Shown here: positions 1 through 64,000 of the stretch, in pieces
How positions within the stretch are numbered: position 1 is the stretch's first letter
How the letters are laid out: each line of letters starts with the position of its first letter
NCBI GenBank assembly: GCA_951230915.1
Contig: OX579634.1
Location: 52,837,570-52,901,569, forward strand
Source: Antitrichia curtipendula
Taxonomy: Eukaryota; Streptophyta; Bryopsida; Hypnales; Leucodontaceae
Direction: 5' to 3'
DNA: 64,000 nucleotides
Translations under genes and position numbers: made by a program
The notes under the pieces: model-generated
Told to the model about the DNA's origin: nothing
The model's input: the letters and a program-made list of their open reading frames with translations, nothing else
Database searches by the model: none

Positions 1-1
1 A

Positions 2-2297
2 AGAGACAAGTACGTGACAAAATTAGATGGTGCAGTTGTTTGTAATGCATGTTATGCTGCAGCGTTGGATTATTCTCAGAGGCGTTTGAAACAATTGAAG
101 ACAGGGCACGTTGTGTACGGCAGAGTGGCAGCCGTTCATGGAAATACTTGTAAAGGAAGGGAAAGTGCTAAAATGTCAGCAGCTAGAGAAAGCCTTGACG
201 TTTTTGTGAATGAAGCTGGATGTCAACAACCGCATCGATCAGTATACAGGAAAACAGACAATGCGGTGTTACCTTTGATTCTCTTGCCAATGAATACGAG
301 CAAGCTAGATGTTTTCCGTTATGTGAATGAAGAAGTGAAGAAACTAGTGGACGGATCGGAATTGTCTCTGAGCTCGTTCCATCGACTTTGGCGGAAGGAG
401 TTCCCACACGTCCAAATTCCACCGTTTTCCAGATTCTCCAAGTGCTATCACTGTTGGGAGTACAAGTGCGGAATGGAATCTACGACAAATGCATTAGCGA
501 AGGTGAAGATAAAGGAGTTGTACATATTGCACATCCAATATCAAATGGAAGAGAGGCGAGATTATTGGATATTCAAGAGATTTGCAATGATCACTCCGGA
601 TTTCTTTATGTGCTTGATTGTAGATGGTATGGATCAAAATACGACCATGATACCGAAGATGAGGCAGACAGTGAAAAACATCGAACCTCGATTCGTGAAG
701 ACTCATCTGTGTGGTGTACTTGTGCACGGTATCGGCTTGTACGCAGATGTGTGGATAGATGCTCACTACAAGCACGATAGCAATCAAGTCATAACATCAA
801 TGATGAATGTAATATGCGGCGTCAAGCGAAGGAAGGGATGTTTGCCACCGACGTTGAGGATTCAAGCTGATAACACCACGAGGGAAAACAAGAACATTTA
901 CATGTTTGCCATGTGCGCTGCACTGGTTGGGTTGGGTTTCTTCAAGGAAGTGCATCTTTGCTTTTTGATAGGGGCCACACCCATGAAGACATCGATCAGA
1001 GGTTCAGTGTCATCTCCAATGTATTGAAGAGGAAAGATATAGATACGTTGGACAAAATGTTGCAACTAGTAGAGAAAGGGACATCGTATACGGAGGCTTT
1101 TGTGAGTGCTCGCAAGCTTGAGCACATCCGCGATTGGAAGGCATTTATCACACCTCATTTGATAAGAGGGGGAGAGCAGTTGACGGGCATAACATTCCCT
1201 CACCATATGAGATTTTACGTGGAGAATGGTTTGGTCCGCGTGCAACACAAACTTTTTTGCTCAGATGAATGGGGCCCAGCAGGAGGACATTCATGTTTGA
1301 GTTCATTACCAAGCGTAGTAGAGAAACCGGACCTTGCACAGGTCTTTGCTGCTGATCAGAGAGAATTGAAAGCATTGGACGAGTTTGTTGCATACAAGGA
1401 GAAGATGGTGTTGAGAGGGAACAACCGCATCAAGGACATGGAAGTAGTGGATGAAACAAATCAATTCAAGGAGTATTTGAAGGATTTTCCAGGACGAAGT
1501 AGAGAAGGCTTCGGTGATTTACCGTTTTGGCCGAGCGATGTTGTGAACCGAAATGAGATTGGTGGTACTGCATCGAATGTGGAAGAAGCAGATACAGTTT
1601 CAAATAGAACAGACAATGCAAATGGGGCAGAAGTGGAGAGTGCAGCCGCGGACGTTATTCTGGCAACCATGCCAAATCCTGAGAGGAGGGGTTACTTTGG
1701 ACCCCGCAGAGACAGACCCGCACAACAAGCATCACGGAGAGTGACTGGAGGGAGGAGGAGAGGCAGAAGAAATGCAGTTTTAGCAGAAGTAACACAAGAT
1801 GCAAACAAAGATGCATTTCCGCCATTCAATCCGGATAACGATATTGTTGTGGGTCAATTTGTAGCTCTTACAGTTGAGCTAACGGAAGTAAGAGAAGGGG
1901 TACCTTTTTCATAGGAAAGGTGCTCGAATTTGGTCAGAGGACATGGGCATCAAAGATGAAGATTTTGTGGTATTGGCCTACAATGAGAGCTGCAGCAGAA
2001 GGTGAAGCAGGTGGTAACAGAGTGAGGTATCGGAACTGCATTGAATCTACATGGGAACCGTCTGGTGAGAGGTTCGCATGGATCGATAAGGAAGCCGCTA
2101 TATATTCTTGGGTGGATGTTCCACGTCGAGATAGAGGTGGTCACGTTTTACATTCGAACATTACGTTGTATGGTGTGCAAACAGAAGAGACCATTATCAT
2201 CCCGTCCGAGGCGAAACCGCACCTTATAGAATACCTAGCGATGCAGATGGAGGACTTGGATGACGAACGCCTGCAGAATGATTTGAATATGTATTAG
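2..2297 (+). pseudogene. DUF7869-type transposase, 5'-truncated by the window edge and frameshifted
   Basis: The reading frame is open to the left window edge, so the 5' end lies outside. Three frames make one protein. Frame one runs to about 970 and holds a Cys-x2-Cys finger start (VCNAC), a DGMDQN acidic motif and an ADNTTRENKN segment. At 971-972 two extra G's shift the frame; the next frame resumes at GHTHEDIDQRFS and runs to 1914. A one-base loss in the T run near 1905-1909 then leads into the last frame (to 2297), which carries a BAH/chromo-like tail (ESTWEPSGERFAW). The D, DN..ENKN and GHTHEDID motifs are the hallmarks of DUF7869 proteins, transposase-like proteins of plants and animals. 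It is clearly diverged from the copy at 29666-33067, so it marks a different lineage. No element ends were recognised around it. Confidence 0.75.
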
Positions 2298-3159
2298 TGG
2301 GTTATTATCCTATGTAGTATACTATCGGCCTTGTAGTTGTAGGCTTTAGATTTAGATGTATTTCAATGTGCAGTTTAGAGTAACATGCTTTTAAAGTAGT
2401 ATGGAGTGAAAAGTGTACTACCTGTTTATGAAGTAATTATAAAATAAACAACATTTGAAAAATTTGCACTTAGCTTTTTTTCTTACAAAGAGAAAATGGT
2501 GATTTTCATTAGCCTCCCCCCCCCCAACATTTGAAGATGACTATATTGACTATCGTACGAGGCAAGTGCAATGTCGCACCCCTCAAGTGCAAGAATGTCT
2601 AATTCGGTGTTTTTTGTTTAATTTTGAACAATCTTCAAGAAGCTCAAAAAATGCTTTAGGTATTCAGAGATTAACTCCTAAAGAACCAAGGAAGGCCTCC
2701 CTTTAAATTTACCTCTAAATTGTTATTTCACTACAGATTAACAAAAAAAAAATTCTTAAAGTCTTTTTTAAGAGATTCGACTTTATGATCTTGTTCATTA
2801 TTAAAAAATTGATAATTTCTCTAATTTCCAAAGAATTTGATTGAATTTTTTAAATATTAGATGCATTTTTTTAATATCAGAGTTAAGTTTTTTTCTCTTG
2901 GAAACAATGACTTTGGAGCAGGGGCATATTTCAAAATTCACAAATGAAATGTTTGCATTTTTTTACCACACGCATAATAAATAGTTGAAAACATGCATGC
3001 TAATTTTCACAAGTATTGGAGCAATGAAAGATTTCTTACAAAGCTTTGAAATCAATGAAGGTAATACTATAAAAACAATAATTCCACATAATCTAGCCTA
3101 TCACCTATCAACTATTCCAATCAATCAACCCTTGCTCACTCCACAACCCATTATTAAAA
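2298..3159. other. Non-coding AT-rich stretch
   Basis: This is the 3' flank of the broken transposase. It contains a poly-C run near 2515-2526 and A/T runs. No coding sequence or structured element was seen. Confidence 0.5.
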
Positions 3160-3358
3160 AAAATTGGAGATCTCTACAATGTTATTTGACTCTAGATCAA
3201 TAGTCAAATATGACTGAATAAAATTTTAAAAAATAAAATAAAAATAAAATGCCACATCAGATTATTAAATTTTTTTAAATATTTATAATTCTTTTATTCA
3301 GTCATGTTTGATTGTTGCTCCAAAGTCAAATAGCCTTGTAGAGGCCCCAAATCTTTTC
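3160..3358. mobile_element. Foldback MITE-like inverted repeat
   Basis: The left arm (about 3160-3225: CTCTACAATGTTATTTGACT...ATGACTGAATAAAA) matches the reverse complement of the right arm (about 3292-3356). The centre is very AT-rich. It has the size and shape of a MITE. No target duplication could be fixed, so the superfamily is open. Confidence 0.6.
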
Positions 3359-4199
3359 TAATGCAAAGGTTTCTTCTTCAAATGATCTCTCATATATTAG
3401 CTAGGTCTCACTCTCTAAAAAAAACATAGTGGAAATTCCTTGAATTAGTTTTTGAGTTTGAAAAATCATCCAAGATGGAGTATTGTTCAAATTAAGAGTT
3501 TTTCTACTTGGGGGGATCACTTAGAATATCCATTAAAAACCACGTGCGAACAAAACTTTGGACCCCTATTTATTTTTTGAATTTTAAATATAAATAAATA
3601 AATAAAATATGAATAGATTTCCTACTTTAAAAGTTTATTTTTTGAATTATTGGTGTTTTTATTTGTTAATAATAATTAGTTACAAATTTTTGAAGTAGAA
3701 CAATACACTATAAAGCTGAGAATTAACTTTTACACCCCTATATTATATAAGAAAAAATTGTCTAAAAAATGAACAAAAAATTCCTAAAAATAATTCTCTA
3801 TTGAAAGCTCATTTTGAGTTGAATATTGGTTCAATGGTCATCTAAATGTGTTCTTGTGGGCGTTGGATTACCCACCCTTGGTAATCAAGCAAACATTGAC
3901 CAAGTTCTATGCCTTTATTCACCTTTTAAATATATGGGGGTGTTGTGAGCGTGGTCCACTGTGCCTTCCAAGCAATGGATCTTTTTTGCTAACGTCTCCT
4001 AAGTGTTGTGGATGGCAGCGAAAATAACTAGAAATGCATGGGTAACTAACAGCCTAACTGCAATGACCAGGGTGATAGTAAATCCTAACTTCCTAACTAT
4101 CTATCCTATGTCCAGGGTTGACTGGGTAGTTGGCGTCATTTCTAACGTCCCCAACTACGTAAAAGAGGAACCTTTATGTTCCTTCCATGAACCTCTAAA
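3359..4199. other. Non-coding AT-rich stretch
   Basis: No gene-like coding pattern or clear repeat was seen. Confidence 0.4.
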
Positions 4200-4720
4200 A
4201 CTATCTTTTGTATTTTGACACTTTACTTGAAAGTTCTACTTCTACAAACTAACCCTAAAGCTCAACTTTTACTCTAATTTCCAACCTCTAAATGTAACTC
4301 TAGATTTTTACTCTCAAGTGCTAACTCTAATTTTTACTTCCAACTTTGACTTTATGTTTTGACTTTTATTCTTGGTTTTTTACTCCTAAATTAACTCTAT
4401 AATTTACCCTCGGAGTTTAACTCTATCTTTTGACTTTTAACTTTGGTTTCTACTTCTAGAATTAACTCTACAATTTAACTTTTATTCTAATTTTTTGCTC
4501 CTCAATTGACTCTAAAAATTAACTTCTAAATTTAATTCTAACTTTTGACTTTTAACTCTAAGTCTTTACTTCTAATCTAACATTAAGATTTTGCTTGAGA
4601 ATTTGACTCCTAGATTAACTTTAGATTTTTACTCCTAGATTAACTCTAGATTTTTACTCCTAAATTAACTCTAGATTTTTTTTAACTTCTAATTAATTCC
4701 TAGTTTAAATCATAGATTCT
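4200..4720. repeat. Degenerate ACTCTA/TTTTACTYCTA repeat tract
   Basis: Short phrases such as AACTCTA, TTTTTACTCCTA and TTTGACTTTTA recur irregularly, making a strand-asymmetric low-complexity block (A/C/T-rich, few G). It looks like a decayed minisatellite. Confidence 0.55.
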
Positions 4721-5689
4721 TCCTCTAACCTAAATCCCTCATTTCCGTCCATGGTTCCTTTTGGATGAAATTTTGATTCAATTCCTCCGGTTACCCCCTA
4801 CTACTTAACTTATCTTAACACGGTTGATTTGAAGCCCAATCCTAAGTGTGATATATTTTTGGAACCCTCTATCTCTAATCTAGCAACTTTTGGATGTAAC
4901 ACCTATTTGCACTAATCACGGCTTGCTAATCACGCGTAAAAGGCTAATTAAGGAAATCAACGCTAATCAGGAAAAGACACCAAGGATTAATTCAAAAACT
5001 CACCTCTTTACTGCCGGTGTTGGAAATAAGTTTGTCCACGTCCGCGTACACATCCTCATGCTCCATGGTGGTCTTTTGGTCTTGGTTGAATTTTTCCCAA
5101 GCTCACCGCTTATTTTTAGAAAATGAGTACACCCGTGCGGTCTAAACCTCTTCTTTTCCTTCCTCCTTCCTTCTCTTTCCCTTCTTCTCTCCTTTTCTTT
5201 CTTTTCCTCTCTTTTTACACTAGTATTATTCTACCTAAGCTTTTATGGACGTCTTACAACTCTCGTTACAACTATAGATTCAAACCCCAAGGAGGTTTTA
5301 ATGTCCCTCCTACCTTCTTACACGACCTTGTCTTTGTGTCATCCTAATCCGCCTTCTAATGGTCACTCCGAATTCTTGAGATTTTCCTCCTAACACCTAC
5401 ATAGGCAAACCTAGGTCACTATTTATCGTCTCTCTCATCTAAGTTGCCCATATAGCCATCCTCTCCTTTCCTTCTCCTTCTATCTTTGAGTGGTTTTACA
5501 TGTGGTTGGACGAATGATTATCCTACGTGGAGCTTTAGTTAGGACTGGACCCCATTTTCTCTTCCTTTCTTCTCTCAATAGTTACCTTGTTGGTTTTTGT
5601 TTTAAAAACAAGCCCGACTCCCCACCTAAACTCTAACTTCAAGTAGTCTTTTATTTTCTTATAGAATTTGATTTTTCTTTGTAACCGGT
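4721..5689. other. Unassigned non-coding stretch
   Basis: A pyrimidine-rich tract (CTTCCTTCTCTTTCC type) lies at 5130-5215. The texture suggests the untranslated part of an old retroelement, but no LTR pair, primer site or coding domain was identified. Confidence 0.3.
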
Positions 5690-5890
5690 TCCCCAAGCCC
5701 CTGGACAACCGAGTTTTCCCCAAGCCCCTGGATAGCCCGAGTTCCTCTCAAGTCTTTAGATAGCCCAAGTTCTCTCCCAGCCCTTGGACAACTCGGGTTC
5801 ACCCAACCCTTGGATAGTCGAACTCTCGACCCCCCTTGACCAGCGGAACTCCCGACTCCCCTGACCAGCTAGCTTCCAACCCCCTTTGAC
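5690..5890. repeat. Degenerate tandem repeat, about 25-30 bp units
   Basis: The phrase CCAAGCCCCTGGA(C/T)A(A/G)CC(G)AGTT recurs about six times with drift, passing into CCCCTTGACCAGC units. It is a C-rich block in AT-rich surroundings. Confidence 0.6.
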
Positions 5891-8800
5891 CAGCTGGCTG
5901 GTCGCCTCTCCTTCTGATCAAGACTAATCGTCTCGTCTTTGTGATCTGGCCTTCTAATTTTGTTGGAACTAAGGACTTGAACTAGGGTAGTTTAGGCTAA
6001 AGAAAATGGAAAAAAAGACGGAACAACAAAAAACAAAACCCTTATGATTAGCTTAGGAGGTATTATGGGTTTCTAGTACTCTCACCAACGGATGGTTATA
6101 CTGATTCAACTAACTTTTGAAACTCTTGGATATCTGGACATTAACGATCATATCCCCACGTGGATATTTGGACACTAAGGTAGAAGGATGTTTGGAATTT
6201 TGTAAAAAAATGCCAAACTTTTCTAGACCCTAGAATCAAAGCTTCGCCGTTCCAAGGGTAACTATAAAAAATGCTAAACTTTTCTAGATTCTATAGTCAA
6301 AGCGTTGCCGTTCCCAAGGGGGGTACACGTAGCCAAGCAAGGGTTAGACAAAGGGAAAAAGACACACGTAGAGAATGCACATGATGAAGCCAAAGCTTTG
6401 CCGACAACGGAGGGGGTCCACACAACGAGAGGGATGTTAGACAAAGGTAAAGAACTTGACTTAAGAAAACACACGTGAGTTAGTATAATAAGATAAAGCA
6501 AATGACTCACACTCTAAAGGCCCCCAATGGCGGCATACGCCAAGGCACTAAAGGGGATGGCTTTAGGATTAGTAGCAAACACAAAAGGCCTTCAATACAC
6601 AAGGGTTAGTTCATAAGAGTATATACAAAACACAAGAGAAAACACACAAGGAATACACAAGGCAAGATAGAAGGACCCCCAAGGACCTTCAAATCTTGAA
6701 AAAAAAAAAAAAAAGGAGCCAAGAGTGCTCCGAAAACACCATAGAGGTTTTTGGCTTCAAACGCCAAAATATCCAAAATAACTTGGACCCACGGATCCAA
6801 AACAAGAATTGGGGGTCTTCTAAAGAGAAAAATGGGAACCTTAAATAGGTTTCCAAGGGCCACCCCTCCCTCTAGAGTTCTAAGGTAACCTTATCATTGG
6901 ATTTTCATCCTCATCCTCAAAGATTTTCATCCTAAACCCTAAAAAACTATTTCTACCATCTACACTGGACCAACATCCTAACTTTTGGAGATTTACTCCA
7001 ATCGTCAAATGGATTGCGCCGTTGGCTCCAAATTGCCGTGTTTAGTCCAAGATCCCCTTATCTCCCATACCGAGGCCAAAAACCCATCGTAGGCTAATTT
7101 AGTTTAAAAACCAAATCGTGGTAAAATCCTAAATCTTGGGGGTCTCCTATTTTGAGAAATGTGAATAGCCTAGGGTCTTTGTTAGGTGCGTGAGAATCAA
7201 AAGGACTCTTGGTTGACTTCGTTCCACCATCATATGGTCCCGGAATGCCGGTCAACGTGGTGGGAACCCCGCCACGTGGTTAATTCCTGAGGAATCTCGC
7301 CGGTTCGGGTACTTGACGCTATCGGAATGTTGTGAAACTTCACGGAGCGCATTATTAACATAAAACAAGCTATTCTGATTTTTAGTGAGATTTTATTGTA
7401 ATCTGGGTTATTTCCATGAAATTCCCGTTGGAGGTTAGAAGGGTTGACCACCCGGAAAAGGTTCTTCTGGAAGTCGGAAGATGACGGAATTTTCACGTGA
7501 CCTCTCAGGGAGTCGCGTGAAAGACGTGTAGGTGCGTTTTTGTACCTGGCACGATTGGTCAGTGGAGATGAAACTGGCCATCTCCTTGAATTAGCGACGG
7601 TGTGGGAATCTTTTGCAGATAGAGGAATCTTGGCAAATCGATTTCGTTGTTAGATTCCTGGCATGGGATTTATCCTAGAACACCATCCTTGGGCTGTAGA
7701 TTCCTCCACGGGCCCGATCTTGCGTCAGTGGCTCCTACATGCTGACAATCGGGGTTTTGGGAATTCATGGGTGTGACAGGGAATTCTAAAACCTAATCCT
7801 AGGACCCAACCTAGTGGCCTCACTGTGGATCCCTCGGAACGAATTAGCCATGAATTGCCACATTCATGGTGGAATTTAGCCCTTTTGGGGCTATGTGACT
7901 TAAATCCTCCAAGTCTAACCGTTTAGTTCTTTCTACCTATTTTTAGGCTAGGTTTGGTGGAATTCTAAGTCTAAATACAAATCTAAACCAAATACTATAA
8001 TGGGTATGTTACAACCCTATTTCGGTTCTACACTCTTTTTATATTTTTTTGTATATTTTTCTTAACTTTAAATTGCAAATTTCCAAAAAAATAATTTTAC
8101 GAGTCCCAAGTGACAAATTGGGAGCTCACAATTCTCTATAATTATTTGAGTTGAAAAACATGCCATTTTAGTTCATTTTCAAGCTCTTCTAGAAATCATT
8201 TTATATTTTATATGAGTTGAAAATTTTGGAAACAGAAACCTATAGTCATTATTAAACAAAGCTAAAAATTTTAGGTTGAAATTATAGTTTATTAGAAACC
8301 ACTTATTCGCACTAGTGAACGAAGAGTTTTTAGGGCGACTCAACTTTTTGTTGTTCTTTTCACATGTCATTTGGTAGTTCTCAATGGTCATTCAGTTGTT
8401 GCTTAAGCATAATCATTTAATTCGGTAAAAAACCAAATTTTTCCTCGGCATTCCCGTCATTTTTCTTAAATTTGCAATCACAATCGATTTAAAAATAAAA
8501 GAATAAAATACAACTCAATTCAAATACTAAGTTGAAGACAATTTCAATTCAAGGCAATTTATTTGCACACTACCATATTGAAATAGCAAGTTTGGCTTCA
8601 TTAATTTTTCTTAAAGTGTTTTTTTTTCTATTAATTCTAGGATCATATAGCTAAATCTACAAATAAATGTATAGATGGTTTGTTGAGAATTCAAAGGAGC
8701 AAATAATAATCCATTTAGTCAAATACAAATCTATCATTTGACCATCTACCATCAAGACTTTTTTTGATGCATTAAAATAAGGAATTATTTCATTGACATT

Positions 8801-8929
8801 TAGTAAGAATTAAGAGTGGAGAGGTCATTTTTTATAATGAAATCCATTCTCCATCATGAAGCCTCAAAGGATATGGACAATTCAAAGAATTTGATTGCTC
8901 ATTGTCAAAAATACAAGATTTGTATCCAA
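5891..8929. other. Unassigned stretch, possible retroelement remnant
   Basis: The base composition is more balanced than in the neighbours, especially 6.2-8.0 kb. No protein family, LTR pair or terminal repeat could be identified. The open frames here (for example 7230-7496, minus) lack recognisable motifs. An old LTR retrotransposon is possible but not shown. Confidence 0.3.
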
Positions 8930-9290
8930 AGTAGAACTTTAAACCTCATTTGGGCATACTAGAATAACTTTTTTCAAGAACCTTTGAACTAAAAAAATTG
9001 GGAAATCAAGCTAAATTTCATCTACAAAAATTGTTTGAGATTTTGAGTCTCCAAAAAAATATCGACAAAATTCAAAGGAGATGTTTGAAAATGTCAAAGA
9101 AAATATTCTTTCCAACCTTTCTATGAACTTTGTCCATAACTTTTGACTGGAGGATTAAAATCTCAAATGGATTTTTAGAGAAGAAATTTAGCTTGATTTT
9201 CCACATTAATTTAGTTCAAATTTTTTATGAAAAAGAATTGTTTTACTATGCCTAAATGAGGATTGGTCTGAAATTTTACTTTGCACACAC
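8930..9290. repeat. Imperfect inverted repeat
   Basis: The left arm (about 8930-9045, with CCTCATTTGGGCATA and AAATCAAGCTAAATTT) pairs with the right arm (about 9150-9285) in inverse orientation, at roughly three quarters identity by eye. It is a decayed foldback element. No target duplication was found. Confidence 0.55.
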
Positions 9291-10116
9291 TTCCTACTTT
9301 TGACTTAACTATGAGTAGTTGAGCTTCTACTAATCCTAATTTATATATCCCACATGGGTTGCTTTACCATACCACCTGTATAAAGAGCTTGTCTTCTTTT
9401 TCTTCAGCATTCGCAATTAATGTTTTCTGAAGTCATGTGAGACAATTGATGGATACATTCACTGTTCTTGAGTTCAATCATGGCTATATACCCTTGGGCT
9501 ATTCAATTAGGAACTGGCGGGAGTTTATGTGGGGCAGTTAAAATCCGCTTACTCTTGATGGAGGAAGGCTGAAAAATTGTAATTATCTTTTAATAAGCGG
9601 TTTATTTCCTATACTCTGAGCTTTTCGTTTGGTTATACGATCTAAAATGCTGAAATTAAGACGGTAATTTATTGCTTCCATTCGGCTGATTTTTTATTAG
9701 CCGCCAGATTTCCCTTACAATGGGTTGCACATGGTTTGTTGTAGTAGAACTAAGTGCACCCCCCGAGTTTTTTTAGCTATGGAAAGATAACTTGAGGGAC
9801 TAAATGAGAAAAATATAGAATTAAGTTTATTTTATGAAATTTAGGAAGTCCTTCAAAATTAGACAATGACAATAAAATAGATGCTTGAACCTTTAGGGGC
9901 TAAATTTCTTTGAAAGGCAAGAGGAAATGGAATCCAACTTGTTTTGTGTTTTTTGGACTTTTGTGGAATTGGTTATAAAACTTCCAAGGGAAACAATTCT
10001 TTTGACATTTTTATTGACATACTTTCTAACACACTTTCCACACTAGTTTTGAAAAAAAATTCAGCACTCTTTTTTACTTTCTTTTTAACTATAAATGTTT
10101 TGAATTATATGACATC
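9291..10116. other. Non-coding flank left of element I
   Basis: AT-rich with no gene seen. The exact left end of element I may lie within the last 100 bases. Confidence 0.4.
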
Positions 10117-10147
10117 TATGCCGCATTTAACTATATTTGGACTTTGG
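10117..10147 (+). repeat. Left terminal inverted repeat core of element I
   Basis: Inverse copy of 33789-33819, 30 of 31 bases identical. It is followed at about 10174-10187 by a family palindrome half (TCACTCCAGCTGA). Element II has AGATATCCCATGATG at the homologous place. Confidence 0.75.
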
Positions 10148-10485
10148 GAGGAATTCTCGACTGTTTTGGAGAATCACTCCAGCTGATTACTACCTATATT
10201 GGATGAGGTCAGAGCGTAGTGCCAGTGATAGTACAAAGGAAAATATTTCATATTTGGGCAATGAAACATGTAGACAATGGTTACTTGCATATAGTTAGCA
10301 AAATTATCTGGAACTATTGTGATGTTTGTACAGGAGGTCCTCAATTTGGTGTAAGCAATGAGATTTTACATTCTTCCATCTCCATGTGATTGGCTAAGTC
10401 CTCCACATTCATCATGAAACGGAGGAATTTCAACACTGAAGTTGGGAATTGGAGATTTAGAGATCATCTGATGATTGTCAACCCA

Positions 10486-11085
10486 TAGCATTAGTAATTG
10501 ACATTTCCAACTCTGAATTTGAGAATTGGACGTCTGGAGACGTTCTGATGTCCTCCCCTCTACATTACACATTCATTTGACAATTCCAACACTGAACTTG
10601 GGAATGAGAATAGGACGTCTGGAGACTTTCTGATGTCCTCCCCTCTACATTACATATTCATTTGATAATTCTAACACTGAACTTGGGAATGGGAATTGGA
10701 CATCTGGAGACGTTCTGATGTCCTCCCCTCTACATTACATTTTCATTTGACAATTCTAACATTGAACTTGGGAACAGGAATTGGACGTCTGGAGACGTTC
10801 TGATGTCCTCTCCTCTACATTACACATTCATTTGACAATTCCAACACTGAACTTGGGAATGAGAATAGGACGTCTGGAAACGTTTTGATGTCCTCCCCTC
10901 TACATTACATATTCATTTGACAATTCTAACACTGAACTTGGGAATGGGAATTGGACATCTGGAGACGTTCTGATGTCCTCCCTTCTACATTACATATTCA
11001 TTTGACAATTCTAACATTGAACTTGGGAACAGGAATTGGACGTCTGGAAACGTTTTGATGTCCTCCCTTCAACATTACACACACT
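10486..11085. repeat. 85-bp tandem array with embedded palindrome
   Basis: Seven units of 85 bp. The anchor (A)TTCATTTGA falls at 10571, 10656, 10741, 10826, 10911 and 10996. Each unit contains a degenerate palindrome (GACGTCTGGAGACGTTCTGATGTC type), a variant of element I's motif. A diverged first unit precedes the array. Element II has a single copy at the matching place (about 36080-36145), so the array is a local amplification in element I. Confidence 0.85.
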
Positions 11086-11195
11086 GATAGTTGTATAATA
11101 AAGAAAGGTGGTGGAACCACTATTTTGTCATTTAGATGTATGAAAAAATAGGATCTGAATACAAATAAAGCATTGTTTGCAATTTTTAAGGTAGT

Positions 11196-11615
11196 CTATT
11201 TCAGATCTGCTAGTTGGATGTCCCTAATATGTACAAGTGGGGGTATTATAGAAACCTTCTAGGTTAGGGGATCCACATCAGAGAATACAAGGGTGTGATT
11301 TCTAAGCAAGTTGCGCCATGCCATTTTACTAAAGAGATATGAGAAGAGGTCGCCTCTATTGGGGTACTTGTATGAACTGCCTGATAAGTCACAACCTTTA
11401 ATAAGAAATAACATTGCAATAAAATTCCTTGGAAGTATCCGTGGAAGGAGCTCGTCCAATTTAAAAGTGGTCATATTCGACCAGATACCAACGGAAGTCT
11501 TCGACAGCATAAAACCAACTAAATTCTGAAAGGCCTCAATCTGTTTGTTTTGTCAAACATCCACGACAGCAGCCTCAGTGCACAAAACACCTGTCAATAC
11601 CAGGATCACCACTCT
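11196..11615 (-). pseudogene. HAD-like protein L1 (second FCP1-like module), element I copy
   Basis: The exon starts after a CTTTGCAG acceptor (exon base 11615). It begins with VVILVLTGVLC, which occupies the place of the HAD nucleophile strand, and continues to SVGIWSNM, matching the FWSS(A/M) strand of the FCP1-like neighbour. The element II homologue at 36314-36748 aligns along the whole exon. In-frame stops interrupt the reading (a TGA after VVDV, a TAG after DVDPLT), and the frame then continues with IIPPLVHIRD, as in the homologue. The catalytic DxD is absent even in the better copy, so this is probably a non-catalytic HAD fold. It lies just downstream of the FCP1-like gene on the same strand. 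Confidence 0.5.
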
Positions 11616-12181
11616 CTGCAAAGACTCACGTGACAACACATGGTCAATTGTGAACGGACGACCCATATTCAATATGAGTGCTCCTGGTGTAGATTACCAA
11701 ATACCACTGATTAGAAGGGTCCATTACAGAGCATAAAATTCACACATTCAATGTTCACCAAAGAGAGCACATTACCAGTACATTTCCCTTATTGTCCTAA
11801 CCCAAATTCTGACAGCAGTGTGCAATGTTGTTAAAATTTCTGACAAAATCTGTAATTCAAAATACTACATGTTGACATTCATCATTGCTCTTGTCTAATA
11901 TTCCAAATTCCACCCATGTAACTGAGGAACTTGCGTTTGAACTGCCAACTAAATTTTAAAAATGACACAAACACAACATTATTGTCGTCGTCCTAATATA
12001 TAAAATAGTTGTAAGGTAGTTTTTAAAGAAAGACATTTACAACAGTTATAGATTGATACAAAATGTCAGAGAGTCTGCACCTAGTCATATCTACAACAAT
12101 ACTGTGTCTAGGGATTAAGAAAATCCTGAAAAGAGATCATCTGGAGCACCCTAGATGAATGTAACCTAACATTCCACAGTC

Positions 12182-12790
12182 TTAATACTTTACACCCTTC
12201 AGAACCTGGAACCCTACACTACCCATTGGATCCACCGGCAGTTGGCACCCGGAAAGTGGGTTGGCTTTGACATAAACTTGCACAACTTTGTTGGACTTTA
12301 AAAGACCTTCAAGCCAAGGCTTCAGAGATCGTGACAAGAAGTTATCGCCTAAATCACCAGACCAGGTCGCTGGGTGAACAGCATTGTCAACATAGTTCAA
12401 TAAGTTCTTAATCGGACTGTCATCAACCAAGAGAACATTCTCTATAGACTGAACTTCGCCCATCTCAACCAGGGTTGACAAATCCTTCAAAAATACTGGT
12501 TTATTTGGTTCAGCTGGGTCTCAGTATGATGACAAAGTGCACGAAGCCTGCAAAAGATATGTGCATTCTGTAGGGCCAAAAGCGGTAGCCGACAGCATCT
12601 TCGCTAGCATTTTGCACATGTTTTTATCATGCATACTGCTCCAAAATATTATTCGTACCCTACGGAAGAGCTAGTCAAGGAAGTTCTTGAGACCGGGTCT
12701 CCGAGTAAAGCCAGATTTGTTATCTTTATAAGTACAATGAATAAGAAGTCCGTTCAAGTCCAGAACTAGGACGTATTACTTTATAGATAC
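12182..12790 (-). pseudogene. FCP1/HAD-like phosphatase-fold protein L2, element I copy
   Basis: The frame shows the FCP1-homology order: VLVLDLNGLLIH (HAD motif I), RPGLKNFLD, IIFWSSM (motif II region), then KPVFLKDLSTLV and NVLLVDDSPIKNLLN (motif III/IV region). Such proteins (NIF/FCP1 family) act on phosphorylated RNA polymerase tails or other phosphoproteins. Here the second Asp of DxD is Asn (DLN), as in several plant FCP1-like proteins, so catalysis is doubtful. In-frame stops lie at 12776-12778 (TAA), 12671-12673 (TAG) and 12521-12523 (TGA). The TAG falls where the element II copy has Trp (FFDWLHRH, codon 38689-38691). A family palindrome (about 12136-12158) lies just beyond the 3' end. 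Whether this is a separate gene or the last exons of L3 is open. Confidence 0.65.
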
Positions 12791-13399
12791 CTTACTCGAT
12801 ACAGTCTTCTTCGTCAATGAATCCGAAATAAGATTTGAAGACAACAAACAAAGGAACCAATTAGAGGCAGAATACAACTGTTACAAACAATGAAGGTCCT
12901 AGTAGAAAATAAATTAGTAGAAGAGGTCACGAGAAGCACCTTTTGGGACACCCAAACTAGCCTCCTTCTCCACCTTCAGCACACTAGTCTCCTTCTCCAC
13001 CTCCAGCACACTAGGCTCCTTCTCCACCTCCACCACGCCTACTCCACCAGCCTCGTCTTTCCCATGATTACTTTCCACCATCACATCATCCTTTTCCTCT
13101 AACTCGTCACCCCGAATCCCCTCCTCTACCTCAACGCCAGTCACCTTGTCACCTGCAACCTTCTATTTGATGATTACGTCGGGGGTCACAACATTCAACA
13201 CTCCTACGAAAGAGTCATGTACCACAGTAATGGGAACATCCAAGAAGACAAGGAAGTACACAAAAACATGCATTCCTGAGTAAAATGAAACAAAATGGAA
13301 CTTATTCATCACCTGATATTATAAATGCAGTCAAAGCTATCCAGTTTATTCATACAGTCAAAATGATACAGAGTTGTAATGCTAGCCCCTAGATCTAAC

Positions 13400-13981
13400 C
13401 TTCTCTGTGACATTTGCATCGTTATGACGGCCCAAGTTGGGACTCAATGGGCTCAAGTCTCCTAGAGTGTCATCCCGAATAGGGCCAGACATCTCCGGAG
13501 CACCGATTTCAATTGGGTTCATCTGGAGTGTTCCAGATGAACTAGGCGCAGCTCCATCTTTCCTCGCTCCATCAACATGGCCCTCCAGTCCTTCAGACTC
13601 AGCAATAGTAGAACCCGGAGTGTGAGCACCCTAACCAGTACTTGGGAAAGATAGTAATGCGGATGCAGCATCCCTTTCCTGTTGAATAACCTCAGCTACG
13701 GCATCCACCAAATCACAAACAACCGGATTCCCTGAGGACGCATTACCCTCCTCTGCTCGTCTCTCCGACTCCATAAATCTTGCATTCAGGTTTTGCTTTG
13801 GTTGACCCGCCTTCTTACGATTTAAAACTGGTAGGATATCTTCCACCAACTCCAAAAGTTTCCTCTTCTTCTGCTTGCTTGTTCCCTCTGTCATGACTGC
13901 AGAAAGTGGATTTTTGGCAGTTTTCTTAGAAGATGGGTCCTTCAACTTCTTAGGCGGCAATGATGGTGGAGGAGAGGACAT
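13400..13981 (-). pseudogene. L3 gene, lysine-rich linker exon, element I copy
   Basis: The exon starts after a TTATTGCAG acceptor (13982-13990 side) with SSPPPSLPPKKLKDPSSKK and continues lysine-rich (SKQKKRKLLELV, a likely nuclear signal). An in-frame TAG at 13631-13633 interrupts it, after which the same frame runs on (GAHTPGSTIAESEG) through the palindrome at 13519-13540, read as SSGTLQM. The element II homologue (38945-40423) is much longer but has the same layout, with SSGDLTM at its own palindrome. This is low-complexity and probably disordered, linking the N-terminal modules to the FCP1-like part. Confidence 0.5.
13519..13540. promoter_or_regulatory. Element I palindrome inside coding sequence
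   Basis: TCATCTGGAGTGTTCCAGATGA is a near-perfect inverted repeat within the linker exon. The homologous codons of element II (39745-39766) carry the other palindrome. The role is inferred: a binding site for an element-encoded protein. Confidence 0.6.
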
Positions 13982-14080
13982 CTGCAATAACAATGTCTTG
14001 AATATGAGACTAGGTCCACAAACACTCTCCAAACGAACAACTGGAGCAATCCAGATGCATGAAGGTCATGCAACACTCAC

Positions 14081-14305
14081 CTCGGGTGACTTGCGCTTTG
14101 GAGGCTCATCATCGCTCTTTTCAGAGTATTGTTCCCCGATGTTCTCTGGAGTTTCCGTGTCACTGTTTGAGAGTTCCTCAATATTGGGCGGTTGTTCTTA
14201 CCGGACGTTGACTGCAAATTGCTCCTGCATTTGTCTGGCAGTAATTATCCCAGCTTTCTCCGCCTCCGCAAAATTAAATACTTCCAACACCTTCACCCTT
14301 CTCCA
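14081..14305 (-). pseudogene. L3 gene, small exon, element I copy
   Basis: Acceptor ACTGTACCAG at 14306-14315 and donor GTGAGT at 14075-14080 bound the exon. It reads VKVLEVFNFAEAEKAG...ARQMQEQF, which aligns with KVLEVVNSAEVANESQ...ARQMWDHF in element II (40546-40785). A TAA interrupts after VNVR and could be CAA changed to TAA. The 99-bp intron that follows (13982-14080) contains a family palindrome at 14038-14058. Confidence 0.5.
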
Positions 14306-14417
14306 CTGGTACAGTATAACGATCGACAGTTAATTGACAAGATAACTAAGAATACAAGATGACTAAGACTACAATATAAAACAACAATAACAACCAATTT
14401 CCATCGTTTGGTCTTAC

Positions 14418-15767
14418 CATTCCCAAGTGAGTGATCTCTGGTCCCCCGTTCACGTTAACAAGCATCATGTCATCTCGTATTAACCCTCCGAATAATACAA
14501 GTGTAGAGTTTGCGCTCAGATAGGGCACTCAGCGACGCCTCCATGAACTGTTTACATCAGCCGGGATTGCCTCCGAATTGTATACAGAACTATATACTAG
14601 TTGAGAGCGGAAGTAGTAGTTAAAGCGGCTTTGCGTGCTTTCCGATTCATTGTATTCAAAGCAGAAAATCATGAACATCACGAATTCGCTTTCAGTGGCA
14701 GTTTCTGGAAATTCGTGATCGCGTCCAGCAATGTAATGAATCACGTGCCAGTCCCAAATTTTGTGTGCGATCTCCAACTTCCGTTTGTACAAGTGAGCCA
14801 CTACTTCATGGAATCCTTGAGCATCCGTCATGAGAATCGTTGGTGACCGAACAAAGGTGCCCTTCTTCTCCACGCTTTTCAGAGCATCAAAAACTCGTCA
14901 CAGATTCCGGTCCTCCAAAAATTTTGACCGCGGTCCCGTAGCTGTGGCTTCAAGCAAATACCAGATCTATTAGTGTCTCATCCCTTCGCCACGCCATGCT
15001 ACAATGTCCTGTTGCATTAGAATGCCGCTGATGTTCCACATATTGTTGTCCATGATTTTTGATAGGTACGTCTCTGCAAATCCTTTCTCCATTGCCTCTG
15101 CCATCGCAACTTGGGCTTTTGCCATGATGAATGCATCCCACATGTCATGCACAAATTTTGAACAGTCTGCGAGATCAGACGTCTTGTTTAAGCTCTTTGT
15201 CCAACCTTCAAGCCAAATCTTCCCTGCATCCATTGCCATGGCTCTATCCACCCAAAGCTGTAATTCGGGACGTCCAAACTTCATCTCAGTAGCAAATTCT
15301 TCGAACTCAAAATCGGGGTATGGAACGTATTCCGGCTTCTTGCTGGGAAGATGGTACTGCCGATAATGAAGCATCATCTCATTCTTCATGGCTCGGATGT
15401 ATCGTTCTCTAGCGCCACCTTCCGGTAGGGTCTCCAGTGTCGGGCCACCGCCTTTTCGCTTGGCCTTCGATCTTTTCACGGTTATCTCCTTATTCTGCAC
15501 CCAATCCGCAAGGAAGTTGATATCCTCCACCCGCAACCCGTATAGAGTCTTAAAATCAAATAGTATTAGACGCTTCCGCAATCCCTTTGCTGGATCGGGT
15601 AATTTGTCCTCATTGCCCGGAAGAATGTATTGCACATATTCCCTCTCAATCCTTACCTACTTCTTTACGTCAGCGTCATCCTCCAAAAACAACAACGGGA
15701 TTTTCGTTTCACTTGTGTCGGTCCCTTTGACGGAGGTGAAAATAGTTGAGATCAATGGAACGAACTC
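14418..15767 (-). pseudogene. L3 gene, long central exon, element I copy
   Basis: Bounded by acceptor GCATTCAG (15768 side) and donor GTAAGA (14412-14417). The order is PLLFLEDDADVKK, FDFKTLYGLRVEDINFL, MKNEMMLHYRQYHLPSKKPEY, LWVDRAM, KFVHDMWDAF, SKFLEDRNL and LVNVNGGPEITHLGM. All blocks align with element II (58596-57697 plus 41346-40888). In-frame stops include 15657-15659 (TAG, opposite a Trp codon at 58485-58487), a TAA-TAG pair near 14980-14985, 14898-14900 (TGA, opposite Arg) and 14529-14531 (TGA). The family is not recognised; the GLR-x-EDINFL block recurs in both copies. The following 312-bp-side intron carries three palindromes. Confidence 0.55.
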
Positions 15768-16079
15768 CTGAATGCATAATGATACAAAATTAGTTTTACA
15801 TCTATGTTATTGGTCGACATTAGAGAAAAACAAAACAAGCAGCTGGAGTAAACCAGATGACCTGTTTGAGAACTATAATCCCAAAAGCTATAATGCCACG
15901 AGCAGAAGCAGTGGAAACCATCTGGATCACTCCAGCTAATAGCAACGATGGATTGACATTTGAAACCATCACGGACTTACAAACTCGACCATCAGGAGTG
16001 ATCCAGATGGTTGTAGCGTGATCTCCATTTCTAACAATATTTTCTAAAAGAAAAAAAATATAGAGAAGAAAAAACATAC
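15768..16079 (-). other. Intron of L3 with three palindromic motifs
   Basis: A GTATGT donor (16074-16079) and a CAG acceptor (15768-15770) define a 312-bp intron. Motif copies lie at about 15840-15860, 15919-15939 (CATCTGGATCACTCCAGCTA) and 15990-16011. The homologous element II intron (58597-58860) holds two copies of the other motif. Confidence 0.6.
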
Positions 16080-18450
16080 ATTATATGCATGAGTGTGTGG
16101 TCGGCCGCCATACGTTGGTTGTGGACTTTCCATCTCCCTCCATTTGATTCTCGCGGTAAGTAATTGCGTGAGAAATGATTGCTCTTTCTGTTCACCAACG
16201 ACGTTCTGGTTTAGAGCTCGGGAGAGGTGCATCACGTTCGAAAATTTGCTTTGCGGCGCAAAGATTGGGATGATTTTAAAGCAAGAGGCTTCATGACATC
16301 GGATTCAGGAATTTCTCCGTTTTTGACAAGTTTCTTGTAGGCCTCCACTGTGTGTTGTCCCCCAATAATATAATAGTGGGTTTGTCTTGTGATGGATTCT
16401 AGCTTTGGACAGGTATCAAAGTACGTTGCCCTCCCTTTTGTGTCGTATGGCCCGATTTTTATAGGAAGCACTGTAATGACTCTCCAGTCAGCGTTAAAGT
16501 CAGTTTCCAAGCGTGCCCTGTTCATTATACTAGGTAATCGTGTATCCTCAATGCCTCGATACACTAGCCTTCCTTCAGGGGCCCTGTGAAGATAGTCGAA
16601 GTGCACTCGCAGGACGTCACCAGCGACGTCAACAAACGGTTGTTTCTTCCACTTGTACATGCAGTCAAAGTGAGCTTTGTACAATGCCTTCATCACTTTC
16701 AACTGCTTCGAGTCGAGCTTCTTTATCTCAGCCTCTTTCATTGCAACGCAAACGGAAATGGTCAGCTTACTGGCAGCATCTTCTGTAGCCGTCTTGTCTC
16801 CTGGTGCTCCGGTCAAGGACCTCTGGGTGATTGCATGAAACACCTGTACTATTTGTTGCGTTTCGTCACACCTTAGACTTTTTGGCCATAACTTCTATGT
16901 TTTAGCTCCAAATAAGTCAAAATTTCTAGATAAGATACTCATGACCATTATATACCTTTTCTGATTTTTGAGAATTTTTCAAAAATAATTCACTATTTTT
17001 AAACAGCCCCCGATATTTCTCAAAATGGGTGATTTGGGGTTTTTTAGCTTCGTTTGTACTCAAAAAAACGAATTTTGAGCTGAAATTTGGAGAGGATGGT
17101 CTCTTAGTAGACTTATAGCTACTGTCCAAAGGAATTTCAAAAATACTTATTTCTATGTGGTGTGGAAGTCCACAAAAATAGCTTCTTTCTGCATTTTTCT
17201 TAGAGTTATGGAACATTATTTTGGTGAGTTTTTTGGTCAAATCTCATCACCAAAATGTTTTCTCAAATGAAAAAATTTTAGATTTAAAAAAAAAAAAAAA
17301 TCCTATTTTTTACAAATTAAAATGTCAAAGTGGTATATTCTTCAGTAGAACTTTGGACATAGAATTTCGGTGAAAAAAATACCACTTTTGACATTTTAAT
17401 TTGTAAAAAATAGGATTTTTTTTTTTTTTAAAATCTAAAAATTTTGCATTTGAGAAAACATTTTGCTGATGAGATTTGACCAAAAAACTCACCAAAATAA
17501 TGTTCCATAACTCTAAGAAAAATGCAGAAAGAAGCTATTTTTGTGGACTTCCACACCATATAGAAATAAGTATTTTTGAAATTCCTTTGGACAGTAGCTA
17601 TAAGTCTACTAAGAGACCATCCTCTCCAAATTTCAGCTCAAAATTCGTTTTTTTGGGTTCCAAATCGTGCAAAAAAACCCAAAATCATGCATTGTGAGAA
17701 AATATCGGGGGCTGTTTAAAAATAGTAAATTATTTTTGAAAATTACCCAAAAATTAGGGGAGGTTTTAGATAGTTATAAGTAGCTTTTCTATAAATTTCA
17801 ATTTATTTAGAGCTAAAGAAAAAAAGTTATGGCCAAAAAATAGGTCAGCACCTATGGGTGTGACATATGGTTTTAAGTGTTTCGTGCAATCACCCCTCTG
17901 TTTCTTTCCCTTTTTCTTTGGCAACGGTGTTGCAGCTGCGACTGGTACTGTACATTGCTTGGGATACCTTGCTTTGGTTGTTGTCTTGGCGAGCCTCCTC
18001 AATTAGGCTCCAAGTAATTTGCATTTCCTTCGGCGTCCACTTTGGGATGCCGCCTTTGGGATTCAGTAACGTTTGTTCCACCAGTGATTTGCACTGACTC
18101 AACTCCATCGAGCTGTAATAAAGGATTAGGCCATAGATTCTTGTACTATCAATTCCGGGCACTTTCTCCTCAGTGACTAGGAGCGCAGTGTTGTTGTCAA
18201 GACCCTGCATTTCTAGAATGTCAAGGCCGACGTCGTGGTGCACCTTCATACCACTCATGAGTTTTGGAGTAATTCGCATGCATCCATCTTCATCCTTCTT
18301 CCACTGGATCCCCCATTCACTGACTTTGCTTAAGCAGCGATAGACCGCCATTGGGTGCAATTTCCCATTGTAATGAAATTGATGAACCCATTCGTCACAA
18401 AAGGGTCTGAGTTTAATTGGGCACGCGTCCTCAGGTTCATCTTAAAGAAA
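16080..18450 (-). pseudogene. L3 gene, N-terminal exon with ParB-like segment, split by a hairpin element
   Basis: The upstream part (17895-18450) reads DEPEDACPIKLRPFCDEW, LDILEMQGLDNNTALLV, YGLILYYSSMELSQCKSLVEQ. The downstream part (16080-16825) reads LTISVCVAMK, GRLVYRGIEDTRLPSIMN, WRVITVLPI, HYYIIGGQHTVEAYKKL, and LNQNVVGEQKEQSF. All of it aligns with the single element II exon 58861-60190. The ITVLP...IIGGQHT-x-EAY arrangement resembles the ParB/sulfiredoxin-type fold (normally a DNA-segregation or nucleotide-binding domain); that assignment is tentative. The two parts are separated by the 16826-17894 insertion in the lysine-rich linker between modules. Confidence 0.55.
16826..17894. 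mobile_element. 1,069-bp long-hairpin foldback element
   Basis: The two halves are inverse copies almost end to end, around a centre near 17350. The ends read GGTGATTGCATGAAACAC and, in reverse, GGTGATTGCACGAAACAC. A 6-bp target duplication CCTCTG flanks it (16820-16825 and 17895-17900). It splits the L3 exon, and the element II homologue confirms the empty-site reading. The open frames in both arms (16926-17240 and 17476-17697) are mirror copies of one sequence and not a gene. The transcript would be a near-perfect hairpin and so a small-RNA source. Confidence 0.85.
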
Positions 18451-18519
18451 CTCATCACTACATTCAACCAAAAGCTAGTTAGATGTGTTGGTGGCTATCG
18501 ACTGCACCTAGCCTCTTCA

Positions 18520-19580
18520 GTGAGCTGGAGCACTCCAGATGACTGACTACGAGCAAGCTTTATGCATCGCTAATCAATTGCTAATTCCAATCGACTTAGA
18601 ATTCTACAAGTAGGTTATGAACCACTCCACCTGCGGTGACCTATTTATACATTTGGAACACTCCATATGACTGATCAATGGACAGTGCCTAATGCATGTG
18701 CAATTCAACGTTATTCCTAGTCGTCGAATAAATGTGCACCCCACTCTGCAATGCTAAGTAAGTTCACGAAAAACTCACTCAGACTCTCATCTGGATCAGT
18801 CCACATGAAATAACATCTTGAATCATCTAGATCACTCATGATGACTAATTGAGACCGTGTATGAGGCCTCATGTCTACGCGATAATCGTATCCCACCAAT
18901 AAGTTTGCATCTAACCTTGTTATTTTAGGTGCGTTAAGGCGGAACTTGCTCAGTGCTTTCAAATTCTCAGACTTTTAATTGGATCACTCTAGCTGAGGTA
19001 TTATTTTCAATTATCTAAAGCACTCTAGATGACTCATTGTGTCCATGCTTGAAGGTGGAACTCGCTCAGTGCTTTCAAATTATGTGACTCTCATCTGGAT
19101 CACTCTAGTTGAGATAACATCTTCATTTATCTGGAGCACTCCAAATGACTCATTGTGAACATGCTTGAAGGTGGAACTCGCTCAGGGCTTTCAAATTAAC
19201 TGACTCTCATCTGGATCACTCCAGCTAACATATTATCTTCAATTATTTGGAGCACTTCAGATGATTCATTGTTTCTAGGCTTGATGGTGGAACTCGCTCA
19301 GTGCTTTCAAATTAACTGACTCTCATCTGGATCACTCTAGTTGAGATAACATCTTCATTTATCTGGAGCACTCCAGATGACTCATTGTGAACATGCTTGA
19401 AGCATGAAGATTGCGTTATATTCCTATCTAACAAATAAATTTGCCTCCGACCTACTTTTATGTGGGTTATTGCAGATTCTGCCTGGTGCTCCAAATTTTC
19501 AGACGATCCTCTGGATCACTTTGTATGAGATTATTGTAGAAATCTAACTACAATAGTGCATCTGGAGGCTTTGAGGTCCG
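18520..19580. promoter_or_regulatory. Palindrome cluster 5' of the left module of element I
   Basis: At least fourteen copies or half-copies of the CTGGA(T/G)CACTCCAG palindrome occur here, for example 18523-18543, 18788-18808, 19093-19113, 19208-19228, 19323-19343 and 19360-19380. They lie just upstream of the minus-strand L3 gene. The element II homologue (60247-61044) has a similar cluster of its own motif. Confidence 0.75.
18930..19420. repeat. 116-bp tandem repeat carrying two palindromes per unit
   Basis: The phrase GG(T/C)GGAACT(C/T)GCTCAGTG recurs at about 18938, 19054, 19170 and 19287, giving a period of 116-117 bp. Each unit has one copy of the CTGGATCACTC form and one of the CTGGAGCACTCC form. 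Confidence 0.8.
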
Positions 19581-20902
19581 CGGTCATAGGACTAGTTTTG
19601 GGGGTAATAGGGTTAATTTCCATGGTAGTAGGGTTTAGGGTGGAATTGCTTACGGATTATCCCACATTGGTGTTCTTTCCTTGCCTCACCATGTTCCAAT
19701 GATCTTTCTTACTAACTGAGTACTCGCTTTGAATACCTGTATACAACCAGCAGTGTAGAGCTTAATATACAATGACCACATGGCTGTCTTTGAAATATGT
19801 CTCATATTTTCCTGAATGATTGTGCATACTGTTTCAAATTAAGCATTGACAAAAACCAAAGCATTGACAAAGATAATACAAATTCAAACATTGCTTGCAT
19901 GCAAAGGCAAACAGAAATTGCATCCAAGTAAACTTCAAACAATGACTATCTAACTATTTAACTACAAGGCACCTCTTGGAAGCCTCCAGATGCGTAAACT
20001 ACAACTTCCGCATACATACTTCCGCAACCCTAAACTTAAAATAAATGAACACATGATTGAACTACGGGAAATTTACAACAAAGTAATGGACTAAAACTAT
20101 AATCAAGTTTACTTTCAACACGGCCTACTATTCTCACAACAATCATGATCCTTTCAAATGGTGATGCGTTTGGGAGAAAGAGTCAAATGAAGGCAAATGA
20201 AGCTGCATTATTATTATTTGAAAAAACAAACAACCATAATTGACAAAACCAAGAAGAACCTAAACCTCCATTACAGAAGGAGACCTGTAGCAAACTAGCT
20301 CAGTCTTCCATGTGGCATCTTCGGCGCTAACAGAGCTGCCGCACCCTCGCTAAGAGCCAAGTTGAATGTGCAAGACGAAACACACCGGATATTCAAGAGG
20401 AAACACACCGTCCAGGAAACTAGAGTGAACTTCACCCTCTCCAGATTTTCTCACTAGCTCTCACACACTCGAACTTACCACAACAATGTGGTGACCACGG
20501 CAGCTGCACTTGCTTCGCGGCGCAAATCGGTGTTCCAATGTTCGTGACAGTGGACTTCAATCGCTGCTCCGATTGCTTCCTCGTTGGTAGCAAGTTGATG
20601 CCCAGAACGTCGGTGGTACCTAGATGTTGCTCCAGACCTGCTGCAAATCAGCGTACTCCTCCGCGCAATGTAGTCTTGATCGAGATAGAAAGAAGCAGAA
20701 GAGGTGGGTGGAAGAGGAGGGAGGAGACAGTACCAACGCGCGGCAGAAGAAGAGGAAGGAGATACAGTACAGCGCGTGGCAGAAGAGGAGGAAGGACATA
20801 CAGTAGATACGCACGGCAGAAGAGGAGGGCGGAGAGAAAAAAGGAAACTCACTGCACAATCGGAGCTCGCGGAGAAAGAGAGCACATCGGGAAGTCACCG
20901 CT
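19581..20902. other. 5' flank of the left module of element I
   Basis: No coding exon could be fixed. At 20690-20870 a purine-rich stretch repeats CGGCAGAAGAGGAGG with TACAGTA phrases at roughly 45-bp spacing. It may hold the promoter and 5' leader of the minus-strand module. Confidence 0.35.
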
Positions 20903-21105
20903 CACTACAAGAGAAAGGGGTGTTTTAAGTAGTGTCCTAGACATCACGTCTTTTAAGTAATGTCTTTTAAGTAAGGTTTTAAGTAAAATTTTACTAAAAA
21001 GATTGTCTTTTTAGTAAAATTTTACTTAAAACCTTACTTAAAAGACATTACTTAAAAGACGTGATGTCTAGGACACTACTTAAAACACCCCATTCTTGTG
21101 TAGTG
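20903..21105. mobile_element. CACTA-type MITE copy 1
   Basis: A 203-bp perfect-looking hairpin that starts CACTACAAGAGAAAGG and ends with its inverse (CTTGTGTAGTG). It is flanked by the 3-bp duplication GCT (20900-20902 and 21106-21108), as expected for CACTA/EnSpm elements. It has no coding capacity. Confidence 0.9.
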
Positions 21106-21231
21106 GCTGTACAATGGAGCTTGCGGAAAAAGAGTGCACATCGGAAGAGGGAGCTACCATCGGGAGGAAGACAGGTTGAGCAGGAGTTGATGCTCAAGGC
21201 TCCCACATAATGGCGCCGTCCCTGCCATGAT

Positions 21232-21316
21232 TACAAATGAATGAACTTCATTCATTTGATTAGTGGGGGACTTGGGGGGGTTCTCGAGAAGTCAAATGAA
21301 TGAAGTTCATTCATTG
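21232..21316. repeat. Twin palindromes
   Basis: AAATGAATGAACTTCATTCATTT near 21234-21257 recurs as AAATGAATGAAGTTCATTCATT near 21295-21315, separated by a G-rich spacer. They could be the ends of a small element. Confidence 0.5.
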
Positions 21317-21809
21317 GATTATTATGGGTTTAGGATATGAGCTCCAATTTTTTGTCATCCAACCCAAATCATTCCATTCCATCTATATTTTTTTGATTGA
21401 CTATGTGTCAATAGAACTAGTTTGTTTTTTGTTTTTGTTTTTTTTAAACACATGGACACTCTCCATTGAGAAGGAAAAAAGTACAGTAGAACTAGATTTT
21501 ATTTCCACGCCAAGGCCATAAAATTCATATTGCATTTTTTTTTATTACTTAGCTAATACAACTGGTTTAATATTTCCATACTTAGGAGGGCCCTAATTTC
21601 TGGAGTTGGATGTGAATCAATAAGATAGATTTATTATTTCCATGCTAAGGCTCTAAAATTCACACTAAATTTTTTTTGTCATCCAATACACCTCATTGGA
21701 ATTCATATTATGATTGCTTATTTAAATATTCTTGTAGAATTTTATTATTTTAATATTCTTGTAAAATTAACCTTCAAGTCTATTTAAGATTTAATTCTTT
21801 ATGTACTAA

Positions 21810-22012
21810 CACTACAAGAGAAAGGGGTGTTTTAAGTAGTGTCCTAGACATCACGTCTTTTAAGTAACGTCTTTTAAGTAAGGTTTTAAGTAAATTTTTA
21901 CTAAAAAGACTGTCTTTTTAATAAAAATTTACTTAAAATCTTACTTAAAAGACGTTACTTAAAAGACGTGATGTCTAGGACACTACTTAAAACACCCCTT
22001 TCTCTTGTAGTG
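21810..22012. mobile_element. CACTA-type MITE copy 2
   Basis: Same family as the copy at 20903-21105, 203 bp, starting CACTACAAGAGAAAGG and ending TCTCTTGTAGTG. The 3-bp target duplication TAA flanks it (21807-21809 and 22013-22015). Confidence 0.92.
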
Positions 22013-22015
22013 TAA

Positions 22016-23812
22016 GAGTTCATAATATTAAGGTACAAACTTTGATTGATTATATTGTTAGTAGAAAGTATAATGTAAATAAATTTTTTTAATACATCAT
22101 TGTTTGCAATAAAAAAAATATTATATGCATTGGTTTAAATAAATGATTATTTAAATTAATCAAAGAAACTATTTCAATTCAACTTTAACACTTCTTAAGA
22201 AAATGTGAGACCCAATTTGAACTTCTTAGTCATTCAAAGGTTAAAGTTTTATACAATCATATTGCCAAGTACTTGCTTAATAGTAGTTATTAATAGATTA
22301 TTATAAAATTCACTAATTGTGGGCCATATACCAACCTAATAATTTTTGCAAAGTTGATATGAAATTTATTATTTTAATTTAAATCAAATCTCCATGATTA
22401 ACAATCAAGTATTGAATGTCTGCGTGTTTTACATTAAAGCCATTGATGTATTATTTTGAAATAATGATTGAGTATTGTAATCATAATTCTATATTCAATC
22501 ATGTCAATACTCAAAAGTAATATCAAAATTATTATTTATGAATGTCTACACTATAAACCCGATGAAAAAAATATTTTGGGGTATGATGAATACCTCCAAA
22601 GGGCACTAGTTACATTATTTAGTCACAATTGAATGAACAAATTGTTCACAATTCCATTTTTTTATTCCCCAAAAGGGCTAGGACACTCCCTTAAACTAGA
22701 AGTTGTAATAAATATCAAAGAAGCATATTAGCATAGAAAATTGGATAGGCCATTCAACACAATAAATATATACAGGCTTATAGTTATTTCCAGATAATTT
22801 TTTTTTGATGCTTGCTCTAAATTAAGCCCTCCAAGTATGTGGAGATGCTTAAAAAGTCATCCTTCTCAAAATGCACATACCACATACTTGGGAAGCATGC
22901 ATAGATTCCTAAAAAAAGTTAGTGTAAACAAATATGTAGATCTAAAGATGTATGTAAATATAAAATGAAAGTATATGTATATATATATATATATATACTT
23001 TATTTAATTTTTTTAATTTCTTAAATTTATATATATATATATATATTTATAATTTATAATTTGTTTTTTTTGTGTGTGTGTGTACACACGTGTGTGTAAT
23101 GTATACAAAGTAAATGATGAATATTTTATTTTGAACCCCTTTATTATTTTTGGATGTAGGGCCTAAAAGTAATTCAAAAATCCTATTTTGAACAATTACT
23201 AGGTTCTATTATTGTATATGTGTTTTCTAAAAATAGAAGTGTAGAAAATTAAAAATTCTGATCTTTAGGATTGTAAGAAACATAGTGAGAATTTTGAAAA
23301 TTAGGTTTAGGGAGTTTTCAAAATTTTGATTTTTTTTAAATTGGCTCGGATTTTGTATATGGCATGTACATGATTCATGTGAGAGTTTGGAATTAGTATA
23401 TTTTGGAAGCAGTCTTAATTATAGCAAGTTTAGTGAAATTTGACAATCTAGATGGTCAGCGAAAGCTAGAACTCTAATGTAAAAGGTTTGTTTTACTTTT
23501 GAAAAGTAAAAAAGGTCTATTGTAAGTGAATCCTTTCACTTTTCAAAGAAGTGAAAGACCTCTAATCATGTAAATTAAAGGTATATTCTACATTTCAAAA
23601 AAATAAATGAATTCTAATGTAAAAGATTGCTGTCACTTTTAGATATAAGTGTATAAATAGAGTAGCAAAAGCCATATGAAATATTATTTGCATTCACCAC
23701 ATTGGATGTATTTATAATTATTATTTATTAATAAATTTGAAGTATTTGAATTATCTCTATAAAACTATAGAATATATACAATCATGAGGGGAAAGAGAGA
23801 GGGAAAGGTAAA
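22016..23812. other. AT-rich spacer with microsatellites
   Basis: (AT)n runs at about 22976-22998 and 23028-23046 and a (GT)n run at about 23070-23096. Short inverted repeats around TTTACTTTTGAAAAGTAAA lie at 23490-23560. No gene was recognised. Confidence 0.6.
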
Positions 23813-25166
23813 ATGACCATGAAGAACAAAGCTCATGCAAAAGCTCGGTACAACAAATCTTTGAAGAAAACGTTTGAAAAAATAGGTCCACATGAAGATA
23901 ATGAATGTGTTATAATTTCACAAACTCACAGTTTAGAAGATATTGCTTCAGATGGAATGGTGATGGATGAGATTCCTTGTGATTATCTAATGCTACACAA
24001 AAATAAAGTAGCCATCCAAGATAAGAACACAAAAGACATAGTGCTAGTGATTTCATTCACAAAATTCGAAGACATCAAATCTAACTTTTGAAGAATATTA
24101 ATTATGAAGATTTTGAAAACTTGATAGCATCTCCAACAAAATTGAGGAAGGGAGGCTTAGGGTACATAAAAAAAACCCAGGCTCAAGTGATATGAAAAAA
24201 TGTTTGCATTAGGGTAGAGAGGTGGCATAAATAGAGGATACACCATGGGTCACTATGCCATGGAAGTATTAAAAACTCTGAAACCACTATACATGAACGG
24301 GAAGAAGACCAAGTGGAGTTGGTCAAACGGATTGCAGAGTTTTAATATGAATGAAGGACTGGTTTATGAAACTAAGACCATGCATGTATAAGAAAATTAT
24401 AGATGAGGGATTACAAACTAGCATTCCATTATAGGGCCAAACAGAGTTTATGAATCTTCACACTACAAGAGAAAGGTGTGTTTTAAGTATAGTCCTAGAG
24501 ATAACATTTTAAATAATGACCTTTTTAGGAGATTTTCAGTAAGAATTTACAAGATATTTGTGTCTTTCTAGTAAAATTTTACTAGAAAGACACAAATATC
24601 TTGTAAATTCTTACTGAAAATCTCCTAAAAAGGTCATTACTTAAAATGTTATCTCTAGGACTATACTTAAAACACACCTTTCTCTTGTAGTGTCAAGAAC
24701 GCTCTGTAGGATTCACAAATTCTCTCATTTATACAATGTCTGAGTCGATGATTTCTAAAATACCATCTATTGGGATCAAGACCACAGTTCTTATGTGTTT
24801 GAGATTTGGGCACCTACAATAGAACAAAATGGGAGATTAGCACAAACAAGTGATGATTGGATTTTATTGTAATAGGGGGCATTTTGTTCTTCTGTATTAC
24901 AAAATTTGTGTCAACTTTGGACGTATGATGGCATTGTTGAAATAATTTGGCAAGGAAAAACTGACTTCCACGGCACTTCACAATCAAGAATGGTAGATGG
25001 ATTTACCCGTGTTGGCACATCTGCCCAAATACCAATTTTTTGGGAGGATAGAGTTCAAAGTTTGATAAAACAGCAGAGTGCTGAAAAAGATGTGAAACCC
25101 CTTGTACAGAACAAAAAGAAACTGTTGAGTAGAGATAAACATAAACTATATGATAATATTAGATAA
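23813..25166 (+). pseudogene. Decayed coding remnant of unknown family
   Basis: Three stretches with protein-like composition lie on the plus strand: 23813-24091 (HSLEDIASDGMVMDEIP), 24245-24457 (ending GPNRVYESS) and 24696-25166 (SSYVFEIWAPTIEQNGRL, then FVSTLDVWW-like sequence in another frame). The middle stretch stays in frame across a TAA, a TGA and a TAG before MITE copy 3. After removal of the MITE and one TCA the same frame continues. No family was recognised. It may be an old gene of element I or an unrelated insertion. Confidence 0.35.
24461..24692. mobile_element. CACTA-type MITE copy 3
   Basis: A 232-bp hairpin of the same family with a diverged interior, starting CACTACAAGAGAAAGG and ending CTCTTGTAGTG. 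The 3-bp duplication TCA flanks it (24458-24460 and 24693-24695). Confidence 0.9.
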
Positions 25167-26270
25167 AGAAATAGTAGTTTCTAATAAAATAATTTAGGAA
25201 TTTACCAACTTTTAAAATATTATAGTGTACCAATTTCTTATCCAATGGTTTTTGTTTCCAGTGTGTAAACTTTTCTAATTTGAAGGGTAATTTATTTCTT
25301 TAGCTTCTCAACAAGCTAGTATTTTTAGTTTCTATGTTGGATATTTATTTCCATCTCACCTTATTTCCATCTTATCTCATTTTATATTCCATGCCCCACA
25401 TTATTTATATTTTTTTACCCAAAAAAACCTTTGTCTGTGAAGACTTCCAATTTTTTCCACAAATGGGGTAGTATTTTAATTTTTTTTGTTGGATACTTGT
25501 TTTCATCTCCCTTATTTTTTTTCCCATACCATTCTATATCCATTAACATACATTCTTCATATGTTTGAACCCCATGAAACCTTATCTCCTCGCTGCCCAA
25601 GGGGACCAGAAGTATCCTCACATAGTTTTAAGCCCCCTCTAAAGCTTGAAACTTTTGCAACCATTGTCTAAATTGAACAAAATTTGTTGAATTTTTTTGT
25701 AACTCTATTTTAGTTTGTGTGGTAAAATGTTAGATCAATCAAATACATACTACTTGTTAATAGACTTGTTTAGAATTCCTATGTCTTCAAGGAATGTCTA
25801 GAACATTTTGAAAATAACAAACAATCATGAATTGTGGAAGATTTTGTTCACTTGAATTATTTATTTACCTTTGTAGTTATTATGTATTTGTTTGATTTAT
25901 GTGTGATAAAAATGGATTGGGACGCTTAGTTTGTGTTTATGAAAAAATTTAACTTCATGTGGTAGGGATGATGGCAAGATTGCAGTACATTGAAGTTGCC
26001 CATCTCTTCTCCAATCATTCTATTCAAGTTGATGTATTTTTTTGTTTTTTTGTTTTTGGTACGGTGAGATCTGGAGGACTGTGCATCCCCCGGTTGCGTG
26101 CTTGGTACCATTGGAAAGCCCTCAGCGAGGAGGGGTGCATGGGCTTTGTTTCATGGCGTTCGGACCTATGGTGGAACAGTTGTGCATTTTTTTAGTTATT
26201 TTTGGTTTAAAAAAAATAAATAATTACTTTTACTTACAATTTGCCTATGGCAATGATACAGGGCACACTA
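25167..26270. other. AT-rich non-coding spacer
   Basis: No gene seen. The frames around 25486-25671 and 25959-26308 lack family motifs. Confidence 0.4.
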
Positions 26271-26487
26271 CACTAATGATGGTATTTAGTATTACCTACA
26301 CTAATTGATGTAAATATGCTACAACATTTTACTCTGGAGGAATATTTTTACCAACTATGTTTACAGAGATCCTCATTTTTAATGAATATTGATATTATTC
26401 TCATGGATAAAAATACCCATCAAGAGTAAAAAACTATATCTTTTTTATTTCAATTAGTGTAGGTAATACTAAATACCATCTTTAGTG
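26271..26487. mobile_element. MITE with ~40-bp terminal inverted repeats
   Basis: The left end CACTAATGATGGTATTTAG and about 40 bases inward match the reverse complement of the right end, apart from a T/A change. A TA dinucleotide flanks both sides (26269-26270 and 26488-26489). The ends look CACTA-like but the TA flank would suit Tc1/mariner, so the superfamily is open. Confidence 0.75.
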
Positions 26488-27404
26488 TAATCCACTTGAA
26501 GCTAAGCTTGGTTCCTAGTGTACTAAGTTCTTCCTCACTGAAAGTTCCCAATGATTAGAACATACTAGGAGCATAATGGGAACATATCGGGAACACTTCT
26601 AACCCTTTTTTCATGTCATGCCCAAAACCATATTCCACTCTTTCTTCACATAGTGCTTCTAAATTTCATAGGAACTAGGTTTTTTATTATTTTTCAATTT
26701 TTTTTTTCATTGTGAAGACATACTTTGAATCCATCGTTTGGATTTTTGAGTTTCAAAATAATGTGGTGAAATTATTTCTCAAGAAGTTGTGTGAGCCATT
26801 GTAAAGTTTTGGACATTGTTGCATAATTGCAACATTTTTTTGAATGTGATCCATGTCTTATTTGTCCTTGAAATTTTTTTGGAGACATTCCTAACATGAT
26901 TTACAATTTGAGATTTAAAAAAATTCAGCACCATAGTACAAAATTTACAACAATCAATGGTCAAAGGCAGGTGAAGCTTTTGGCACAGTGAGAAACAAAG
27001 GGGGTTCAACTCAAATGCTCATATTTTTCAAACCGTATGGTCAAATGTTATGAAATTTTTACTAGTTGTTTTTCTTCAAGTATAGTACAAAATCCAACAG
27101 TTATATTAGGAAAAAACTTCGTTGAAATTTTCTATAAACGCAGCAGTAGTGGCAGTTTTGAGTGGATTTTCACAGAAAATGGCCTTGGTCCTTTAGGGGT
27201 TAAAATTGCTGTTTGATTGCATCCACGTGGTCATATTTAATTTATATAAATTAAAATTAAAAGACAAATAGTAGAATTTGCAATCTAGGATTCCGAAGTA
27301 AGTATTTTTCCTGAACATTCAGTTGTAAAAACTGGGAGGGTTTCATTCCACCTAAACCGCTTGGGTTTAGGGTTTTTGTGTCACGATGTTGCCATGTCGG
27401 TTAA
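26488..27404. other. AT-rich non-coding spacer
   Basis: No coding or repeat structure recognised. Confidence 0.4.
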
Positions 27405-27597
27405 TTAGAAAAAAGCATTTATTATGAAGTAACCAAACAAGTCGTGTACCTTCATAAAGTAATCGCGGATGGAATTAAAATTCCCAATGTCAGTAGAACG
27501 GATCTCCAACCTAGCCAGAGTTTGTGTGAGTGCATCAAAATTCAAAGTCTTCTCATATTCTGTCAGACATGTGTCATTTAGAAAATGCAAATACTTA
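27405..27597 (-). other. Possible small exon remnant
   Basis: A minus-strand frame (FLNDTCLTEYEKTLNFDAL) has less AT-biased codons than its surroundings and lies next to a GTAAGATA-like donor at about 27612-27620. No family was recognised and it may be chance. Confidence 0.2.
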
Positions 27598-27599
27598 AC

Positions 27600-29030
27600 A
27601 TGCGCAGAGTATCTTACCTACACAGTGTATTAAATATTATTCTCCCCCTAATTTCTTGCCATTTGAACGAAATAGTATATCAGAACTTATATTATACCAT
27701 TTGCAACGTTGTGAAGGTTCCTAAAAATTTTGGCTGATACAGGAAACTGAAGTCAATCCACCTGCATAGTTGCCAAATACTCATACTTAGACCCTTTCAT
27801 TATATTTGATCTAGAATCAACGTAGCTAGCTTTATTGAGTTTGTTGAAAGAAACGGAACATTATCATTCTATTAACGGAAAAATATGAAAGTTATTGAAT
27901 TTCGAAGTTTCTGTATCAATAAAAAATTTAGGAAATTAATTTTACTTCTTTTTGGCTATGACAACGATACATGGGCACACTAGTTTCTTCTATATTGGGA
28001 GAAAGTCCGTGTTACCTTATATTTCTTTAATTGAAGTAGTTTTGGGGATGTGGCATAAATTTGCTGTGAATGTCTCAACAGAGCACCTCCACGGGGGAAA
28101 TTCTAAGATTATTGTTTGTACTATCTGTATGAAATACTCCATAGTTATGTAACAAACTTTTAATGCTCATGAAGCTACAAATTGAAGATTCCGATGAAGA
28201 TGAAATAGGATTCCACTACACCATCAAGGGAGTGGAATAGGGAATTTAGGAAGTCATATTTTGAAAGCATGAGCCCCACTAATGCGGCATCGACTGCTGA
28301 ATAATGCCTTTACTTGCTGACAATCTTCCGTTAGTCAAAGTGTAGAAAGAAGATCCGCCGCCAAGGTATCATGTGCACAATTCTGGCGGGATTTCAAATT
28401 ATTCAAAAAAATTCCCCTTCGCCGCGGAGGCCAACTCTCTCATGGTCAGTCATTCTCTTTCTTTTTTGAATTCCAATGAATCCTCCTTCGCATCTCTAAT
28501 CTCCAAGTCCTGGCGATTTGATGTAAGGAAACGACATATTGCTATGCTGAGGGTGTTCATGCAGAGGACTTCACTGACGACGACGCTTTGTGCAGAAGGT
28601 GAGACATTATCACTTCATTATACAAAAGTTTTCACGTTCTAGTGCGTCAATTTAGATTTAAATGATTGACCCCGATAGAATGCTCCACTATTGCGTTCAA
28701 TATGATCAGTTGTGCTCACATACTTTGAGACCATTGTAGTGAAAATGATTCATTTAGTCGGACCGAAGAGGGGAGCATAGAGAGGATGCCGAAAATGATA
28801 GCATTAAGTAGCAAAGGATGTTTACAACAATCTCGGTCTGCTTCAGGGTATGTGCTAGTCTACGGAAGCCACACGTGCATACAAAATACATGTACACATG
28901 TATTTCTGTACCAGTATGCACATACATGAACGATACGAGTATGTATATTTCATTCTAGGTGTACTGAAGTACAAAATGCAACAGTTTCAAGAAGAGTCCG
29001 CAAAAAGTCAAATCATTCATTGTAATAAAT
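27600..29030. other. Spacer and probable 5' leader region of the element I transposase
   Basis: A more GC-balanced stretch at 28340-28610 ends in GCAGAAG followed by GTGAGAC, a possible untranslated first exon with a donor. No conserved coding sequence was seen. Confidence 0.3.
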
Positions 29031-29445
29031 CATCATCTGGATTGATCCAGATGAAATGGAGGACCTGGACAGATGTCCAGCTTTGTATTAACCTAAACCC
29101 ATGAAGAAGGAGATCATTTTTGGATAAATTGTCGACTTCATGAGTACGCCTACTTGGTACTATTCAATAACTGATTAACGGCGGTTCACCTTATCTGGAT
29201 CACTCCAGTTGTTGAATGCTATCTGGATCACTCCAGTTGTTAAATGCTATCTAGATCACTCTAGTTGATGAATGATTTCTGGATCACTTCAACTGCTTGG
29301 GAATGGTTGATACTAGTCATTGAATCTCTGTACTCTGCAATCTAGGTAGAGATGTGACTATTTCACATCTCTAGCGATCGAGATGAGGTTGGTTCAGCTG
29401 GAGTGATCCAGATACGGCTTCTTATCTGGAGTGCTTTAGATGTAG
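29031..29445. promoter_or_regulatory. Palindrome cluster 5' of the element I transposase
   Basis: Copies lie at 29031-29054 (ATCTGGATTGATCCAGAT), then four copies in a 30-bp tandem at 29191-29297 (TATCTGGATCACTCCAGTTG and variants), then 29395-29415 and 29422-29445. It is the same motif as in the minus-strand module, placed in the 5' flank of the plus-strand gene. Confidence 0.75.
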
Positions 29446-29665
29446 AATAGCTAGGGGTTCTATTTTAAGGTGCATATCTAAGTTGATCATGGTATGTAGC
29501 TTTCTGTGTCTTTTTGACCCCGTAAATAAAGGATTTCAGAATTTCATGTCATATATTACCATTGAGTGCTTATCCCTCTGAATATTTCTCACAGTTCTAT
29601 TTACTTCCTTGATTCTCAGGCTTCTTTTACGTTCGAACTTATCCTTTGACTCCTTGACCAATTGC

Positions 29666-32600
29666 ATGGAAGTGGAAATGAATTTCATCGGTGAGTGCAA
29701 CGATGTACTTCGGTATACAATTGGGCTTTCCACGGACGAAGGCTCCGAAGAGTCGACAGGTCAAGGTCGGTCATTTAACGACGATGATGATGTTATGCTT
29801 TTTGTTGCTGGATTCAGTGAGGTTGGACGAGGATTGGTTGTGGATGCTAGTCCATAGGGCCAGTGGCTTGGGGTGGATATTCCTTTGGAGCGAGGTGTTT
29901 TTATTTTGGTTCGGCCACACTTCTTACTCCGTGGAGTGGAGGTTATCCCTATAACACAGATTCAAAGGGGGCTTACATCGATGTCGGACGCTCTGAACCG
30001 AACAGTGTTGTGGAGAACAGAAGAGGTTCAAAGAGCACCTCCACATCCGCCCATGGATTCTTCTTCATATGTTCCACAAGATGACTAGGTGGGTCTCGAG
30101 GTTCATCTTCAGAACTCCGAGGGCGTTGTTGAGGCGGCGGGGCAAATAATTTGTTGGAATCCAGACGACCATTTTCAGGATGGAGTACTTGGTGTAGAGA
30201 ATTTGGGTGTTACTGTGTTGGATGTTTTTTTAGGAAACACGGAAGCTATAATGACTCATGCCCAGTGGCCATTATTAGCCTATTGGTTTCTTTGTGGCCG
30301 CTCTTTGAAGGAGACAGTTGACTATTTTGCTTCTATTTCCGTTGCTGAAGACCACTTAGCTTATCTTGGTGGAAGAGAGAAAGCGCCTTACCGATTCATA
30401 AACCGGAAGCCTAGTGTTTGCATAAAGGATTTGTTGGCTGTCCGTAAGACTAGGGACTCTGAAATTTGGAAGGTTACTTCCTCTCCATGTTGCAGCAAGC
30501 GGTGCTGCCAATTCTTTCCACAAAAGCAGACATTGATTGTGAGGCAGAGGTTCTATTTGAAGTCTTTTGAGGATCGTTGCGAATATGGGATTGCTGCTGG
30601 CGGCCAAATTCATAATTTTGAAGGAGATAGGAACCGGAAAGTAATCAGTCTTGAAGGTGCAGAAATATGCATTACGGCTTGGTACCAAATTCACGGAATT
30701 TCGAAGTCCACATACCATAGTTATATGTTAATGTATAAAGACGACGTTGTTTCGGGAATTCACGGAAACAAAGGGGTCAAGAGGCCTAGGATTGGAACCG
30801 TTCAAATCACTGGTACTATGAAAGCAATCATCAATGAGAACGCCGACCAAATGCCCCACCAGATGCACGGTATTCGATACGGGAGAATGGACACTCTCAA
30901 ATTTTTGCCTGCAGGAAATAACTGAAAATGTGTCCGCGTTGAAGCCAACAAGGTACTCTCTCCTATCTTGTTTAGAACTCAGCTGGAGCCCTCCAGATGC
31001 TACATTCTTTGCTTCTGTGTTTTACTTCAAATCTTGTTTCTTGGCTTGTTCAATTTTGTTTTGTATGATCTTCTGTCTTTGTTGTAGCTTATGTATTCTT
31101 TTGTTGGCTTTGATGCCTTTGCAGTTAAATGCTGACTACGAGCTTCCACTTGTGAGCCAATCTACGATCAGTAGAATCAAGAAGGAGCATTATTTTCAAC
31201 AATGTTTCTATAAAGCCCGTTGGGAGCTCTTTTGCGAAGTGTAGTTTATGCGACCAGCTGCAACAATTTCTTTTGAAGTCCCCCAAAGGAAGTCCTGAGT
31301 TCGTGGAGTTCTCGAAGCAACGGATTGAACATCTCAATCACCAAGCCTCTTGTCGACGCCTATACGCTTCATGGCAGGAGGAGTCCAAAAGGAATCCGCA
31401 TAACATTTTATATGTAATTCATGATAAGATGGATACCTCAAAGACAGCTTTACCACGGATGCGTGTGACAACCAAGGCCACTCAAGGTTTGGGGCAGATA
31501 TCGATGAGCGTAACAGGTATAGTAGCTCATGGTCACAGCAATGGTGCGTATGCGCACTATGTACCATCGTGCTGGCCGGGTGACTCAAACTTCACAATTT
31601 TGTCATTGGCTAGATTGTTTCGCCGCTTGGAGGGTCCTCCGATTTGAGAGATAGGTGACTTATTTCCGTATCCGCCAGCGAACCCTATGTTTGAAGCACT
31701 ACTTAGAGGAAAATCACGTTGTATGGATTGTTTGATCTTAGTGGAACCATCATCTCGGCGTGGATCCTCCCCTCTTCCTGAAAAGTTGTATCTTCAGCTC
31801 GACAACTCGGCAAAGGATAACAAGAACCAGTACCTCATGGCATTCTTGTCCTTGTTGACTGCGCGTGGAGTCTTCAAGGAAATTCAAGTTGGTTTTCTAC
31901 TTGTCGGACATACACATGAAGACATTGATGCTTATTTCAGCCATCTCTCTAGTAAGGCCTTGGAAGACCAAGAATATTTTTGTCGTTGCCGACTTGATGA
32001 AGGCCTTCATGCAGTCGCAGGAGCTAGCATTCATGCCTGAGTTCATTCAAGAAGTGGCTGATTTCAAGTCGATTATAAAGGGATACCAAAGTAGTGGGAC
32101 TGCTAGATTAATTGGATTGGGGGAGATGCATCTTTTTAAGTTCTATGTGGATAATGATGGGGTCCCTGTCATGAAGTACAAAAAGTCAGCAGTTGATTCA
32201 CAATGGTTACCATCTGATAAAGCTTCTCTACGCCTCTAGAAGAAAGATTCACATGGTCAGCCGAAGCTCCCTCCAGGCTGTCCAAAGCCTATTCCATTCA
32301 AGCCTATGTGGGGGAGCAAAGTTCCCAAAGACACGGGAAATCGAGAGAAGGCTATTGAGATGGCCAGGAAAGCTACTCTTAACAAGGGTTTTATGATGGT
32401 AGAATTAGAAAAATACATTCAGTACTGGAAAAACGGGATGTCTAATTGTGAAGGATTTGCAACTGCCTTTGGTCCATATGTGGAATATTGGAATAGTATA
32501 CTGCGAGAGCTGAAAAAACCACTGATTGACTGCCCTTCAGAGTTGGTTGAAGGCTTCTGGCCACAATACGATTGGAGGAAGACACACGATGAAAATCCTG

Positions 32601-33067
32601 GCTGAACTTTCATGGTCAATCCTGTGGATGTTGTTCCTAAGGAAGAAGATCCGGAACCATACTGCGGCCCCGCCAATGAAGCTCCACGAGAAAGCTTCAA
32701 TCCTTGGCTTGACATACGTCCAGGTTCTTGGGTACTTTTGAGACTTGAAGACCCGGTTGTGTGTGTTGTTTGGCAAGGAAGAGCATTGTCCACTATATGT
32801 AGACTGGAAGGAGATCCGAATTACGGGAAGTTCTTGCTTCAGTATTGGCGGACGGATAACTCCGAAAGTACCTTGGAATTAAGGTACCGCAATTGTTGGT
32901 ATGGTAAATGGGTTGTTGAGAATAGTTCTCCTACTTGGTTGGATGCAGCTTGCGTAGTGTATTTGAATTGGTCCAAGATTGTAGATCCTAAATCATGGAT
33001 GATTCCTAAGAAAAGTAGGGAGGTTGCCTTAGTAAATTTGAATAGGGCTAATCAGGTGGATCCTTGA
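29666..33067 (+). pseudogene. DUF7869-type transposase of element I
   Basis: Two exons, 29666-30952 and 31125-33067. The N-terminal part has CCSKRCCQFF, ICITAWYQIHGISKST and HGNKGVKRPRIGT. After the intron come SFAKCSLCD, the acidic motif IHDKMDTSKTALPRMR, LQLDNSAKDNKNQYLM and FLLVGHTHEDIDAYFSHLS, then ADLMKAFMQSQ and a BAH-like tail. These are the DUF7869 hallmarks, read here as a DDE-like transposase that mobilises element I. It is broken by in-frame stops at 29855, 30086, 30923 (TGA in LPAGNN*K), 31645, 32237 and 32603, and by frameshifts near 31217 and 31960. Frame continuity across every stop favours nonsense decay of one gene over several small genes. Start chosen at the first ATG after a TTCTCAG acceptor. 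Confidence 0.8.
30953..31124 (+). other. Transposase intron with a palindrome
   Basis: GTACTC donor and TTTGCAG acceptor, 172 bp. It contains CAGCTGGAGCCCTCCAGATG at about 30979-30999, a variant of the element I palindrome. Confidence 0.7.
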
Positions 33068-33510
33068 CTCCGTCTGCTTTTGGTTTACGAAGTTTGTCTG
33101 GAGCCCTCTAGCTGCATTCTTGTTCTTCGTAGTCTTCCAAATTCATCTGGATGTCCCCAGATGCATTCACTGTCTTCACAAGCAAGGACAAGTGAGGTTT
33201 TTAGTATACATTGTATTTATTTCATTAGTTTGAGAAAATATAAACTTTTGTCGATTGATTAGCAAGGCTTTGTTGGATGGTGGAGCCTTGACTCCGTTAT
33301 ATTTTTGGTTTATGAAGTTTGTTTGGAGCCCTCTAGTTGCATTTTTCTTGTTTGTACTTTGGCAACTTCATCTGGATGTCCCTAGATGCATTCACCCTCT
33401 TCGCATGCAAGAAGAAGCGAGGTTTTCAGTGTACATTGTTTCAATAATTCATTAAAATGTAAAAAATAATGTAAAGTTCTATCAATTGATTGGGCTCCGT
33501 TGGATGATGT
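33062..33510. repeat. 224-bp tandem duplication at the 3' end of the transposase
   Basis: CCTTGACTCCGT at 33062 recurs at 33286 (224-bp step), with a third partial copy from about 33490. Each unit carries GTCTGGAGCCCTCTAGCTGC-like and CATCTGGATGTCCCCAGATG-like palindromes. Motif copies near 33606 and 33700 follow. Confidence 0.8.
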
Positions 33511-33788
33511 TTAAATGTGACATTTCTAATGACAAAGGCTATTGTGCAATTATTCATGAAGTCTGTGCTTTGAGGGGAGCTAGATTGTCTTCTAGTGCGC
33601 GTCATCTGGAACCCTCTTGGATGTATAGTGATCCCGAATTAGTATATTTATGGATGCACAATATGTAGTGTTTCAAACACCATAGCACTTGGTTTGTGGA
33701 AATCTCCAGATACATAGGAAACGGGAAGGCTCTAGATGCACAAAGAAACAGCTGGGGATTTTCACAATTTTTTTATTTCTGGACTGCT

Positions 33789-33819
33789 CCAAAGTCCAAA
33801 TATAGTTAAATGTGGCATA
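33789..33819 (-). repeat. Right terminal inverted repeat core of element I
   Basis: Reverse complement of 10117-10147 with one mismatch. This links the transposase half with the minus-strand module as one element. Confidence 0.75.
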
Positions 33820-35685
33820 TCTTGTTTATCAACAATGATGTGAAAAATAAAGTGTCAAAAAAATGTTGAAAACAACACCTTCTTTGAGTAGTGATTGGTC
33901 ATATAAGAGACTATTACTCCTTGTCTTTGTCTTTGGTTCTTTGAATGATTATATGCTATTTAGAATATGGCCATCCTAGCTAATTCTGTTTCCCTTGTGT
34001 GAGGGGATAAGAGCAATTTCTTGAATAACAAGATAATTGCTGAATTTTTTTTCAAATATATAGATTTGCATTCAGTATTACAATATTTCATAAATTGCCA
34101 CCTAAAAGTTTTCTTTGCGTAGGACTTTGGAGCACCTTTGTTGTCCAAGAACTTATCATTTATAAGGCCTCAGTAAAAAATTAAACCCTAGAAGAACTAG
34201 GCATTCAAATATTGAACAATGAATGAAAGCAAACAAGTTCCAAGCATACAAAGTCTTGTTTTTTTCATCCATCTAAATGTTTGTAAGTTCTTGCGATAAT
34301 TCTCTAACATTTGTCTAATATAGACTTTTTAAATTTATCTTTGCATGTATTTTATAATTCAGGGGGCACAAGTATGTTTAATTTCAAGAAATAACTTTTT
34401 CAATTTTTTAAATGGCCCTTCAAAACCAACTTATTATATAAGTAAAAATACAAATTTTAAAACATCAATATAACTATAATTTAATGCTTTGGAGTGATGG
34501 AGAATTTATTTTTGAAAATTATAAATATTAAATCAATAATCAATCTAAAGAAGAATTTACAATTTCTTGTTTGATAAATGTAACAATTGATTAGCCCTTA
34601 AAGGAGATTTTGTATTCCTATCTAGTCAAATTTCATTAGTTTTTTTATATTAAAATACACCTTTAAAAAAAATTGATATTTTTTCTTGTATTATACTATA
34701 TTTTTTCCTGTATTATATATATATATATTTAAAAATTATAGTAATTATAAAATATAATTTATTATTATTATTATTTTTTATTTAGAAAATTGAAGATGAT
34801 AGTGATAAACATTGTGGTATAGTTGGTGTACTCCTTGAGCTTATACTAAGAGAAATTCAATTGAATAGTTCAAAAGTGGTGTATTTTGAACTTACAAGAT
34901 GCTACCTTCAAAGCGTCATAAAATTGTAATTAACAATTTTGGAAAAAAATTAAGTCTCATAGAGTGCCTTTGGAAGGGGCTCTTGAAGATTTGGGCAATT
35001 ACCTATGATCTCAATTTTTTGGCAAGATTTTTTGAATTTTTTTTCAAAATAAAAAAATCGATTATTTTTTTGGAAATATAATTTTTTTTCAATCAATGCA
35101 TGATAGCAATAGTTATGCTACAATAATCCTAAAATAAGCAAAGTTGGACAACTAAAAAAATAGAAATAAATAGAAATAATTAAAAAACTTATTTCTTATT
35201 TTTTTTATAGTTTTGTCTATGTAAAAAGATTGATTTATTTCATTTGTATGAGTAATGTTAAAGTTATAAAGCTTCTTTTTTTGAAGGCAATCTTAGCAAA
35301 AATTTTGGGAAAAGTAAATTAGATTTGCTTATAAACTCAATTTTGATCATTTAAGAGAATGAAGTTGCACATGCTTTAGTTTGCTTTCTGGAATAATCTC
35401 ATTGTTGGAATTAATGTGTTTCAATTTCATCTTAGAGCTATCAATAATTTAGTTTCTTTTTCTATCTTGAACCTACTTTAGCTTAACAATGTTTTAAAGA
35501 ACAAAAATTATAGTTTAAAAAATAAAATCCAAATTCTCAACTCAAATTTTAACCTACTTTTTTTTAATTCAATATTTGTAGTATGAAGATTTTAAGTGAA
35601 GATGATTCAGAGCCTTCTAATCTAATAATGCCGAGACCAAAAAATTATTTTTCTACACTTTAAACGCTTATATCTTGTGATCAAT
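33820..35685. other. AT-rich DNA between elements I and II
   Basis: Contains TA and TTA microsatellite runs near 34710-34780. No gene or repeat family recognised. Confidence 0.5.
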
Positions 35686-36313
35686 ACATGCCCTATTTAA
35701 CTACTTTTGGACTTTGGGCCCAATTTCGGACTTTTTGGAAGATATCCCATGATGATTACAACCTACATTATGGAAAAAATCACCGTCATGATGTTGAAAG
35801 TAGTTAGGATAATAGGTAATAGAGCACATATGTATATTAAAAGCCATATAACAGAACGCGCTTTAGCATTGTAAGCGTTTATATTGCGTTTTTTGTTGTT
35901 TTACTCATTGAAACAAATCCATCATCTAGGGATTTCATGATGTAGAGATTGAAATACTTGTCCACAAATTTACTTCTGGAAATTGCAGACCATGTGTAAA
36001 TATTGTGAATTCAAATGCTAACATGTCTACATGTTTATTTTGTTAGAAGCATTGAGATCCACAACAAAATGGAGGTATGAAATCCATCACTGAAATTGGG
36101 AATTGGAGATCAAGAGATCTCCAGATAAAATTCCCATAGCATTATATAGGCATATAGGATGACATGTTCAATGCATGCAAATAGAGAGATTTCTGCAAAA
36201 TAGAGACAATTGTATAGTAAAGTAAGGTGAAATCACCACAATTCATTCATAAAGATATACCAAAGCATACTTAGGCGTGCGCCTCTGAAATGAATATGAA
36301 AATAGCTTGCATT

Positions 36314-36748
36314 TCAGAATCTATTGTACAAGTTATTGGGGTCATCTCTAACATGTACGACCGGGGGGATTAAATGCATCCGCATGTTCATAGGATCTAT
36401 ATCAAGGAAATGAACCGTTCGATTCCTAAGTACCTCCCTGGCATGAGGATCACTAACGAGGGTCTTCAATACATGTCGATGATGAGGATGATGCAGTTGC
36501 AACTTGCAATGTAAATCACATCCACAAATTATCCGCCATAACCTTGAAATAATTTTTTGTGGAAGAAAACGTGCAAGAATCTCTTTTAGTGACGACCAAT
36601 GCATATTCGACCAGAGGAAAACGGAAGTCGTTGTCAGCAGAAGACTAATGAACGCCTCGAAACGTGATAATGTCTTCACATTAATCTGGTGATCCGAAGG
36701 AGAATCGTCACTGCAGAGAGCACCCGTGAGTACCAGGATCACCACTGC
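36314..36748 (-). CDS. HAD-like protein L1 (second FCP1-like module), element II copy
   Basis: An exon beginning after acceptor TTCTCTGCAG (36749-36758 side). It reads AVVILVLTGALCSDDSPSD, TTTSVFLWSNMHWSSLKEIL, WRIICGCDLH, REVLRNRTVHFLDIDP and LIPPVVHVRDDPNNLY. No stop interrupts this exon. The LVLTG strand aligns with DLNGLL of the L2 protein and VFLWSNM with AFWSSA, so it looks like a degenerate HAD/FCP1 domain without the catalytic Asp. Upstream exons of this gene were not identified. Function unknown; a structural partner of L2 is one possibility. Confidence 0.5.
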   Translation of the reverse strand, partial: AVVILVLTGALCSDDSPSDHQINVKTLSRFEAFISLLLTTTSVFLWSNMHWSSLKEILARFLPQKIISRLWRIICGCDLHCKLQLHHPHHRHVLKTLVSDPHAREVLRNRTVHFLDIDPMNMRMHLIPPVVHVRDDPNNLYNRF

Positions 36749-36759
36749 CTGCAGAGAAC

Positions 36760-38190
36760 AACACCCGCCCACAGTCAAGGACACAATACCTATAATGAAA
36801 GAAACATGACCTTAAATATCGAGAGATCTCCTGATGGAATATATCCTATGAAATTATCTGTAGCATACTTGAACAAGGGATCAGTGTTCCATGAACTACA
36901 GTAATCAAGCATTCCGATTTACTAATAAAATTATAAAGAAGAATGCAGAAAACAATTCGTACTTCCGAAGACCCCCAGAAGCTTTGGGAAAAAATTTGAG
37001 ACTTGTGTAATTTTGCTCCCATTGATTCAAAGTAATTCCGAGATGATCGAGAAAAGTAGGGCTCCATTTTTAAGTGAACTGCTTATGGAGAATGTAGATC
37101 ATTCATAAACTAAAATGAACTACAAACTACCTCCACATGTGGTGGTAGAATCAGAGGAATAGAATTCGGACCGAGGTAAACCATGAAGATCCATATCGTG
37201 AAATCCCGTGATGTAGACTGTAAAAGAGTAATACACCCGTATCCGAAAAGCAGAATTTTCGAACATCATGAGATCTCCGGATGAGGTAATGGACGAGCTT
37301 ATTACAAAATAACATCCAAAGAGTTTATGCAGAAGAGAACTGAATCAATGTCCATATTACTGATGGACGAATGAGTTCATAAGAAAAAAAAAATATTGTA
37401 AGAACGAATTCTAAGCGAAAGAAATGAGAAACAAAACAATGATACCATACGCACTCAGAATAAAGATATGACATGTATAAGGAATGATGTAACGGGAGAT
37501 CTCCTGATGAAGAGTCAGCAGTGGGAGGGCTAGGGGCCCCAACTTACCACAATTCAAATACGATTAAAATTATTCCAAGGGAGGTAGAGGGGTAATAGAA
37601 TAGCAAGAGCGTAAATGAAGTATCTGACAAAAACATAATGAAGGACTCATCAAACGGAGAGCATTTGTGAGACAAATCAGACATCTACATCTCTTCCGAG
37701 AAAATCCTAAAACTACGCAAATTTAACGAACTGAGTCTGCCCGAAGGATTATCATTTATATATTACAGGATCATAGAAAACAGACGGCCATACTAAGAAA
37801 TAAACAACCACATTAGCGAATTCGCTGGAAATTCCCATCATACCAATCACAGACACTAGAAAACAGTAACTCACAAAAAGGACGGAACATAGAGTACTTT
37901 AAAGAGAAAACAAGAATAGCTTGGTATTCGACTACAACAACACTGAAGTTGCAGAAAGCATCGTGAGATATCACGATGATCACATTACTATGAAGATTAT
38001 AAGTAAATTTATAAGGTCACCAGTTTGTTTGTTATGAACATAAGCGTCGAAGTCAGTTACAGAAGATGCATTTACTATGATTATAGTTTGTTCTACCAAT
38101 ATTGTGAGACCCACTATCTCTACTTATAAAGAAGTCCCAGATATCATCGTGAGATCTTTTGATAACGCCTACCGAGTATGAAAAAACAGC
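36760..38190. promoter_or_regulatory. L1-L2 interval of element II with palindromes
   Basis: No conserved exon was found. Family palindromes lie at about 36817-36840, 37193-37214, 37264-37284, 37492-37510, 37959-37979 (CATCGTGAGATATCACGATG) and 38143-38165. Five of the six keep the GAGAT core. Confidence 0.65.
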
Positions 38191-38191
38191 C

Positions 38192-38870
38192 CTATTTAGG
38201 AATTCCGCCCAGAATACTCTTCGCCAGCTTGGAAAACTTAATCTCTGACCTCTGACCACCCGGAAGTGGATGGTTTAAGACGTAGGAGATGACACTCTCG
38301 TTTGACTGAAACAGACCCTGAAGCCATGGCTTCAATTGCCCCTCCAAGAAGTAGTCCCTCAGATCACCGGCCCATGTTTTTGGATGAACGGCGGTGCATG
38401 GATCATTTAGGAGGTTCTTAATCGGACTGTCATCAATTAGAAGAACATTGTCTAAGGAATTCAAATTTGCGATACTGGTGAAGGTGGTCAGATCCTTCAG
38501 AAATTAGGGCCTATCCGGATTGTTGCGGTCTCTAAAGGAGGACACCCTGCAATCCTCCTGCGAGAGAACAACGACGTCCGCTGCTTTAAATGAGGTGGGC
38601 CACTGGGCCGCAGAAGGGTATCCAATAGAGACCTCACATTCTGGCTCAAAGCGCTGCTCCAGAACGCAACGGCTGCATGTCTATGCAACCAGTCAAAGAA
38701 CTCTACAACACCCGGATGGGGTACAATCTTGCGTTGATTAAGATCATCAAAAGATCTGTGAAGAAGAAGCCCATTGAGGTCAAGGACCACAGAGTACCGT
38801 CTGAAAACTACCTCTCTTGATGAACTCGCCATAGGCAAGGAAGGCATTCCAAGCTCTGCAAAAGACAAAA
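38192..38870 (-). pseudogene. FCP1/HAD-like phosphatase-fold protein L2, element II copy
   Basis: The exon follows a TTTTGCAG acceptor. It reads RRYSVVLDLNGLLLHR (motif I, with Asn for the second Asp), HPGVVEFFDWLHRHAAVAFWSSAL (motif II region), then after a frameshift near 38625 FKAADVVVLSQEDC, a TAA, FLKDLTTF and DNVLLIDDSPIKNLLND. It ends SILGGIPK at 38192. The domain order equals that of FCP1/NIF-type phosphatases, which dephosphorylate Ser/Thr in targets such as the polymerase II tail. The Asn substitution and the breaks make activity doubtful. It lies directly downstream of the L3 coding region and may be its C-terminal part. Confidence 0.65.
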
Positions 38871-38944
38871 GAAACATGTAGTTAGAGTCAATTCAAGAGA
38901 CATAGCTTTAAAACAAGATAAGATACAATGAAATAGTAAAGGAT

Positions 38945-40423
38945 TCAAGCATTTGTGATGTCTTTCGTCTCATTTTCCCTTGGCTTCGGCGCATCGCTCT
39001 CCGGTACTTTCAAAGCATCTTGTGACGGCGCCCCCTGATCAAGATTCCAGTTAAACACCTCTTCGTATATGAAACGATTTGCTTGCCTTACGGCTTCCAG
39101 ATGCTTTGACTTCGGATTATCTAGTGGTCGATTGGGGTATGAATTTAGACTCGAGAAATGACATAACTCCTTGAACACATCAAAATTGCTGACCTTCAGA
39201 ACCTCTGCCCCATCTAAGGGCAAGGCATCCAAAAACCCCGTGTCCACACCTGTGTCGCTTTCTCGAGCAACCTCACCTGCTGCCTCGAGGGCGATGTTTA
39301 CTACAGATGCCTCCTCAAGCCTCGACGAGTCCCTACCTGGTACGGGACTGAATAAGTCCAAATCCGTCATAGCATCCCTTCGAACGTCAACACTCATGTC
39401 CACCTGCACGCGCTTATCCATAGGCACTATCGTGGGATCCCTCGATGAAGGAAGGTTCTCCTCCATCGTCTCTATACCCTTCCCCTCGCATCTAGAAGTA
39501 ACATAGTCATGGGAGATAAGCGGTGTCTCCTTTAGCATCTCACTCGATACCAAAGTGCCGGTTGCAAGTTCTGATTCTTCCTTCCCTGGGTTCCGCGTCT
39601 CACTTGCAGGACTCGTTAGCAGCTCAGACTCTCCAGTCCTCAACTCATTCACCTCTTCATGTATGCCGGGAAGCTCCAGCGTGCAGCCAAAGGCAGGGCT
39701 AAGTGACTGACCGTCTTTCCCAACGTCGACCGGGCCCTTCTATGTCATCGTGAGATCCCCCGATGACGGGTGGGCAGCTTCCTTCTGAGGATGCTCAGCA
39801 CCCGTCAGTGTATCGTCGGCGAACTCTAAAAGTAACGGTTAAGAGGCGCAGGAAACAAGTGTCTTCGCGGCCTTCGACGCTTCCAGTGACGGCGAATCTA
39901 CTGCATCGTCGCCAGAGCCCTTGCCCTGTTGATTTCCGGTTGCCACCATCTCAGGATCTGAGCGACGAACAAATCGGTCCTTGTCAATCACTTCCACGTC
40001 AGGTGACGAGGTGATTCCGTCCTCCAGGAACTTCTCCGCCGCCAGCACTGTGGTGCTCTTGCTCTTCTTCTTAACGATAACTTTGTCCTTCACCTTCTCC
40101 AAAACATCAGAAAGCTTCTTCTTGATTTCTGGTTTCTTCCGCTTCTCCTGCGTCAACTGCTCTGGACCTTTGACTGACTTTGAAGAGTTCTTGACGTCTT
40201 TCTTACGGAGTTTTCTCTTGTCAGTAAGCGCCACGTCGGCAGCGTCGTCCTCCAACTCACTGTAATGTCGAGCAGCACCTGAACCAGCTGGTGTATCCCG
40301 AGCTCCCTCTCCATGCCTTTCCCTCACGCTCTCTCGCGCTGGACAAACTTCCTTATCTATCTTGTTGACCAAGGGCGGAGTCTCGAAGTCACCCGTCTGC
40401 CCCCTTCCTCGCGGAGAGTCCTT
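38945..40423 (-). pseudogene. L3 gene, linker exon, element II copy
   Basis: Starts after a TCGATGCAG acceptor. It is charged and low-complexity, with a lysine block RKKPEIKKKLSDVLEKVKDK (nuclear-signal-like) and an acidic second half. In-frame stops: TAA at 39839-39841 and TAG at 39740-39742, with the same frame continuing through both to the TGA at 38945-38947. The palindrome at 39745-39766 lies in frame and is read SSGDLTM. It is about 1.5 kb against about 0.6 kb in element I, so the linker length is free to vary. Confidence 0.5.
39745..39766. promoter_or_regulatory. Element II palindrome inside coding sequence
   Basis: TCATCGTGAGATCCCCCGATGA in the linker exon at the position homologous to 13519-13540 of element I, where the other motif stands. 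Confidence 0.6.
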
Positions 40424-40545
40424 CTGCATCGAAACATGCCAACTACACTGGAAATCAGAAAGCCATTGGGATAGCGTATATCATTGATGTGCGCTGCCAG
40501 GCATCCGGAGATCTCATGATGGCTCAACAAGAAGTGCACACTGAC

Positions 40546-40785
40546 CTTATTGTTCCCCTGCAATAATCGGGTTCCTCCTTCTTGTTCTCGCTCGCCGGAA
40601 TTGTCCAATTCCTTGTACGCTTCTTCCTTCTCATCCAAGTCCTGCTCCTCACCGCTCAGTACTTGGTGCTCAGATAGTGGCTTCGGCTTCAAGTGGAAGT
40701 GGTCCCACATTTGTCTCGCAAAGGCTTGACTTTCATTGGCAACCTCCGCGGAATTCACAACTTCGAGAACTTTCACTTTTGCACT
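40546..40785 (-). pseudogene. L3 gene, small exon, element II copy
   Basis: Acceptor TGCTGCAG and donor GTCAGT. It reads VKVLEVVNSAEVANESQAF, ARQMWDHF and an acidic run. The next intron (40424-40545) contains a family palindrome at 40502-40521. Aligns with 14081-14305. No stop within the exon. Confidence 0.5.
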
Positions 40786-40887
40786 CTGCAGCAGAAGGGG
40801 AAGAAGAGTACGTCAGTATCTGTTAGTTTATGGGAACAACATAATATTGGAAGGCGATGAAAACGAAAGGGACAATTAATTGTGTAC

Positions 40888-41346
40888 CATTCCTAGGAAT
40901 ATGAACTCTGGTCCACCGTTCATGTTAACGAGGATAAGGTCACCATATACGTGCTCGAAGAAGATGATCATGGCCGTCGACATCTTCAAGTACGGCACAT
41001 TCTATTGTCTCTAATATGTAAAGTCATCCCGATGCTCTTTGGACCTGTACACTTGCTTCATCTTTTTAGATTCTCTCGAGAAGAAGGTTTTGAAGGACAA
41101 TTGCGAACCAAAGTCCTTGCTGTACCCAAAGCAGAACACAATGAAGACGTTGAAGCCCTCCCCGGCGACAGCCTCCGGGAATCCGTCCTCTAGTGCCGTC
41201 ATGTAATTGACGAGGTGCAGGTCCCACACTCTGGTGTTGCCGTTTTCACGTCTTCTCTTCTCCAAATGAAGACACAGCATGTGGTATCTTTCTGCATCAA
41301 TAAGGAGTACGGCGGCAGACCGGGCTGTGACAAGCTTCGTGAATGG
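40888..41346 (-). pseudogene. L3 gene, central exon of element II, part 3' of the hAT insertion
   Basis: Reads FTKLVTARSAAVLLID, VWDLHLVNYMTALEDGFPE and LVNMNGGPEFIFLGM, then a donor. Two TAGs interrupt it near 41010. The frame joins exactly with the part at 57697-58596 once one GTGAATGG copy is removed (DALECYDPF followed by TKLVTA), matching element I at 14.87 kb. This shows that the hAT element landed in an exon. Confidence 0.6.
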
Positions 41347-41500
41347 CATGGTTGTCATACTGTACGGACGTCCGGTTCGCCCGTCCGTCCGTCCGGGACG
41401 TCCGTTAGAGGTCTCACCCGCCCGATACAGTCAACACAAAGTTGACTTTATGAACCAAAAAAGTAGGCCACGTGGACGCCATGTGGATTTAGGAACATGC

Positions 41501-41650
41501 AGGGCGGGGACTCCAGAGTCAGGGCGGGGACTCCAGTGAGTGGGGGGCGGGGACTCCAGTGAGAGTGGGGCGGGGACTCCAGAGAGTAGGGCGGGGACTC
41601 CAGCGACTGGGGCGGGAACGTGAGGAGGACGGGGCGTGGACGGCACGTGT
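41501..41650 (-). promoter_or_regulatory. GC-rich motif array 1 (inverse orientation)
   Basis: Six or more copies of GGGCGGGGACTCCAG, the reverse of the GTCCCCGCCC motif, ending directly before the kinase-like frame. Confidence 0.75.
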
Positions 41651-41659
41651 CGGGGCAAA

Positions 41660-42304
41660 ACATTGGATGTCGATGAGATTAAGCATGAACAAGGTACATG
41701 GTTGACAAAAGAAGAGCTTACATGGGTTGCAACTTACCGACGGAACCGAGTGAACTTGGCACTCTCTTTGCTTGTCATTGTGGGGAAATGCCACGATGCG
41801 CAGTACATGCACAACGACATCACTCCATCCAATATTTTGCTCCATTTTGATGATTATAAAGAGCACACGGTGTATATAGGGATATGTGATTGAGGACTTT
41901 CTAGCCGAGCTGTAGAGAAGGAGCCGTCAAGGTATGGCTTTCCCAACAAGGACATCCTAGTGAAGGAGAAGAGAATGCAAAGGTTTGCAGCCCCTGAATT
42001 GTTTTATATATACGGAGAGCAAGGTTTGGCAAATTCAATTGAGGCCATGCAAAAAATGCATTTGTATTCCATGGCAGCTGATGCATATGCGGCCGGATGG
42101 ATAGCAGCACAAATTTGGAAGGAAGAGTGGGACTCCAAATACTTTACAACGAAGAATCCAGAGCAGTATCAGAACCTCAGGATCAAATTGGAAAGCCTCG
42201 TAAAAGAGGATGTGAGTGAAAGGGCGTCAGTGCCAGATGTTCTCGACGCATTGAAGAAGGCCCCCCACTGTTGGACTATGCCAGAATGTTGTTATCGTAT
42301 ATAG
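41660..42304 (+). pseudogene. Protein-kinase C-lobe with TGA in the DFG position
   Basis: One frame shows kinase subdomains VIb to XI in order: YMHNDITPSNILL (catalytic loop, HND for HRD), ICD-stop-GLS (DFG/DWG segment), FAAPELF (APE), DAYAAGWIAAQIW (subdomain IX), ERASVPDVLDAL (subdomain XI). The TGA at 41891-41893 is the only break. A TGG-to-TGA change of a DWG would explain it. The N-lobe (glycine loop, Lys) is absent, since only about 310 bp, mostly motif array, separate it from the element end. So the gene is both 5'-truncated and nonsense-mutated. It has no in-frame ATG before 41808. A captured or family-specific kinase cargo is inferred. Confidence 0.7.
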
Positions 42305-44270
42305 TATTTAGTTTTTTTACTTTTTGTAGCTTAGCATATAGTTCAGGCATAGAAGGTAAATCATCCTCATAGAGGACCATGTGTATGTACTTCGCAATTG
42401 CCGAACACTTCAAATATATATGAAGTCGGATGCATTGTACATTCAAAATCTCATGTGAATATATTAACCTGCTATATCATTGTTCTTTCTCATTGCATGT
42501 TTATGAGTTCTATGAATTGATGATAAAACTTTTATAAAAATAGTGAATGCAATAGTTTGGTATAAAAATACATACACTTTATCTTTTCACTATGTCTATG
42601 TTTTACAGTTTTAGAAGTTAATGAAGCCCCCCCAAAATAAAATAAATGATCCAACAAAAAAAAGAATTACATTGAAGTACATTGGGATAATTTTAATCAT
42701 GAACACAAAAAAAGGTTCAAAAAAATTAAAAATTATAAAACGAAAAAAAGAAAAGGAAAGGGAATGATGGAACCCAAAAATAAGATTAATGGCTTTGAGT
42801 TGAGGTGGAAGAACTTTAGTAAATTAGAAAAAAATAAAGTAGGAAAAGGAAAGATTGAACGAATAAAGCTAAACTATGAATTCGAATAAAATAGTCTTCT
42901 CACTTAATGAACGAAAACAAAATAGAAAATGGAATGTTTGAACAAAAAAAAAAAAAATAACTATGAGTTGGGATGGGAGAGTTTTAGGAATGAAGCGAAC
43001 AAAAAAAGATAATCATCCAAGCCAAAAGGAATGGCATAGAGTTGGCATGGGAACTCCTTTGTTCATTAATGAAAAAAAAAATAGGAAAGGAAATCATGGA
43101 ACAAATCCGAAATGGCTTGGGGTTGGTATGGAATAATTTTGTGAGAGACATAGACCCACAAAAAATAGTGTGTTAAAGTGATTTCAACTAACACTCCAAA
43201 AAATTTACCATTTAGTTCGGATAGATTTGCGTTACCACAAAAAGTAAATGGAATTTCCTTTAGATGAAAGAGCTTGGCTAATAAAAGCAAAAAATGAAAT
43301 TAATAGGAATGATCATTCAAAAATAAATGGCCTCGAGTTGGGATGGAACAATTTTGCTAATAGCGGGAAAAAAAAATCATTCCACCTTACACAAGTGGCA
43401 TTGAATTCAAATAATTTTTTTTGGTAATGATGCCCACAAAATAGGGAAGAGAATGAAAACACTAGAAAAATTATGGCAATCACTTGAAATGGAAGTGTGC
43501 TTTAAAAATCAATGTCTAAAAGGGGAGATGGAGTGACCAAAGCTTTAGAAAAGCATACCAATTTATTTTAGGATTTTTAGCGGGGGGAATTATTTTTACG
43601 GACTTAAATAATCTAACATTAAAAGAAATATGAATGGTGGAGTGATTTGGACATGGAAGTGGTTTGGGGGTTACAAACTTATAATGAAGCAATTTAACAC
43701 CCAAAAAAAATATGGAATGGTGGATTGATTAGGATATGGAAATTATTGGGGTGTTAGAGTGATATGATCTAACATTAAATCTCAATATGGACTGCTAGAG
43801 TCACTTAGAACATGGAGTAATGTAGAAGGCTCAGAAATCACTCATCTAAAGGCTGGTTCGCATTTCTACAGTATTTCTTTACATGGGAATATTTTTAAGC
43901 TCATCTTTGAAACCAAGAAAAATTGATGAGGAATGTAGCCCAATCGGTTTCATATTTTTTTAAACATTATTGAATTAATTATAAATTTTCAAAGGAGATG
44001 TGTCCTAGGTCCCTATTTATATTCTTACGTCCTTCATATTGCAATTCTAAAGAAAAATGGGGATAGCAAAGACAATGATTGGCTCTTGTGATAAAGAATG
44101 TTTTTTTCCTTCCTTCCTTTTTGTCTTTTGAGGTCAATTTGAAAACTGCATCATGTCCATTCTACAACCACTTATAGGGGCAGTTCTTAATGCCAAAACT
44201 CTTTTCGAGCCTTCTACCTTAGGAAATGGAAATATGTCTAAGCACATTAACTTCGTATATTTAAATCATG
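42305..44270. repeat. Non-coding stretch with degenerate AATGAAGC/GGAATGATGGAACAA repeats
   Basis: From about 42600 to 43760 the phrases GGAAAGGGAATGATGGAAC, GGCATTGAGTTGGGATGG and TTTTAGGAATTAATGAAGC recur with drift every 60-100 bases. The same repeat fills 47220-48900 and 50800-51770. Confidence 0.7.
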
Positions 44271-44505
44271 TCCGCGCCCACTCTCTGGAGTCCCCGCCCC
44301 ACTCTCTGGAGTCCCAGTCCCACTCTCTGGAGTCCCCGCCCCCACTGTCTGGAGTTCCCGCCCCCACTGTCTGGAGTCCCCGCCCCACTGTCTGGAGTCC
44401 CCGCCCCCTCTCGGTGGAGTCCCCGCCCCCACTCGGAGGAGTCCCCGCTCTAACTCGATGGAGTCCCCGCCCCAACTCGATGGAGTCCCCGCCCTGGCGT
44501 CCCCC
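44271..44505 (+). promoter_or_regulatory. GC-rich motif array 2
   Basis: About ten copies of CTGGAGTCCCCGCCCCCACT-like units, directly upstream of the TATA box of the RING gene. Confidence 0.8.
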
Positions 44506-44513
44506 AGCTGCAA

Positions 44514-44523
44514 CTATATAAGG
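44514..44523 (+). promoter_or_regulatory. TATA box of the RING-H2 gene
   Basis: CTATATAAGG, 128 bp before the ATG. The following leader (CATTTGTC, CATTGAGCT, GTGAG, GTCTACTTG) resembles that of the hAT transposase after its own TATA at 52631. Confidence 0.7.
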
Positions 44524-44650
44524 CCTTCCCCGCCTCATTTGTCTTCGCCCTGCATACTCTCAGCCTTCCATCTCTTCATTGAGCTGGTTGTGAGCGTTGT
44601 GCGGGGTCTACTTGATTGCCAAGTGGAGGATTTCGCTTTTTTCTACAAAA

Positions 44651-46948
44651 ATGGATACACCACCAAGAATGACCAAGGAAGAACGAGATAGGACCCGACC
44701 ACGAGCCGGAAACAAACATCGCAAACGACTACATGTTCTACGAAACCCTGACAAGCTTGCATTCAGGGGATGGGAGGGCGTGCTTGAACCATGGACATAT
44801 GATGACTGCGCCAATTACATTGAGTGGTGCTACATAGACAAGTTGTTCCCGGAAGAGCGACACAACTGTCACAGACGCTTCCACAAGGCAAATTTAAAAT
44901 ACTGCCTGGACGAAGAGTTTACAAATCGATGCATTGAGGTGTACCAAGTGTTGTATGCTCTCTCAAACGTCATACGCAATGAAGTGCAACTTTTCCTTGC
45001 ACGAGGGGTCTATGCGGAGCTGAAGTTGAACAAGAGAGTGGATTGGTCAACTTTGAAGCAAATGGGAGAAAATGTCAATATTCCTACTCCAGCAAATGGA
45101 TTCATTCCAAGGGGGGTAAAAAGATACCCGGAAGGTGGTCTAGGGAAAACAAATACGCAGGTTCAAGCACCACGAAGATATGACACTAAAGACTCATCTA
45201 CGGACGACGACTCAGATGGATCTCGTGTACCAGTTGTAGTCAGCCATAGAATTCAACTACTACGAGCTAAAAAGAGGAGGGCTTCGCGTCAAACTGCTGA
45301 GGTTTTACACGAAAATGTTGTGGAGGAACAGGTGTTACCTATTGACGAACCAGTGGTAGGAATTATGGATGTTACAGCTGCTATAAACCGAATCCAGGGT
45401 TTGTTAATTGAAGTGAATGAGAAGAATGAGGAATTGCATTCTTTGTATAATGATGTTAACAAAATGAGAGAAGACATGCAAGAGAAGGACAACATTATCA
45501 ATCAACAACAACGTGAGATGGAGGTACTTCGGCACGCTCTTGAGGCAGCAACATTGGCCAATCGTGGTCAAGATCCACGAGAGGAAGCGCAAGGGCCTTC
45601 AAATAATTCTCAAATTCCATTGGAACCTACAGAAGTTGGTGCAACAATGGATACTCAGAATGATTCTTTGTCCTTTGGAGAATTACCCGCAAATGTAGGT
45701 GCAGCAAGGCCAGTGGACCAAAGCATCCAACTGACGGACGCGCTTGCAATGAATTTGACATTAAAAAATCAATTGCATGCATTGATGGAGCAGTATTACC
45801 AATGGAAGCTGGCATGTGTCTTCAGTGTTGACAGGACTAGGCAAATGGTGGAGGAATTCAAAAAAATTAACCACAATTACGGTGCACACAATCAAGAGAG
45901 GGTTTTTGGTTTGACATCGTGGGCCCTGGTGGATGATCATTTCAACATGGATGAAATGACAACCATTGACATTGCTGGTGGACAAACAACCATCGACTAG
46001 TCCAAACATGATTGGGATTTCAAGAATGAAGTTGGCTCTGCCGTGGACCACGAAGGCAATCCATTACTACTGTGGCCAAACCCTTCAACCTTCGTACACG
46101 ATGGAACTACATGTCCCATTTGCCTTAATCCATTTGGCCCGGAAGGTGGAATGCACTTAGGCACGTGTGAACATTTGTACCACCCATTCTGCCTAATTAG
46201 CTTGATGATTGTCTGCCGACGTTGTTCACTATGCAAGGCTCCTTTCCATAAGCGTTTGTATGAGTTGTTTGGATTAGTTCCCTACATGCCACCGCATTGG
46301 GAATTCAATGCTGAAAATGCCCCTGATCATTCTCAGAAGTGGGGAACAGACTTGGTGTGGAGTTGAAAATTGAACATCCATTCGTTGGGCAAACAACAAC
46401 TTTGTACCGAATGGGGTTGGGAAAAAGATCCGGCTCAAATTGTGGAGGTGTGCCACCACTTGGTTCCATTGAAGGACAACTTTAGCCAAGGACGACGGAA
46501 TTTCTTCTTCCAATGCTTCAATGGGCATTGGAATGAGGCACAAGAATACTTCCAATTTGGACCTCATTCTCTTGGATGGTTGTGGGGCGTTGATGGAGTT
46601 CGCATTACTGACGACCATGGGATGCGGAGGGGGGGAAACATTGACATGCCAGACCCTGCTGAACTTGCACAACTATCGGAGTCAGAGTGGCGAGAAACCT
46701 TTCGAAATGATGGGATGGACTTCTTGTTGGAACAACATAGCCCGGGAACTCTCCAATGTCTTCAAAGCCTCAAGCAATCACAAATATTGAAGGCTCTTTT
46801 AGAGGAAGACGGACCAGCGAGGAGAACTCGATCCGCAGTTCGTAGACTTCGTTTGGGAACAGATGAAGACCTTCCAATTCGCGCCGGGACACATGACAAT
46901 GAGGCTGGACCAAGTGGCAGTGCAAGTAGTCCAATGAACATGGACTAA
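44651..46948 (+). pseudogene. RING-H2 protein of unknown role, two in-frame stops
   Basis: One frame of 765 codons with TAG at 45998-46000 and TGA at 46364-46366 and no frameshift. The N-terminal part (WEGVLEPWTYDDCANYIEW, about residues 35-60) is unrecognised. A coiled coil follows at about residues 245-300. A complete RING-H2 finger is at about 488-534: CPIC, C-E-H-L-Y-H-P-F-C, then C-S-L-C, all eight ligands present. The C-terminal part is acidic, with RRTRSAVRRLRL near the end. RING-H2 proteins usually act as E3 ubiquitin ligases; that role is inferred. The ATG after TTTCTACAAAA was chosen because the frame upstream is leader. It shares promoter layout with the transposase. Confidence 0.65.
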
Positions 46949-49157
46949 GTATAGTTTTGAGTATAGTTTTGAGTGTTTTAGCTAGTGAGCTTAGGTTTTC
47001 TTAGAAGACTTATTTTCCTAGCACTATAATATTATATAGGCTTATATACTTTCCTACTTTGTATTACACTATGCATATGAAAAATATTTGATTTTGTTTT
47101 GAATGATTTTGCCCAAAGTGACTTCATTTATTTTTTGCACGTACTCATTTGAAATTTGAATGGACTTGTGGACTTCATACATATTAAAATTATTTATACC
47201 ATGAAATGAAATGTCATTGAATTGGAGTACAATTCATTCCCAATTTCCACTCAATGAATAGAAGTAGGGAAGGTTGGACGGACCACGAAGGCACGAAGTG
47301 GCCCGAACTTGAAATTAGGGGAAAAAACGCTTTTCAAATGTCATTAATGCCTTGATGGAAATATATATATGCAAAGGAATGATGGAACTCCCCCCCAAAA
47401 GGGATTGAAATAGGTAAAAATTCACTTGCAAAATAGGCAAAGGAATGATAGAGAAAAGCAAAAAATAGGGAAGTAATTACCTACTTAAAAATGAATGGCA
47501 TTTAGTTGGGATAGAATAACGTGACAAATGAAGCCCAAAAAAATTAGAATGGGTTTAGAGAATACAAAATTTAAATGGCCTTTGATTGAGAATTTTAGAT
47601 GGAGCAATTTTGCTAATGAAGCACAAAAAAAGTAGGAAGGTAAATTGAATGCCAAAAATTGGCATTGAGTTGGAGAAAAATTAGGAAGAGAATAATAATG
47701 CCACTTAGTTTTTATATAACTTGGGATGTAACAATTTTGCTAATCAATCTAAAAAAAATTGGAAAAGAAATGAATCCAAAAAATTAGGAAAGGGAAAGAA
47801 TCCCCCCCAAAAAGGAAAGGGAATGAATTCCAAGAAACATTTGATAAGGGAATGAATCCCAAAGAAATAGGAAAGGGAATGATATACAAAAAATAAAGGG
47901 CATTGGCCATTGGGATGGCATGGGATAATGTTGCAAATGAAGTTCAAATAAAATTAGGAAGTAAATGATATACCCAAAAAAAAGGCATCTATTTGGGATA
48001 CAATAATCTTGCAAATCACTAACAAAAAATAAGAAGGGCTTAGGTAATACAAAAATTAAATTATTTAAATGGCCTTCGGGCTCATGATGGAATGGAGCCA
48101 TTTTGGCATTTTGCTAATGAATTTTACAAAGATTAGGAAGGGAAAGAAATGTAAGTGCATTTTAAATGTTGCTAATAAAAACAAACAAATGTGAAAGAAA
48201 TATGAAACAAATATTGTTTCACATTACCTCTTATGTCATATGAAAAATGGGAAGTGAATGGATAGACTTCAATTTCGTACCATAAAGAAAAAAATTTAGG
48301 GAATCCCTTAGGATGGAATAATTGTGCTAATAAATAAAACAAATAGGAAAGGAAATAAGCAAAAAAAAAATGCTTACTGTTGGATTAAACAATTTTAGGA
48401 ATTAATGAAGAAAAAAAATAGGAAAGGAAGTGAGTTGGATGAATAAATATTGGCATGGAGTTCACATAAAAGAGTTCTATGAATTAATGAAGAAAAAAAT
48501 GATGTCTTTGAGTTGGGGACTTGGGGTGGGAGAACTTCAGGAAATAAGCGAAAACAAAATAGAGATGGAAATGATTCAACAAAAAAAGATGAATTGAAAA
48601 TTGGGATGGAAGATTGTTAGGAACAAAATAGAAAAAGGAATGATTCAACTAAACCAAAAAAATTAAATATAATTTGGGATGGGAGAGTCTTACGAATGAA
48701 GCATCTACAGAAAAAGAAGACAAAATGATCCAACCCAAAAAGAATGCCATACAATTGACAAGTTGGGATGGGAGACCTGTGCTAATTCCTGGAAAAAAAT
48801 AGGAAAGGGAATGATGCCCCCCCAAAAAGGACAGTGACTTAGTATGGAAGACTTTTAGGAATGAAGCCCGAAAAATTAGGAAAGGAAATGATGGAATTAA
48901 AAATTGCAGTTGCATATTGAAGGCCTAGAATTTTAAATAACTCCCCTACTATTTCTTTCATTTCAAATACAATGCAGTTTTATCCTTTTATCTAGTACAC
49001 TACATTTCAAAAATATTGATTAAACATTTACTAAATATTTCCTCAAAGTGTCCTAAACATTTCCTAAATCAAAGAATTTACATTGTTTTTTACAACCTAA
49101 ATGATATGTTTGTTCAAAGTAGTTTGAAGTGTTAGAAGAAGTAAGGAAAAACATTTC
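46949..49157. repeat. Non-coding stretch with degenerate internal repeats
   Basis: No gene seen. 47220-48900 is filled by the same AATGAAGCCCAAAAAAATAGG / GGCATTGAGTTGGGATGG repeat as 42600-43760, which is strongly purine-biased on this strand. Confidence 0.7.
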
Positions 49158-49440
49158 TCACCACAACAAAGGAGACATCCTCTTCCATGGATTTTCTTCC
49201 AAATCTTAGGCCATGGACCTCTTTATTCGGCATCTTGCTTTCATTGTCTTGTCAGAATCCAAAATAAGTTGTTGAGGCTAAATTAATGCTTCCCACTCTC
49301 CAAAGAAAAGGGCGGTTCAAGGATGTCGCATTTCAAAGTCTTGCTTCCTGTGCTGGACGAGTTAGTCCCCGCCCTGGAGTCCCCGCCCTGACTTCGAGTT
49401 CCCACCCTTACTTGAAGTCCCCACCATGGAGTCCCCGCCC
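49158..49440 (+). repeat. First copy of a ~230-bp direct duplication, ending in GC-rich array 3
   Basis: Starts with CACAACAAAGGAGACAT and contains CTTTATTCGGCATCTTGC. It matches 51772-52010 along its length. The end carries GTCCCCGCCC motif copies at 49366-49440, broken by the Tc1/mariner insertion. Confidence 0.8.
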
Positions 49441-49447
49441 TATTGTA

Positions 49448-50682
49448 CAGTACCCTCCAAAAAGTCTTGCAACCCCATTATGAAGTCCTTCAAATTTTCC
49501 TTTTTAATTCCATTTTAGGAACATACTATGAAAAGTATCCTATTAAATCTATTGCTTTATGGAACCTTCACCAACATATGAAATTTCAATGTCTAAAAAT
49601 AGAAACTCCATTTTTGGTGAATTATTTTATTTATTTTTCACGATATTACATAATAATTAATTAGAAAATGTGTATGATGATTTTTTAAGATCTGATTGCG
49701 TATATATTTAGGAAACATCATTGTTCACATCTTTCATATTACAAAGATGCACACTATGTAGGTAAATTTTTTGTCTATTTGGCTTTAATGTATTTTGCAA
49801 TTTCCTTTCATACATGTTCAAGGCAAAGGTCATGTATTCAAAAACATTTGAATAAATATTGTCAAATAGGATATCATTAGGAAGCTATGGTATTGTAGAA
49901 GCCTACTATATCATGAATTTTACAGTATGTCTCGTTGACTAGCAACGACTTTGCAACAAAGTGTTACACCTACTACCATCAAGTACTACCACCTTGAGTT
50001 GCTATCTTAGCTTTGATTTGGTTTGGCATCGTAGAAATTGACTTTTGAATACTTTCTTGAGGTATATCCTTGCATGCCATATTCACTAATGTCCACATTT
50101 AGTCATTGTTGTAGGATCTACATCTTTTTTGTACTCGATCTTTTACTTGCTTCTATAAATTCTCTATAGGATTAAGGTCAAAAGAATTTGGTGGCCACTC
50201 AATGAATTTTACATTATGTCATGGTGCAAAGTTGACCAACATTGCTTAGAACTTCACAAGTTTGCTTATAGAACTTCTAGCAACATCATATATACAATAT
50301 TTTAGACAAACATTAATTTTTTCTCACAAAACTTCTAGGCTATGTCTACAAGCAACAATCACTAGAAGCATGCATGCACTAATGTTGATCCTCTCAACCG
50401 CAAAACCGGTTGAAATCCACTACCTATGATCTTCTACAATGAAATTTTCAAATTAGCATTGTCCCTTTAAATTTAGCTTAGTGTTTTCAAAATCAACCAC
50501 CTTTCATAAAGAAAGATTTTTCTAAGAAGTGGAATGAGTTACAACAAGGTGCATGACTCACCTAGTTTGGGGCAAAAAATCTCAATCAAATATCTAAATT
50601 TACCTACCATGAGTTTGATTTGTAATCAAACTACTCGGATGAGAACTAGACGTGGGGTTGCAAGAGTTCTTGGAGGGTACTG
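49448..50682 (-). mobile_element. Tc1/mariner-type transposon, decayed
   Basis: 29-30-bp terminal inverted repeats beginning CAGTACCCTCCAA at both ends, flanked by TA (49446-49447 and 50683-50684). 1,235 bp is the usual size. On the minus strand a transposase remnant reads EWPPNSFDLNPIENL, then a TAG at 50153-50155 where the family has Trp (NLW), then KQVKDRVQK. The PDLNPIE(N/H)LW block is diagnostic of DDE Tc1/mariner transposases. Other parts are broken by stops and shifts. It sits in the GC-rich array of the hAT element, so it inserted later. Confidence 0.85.
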
Positions 50683-50684
50683 TA

Positions 50685-51771
50685 CATTCAATTAAAAAAG
50701 AGTCCCTTGTGCCAAGTATTCCAAAAAATGAATCCCTTTACATGAAGAACAAACTATAACTTGTAACTTCTCATTGTTCTAAGACAAGAATGAAATAAAA
50801 AATCAATAGGAATATGAATAATGGATTAAAAAACAAATGGCATTGAGTTCGGAACTTTGGATGGAAGAATTTGTTTATGGATGAAGCAAAAGTGATAAGA
50901 AAGGGAATGATTCAACAAATCAAAAATGGCAATGATTTAGGATGGAAGAGTTTTTGGAACAAAGCAAAGAACAAATATAGGAAAGGGAATGACTAAATAA
51001 AAAAAGATTGGCATAGACTTGGAATAAAAGAGTTTAGGAATTAAAGAAGGAAAAAAATAGGAACGTATATAAAAATAGAGAATCAAATGATTCTACATAT
51101 AACTATTGGCATGCAATTGGAATTAAAGAGTTTTAGGAATTAATGAAGCCAAACAAAATAGGAAAGGGAATGGTGGAACAAAAATAAAATGGCATTGAGT
51201 TGAAAACAAAGTGCTTAAGGAGTTCATGTAGCCAAAAAAACTAAGGGGCATTGAGGTGGAATGGAAGAATTTTAGAAATGAAGCAGAAACAAAAACGAAA
51301 AAAAAGAGAATGATGGAACAAATAAATTATGGCTTTGAATTGAGGTGGTAGAACTTCAAGAAATAAGCAAAAATGAAGTAGGAAAGGGCATGATTCAACA
51401 AACAAAGATCAGCATGGTGTTGGAAGAATACTACAAAAGAGACTTGCTAAGTTTTGAAGCAAAACAAATTAGAAAAGGAGATCATTCAACAAAACAACCC
51501 AAAAAATATGAATTGGGATGGGAGAGTTTTAGGAATGATCCAAATAAATAGGGAAAGGAATGATGGAACCAAAAATGAACATTTGGCTTTGATTTGAGAT
51601 GGAAGAGTTTTAGGAACAAAATAGAAAAAAGAATGATTCAACCAAAAGAAAAAAAATTAGAATAAGTTGGAATGGGAGAGTTTTAGGAATGAAGCTCAAA
51701 AAAAAGGAGAGAGAAAGATCCGACCTCGAATGAATGGCACAAACTTGGGATAGGAGAGTTTTCCTAATACC
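50685..51771. repeat. Non-coding stretch with degenerate internal repeats
   Basis: Third block of the GGAATGATTCAACAAA / GAGTTTTAGGAATGAAGC repeat of the hAT element, about 50800-51770. No gene seen. Confidence 0.65.
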
Positions 51772-52010
51772 TTTCATCACAACGAAGGGGACATGCTCTT
51801 CCATGGAGTTTCTTCCAAATCTTAGGCCGTGGAGCTCTTTATTCGGCATCTTGCTTTCATTGTCTTGTCAGAATTTGTTGAGGCTAAGATTAATGCTTCC
51901 CCCGCTCTAAGGAAAAGGCGGTTGAAGGATGTCAAACACAAGCGCATTTCAAAGTCATGCTTCCTGGGCTGGACGAGTACGTCCCCGCCCTGCCTTCGAG
52001 TCCCCGCCCT
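51772..52010 (+). repeat. Second copy of the ~230-bp direct duplication
   Basis: Near copy of 49158-49390, followed by a much larger GC-rich array. Probably the arrays and their left flank were duplicated together. Confidence 0.8.
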
Positions 52011-52617
52011 GGAGTCCCCGCCCTGCCTTTGAGTCCCCGCCCTAGAGTCCGCGCCCTGCCTTCGAGTCCCCGCCCTAGAGTCCCCGCCCTACCTTCAAGT
52101 CCGCGCCCTGACTTTGAGTCCATTCCATGGAGTCTGAGATTGAGCTGCGCTCTCTCAAGTTCCTCCATTTGTGTGAATTGTCCGCCCCGGAGTCCGCGCC
52201 CTGTGTCCGCGCCCTAGCACAATCCATTGAGCAAAAACATTGGGGAGTGAAAGCCATTTTCTTTGCCCACAAATTTGGGGGCGTGACGACATTTAATGTT
52301 CCCCTTTTTCTATGAAAAGGAGGGACACAATCTTCCCAGACCATTAAGGATGGCGAAGGTCAACGTACTTTTCGATGCATCCCCGTGAGCACACCTGCAT
52401 TTCTGTACTGGAGTCGCGCCTTGGAGTCCGCGCGTTCGAGTCCCCGCCCTGGAGTCCCCGCCCTGTCTTCGAGTCCCCGCCCTGGAGTCCCCGCCCTGTC
52501 TTCGAGTCCCCGCCCTGGAGTCCCCGCTCTGCCTTCGAGTCCCCGCCCTGACTTAGAGTCCCCGCCCTGACTTCAAGTCCGCGCCCTATACTTTGGTGAT
52601 GAAGACGTCCGCGCCCC
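51981..52617 (+). promoter_or_regulatory. GC-rich motif arrays 4 and 5, upstream of the hAT transposase
   Basis: Copies of GAGTCCCCGCCCTG and the variant GTCCGCGCCC alternate at 51981-52212 and again at 52411-52617, with CTTCGAGTCC spacers. The arrays stop just before the TATA box at 52631. Confidence 0.8.
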
Positions 52618-52630
52618 CTAAACCGCTAAG

Positions 52631-52639
52631 TATATAAAG
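52631..52639 (+). promoter_or_regulatory. TATA box of the hAT transposase
   Basis: TATATAAAG, 268 bp before the ATG at 52899. The downstream leader resembles that of the RING gene. Confidence 0.7.
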
Positions 52640-52898
52640 GAAAGGAAGACCCAACATTCCCCACATTTGTCACCTGGCCTCTATTTCTTGGACTTCAATT
52701 CATTTTGAGCTCCTCGTGAGTCTACTTGGGTGGCGGATGGCCCTAGTTTGCTGCTGAGGTGATGTCAAAATCAGTTCAAGCAGTGGAGTAGCGCTAACTG
52801 CTGTTACTGATACTGTGTTTGGTATATCTTGGATCCTTTTAACTTCAATATAAAGGAGGAGGAAGACGGAAGAAAATATCCTTGGATCGTTGAACGCA

Positions 52899-55800
52899 AT
52901 GGCAAGTCAAAGGAAGCAGACCAAGGAATGGGAGCTGTAGCTTCAGTTTACGGAGAATGGGGTTAAAGTGACTTGTGTTTTCTGTGCTGGGACCTTCAGT
53001 TACAAACGTGAGCGTGCTTTTGCACACTTTGGATATGGCTCCAAATTGGAGAGGTCAATTTGTCGAAGTATGCCTCGTCCAGTGCGACATAGATTTGCCA
53101 ATTGTGCAGGATTTGTCCCGCTACGAACCGATGTCGGGGACATGTATGAAGGAGAACCAATTCAAAGTGCGCCATCTAGAGCAACTCCTCTTGCAAGTTC
53201 AAGTGAAGCCACTGAAAATGAAGTGACGGGTGGGATCAATGGTGGAAGAGCGGAAAAAGGGGCAAACGTTTCAGAAGGAATTGATATTCTACAAACGTCA
53301 AATAGTCTTGTTGGATTCAATTCTACGAGATCTGGATCATTACGTCAACAACGCATGGTGGACGCATTCAACATTGCAAAGAGGAAGGAGTTGGATGAGA
53401 AGTGGGCAAGTTTTTTCTATGAAGCGAATGTGCCATTTAATGTGGCAAGGCATCCAGCCTTCATTGAAGCGGTGAGGGCAACCTCAGTGGCGAAGTTTGA
53501 ATACAGTCCACCTTCTTACCATCAATTTAGGACTAATTTGATTGAACCGAGGAGGTTGCAAATTGAGAAGCAGATTCAAGAGAAGGTTGGATTTGCTGTC
53601 AAGCACTACGGGGTGTCGATATGCACCGATGGTTGGGATGATGTCAATCGGAGACCCCTCATGAATGTGATGATGTCATGCCCCACAGGTGATGTATTTT
53701 TGGGGTCAATTGATACTACCTTGCAAAAGAAAACCATGCGCTACATATCGGACCAAATGAACGTGTACATTGAGAAGGTGGGTCCCAAATATGTAACACA
53801 AGTGTGCACAGATAATGCAGCAAACATGCTTGGCGCATTGAAGGACATCACTAACACATACCCGCATATTTTTGCGCAAGGCTGCATGGCACATGCACTA
53901 GATCTCATGTTGGAAGACTGGGCCAAAGTCCAAGAATTTTCCGATTTAATTGCCAGGGCAAAAAGATTGTGCCAATACATTCGAAACCATCATGCGACCA
54001 TGTCGGTTTTCCGCGAGTTGAGTCCGAATCTGCAACTCGTAGTGCCTAGCGAAACCCGCTTCGCTTGTAATTTCCTCATGTTGCAGCGATTGGTGAAACT
54101 CAGAGGAGTCTTGGAGCGGTTGAATAACCACCCACGTGTTTTAAATTTCTTTGATACTCTAAGGAATGAACAAAATGGACCGCAAGCAGCTACCGCTTCA
54201 CGTAATGTCAAAAGAACCATTGAAGATGTGGCTTTTTGGCAACGGTGTGTGAATTACGTGTACATGACTGAAGACGTATTGAAGGCTTTGCGTGTGTTTG
54301 ATGGACGAGAACCAGCCATGGGTCGGGCGTGGCTCGTAATGCACAATTTGCGAGGGCATGTGTTTTCTTTAAGAGAATCACCTTTCAGCTTACGTGATGA
54401 CATAGCAGTCATTTTGGAAGAATCTTTCAGTGCAAGATGGCACATGGTTTTTGAAGATACACACTACGCAGCGGCCTTTTTGAATCCATACCTCTTGGAT
54501 AACGTGGCGCTCAGGGAAGATCGAACTGCCCTACGTGCATTGTACAGAGTCATCCGCAACATGATGGGGAACCTGGGTGTCAATTTTGATGATGTGATGG
54601 CGGAATTAACAGAATTTGAGGAGGGTATTGGACCCTACAGTCCAGCTGAGACACCCAACATCCGTGCGACACAAATGCTTCCCCACCAATGGTGGCACAG
54701 GGTTGGAGATCGGGCTCTTTCGAAAATTGCCGTGCGTGTTTTATCCCTCACGTGTTCCGCCAGCTCCTGTGAAAGGAATTGGAGTATGTATTCCTTTGTT
54801 CACAATAAGATCCGAAATCGATTGGCCCCTGAAAAGGCAGAGTCCCTGGTATATATTTATACCAATAGCCGTGTACTTCGCCAACGACCAGGAGCCGATC
54901 CAGTTCGTTGGTATGATGCGAATATGTACTCAGAGGATTCTGATCCAGATGCCCTTGGACCGATCCCGGTGAATGAACGCAATCGGGAATTTGACGCACT
55001 GCAATCAGAGGAAGAAGAAGAGGTTGATGGGGAAGTCAACCGAGGAGCTCAAGAGTATCCGGCAAACCCAGATCTTTGGAGGCAAGGAGCCGATCACCTC
55101 GAAGAAGCGCGGAACTACTATGGAGATGCTGATGATGGAGAGGAGGAACTCCTTCGTGGTCGTAGGGGACCACCACCACCAAATCCTCGTCGTAGTCTTT
55201 CACCTCCACTTCCTCAAAATGAAGGGGTTGTAGAAGTCCCAGCTTTGTCGTCTTCTTTGGAGACCGACAATCCAAATGACGATAACGTTGATGATGGTAT
55301 TTCCCACAACAACAACGACGATGATGACAACCTCCCTCCAGGAAATGGCGGCGGAAATGGCGGTGGAAATGGCGGTGGAAATGGAAATGGTGGTGGAAAT
55401 GGAAATGGTGGTGGAAATGGAAATGGTGGTGGAAATGGAAATGGTGGTGGACATGAAAATGGCGAGAGAAACAAGGGGAGGAATGCGAATCCAAATCATG
55501 GAGGATCTTCTCACAATCGAGATGGCAATACACGCCCTACGGGAGTGGAACCAGCAACTCGTAACATTAGAGCTCTAGAAAGACAGCATGATAGAAACGT
55601 TAGAAATGCAAGAGTGCCACGCCCTTTTGCAAGAAATCAACCGGCTGGTAACATGAGAAGGCCTTTTGATCCAGAGCATGTGGACCATGATGATGTTTTT
55701 GCTTTTGTAGAACCACCCGAAGACATTGCCCCTGTACCGGCTCCAGTTGCGGGCCATCCTGCTATTTCTGAACATGGTACACAAGTGCCACATTCCCTAG

Positions 55801-56477
55801 ATCCATCTTCAGAAACAATTTCCAATGCCATCCAAAGACCTTCTCAAGAAGGATTAGGCTCAGTGGGAAATGTTGATTTGACTCTGCAAAGAGTTTCACG
55901 TGGTAGACCACCTGTGGCCCCTCGGCACTCCATTCATCATGAAGTAGGTCAATATCAACAAGCCCGTGGACGGACGAGAGGCCATGGTAGAGCTGCAGGC
56001 CGTGGAGGGAGTACAGGCCGAGGACGAACAGAAGATCTGCATATTGGAGAAGCATCATCGCCAAGGCATGCTAATCGTTCACCCCTTGGAATTGGAGCAA
56101 GAGATCCAAATAGGGTGATAGAACCGTTCCTAAGTACATACGTACCAGGACCTAGCCGGTCAACTCCGGCATTTGTTGTTCGAACAATTCTAGGTGGGCC
56201 TACTATAAATTCTGATGCAGAAGACCCCAACGCACAACGACACAAGAGGTTGAAGCGCAAACGTACTCATGGCCAAACAACTATAGAGCTTCGAAATGAA
56301 AACTCGGAAGTTGAGGAACATTGGACCACCGACAGTGGTGAAGCAGAAGATGAATATGACAGCAATGAAGATGCCAATGACGAGGCACCAGAGGATGATG
56401 ATGTTGTTGTTCGAGATGCTAATGCAGCGAATCCAAGTGCCCAAGAAGTTCGTAGGTCGAGTCGTTTGAATAATTGA
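52899..56477 (+). CDS. hAT-family transposase, very long, with an early TAG
   Basis: From ATG 52899 the frame reads MASQRKQTKEWEL, a TAG at 52938-52940, then 1,169 open codons to 56477. The pieces are a BED zinc finger (CVFC...H, 52974-53040), a DUF659-type region with the first catalytic Asp in CTDGWDD (about 53620), VCTDNAANM (about 53805), the GCMAHALDL signature, and the C-terminal dimerisation block SSCERNWSMYS (about 54755) carrying the Glu. All DDE positions are present. Beyond 54.9 kb an unusual extension of some 500 residues follows: acidic, a GNGGG repeat at 55345-55455, and a RRSSRLNN end. hAT transposases usually end after the dimerisation block. The TAG could be CAG-to-TAG. The next ATG (53070) would lose the first finger cysteines. 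Confidence 0.85.
55345..55455 (+). repeat. Gly/Asn-rich coding repeat in the transposase tail
   Basis: A tandem of GGAAATGGTGGT-type 12- and 18-bp units coding for GNGGG and GNGNGGG. It expands in frame and is probably disordered. Confidence 0.85.
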
Positions 56478-56886
56478 GGTTATTGAGTTGCATCGATGGT
56501 AGATCTCGGATCTTTAAGAGTTGAAGACAATTGTAGCAATTGGAAGAAATATAGACGAGAAGCCAAAAAAATGTTTTGGATAACCTATGAGAAACAGAGA
56601 AAGTGAGCGTATTTTGGAAATATAGATTCATTGTATTGATATTGTACTTTGCAATGCATGAATTTTATAAACTATTTTGGTTGTCACAAACATTGCAGCC
56701 TACCTGTATTTTTTTTGTGTATTTTGTATTTGATGGGCCTCCTGGAAACCTTGGTGGGGAAATCATGTAAAATACATTCCAGTTACTGGTTCTTTTTAAT
56801 GCAGTGGGGTCTCCTATTTGTTTCGAATTTTTTTTATACATATATATATATATATTGTAGAACACATAAATTTAATCCACCATTGC
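56478..56886. other. 3' flank of the hAT transposase
   Basis: AT-rich, with a (TA)n run near 56838-56856. No coding sequence. Confidence 0.5.
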
Positions 56887-57540
56887 CCGTCCGCGCCCTC
56901 CCACTCACGTTCAGGTCCGCGCCGTACCTGAAGGAGTCCGCGCCCTAGCGCGCTGAAGTCCGCGCCCTGCCTGTCACAGTGAAGTCCCCGCCCTGCTTGA
57001 AGGAGTCCGTGCTCTGACGCGCTGAAGTCCGCGCCCTGACTGAAGGAATCCGCGCCCTCGCTATCACACTGAAGTCCCCGCCCTTCTTGAAGGAGTCCGT
57101 GCCCTGACGCGTTGAAGTCCGCGCCCTGACTGTCACACAGAAGTCCCCCGCCCTACTTCGAGGAGTCCGCGCCCTGCTAGCCGAAGTCCGCGCCCTGCTT
57201 GAAGGAGTCCGCGCCCTGACGCTCACACTGAAGTCCCCGCCCTGATTCGATGAGTCCGCGCCCTGAAGCGCTGAAGTCCGCGCCCTGAATGAAGGAGTCC
57301 ACGCCCTGACGCTCACACTGATGTCCCCGCCTTGCTTGAAGGAGTCCGCGCCCTCACGCGCCGAAGTCCGCGCCCTGATTGAAGAAGTCCCCGCCCTAAC
57401 GTCCGCGCCCTGACTGAAGAAGTCCCCGCCCTAACGTCCGCGCCCTGACTGAAGAAGTCCCCGCCCTAACGTCCGCGCCCTGACTGAAGAAGTCCCCGCC
57501 CTAACGTCCGCGCCCTGACTGAAGAAGTCCCCGCCCCTGG
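56887..57540 (+). repeat. GC-rich motif array 6, subterminal right
   Basis: About thirty copies of GAAGTCCGCGCCCTG / GAAGTCCCCGCCCT in units of roughly 30-45 bp. The last part (57385-57540) is a clean tandem of about 38-bp units. It is the largest array of the element and lies 156 bp from its right end. Confidence 0.85.
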
Positions 57541-57696
57541 ATCCAGCTGTCCAAGCTGACGTGTCATTGAAAAGAATTCAACAACTTTGAGAAATTGAGG
57601 CCGTCCAGTTGGTCCGGACCGTCCGTCCGTTTGGTCCGGTTTGCCTGTCCGTCCGGGACGTCCGATGACCCTAACTCGCCCGTTATGACAACCCTG

Positions 57697-58596
57697 GTGA
57701 ATGGGTCGTAGCACTCCAAAGCGTCGAAGAATAGTCTCAACCTTCGATCCTCCAGAAGTTTTGCCCGTGATCCCAAATACGTCTGCTCAAAGAGAAACCA
57801 GAAGTACATGTGCGGCTTACTTCCATCCCGCTAAAAAACGACGTCGAGGTTCCTCAGAACACTGCTGAGATTCGTGGAGTGGTCGTTCAAGACTCTGCAT
57901 ATGTAGTTATCGGAGTATCCTTTCTCAAGCGCCTCCTCCACTCCAATGGTCGCTGTCGAACTGAAGTACGCCTCCCACATGTTCCGCACAAATTGCGGAC
58001 AATCGGCTGGGTTGATCGTCTTGTTAAGCCCCGCTATGCGATCCAGCAGCCACTTCGATCCCAAATGCGAATCCATGGCTTTGTTCACCCAAAGCTCTAC
58101 TTGCTCGCGATCTATTCCCTTCTCCTTCGCCAAGTCGTCCTACTCCGTTGCGGAGTATGGTTTGTACTCCGGCTTCTTGCTGGGTAGTGGATGCTTCCTG
58201 TAGTGTAGCATCAACTCGTTCTTCATCCCCTGAATGAGGCGCTCCTTGGCGCCTGCCGAAGCAAGAGTCGTGAGGGGTTTCAGGGTCTTCACCTTGGAGC
58301 TCTTCACGGAATTTTTTTTCTCTTCCACGAGAGTCACAAGGTAGTTGATGTCTTCTGCTCGAAGCCCATACAACGTCTTGAAATCGTTTGCAGTAAGGAG
58401 CTTGCGCTTCAGAGATCCGGTCTCATTGAGTGACCCCACAGTGTCCGGAAGCAACCCCGTTATGTACTTCTCCTCGATTATAATCCATCTGTCAACATCT
58501 TTATTGTCCGCGAGAAAGGCAAGTGGAATCTGCAGCTCCTTGTTGTCTTTCGCCTTCTGACCCGTGAAGATTGTCACAAGGGACGGATGAAATGCC
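57697..58596 (-). pseudogene. L3 gene, central exon of element II, part 5' of the hAT insertion
   Basis: Starts after a TTGAGCAG acceptor. It reads HPSLVTIFTGQ, IPLAFLADNKDVDRW, DFKTLYGLRAEDINYL, MKNELMLHYRKHPLPSKKPEY, VELWVNKAMDS, QFVRNMWEAYF and LEDRRLRLFFDALECYDPF. In-frame TAGs lie at 58140-58142 and 57831-57833; the latter faces a Trp codon in element I (14994-14996). It joins the part at 40888-41346 across the hAT element. Family unknown. Confidence 0.6.
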
Positions 58597-58860
58597 TGCT
58601 CAAGACCAAAATCACAATGGGACTATTAGTACAGGACCGTGTACACCATTGCAGCATCAGGGGATCTCACGATGATAAATTATTTTGGAGGAAGTCACCG
58701 TGTACTTCGGCAATTGAAGTGGACATTTCATTCTAGAGTAAGCAAACTCATGATCCTAGATTGAGAGCTACATTAGCATTAGGGGATCCCACGATATTGA
58801 GAATGAAGACTGCATTTAGCAGTGGTTCGACCAAGTGAGGGCATTTGACATCACTCTTAC
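58597..58860 (-). other. Intron of L3 with two palindromes, element II
   Basis: GTAAGA donor (58855-58860) and CAG acceptor (58597-58599). Motif copies at 58652-58673 (ATCAGGGGATCTCACGATGA) and 58776-58797. Homologous to the 15768-16079 intron, which has the other motif. Confidence 0.65.
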
Positions 58861-60190
58861 CAGGTACTTCTTGTCGTGTTGCCTGCCCATGAGTGTTGGT
58901 TGCGGGCTGCCCATATCTCTCCATTTGATCCTGGCGTTGATTAGTTGCTTTGTGAAGCACTGCTCTTTCTGTTCGCCACCAAGATTTTGGTTGAGGCCCG
59001 TGAAAGCAACAACACGTTACCGAAGTTCTCCTTCTTGGCGAAAATGGGTACTATGTTGAATGTCGTCGCTAACTTCTTGTCCGCCTCTGCTATCTCGCCG
59101 TCTTTCACCAGATTCCTGTACGCCTTTATAGTGTATTGCCCCCCTATAATGAAGTACTGAGTCCTTGCGCTAAAAATTGCCTTGTCGGGCTCCTCTTTGT
59201 AGAAGTCGGCCTTCTTCTTGTCCCCATAAGGACCGCGCTCGACAGGGAGCACCGTTATAACTCTACTATCTGAGTCGAAGTAAGGTGCGATTCTGGCCTT
59301 GTTCGTGATCCCTTCAAGGTGGCTTTGCTCTATCCCTCTGTACACGAGAATTCCGGGGGGAGCCTCGTGCAGGCAATCGTAGTGTACGCGGATGGGATTT
59401 CCGGCCACATTGCAAAATGGTTTCTTCCCCCATTGGTACAACTCCGTGAAATGGGTGTCATACAACTTCTTCATCTTAGTCATGTCCTCCTTGGTCAGCT
59501 TCTTGATTTTGCTCTTTTTCATATTCACGCACACGTGAATAGATAACTCGGTCCCTACCTTTCGCTTTTTCCCAGATGATGTGGCTTCTTTTGCCACCTC
59601 TTTGTCACCTAGAGCTCCGGCAGCTGACTTGCGCTTCTTGGCCTCCTTCTTTGGAGATGGTTTGGTAGGAGTACTATGAACAACTGGACCCTCGGGAGCT
59701 CCAACGTTGATCCGATCCTCGTCAATCAAATCCCACTGAGATTTCATTTTAGCCACACTCCAATGGGGTGATGAGGTGCTTCTACAGAACAGCAAGGATC
59801 TGTCTGTCATGGACTTGCACTTCGTCATGTTGAGCTTAGCATAGTCCATGATTAAGCCGTAAGTGATGAACTGGTCACTCTTCGGTATCTTCTCCTCCAC
59901 AACGACAAGAACTGTATCCCCATCAAGGCCCTGCATCTCCGTGATGTTTAGTCCAGCTGGTTTGTGCACCCTGTCGAAATGTCTCAGCATCGGAACGATG
60001 AGTGCCTTGCCTTCCTCTATCACGAACTCCAGCCACCACTCCGTGACGCTGAGGTTGCATTGGAAAACTGCCGCCGGATTGTGCTCTCCGATGTACTCGA
60101 AGGAATGTATCCAGTAGTCGACGAAGGCTGCAAGCTTCTTTGGGCTCAAGTCCTCCGGAATGTCCTGCATTTGTGTACCACTGCAGCATT
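58861..60190 (-). pseudogene. L3 gene, N-terminal exon with ParB-like segment, element II copy
   Basis: Open across nearly the whole exon: QDIPEDLSPKKLAAFVDYW, LNITEMQGLDGDTVLVV, ITYGLIMDYAKLNMTKCKS, a Lys-rich stretch KKEAKKRKSAAG, LSIHVCVNMK, ILVYRGIEQSHLEGITN, SRVITVLPV, QYFIIGGQYTIKAYRNLV. One base is missing near 58990; the other frame then gives GLNQNLGGEQKEQCF...ARIKWRDMGSPQPT up to a GTAAG donor. The ITVLP...IIGGQ(H/Y)T-x-x-AY pattern resembles ParB/sulfiredoxin folds, tentatively, which would suit a sequence-specific DNA-binding or nucleotide-binding role. No stop codon lies in the frame before the shift, so this is the best-preserved copy. Confidence 0.6.
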
Positions 60191-60246
60191 TCATATCATA
60201 CGAAGTATTAGATTAGAGTGTCATCAAAGCAGGTCCACATCTAGAA

Positions 60247-61044
60247 TCATCGTGAGATCACACGATGTCTGCTTATACTGTAGGGCTTCTATGAACTGAT
60301 TATTACGACACTGCGGCTTCGAATGGAACTGGAGAGTTCCTACGTGAACATCATCAAGGGATCTCACGATGCTATGACTATTACTGGTCGTCATCGTGAG
60401 ATCTCACGATGTGTCCTCATTTATACATCCGGGTTTCACGCTTTTGACCGAACTACTTATTATTCATGATCTGTTGGTCTACCTTGCTTATCAGGGGATC
60501 ACAAAATGCAATCACTATACAGGGAGCACCTCTCGTTGGACAGACTACAATAAGCTTTGGTGTTCTGGGATACCACTCATGTTCCGTTATCGTGAGATCT
60601 CACGGTAATCTCTCTTTTATTCTACAGCTTCAGTCTTAGGAATGAGATTCTACGGTTACGCGGTTGCGTTTTTAGTTGATTGAGTATCTTATTTCCCTCA
60701 TTTCTTTGATGTCTCTTGGTTATCAGGGGATCTCACGATGATTTGAATGTGAATACATTCATTGACAGGACATACTATGCAGATTAACTGTCCCAAATTT
60801 CCCAGTCAAACTACTCTAATGGATACTTCATCGTGGGATCTCCTGATAGGACTGACACATTATGCATCTCTCTGGTTGATGCCACGCCACGATGCGCGGT
60901 TATAGGGTTTTAACAACCTTAAGACCATGGGTTCTGAACTACAAACCTGTAATTATCGTGCATTCTTCAATCTGCTAATTCTAAAACCTCTACTGTTCTT
61001 GTCTAAAACTCTGTAATGGTAGTATGCTGAGATCTCACAACATA
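60247..61044. promoter_or_regulatory. Palindrome cluster 5' of the left module of element II
   Basis: Copies at 60247-60268, 60349-60371, 60391-60411 (perfect TCATCGTGAGATCTCACGATG core), 60489-60508, 60587-60607, 60720-60741, 60829-60849 and 61023-61042. The position corresponds to 18520-19580 in element I. Confidence 0.8.
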
Positions 61045-62020
61045 CGGTTCAGAGCAACTTACCCGTCATTCCAAATTGGAAGGCCTCCGCTGCATTGTGA
61101 TGACTGTCCTGCCATGCTTCGTCTTCAACGTGGTCAAGGCCACAAAGCAACCTTCAATGTACGGGACAAATCGCAGCCTCAACTCCTGATATATGACAGC
61201 AGAGATCACCATCAGGAAGCCATAAATTTGAACTATGTATCAAACTCAAACAACCGCAATGGATACAGTTTAAACTTGCACGCCAGTGAGCATAAGAACG
61301 AGGTGGGACAAATTTGAACGGAAGCGAGTAGCATTTCTCCTTTAGAAACTCAATGAAACTACTGATAACATCTACATACCGTCCAACGTCCACAATGTCA
61401 AAGCTAACAACAAGATAGCAGAAGCTAACAACACAATTGTTCTCAACGCACAAAACAATGCAAGTCGTTGCATTTCCAAAAACGAGCAAGTGGGGACACT
61501 CCAACGCAGACACTGACTCACCTGCACAATAACTCTTTCAAGCCCGCTGCGCGTTGCAAAGTAGGTACTATTTGCTTCAAGGTCGGACGCGCTCCCGCAA
61601 TAGCTCCAATGTCTTGCAGCTCCCGCAAGCCTCCAATGTCGGACGCGCCTCGCTGCCAACAACGTCGAGTTGTACTCACTGACGGCAAGGGAAGTTGTCC
61701 ACTCCGGAAGCCCAGCGGCACGAAACGCAAAGAATCAGGAGAGAAGACTGGAGCATTCGGAGAGAAAACAGCGTGAGGTTGGGGAAAGAAAGAGCATCGC
61801 GAGAGAAAACAATGGGAGGAAGCAAAACTATCATCAGGGGAAAGAAGAAACCATCCGAAGGCGACAGAGGCCATGTGGCGCGAGCGGACAGGGCGAGGCG
61901 GAAGACCGGCGGTGGATGTACAGGGCCATGATGACCACAATTCATCAAGGAACTTCCTTCATTAAAATCCACATCATGAGATTTTTATAAAATCCATGAA
62001 ATACATATCATGAGATTTTC
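61045..62020. other. 5' flank of the left module of element II
   Basis: More GC-rich than the DNA beyond. No exon could be fixed; overlapping frames at 61470-61980 on both strands have no family motifs. ATCATGAGATTTT half-motifs occur at about 61973 and 62008. Confidence 0.4.
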
Positions 62021-62808
62021 TGGCTCCTGTAGAGGACGGAGGTCTAATCAAAATTTATTTAACTTACTACTAACTATTCAAATTTATATTGATGAACACT
62101 CTTTTTCAATAAGTTTTAGAACTACTTTCTTATTTATATAATAATTACTTGCTTAGAACATGATGTGTAGTACCCGTGTGCTTAAAACCAAGATAAAAGT
62201 AAAGAAAAGGTTAACTAATTAGTTTGTAATTGAATTAAAGTATGTCAATTATTTTTGACACCCTAAGCAACGTAACAAATGTCCAATTCAACAACGTTGC
62301 GAAGGATTATTTCCTACGGTTAAGAAATTGAAAACACTACGAGTGTTTTCTTCTGGTTAATTTTCCATCAAGATTAGAATTAGTTAAAAAAAAAGGAAGT
62401 ATACACTGTCATTCGTCCTATTTCCAATATATAGGAATACCTATTTTTCCTAGTGCAAAATCTTAACAACTTTATTAGATGTTACTACGTCACATTTTCA
62501 GAACGTTAAAAAATTGACCACCCTGGTCGAGAGTAGGTCACTTTGTCTGATCCAAATTGGATCGTGAGCATCTTACATCTTATAACTTAGAGTAATAATC
62601 ACAAAATGAATCAATTATTACAATCATACAACCTGAATTGGATCATGTTTAATTAGGAATACTTGCAATTCAGCAAAACGCTATAAGGTTAGCAAAGTTC
62701 AAAGGCCTTTCTTCCATCAACACCATATTCATTCAAATGAGAGTTTTCCATTGAAATGAAAGGTAAATTAAAAAAATTTGGTGAAAAGGTTTTAATGCAA
62801 TTGAAGTC
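62021..62808. other. AT-rich non-coding stretch
   Basis: No gene or repeat recognised. Confidence 0.4.
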
Positions 62809-62961
62809 GAGTTTTGACCTAAATTGACATAAAACGTTTGAGATTTGACCTAATTTTGAAAGGTTTTCTTGCAATTTATGTCGATTCGTCCTAAATTGCA
62901 ATAAAACCTTTCAAAATTAGGTCAAATCTCAAAGGTTTTATGTCAATTTCAGGGCAAAACG
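62809..62961. repeat. Small hairpin (foldback) element
   Basis: The left arm 62811-62880 (TTTTGACCTAAATTGACATA...) pairs with the right arm 62889-62959, about 90% complementary by eye, around an 8-base centre. No clear target duplication. Confidence 0.75.
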
Positions 62962-64000
62962 AATATTCATTGCTACAAAATACTGCCACAATCATCACTT
63001 GCTGGAAATGAAGATAATCTATGTAAATTAAAATCATGTAATTCATGTGTATAAATTGAATGTACTTGTAGTAAAATTTTGGTAATTGTTGTGAATCATA
63101 ATTTCAAAACGAAATCCATGTTTTTAGTATACATCATAAAAAATCATTTACCTATACATCATACGCAATCATATGGATTGCAATGATGTACCATGATACA
63201 TCATAAATTCAGTAAGTGCTAATCCACGTGAAATAATTTCCATTCATTTGACATGACATGATTTATTACTCCAATCTTCACAATGATAGTGTAACTATTA
63301 ATTTTTCTAACAAGTTCAGCTTACAAAAACATATTAAAAGGTTATTTGTATTTAACACTAGCAAAAGGGGGCATACATTAATTGTAATCTCCAATTGCCA
63401 TAAATTTACCATATGCCATTTTACTCTTATATTTTTTTCTCTTTAATTTTTTCCAGCTCTAATTTTTTTTCCCACCACTTCCTATTGAAAGTTAGAAACT
63501 TCGGTGAAGAGTTTAGAGTTCCCAAATATGGTACTTAAGAAGAAGTGCCCATTGCAGAAGGATTTAAACTTTACAAAAAGTTGTTTCACTCTAGCAATCT
63601 ATGCAACTAACAAACTCTTCTAAGTAAACCCGTTTTACTCCTATTTTTTCTTTTTTAAAATGAACATCCAACTACAATTTGAAGTGGCACTCTATATATT
63701 GGTCATCTGGTACATGATTTTCCTGAATTCCTTGTTTTCATTTTAATAATTTATAGTCTTAGCAAAGCTACAGAACGCCAAACATTTGCAGCCTTTTCCC
63801 AGCTTACGTGAATTAAAAATATAACTGCTAGTATATGACATCAAGTTCAATTTTATGGTGCGCAATAGTTTTGGGGAAATTCAATAGATTCCATGCCTCT
63901 GTTCTTCATTTGATACTAAGTTTTTTGAAGTGTGCCTAAAGAAATCTATCTAATGATTATTCTACAATTCAATTCAGAATTTAAAAATTTGTATATATTG
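62962..64000. other. AT-rich non-coding stretch
   Basis: No gene, terminal repeat or motif copy seen up to the window edge. Confidence 0.4.

Follow-up and report, generated by a model that had tools for sequence, protein, structure and literature searches.

Dispersed 20-bp palindromes in related DUF7869 transposons suggest a family-specific reader protein encoded by each family

How can a DNA-binding protein change its specificity if dozens of target sites have to change as well? This open question is raised by a stretch of 64,000 nt from Antitrichia curtipendula (the window, whose positions we use as coordinates), which contains two homologous DNA transposons, elements I and II. Both have 30-bp terminal inverted repeats (TIRs), 4-bp target site duplications (TSDs), and a DUF7869 gene inside the TIRs (Table 1). 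The TIRs of element I are about 30 bp long (97% identity over 31 bp), and four copies have termini of ATGCC and TSDs of ATCT, ATAC, TAGG, and TTAT. The nested insertion in element II is missing from all seven of the related copies that span its place.

Each element carries its own motif. We searched either strand for motif I (CATCTGGATCACTCCAGATG) and motif II (CATCGTGAGATCTCACGATG) and found 21, 26, and 33 motif I sites in the window at up to 3, 4, and 5 mismatches, every one inside element I, and 9, 14, and 17 motif II sites, every one inside element II. At these thresholds, neither motif matches anywhere in the window outside its own element. With dinucleotide shuffles (three per threshold), the mean number of matches was 0, 0, and 1.0 for motif I, and there were none for motif II. 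The site sets do not overlap in the window, which bears out the sequence-only reading in giving each element its own motif. Its "over eighteen" for element II slightly exceeds the 17 sites that the window contains at up to 5 mismatches; beyond the window edge, element II has 9 further type II sites at this threshold (26 over both joined parts) and no type I sites. The two motifs have a common skeleton, CATCnnGAnnnnTCnnGATG. Motif II is palindromic throughout, with GATC at its center. Motif I had also been described as a palindrome, but only its 8-bp arms (CATCTGGA/TCCAGATG) are palindromic, and its 4-nt center is asymmetric and variable (TCAC, GTGA, or GCAC).

The homologous places that had been named for these sites (the left end, the small intron, the L3 intron, and the 5' flank of L3) are real, and two more places match, one at the 3' end of NIF and one at the right end. 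(The sites at the left and right ends are degenerate half-sites.) Where the two elements align, the motif is present in the version of the respective element, and both arms differ together between the types. For element II, type II sites had also been predicted upstream of its DUF7869 gene R and toward its right end, and DNA that was fetched later contained them.

Table 1. Features of elements I and II, in window coordinates.
Feature	Position	Strand	Remarks
Element I, whole	10118..33818	.	ATGCC...GGCAT ends, 4-bp TSD ATCT
Element I left TIR	10118..10147	+	
Degenerate type I sites, left subterminal	10531..11060	.	85-bp tandem units
Type I palindrome, NIF gene 3' end	12138..12157	.	aligns with element II 38145
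NIF/FCP1-like phosphatase-domain gene, element I	12185..12775	-	two matching frames
Type I palindrome, small intron	14038..14057	.	aligns with element II 40502
L3 gene, element I	14349..18441	-	broken: stops, frame breaks, inserted inverted-repeat element
Type I palindromes, L3 intron	15840..16009	.	
Type I palindromes, L3 5' flank	18522..19527	.	partly in 116-bp tandem units
Type I palindromes upstream of DUF7869 gene	29034..29442	.	some at 28-bp spacing
DUF7869 gene R, element I, putative transposase	29549..33064	+	
Type I sites, right subterminal	33144..33388	.	
Element I right TIR	33789..33818	-	
Element II, in-window part	35688..64000	.	true end ~71393, past window; TSD ATAC
Element II left TIR	35688..35717	+	right TIR outside window, 71364-71393
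Type II palindromes, left part of element II	36817..38164	.	one is at 38145
NIF/FCP1-like phosphatase-domain gene, element II	38195..38892	-	one of two pieces under Pfam's cut-off
Type II palindromes at 39428 and 39746	39428..39765	.	
Type II palindrome, small intron, element II	40502..40521	.	
Nested insertion in element II, ~16.3 kb	41347..57685	.	
L3 gene, element II, 5' part	57686..60212	-	resumes at 41346-40879 past nested insertion
Type II palindrome, L3 intron, element II	58655..58674	.	
Type II palindromes, L3 5' flank, element II	60248..60848	.	

The sites are confined both in length and in location. Once sites with look-alike flanks had been removed, the information content was 1.36–1.71 bits per site column, as compared to 0.11–0.20 in the flanks, so the information is limited to 20 bp. 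Across seven loci (without L042), the exons of L3 contained 0 sites in 8,625 bp, versus 93 sites in 18,682 bp elsewhere. No exon sites were found in three loci outside this count, and at c5b, 1 of 24 sites was in an exon.

Motif type follows the clade of L3. Among loci that were picked by their L3 protein and not by motif, 11 of 11 carry palindromes of their clade's type, namely CATCGTG subtypes and GACCGTGATATCTCACGGTC. (Eight of these loci were chosen for diverse identity and frame length from the 101 L3 matches listed, and the other three are of one class.) On a tree of L3, motif labels change six times, which is the minimum possible, while shuffled labels gave a mean of 10.9 changes and none of 200 shuffles was as low, a statistic that is inflated by near-copies. 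The tree has 29 rows, of which 17 are labeled and 12 are database rows without a motif label, and it includes eight of the 11 chosen loci; L006–L008 were omitted as partial, L044–L046 came after it was built, and L042, where a single type-I-like match occurs at 4 mismatches, was labeled as its own group. Types II to V all belong to one code as its subtypes and partly cross-match at up to 2 mismatches, so only three codes are clearly distinct. Also, lineage III has a right TIR that resembles that of family I, but its sites are type II and its L3 is nearer to that of family II, so the sites do not track the TIR. Lineage III retains the type II code with an L3 that is just 54% identical to the L3 of family II.

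Genome-wide, we found 54 occurrences of exact motif I and 46 of exact motif II, and reversed patterns gave 0 for either motif. At least 37 of the 46 exact motif II sites are within 15 kb of a family II L3 match (0.2 expected), and one more is near a lineage III L3; the other eight have no L3 within 15 kb among the matches listed. For exact motif I, 49 of 54 sites have no L3 within 15 kb among the matches listed, because most I-type L3 copies are absent from these. (The L3 set comes from 99 scored candidates out of 409 and has at least 101 matches, including fragments.) At two of 10 loci around exact motif II sites, there was nothing recognizable within 6 kb; the motif I loci examined alongside were L006–L008, three of the eight that had been excised. 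Exact motif II is largely restricted to these elements. The sequence-only reading held that a recognition specificity had changed and taken its sites along, and it proposed tests of confinement and of co-segregation with L3. Both came out as it proposed, and the reading as a whole is partly supported.

The elements' own motif versions at aligned positions, their match to L3 clade, their placement, and their 20-bp extent suggest that each transposon family encodes a reader protein that recognizes the DNA of that family and no other. We consider it probable that each lineage encodes a dimeric DNA-binding protein, most likely the predicted protein L3, for which the dispersed 20-bp palindromes serve as binding sites. 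An element's genes are linked, so co-segregation alone cannot single out L3, and the other genes of the element remain candidates. L3 matched no Pfam family above the cut-off, and no DNA-binding domain was recognized in these searches; its fold matches were weak, with fold lists mainly for residues 1–149. Between families I and II, identity is 42–47% for L3 and 79–88% for the middle of R. A small gene (11262–11693) diverges more than L3 does (c7 versus II, 39.5%). R of a related copy matches DUF7869 (Pfam, E = 1.6e-38), and at the limits used no other Pfam family was found in R. None of the element genes that we tested matched a TET/JBP-type enzyme in Pfam.

The reader could instead be the N-terminal part of R, acting like TnpA in transposition and self-regulation. 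This part differs between codes (54–59% identity for family I versus II or III) and less so within the code that II and III share (72%), but this pattern is not decisive either way because L3 shows it too. In favor of R, part of the sites lie in subterminal DNA and ahead of the R gene. Many others, however, are thousands of bases away from the element ends, within introns and in the L3 5' flank. Also, type VI loci have up to about 20 palindrome copies beside L3, and 10 kb of additional upstream DNA around one type VI element contained neither an R gene nor further sites. We view a role for R as the reader as rather unlikely. It is quite improbable that L3 works like ParB, loading at the palindromes as ParB does at parS and then spreading to shield or mark the element. 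Clustered palindromic sites are common to both systems, and there is a faint resemblance in L3: within the part of L3 that was compared, the most conserved block of 30 columns (the last two windows aside) contains IIGGQHTV, a string that looks, by eye, like the GxxR box of ParB/DndB-like folds, and two L3 proteins have a weak, sub-threshold DUF6551 match that covers it (E = 0.061 and E = 0.029). However, by eye, the arginine of the GxxR box, as a portion of PMC12704722 gives it, is absent from L3 (IIGGQHT), profile searches of PDB sequences with L3 returned no ParB, the structure model of L3 has low confidence around this part, and these are eukaryotic transposons.

Two further explanations do without an element-encoded reader. 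Host transcription factors, recruited by each lineage for expression, might read the sites, which do lie in promoters and introns. This is very improbable, as exact motif II is seldom found outside the elements and all of the lineages vary one skeleton, which suggests a single evolving reader and not several recruited factors. We give even less credence to the idea that repeat turnover (tandem expansion and gene conversion) produced the motifs as a side effect, with no reader at all. Part of the sites are indeed in tandem units (of 28, 79–85, 116, and 72–75 bp), and family I sites are no more conserved than their flanks (2759 and 1907 of 5000 random placements of 20-bp blocks in the same flank were as conserved or more), which also counts against L3 as a reader of these sites. 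Family II sites are weakly more conserved than their flank (378 of 5000 placements). Against turnover, sites with unrelated flanks have only the 20 bp in common, and both arms change together between types at aligned positions.

Returning to L3 as the reader, we propose that it would mark only its own family, through sites that lie outside coding sequence, in introns, in subterminal DNA, and in the 5' flanks of both L3 and the DUF7869 gene. The specificity of L3 would have shifted more than once, in the inner bases (TG versus GT), in the outer bases (CATC versus GACC), and in the center (GATC, GTTC, or variable), and the sites across each element would have been replaced in step. The purpose may be family-specific activation or anti-silencing, as for VANC in VANDAL elements, which binds its motif and removes DNA methylation, and by this analogy, VANC-like anti-silencing by an element protein is plausible. 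A more specific proposal, which we put forward tentatively and hold to be possible but not probable, is that L3 is an independently evolved counterpart of VANC that frees its own DUF7869-transposon family from silencing via the dispersed 20-bp palindromes, with at least three codes (CATCTGG, CATCGTG, and GACCGTG) in one genome and the site set re-coded each time. If L3 is an anti-silencing factor, then sequence-specific self-protection of transposons would be convergent and not a peculiarity of Arabidopsis, and L3 proteins would be of interest as candidate tools for the editing of epigenetic states. Several lineages in this one genome each have a protein matched to a set of sites, and full-length copies that are closely similar are among them.

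Among known systems, TnpA of En/Spm reads repeated subterminal motifs, and En/Spm (CACTA) elements have CACTA termini and a 3-bp TSD. Our elements are not members of this group, given their ATGCC termini and 4-bp TSDs. As with TnpA, there are many repeated sites, some of them upstream of genes, but here the sites extend beyond subterminal DNA and the codes are lineage-specific. The transposase of VANDAL elements is of the Mutator type (MULE). Membership in VANDAL can also be rejected: R is a DUF7869 protein with no MULE match in Pfam at the limits used, the TSD is 4 bp, and the 30-bp TIRs are not degenerate, unlike those of VANDAL elements as described in part of PMC10398659. Certain fungal DNA transposons have TET/JBP genes, and a section of PMC12730594 suggests that this accessory gene may counter silencing; our elements are also DNA transposons with an accessory gene, but have dispersed sites and L3 instead. 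The sequence-only reading drew its parallel to VANC in Arabidopsis, and for placement this holds, as the portion of PMC5735166 on the VANC motif has a short motif repeated in introns, intergenic DNA, and terminal DNA. The motif there is 9 bp long and not a 20-bp palindrome, and L3 matched no known family in Pfam. In the relevant parts of PMC5735166 and PMC10398659, the VANDAL motif is enriched in its own family, differs in related families, and is often in tandem, while here many sites outside of tandem repeats have been re-coded as well. In both systems, a motif of the element's own family is repeated in non-coding DNA, the candidate reader is encoded by the element, and a change of motif between related families goes along with a change in the encoded protein.

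Type I palindromes in the window (C2:52837570-52901569) lie solely in element I and type II palindromes solely in element II, the two DNA transposons there that are homologous to each other. At up to 3, 4 or 5 mismatches, there are 21, 26 or 33 sites for motif I (mean of shuffled controls 0, 0 or 1.0) and 9, 14 or 17 for motif II (0 in shuffled controls at each threshold). The 20-bp motifs have a common skeleton, CATC nn GA nnnn TC nn GATG. In type I, the inner bases are mostly TG/CA and the centre is variable; in type II, they are mostly GT, AG or AT paired with AC, CT or AT, and the centre is GATC. The sequence-only reading had held that each element has its own motif, swapped at matching places within homologous surroundings, and this is borne out by alignments at the left end, the small intron, the 3' end of the NIF gene, and the right end: the flanks align, and the motif is each element's own version. 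The right half of element II, fetched later, has 9 type-II sites (at up to 5 mismatches), placed upstream of R and close to the right end, where the layout of element I had predicted them. No type-I sites were found in it.

Both elements have terminal inverted repeats (TIRs) of about 30 bp that begin with ATGCC and target site duplications (TSDs) of 4 bp (ATCT for element I and ATAC for element II). Two full-length relatives of family I, c7 (19,952 bp, TSD TAGG) and c5b (19,587 bp, TSD TTAT), are about 95-97% identical to each other across the element. The gene order is the same in elements I and II: on the minus strand, L3 and then a gene with a NIF/FCP1-like phosphatase domain (also seen in a related copy), and on the plus strand R, a DUF7869 gene and putative transposase. 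The catalytic box of this phosphatase family is DxDx; because DLNG replaces it at the expected site, the domain may be inactive. For a small gene near the left end, a Pfam search gave no credible match. The L3 frames are broken in both window copies, and longer open frames are present in copies elsewhere, among the matches listed. In element I, L3 is broken by one of three long, near-perfect inverted repeats, which are probably MITE-like insertions. In element II, a nested insertion of about 16.3 kb splits it; all seven related copies spanning that place lack this insertion. (The insertion contains GC-rich short tandem repeats, with GTCCCCGCCC-like units recurring in both orientations. Outside the two elements, a separate, distant DUF7869 fragment probably belongs to another element.)

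Features of the two elements and motif types at sampled loci (window coordinates unless a locus is named)
Feature	Position or loci	Strand	Remark
Element I	10118-33818
Element II	35688 to ~71393		end past window edge
Small gene common to I and II	11262-11693; 36317-36811	-	more divergent than L3
NIF/FCP1-like domain	12674-12775; 38500-38892; L013:5961-6638	-	E 6.8e-13 in c7 copy
Type-II sites upstream of R	66168-66776
Inverted repeats	16879-17839; 20903-22016; 24455-24698		first breaks L3 of element I
GC-rich tandem repeats	41500-41641; 44270-44502; 49364-49443; 51979-52595; 56889-57538		nested insertion
1178-aa open frame	52941-56477	+	nested insertion; DUF659 and hAT dimerisation domains
DUF7869 fragment	874-1914	+	E 7.9e-17; 24-30% identical to parts of R
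Type IV	L035, L040, L041		CATCGTGAGTTCCCACGATG
Type V	L036, L044-L046		CATCGTGGGATCCCACGATG
Type VI	L037-L039		GACCGTGATATCTCACGGTC; up to ~20 copies in 72-75-bp units
Decayed sister of II	L042		type-II-like: 5 sites (<=5 mismatches); type-I-like: one match (4 mismatches)

Across the genome (400 Mb, 303 contigs), there are 54 occurrences of exact motif I, and exact motif II is present at 46 places; reversed-pattern controls of both gave zero occurrences. Skeleton sites (at most 2 mismatches of 12) number 34 inside c7 and 33 inside c5b; their flanks, about 20 kb for each element, contain 0 and 1, respectively. That motif II is confined to these elements holds for the most part: among the L3 matches listed, 37 of the 46 exact sites have a family-II match no more than 15 kb away (against 0.2 expected) and one is near the L3 of a new lineage, III, but eight are near none. 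None of the 37 listed L3 matches of 43-47% identity has an exact motif II site within 15 kb. When ten of the 46 loci were opened, seven had a type-II L3, one had the R gene of lineage III, and two had nothing recognisable within 6 kb. Family I L3 was present at all three motif-I loci examined. (No element DNA could be recognised in 6 kb at L024 and L030, both with exact type-II palindromes; at L024, another type-II-like site lies 580 bp away.)

Loci were also sampled independently of the motif, by taking 8 for diversity among the 101 L3 matches listed and, afterwards, a further 3 belonging to one class. All 11 have palindromes in the 5' flank of L3, and 9 have a further site shortly after the first long exon of L3 (an intron position by homology); shuffles of these loci gave no sites in any. 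In lineage III, 21 type-II-like sites (at up to 4 mismatches) and no type-I sites are present. As the sequence-only reading would have it, palindrome type co-segregates with L3: on an L3 tree with 7 labelled groups, 6 changes suffice, which is the minimum (shuffled mean 10.9; 0 of 200 shuffles as low). Near-copies inflate this statistic, so we put weight on how many separate lineages there are and on the presence of three codes that clearly differ (CATCTGG, CATCGTG, and GACCGTG). A single code underlies types II to V, which are its subtypes and cross-match in part. Code distance is no simple function of L3 distance, as identity between the consensus sequences of the groups is 43-57% throughout. 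In the type-VI element (L037 and L043, C9:25107600-25121500), about 20 tandem palindromes adjoin L3, and R was not found in the 13.9 kb read.

The multi-lineage site code is real; a reader protein and its function are inferred, with L3 as the likeliest candidate. Co-segregation is unable to separate linked genes as candidate readers. Between families I and II, identity is 42-47% for L3, 79-88% for the middle of R, and 39.5% for the small left-end gene. The N-terminal part of R is a real rival as the reader, with 54-59% identity between codes versus 72% between II and III. Lineage III has a right TIR that resembles family I's, yet its sites are type-II and its L3 is nearer to II (54%, versus about 46-51% to I-type in the first exon); site type therefore does not track the TIR. 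As for L3 itself, a Pfam search gave no family above the cut-off, and none of its relatives in protein searches (29 in the widest) has an informative name. The predicted structure of its first 146 residues (mostly pLDDT 76-94, with two weaker blocks) gave only weak, PH-like matches.

Are the palindromes binding sites? After removal of sites with look-alike flanks (keeping 17 of 23 in c7, 19 of 26 in I, 26 of 26 in II, and 21 of 21 in III), each site column carries 1.71, 1.41, 1.36, and 1.56 bits, respectively, against 0.11-0.20 in the flanks. Also, in seven L3 loci, there are no sites in L3 exon (8,625 bp) and 93 elsewhere (18,682 bp), and three further L3 loci have no exon sites. In c5b, with exon limits that we drew from open frames, 1 of 24 sites is in exons (8,293 bp) and the others are in the remaining 11,294 bp. 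Because information is concentrated in the site columns and the sites avoid L3 exons, we consider the palindromes to be putative binding sites. However, in family I conservation of the sites does not exceed that of random blocks from the same flank, and in family II it does so only weakly, which counts against this reading.

No earlier description of such a system was found in the open-access literature searched. VANDAL elements have a transposase gene other than R. Because of this, the clear TIRs, and the 4-bp TSD, the elements described here are not VANDALs. The layout, on the other hand, works like VANDAL/VANC: the sites are placed as is the VANC21 motif, which is reported to be in introns, intergenic regions, and terminal non-coding regions (PMC5735166).
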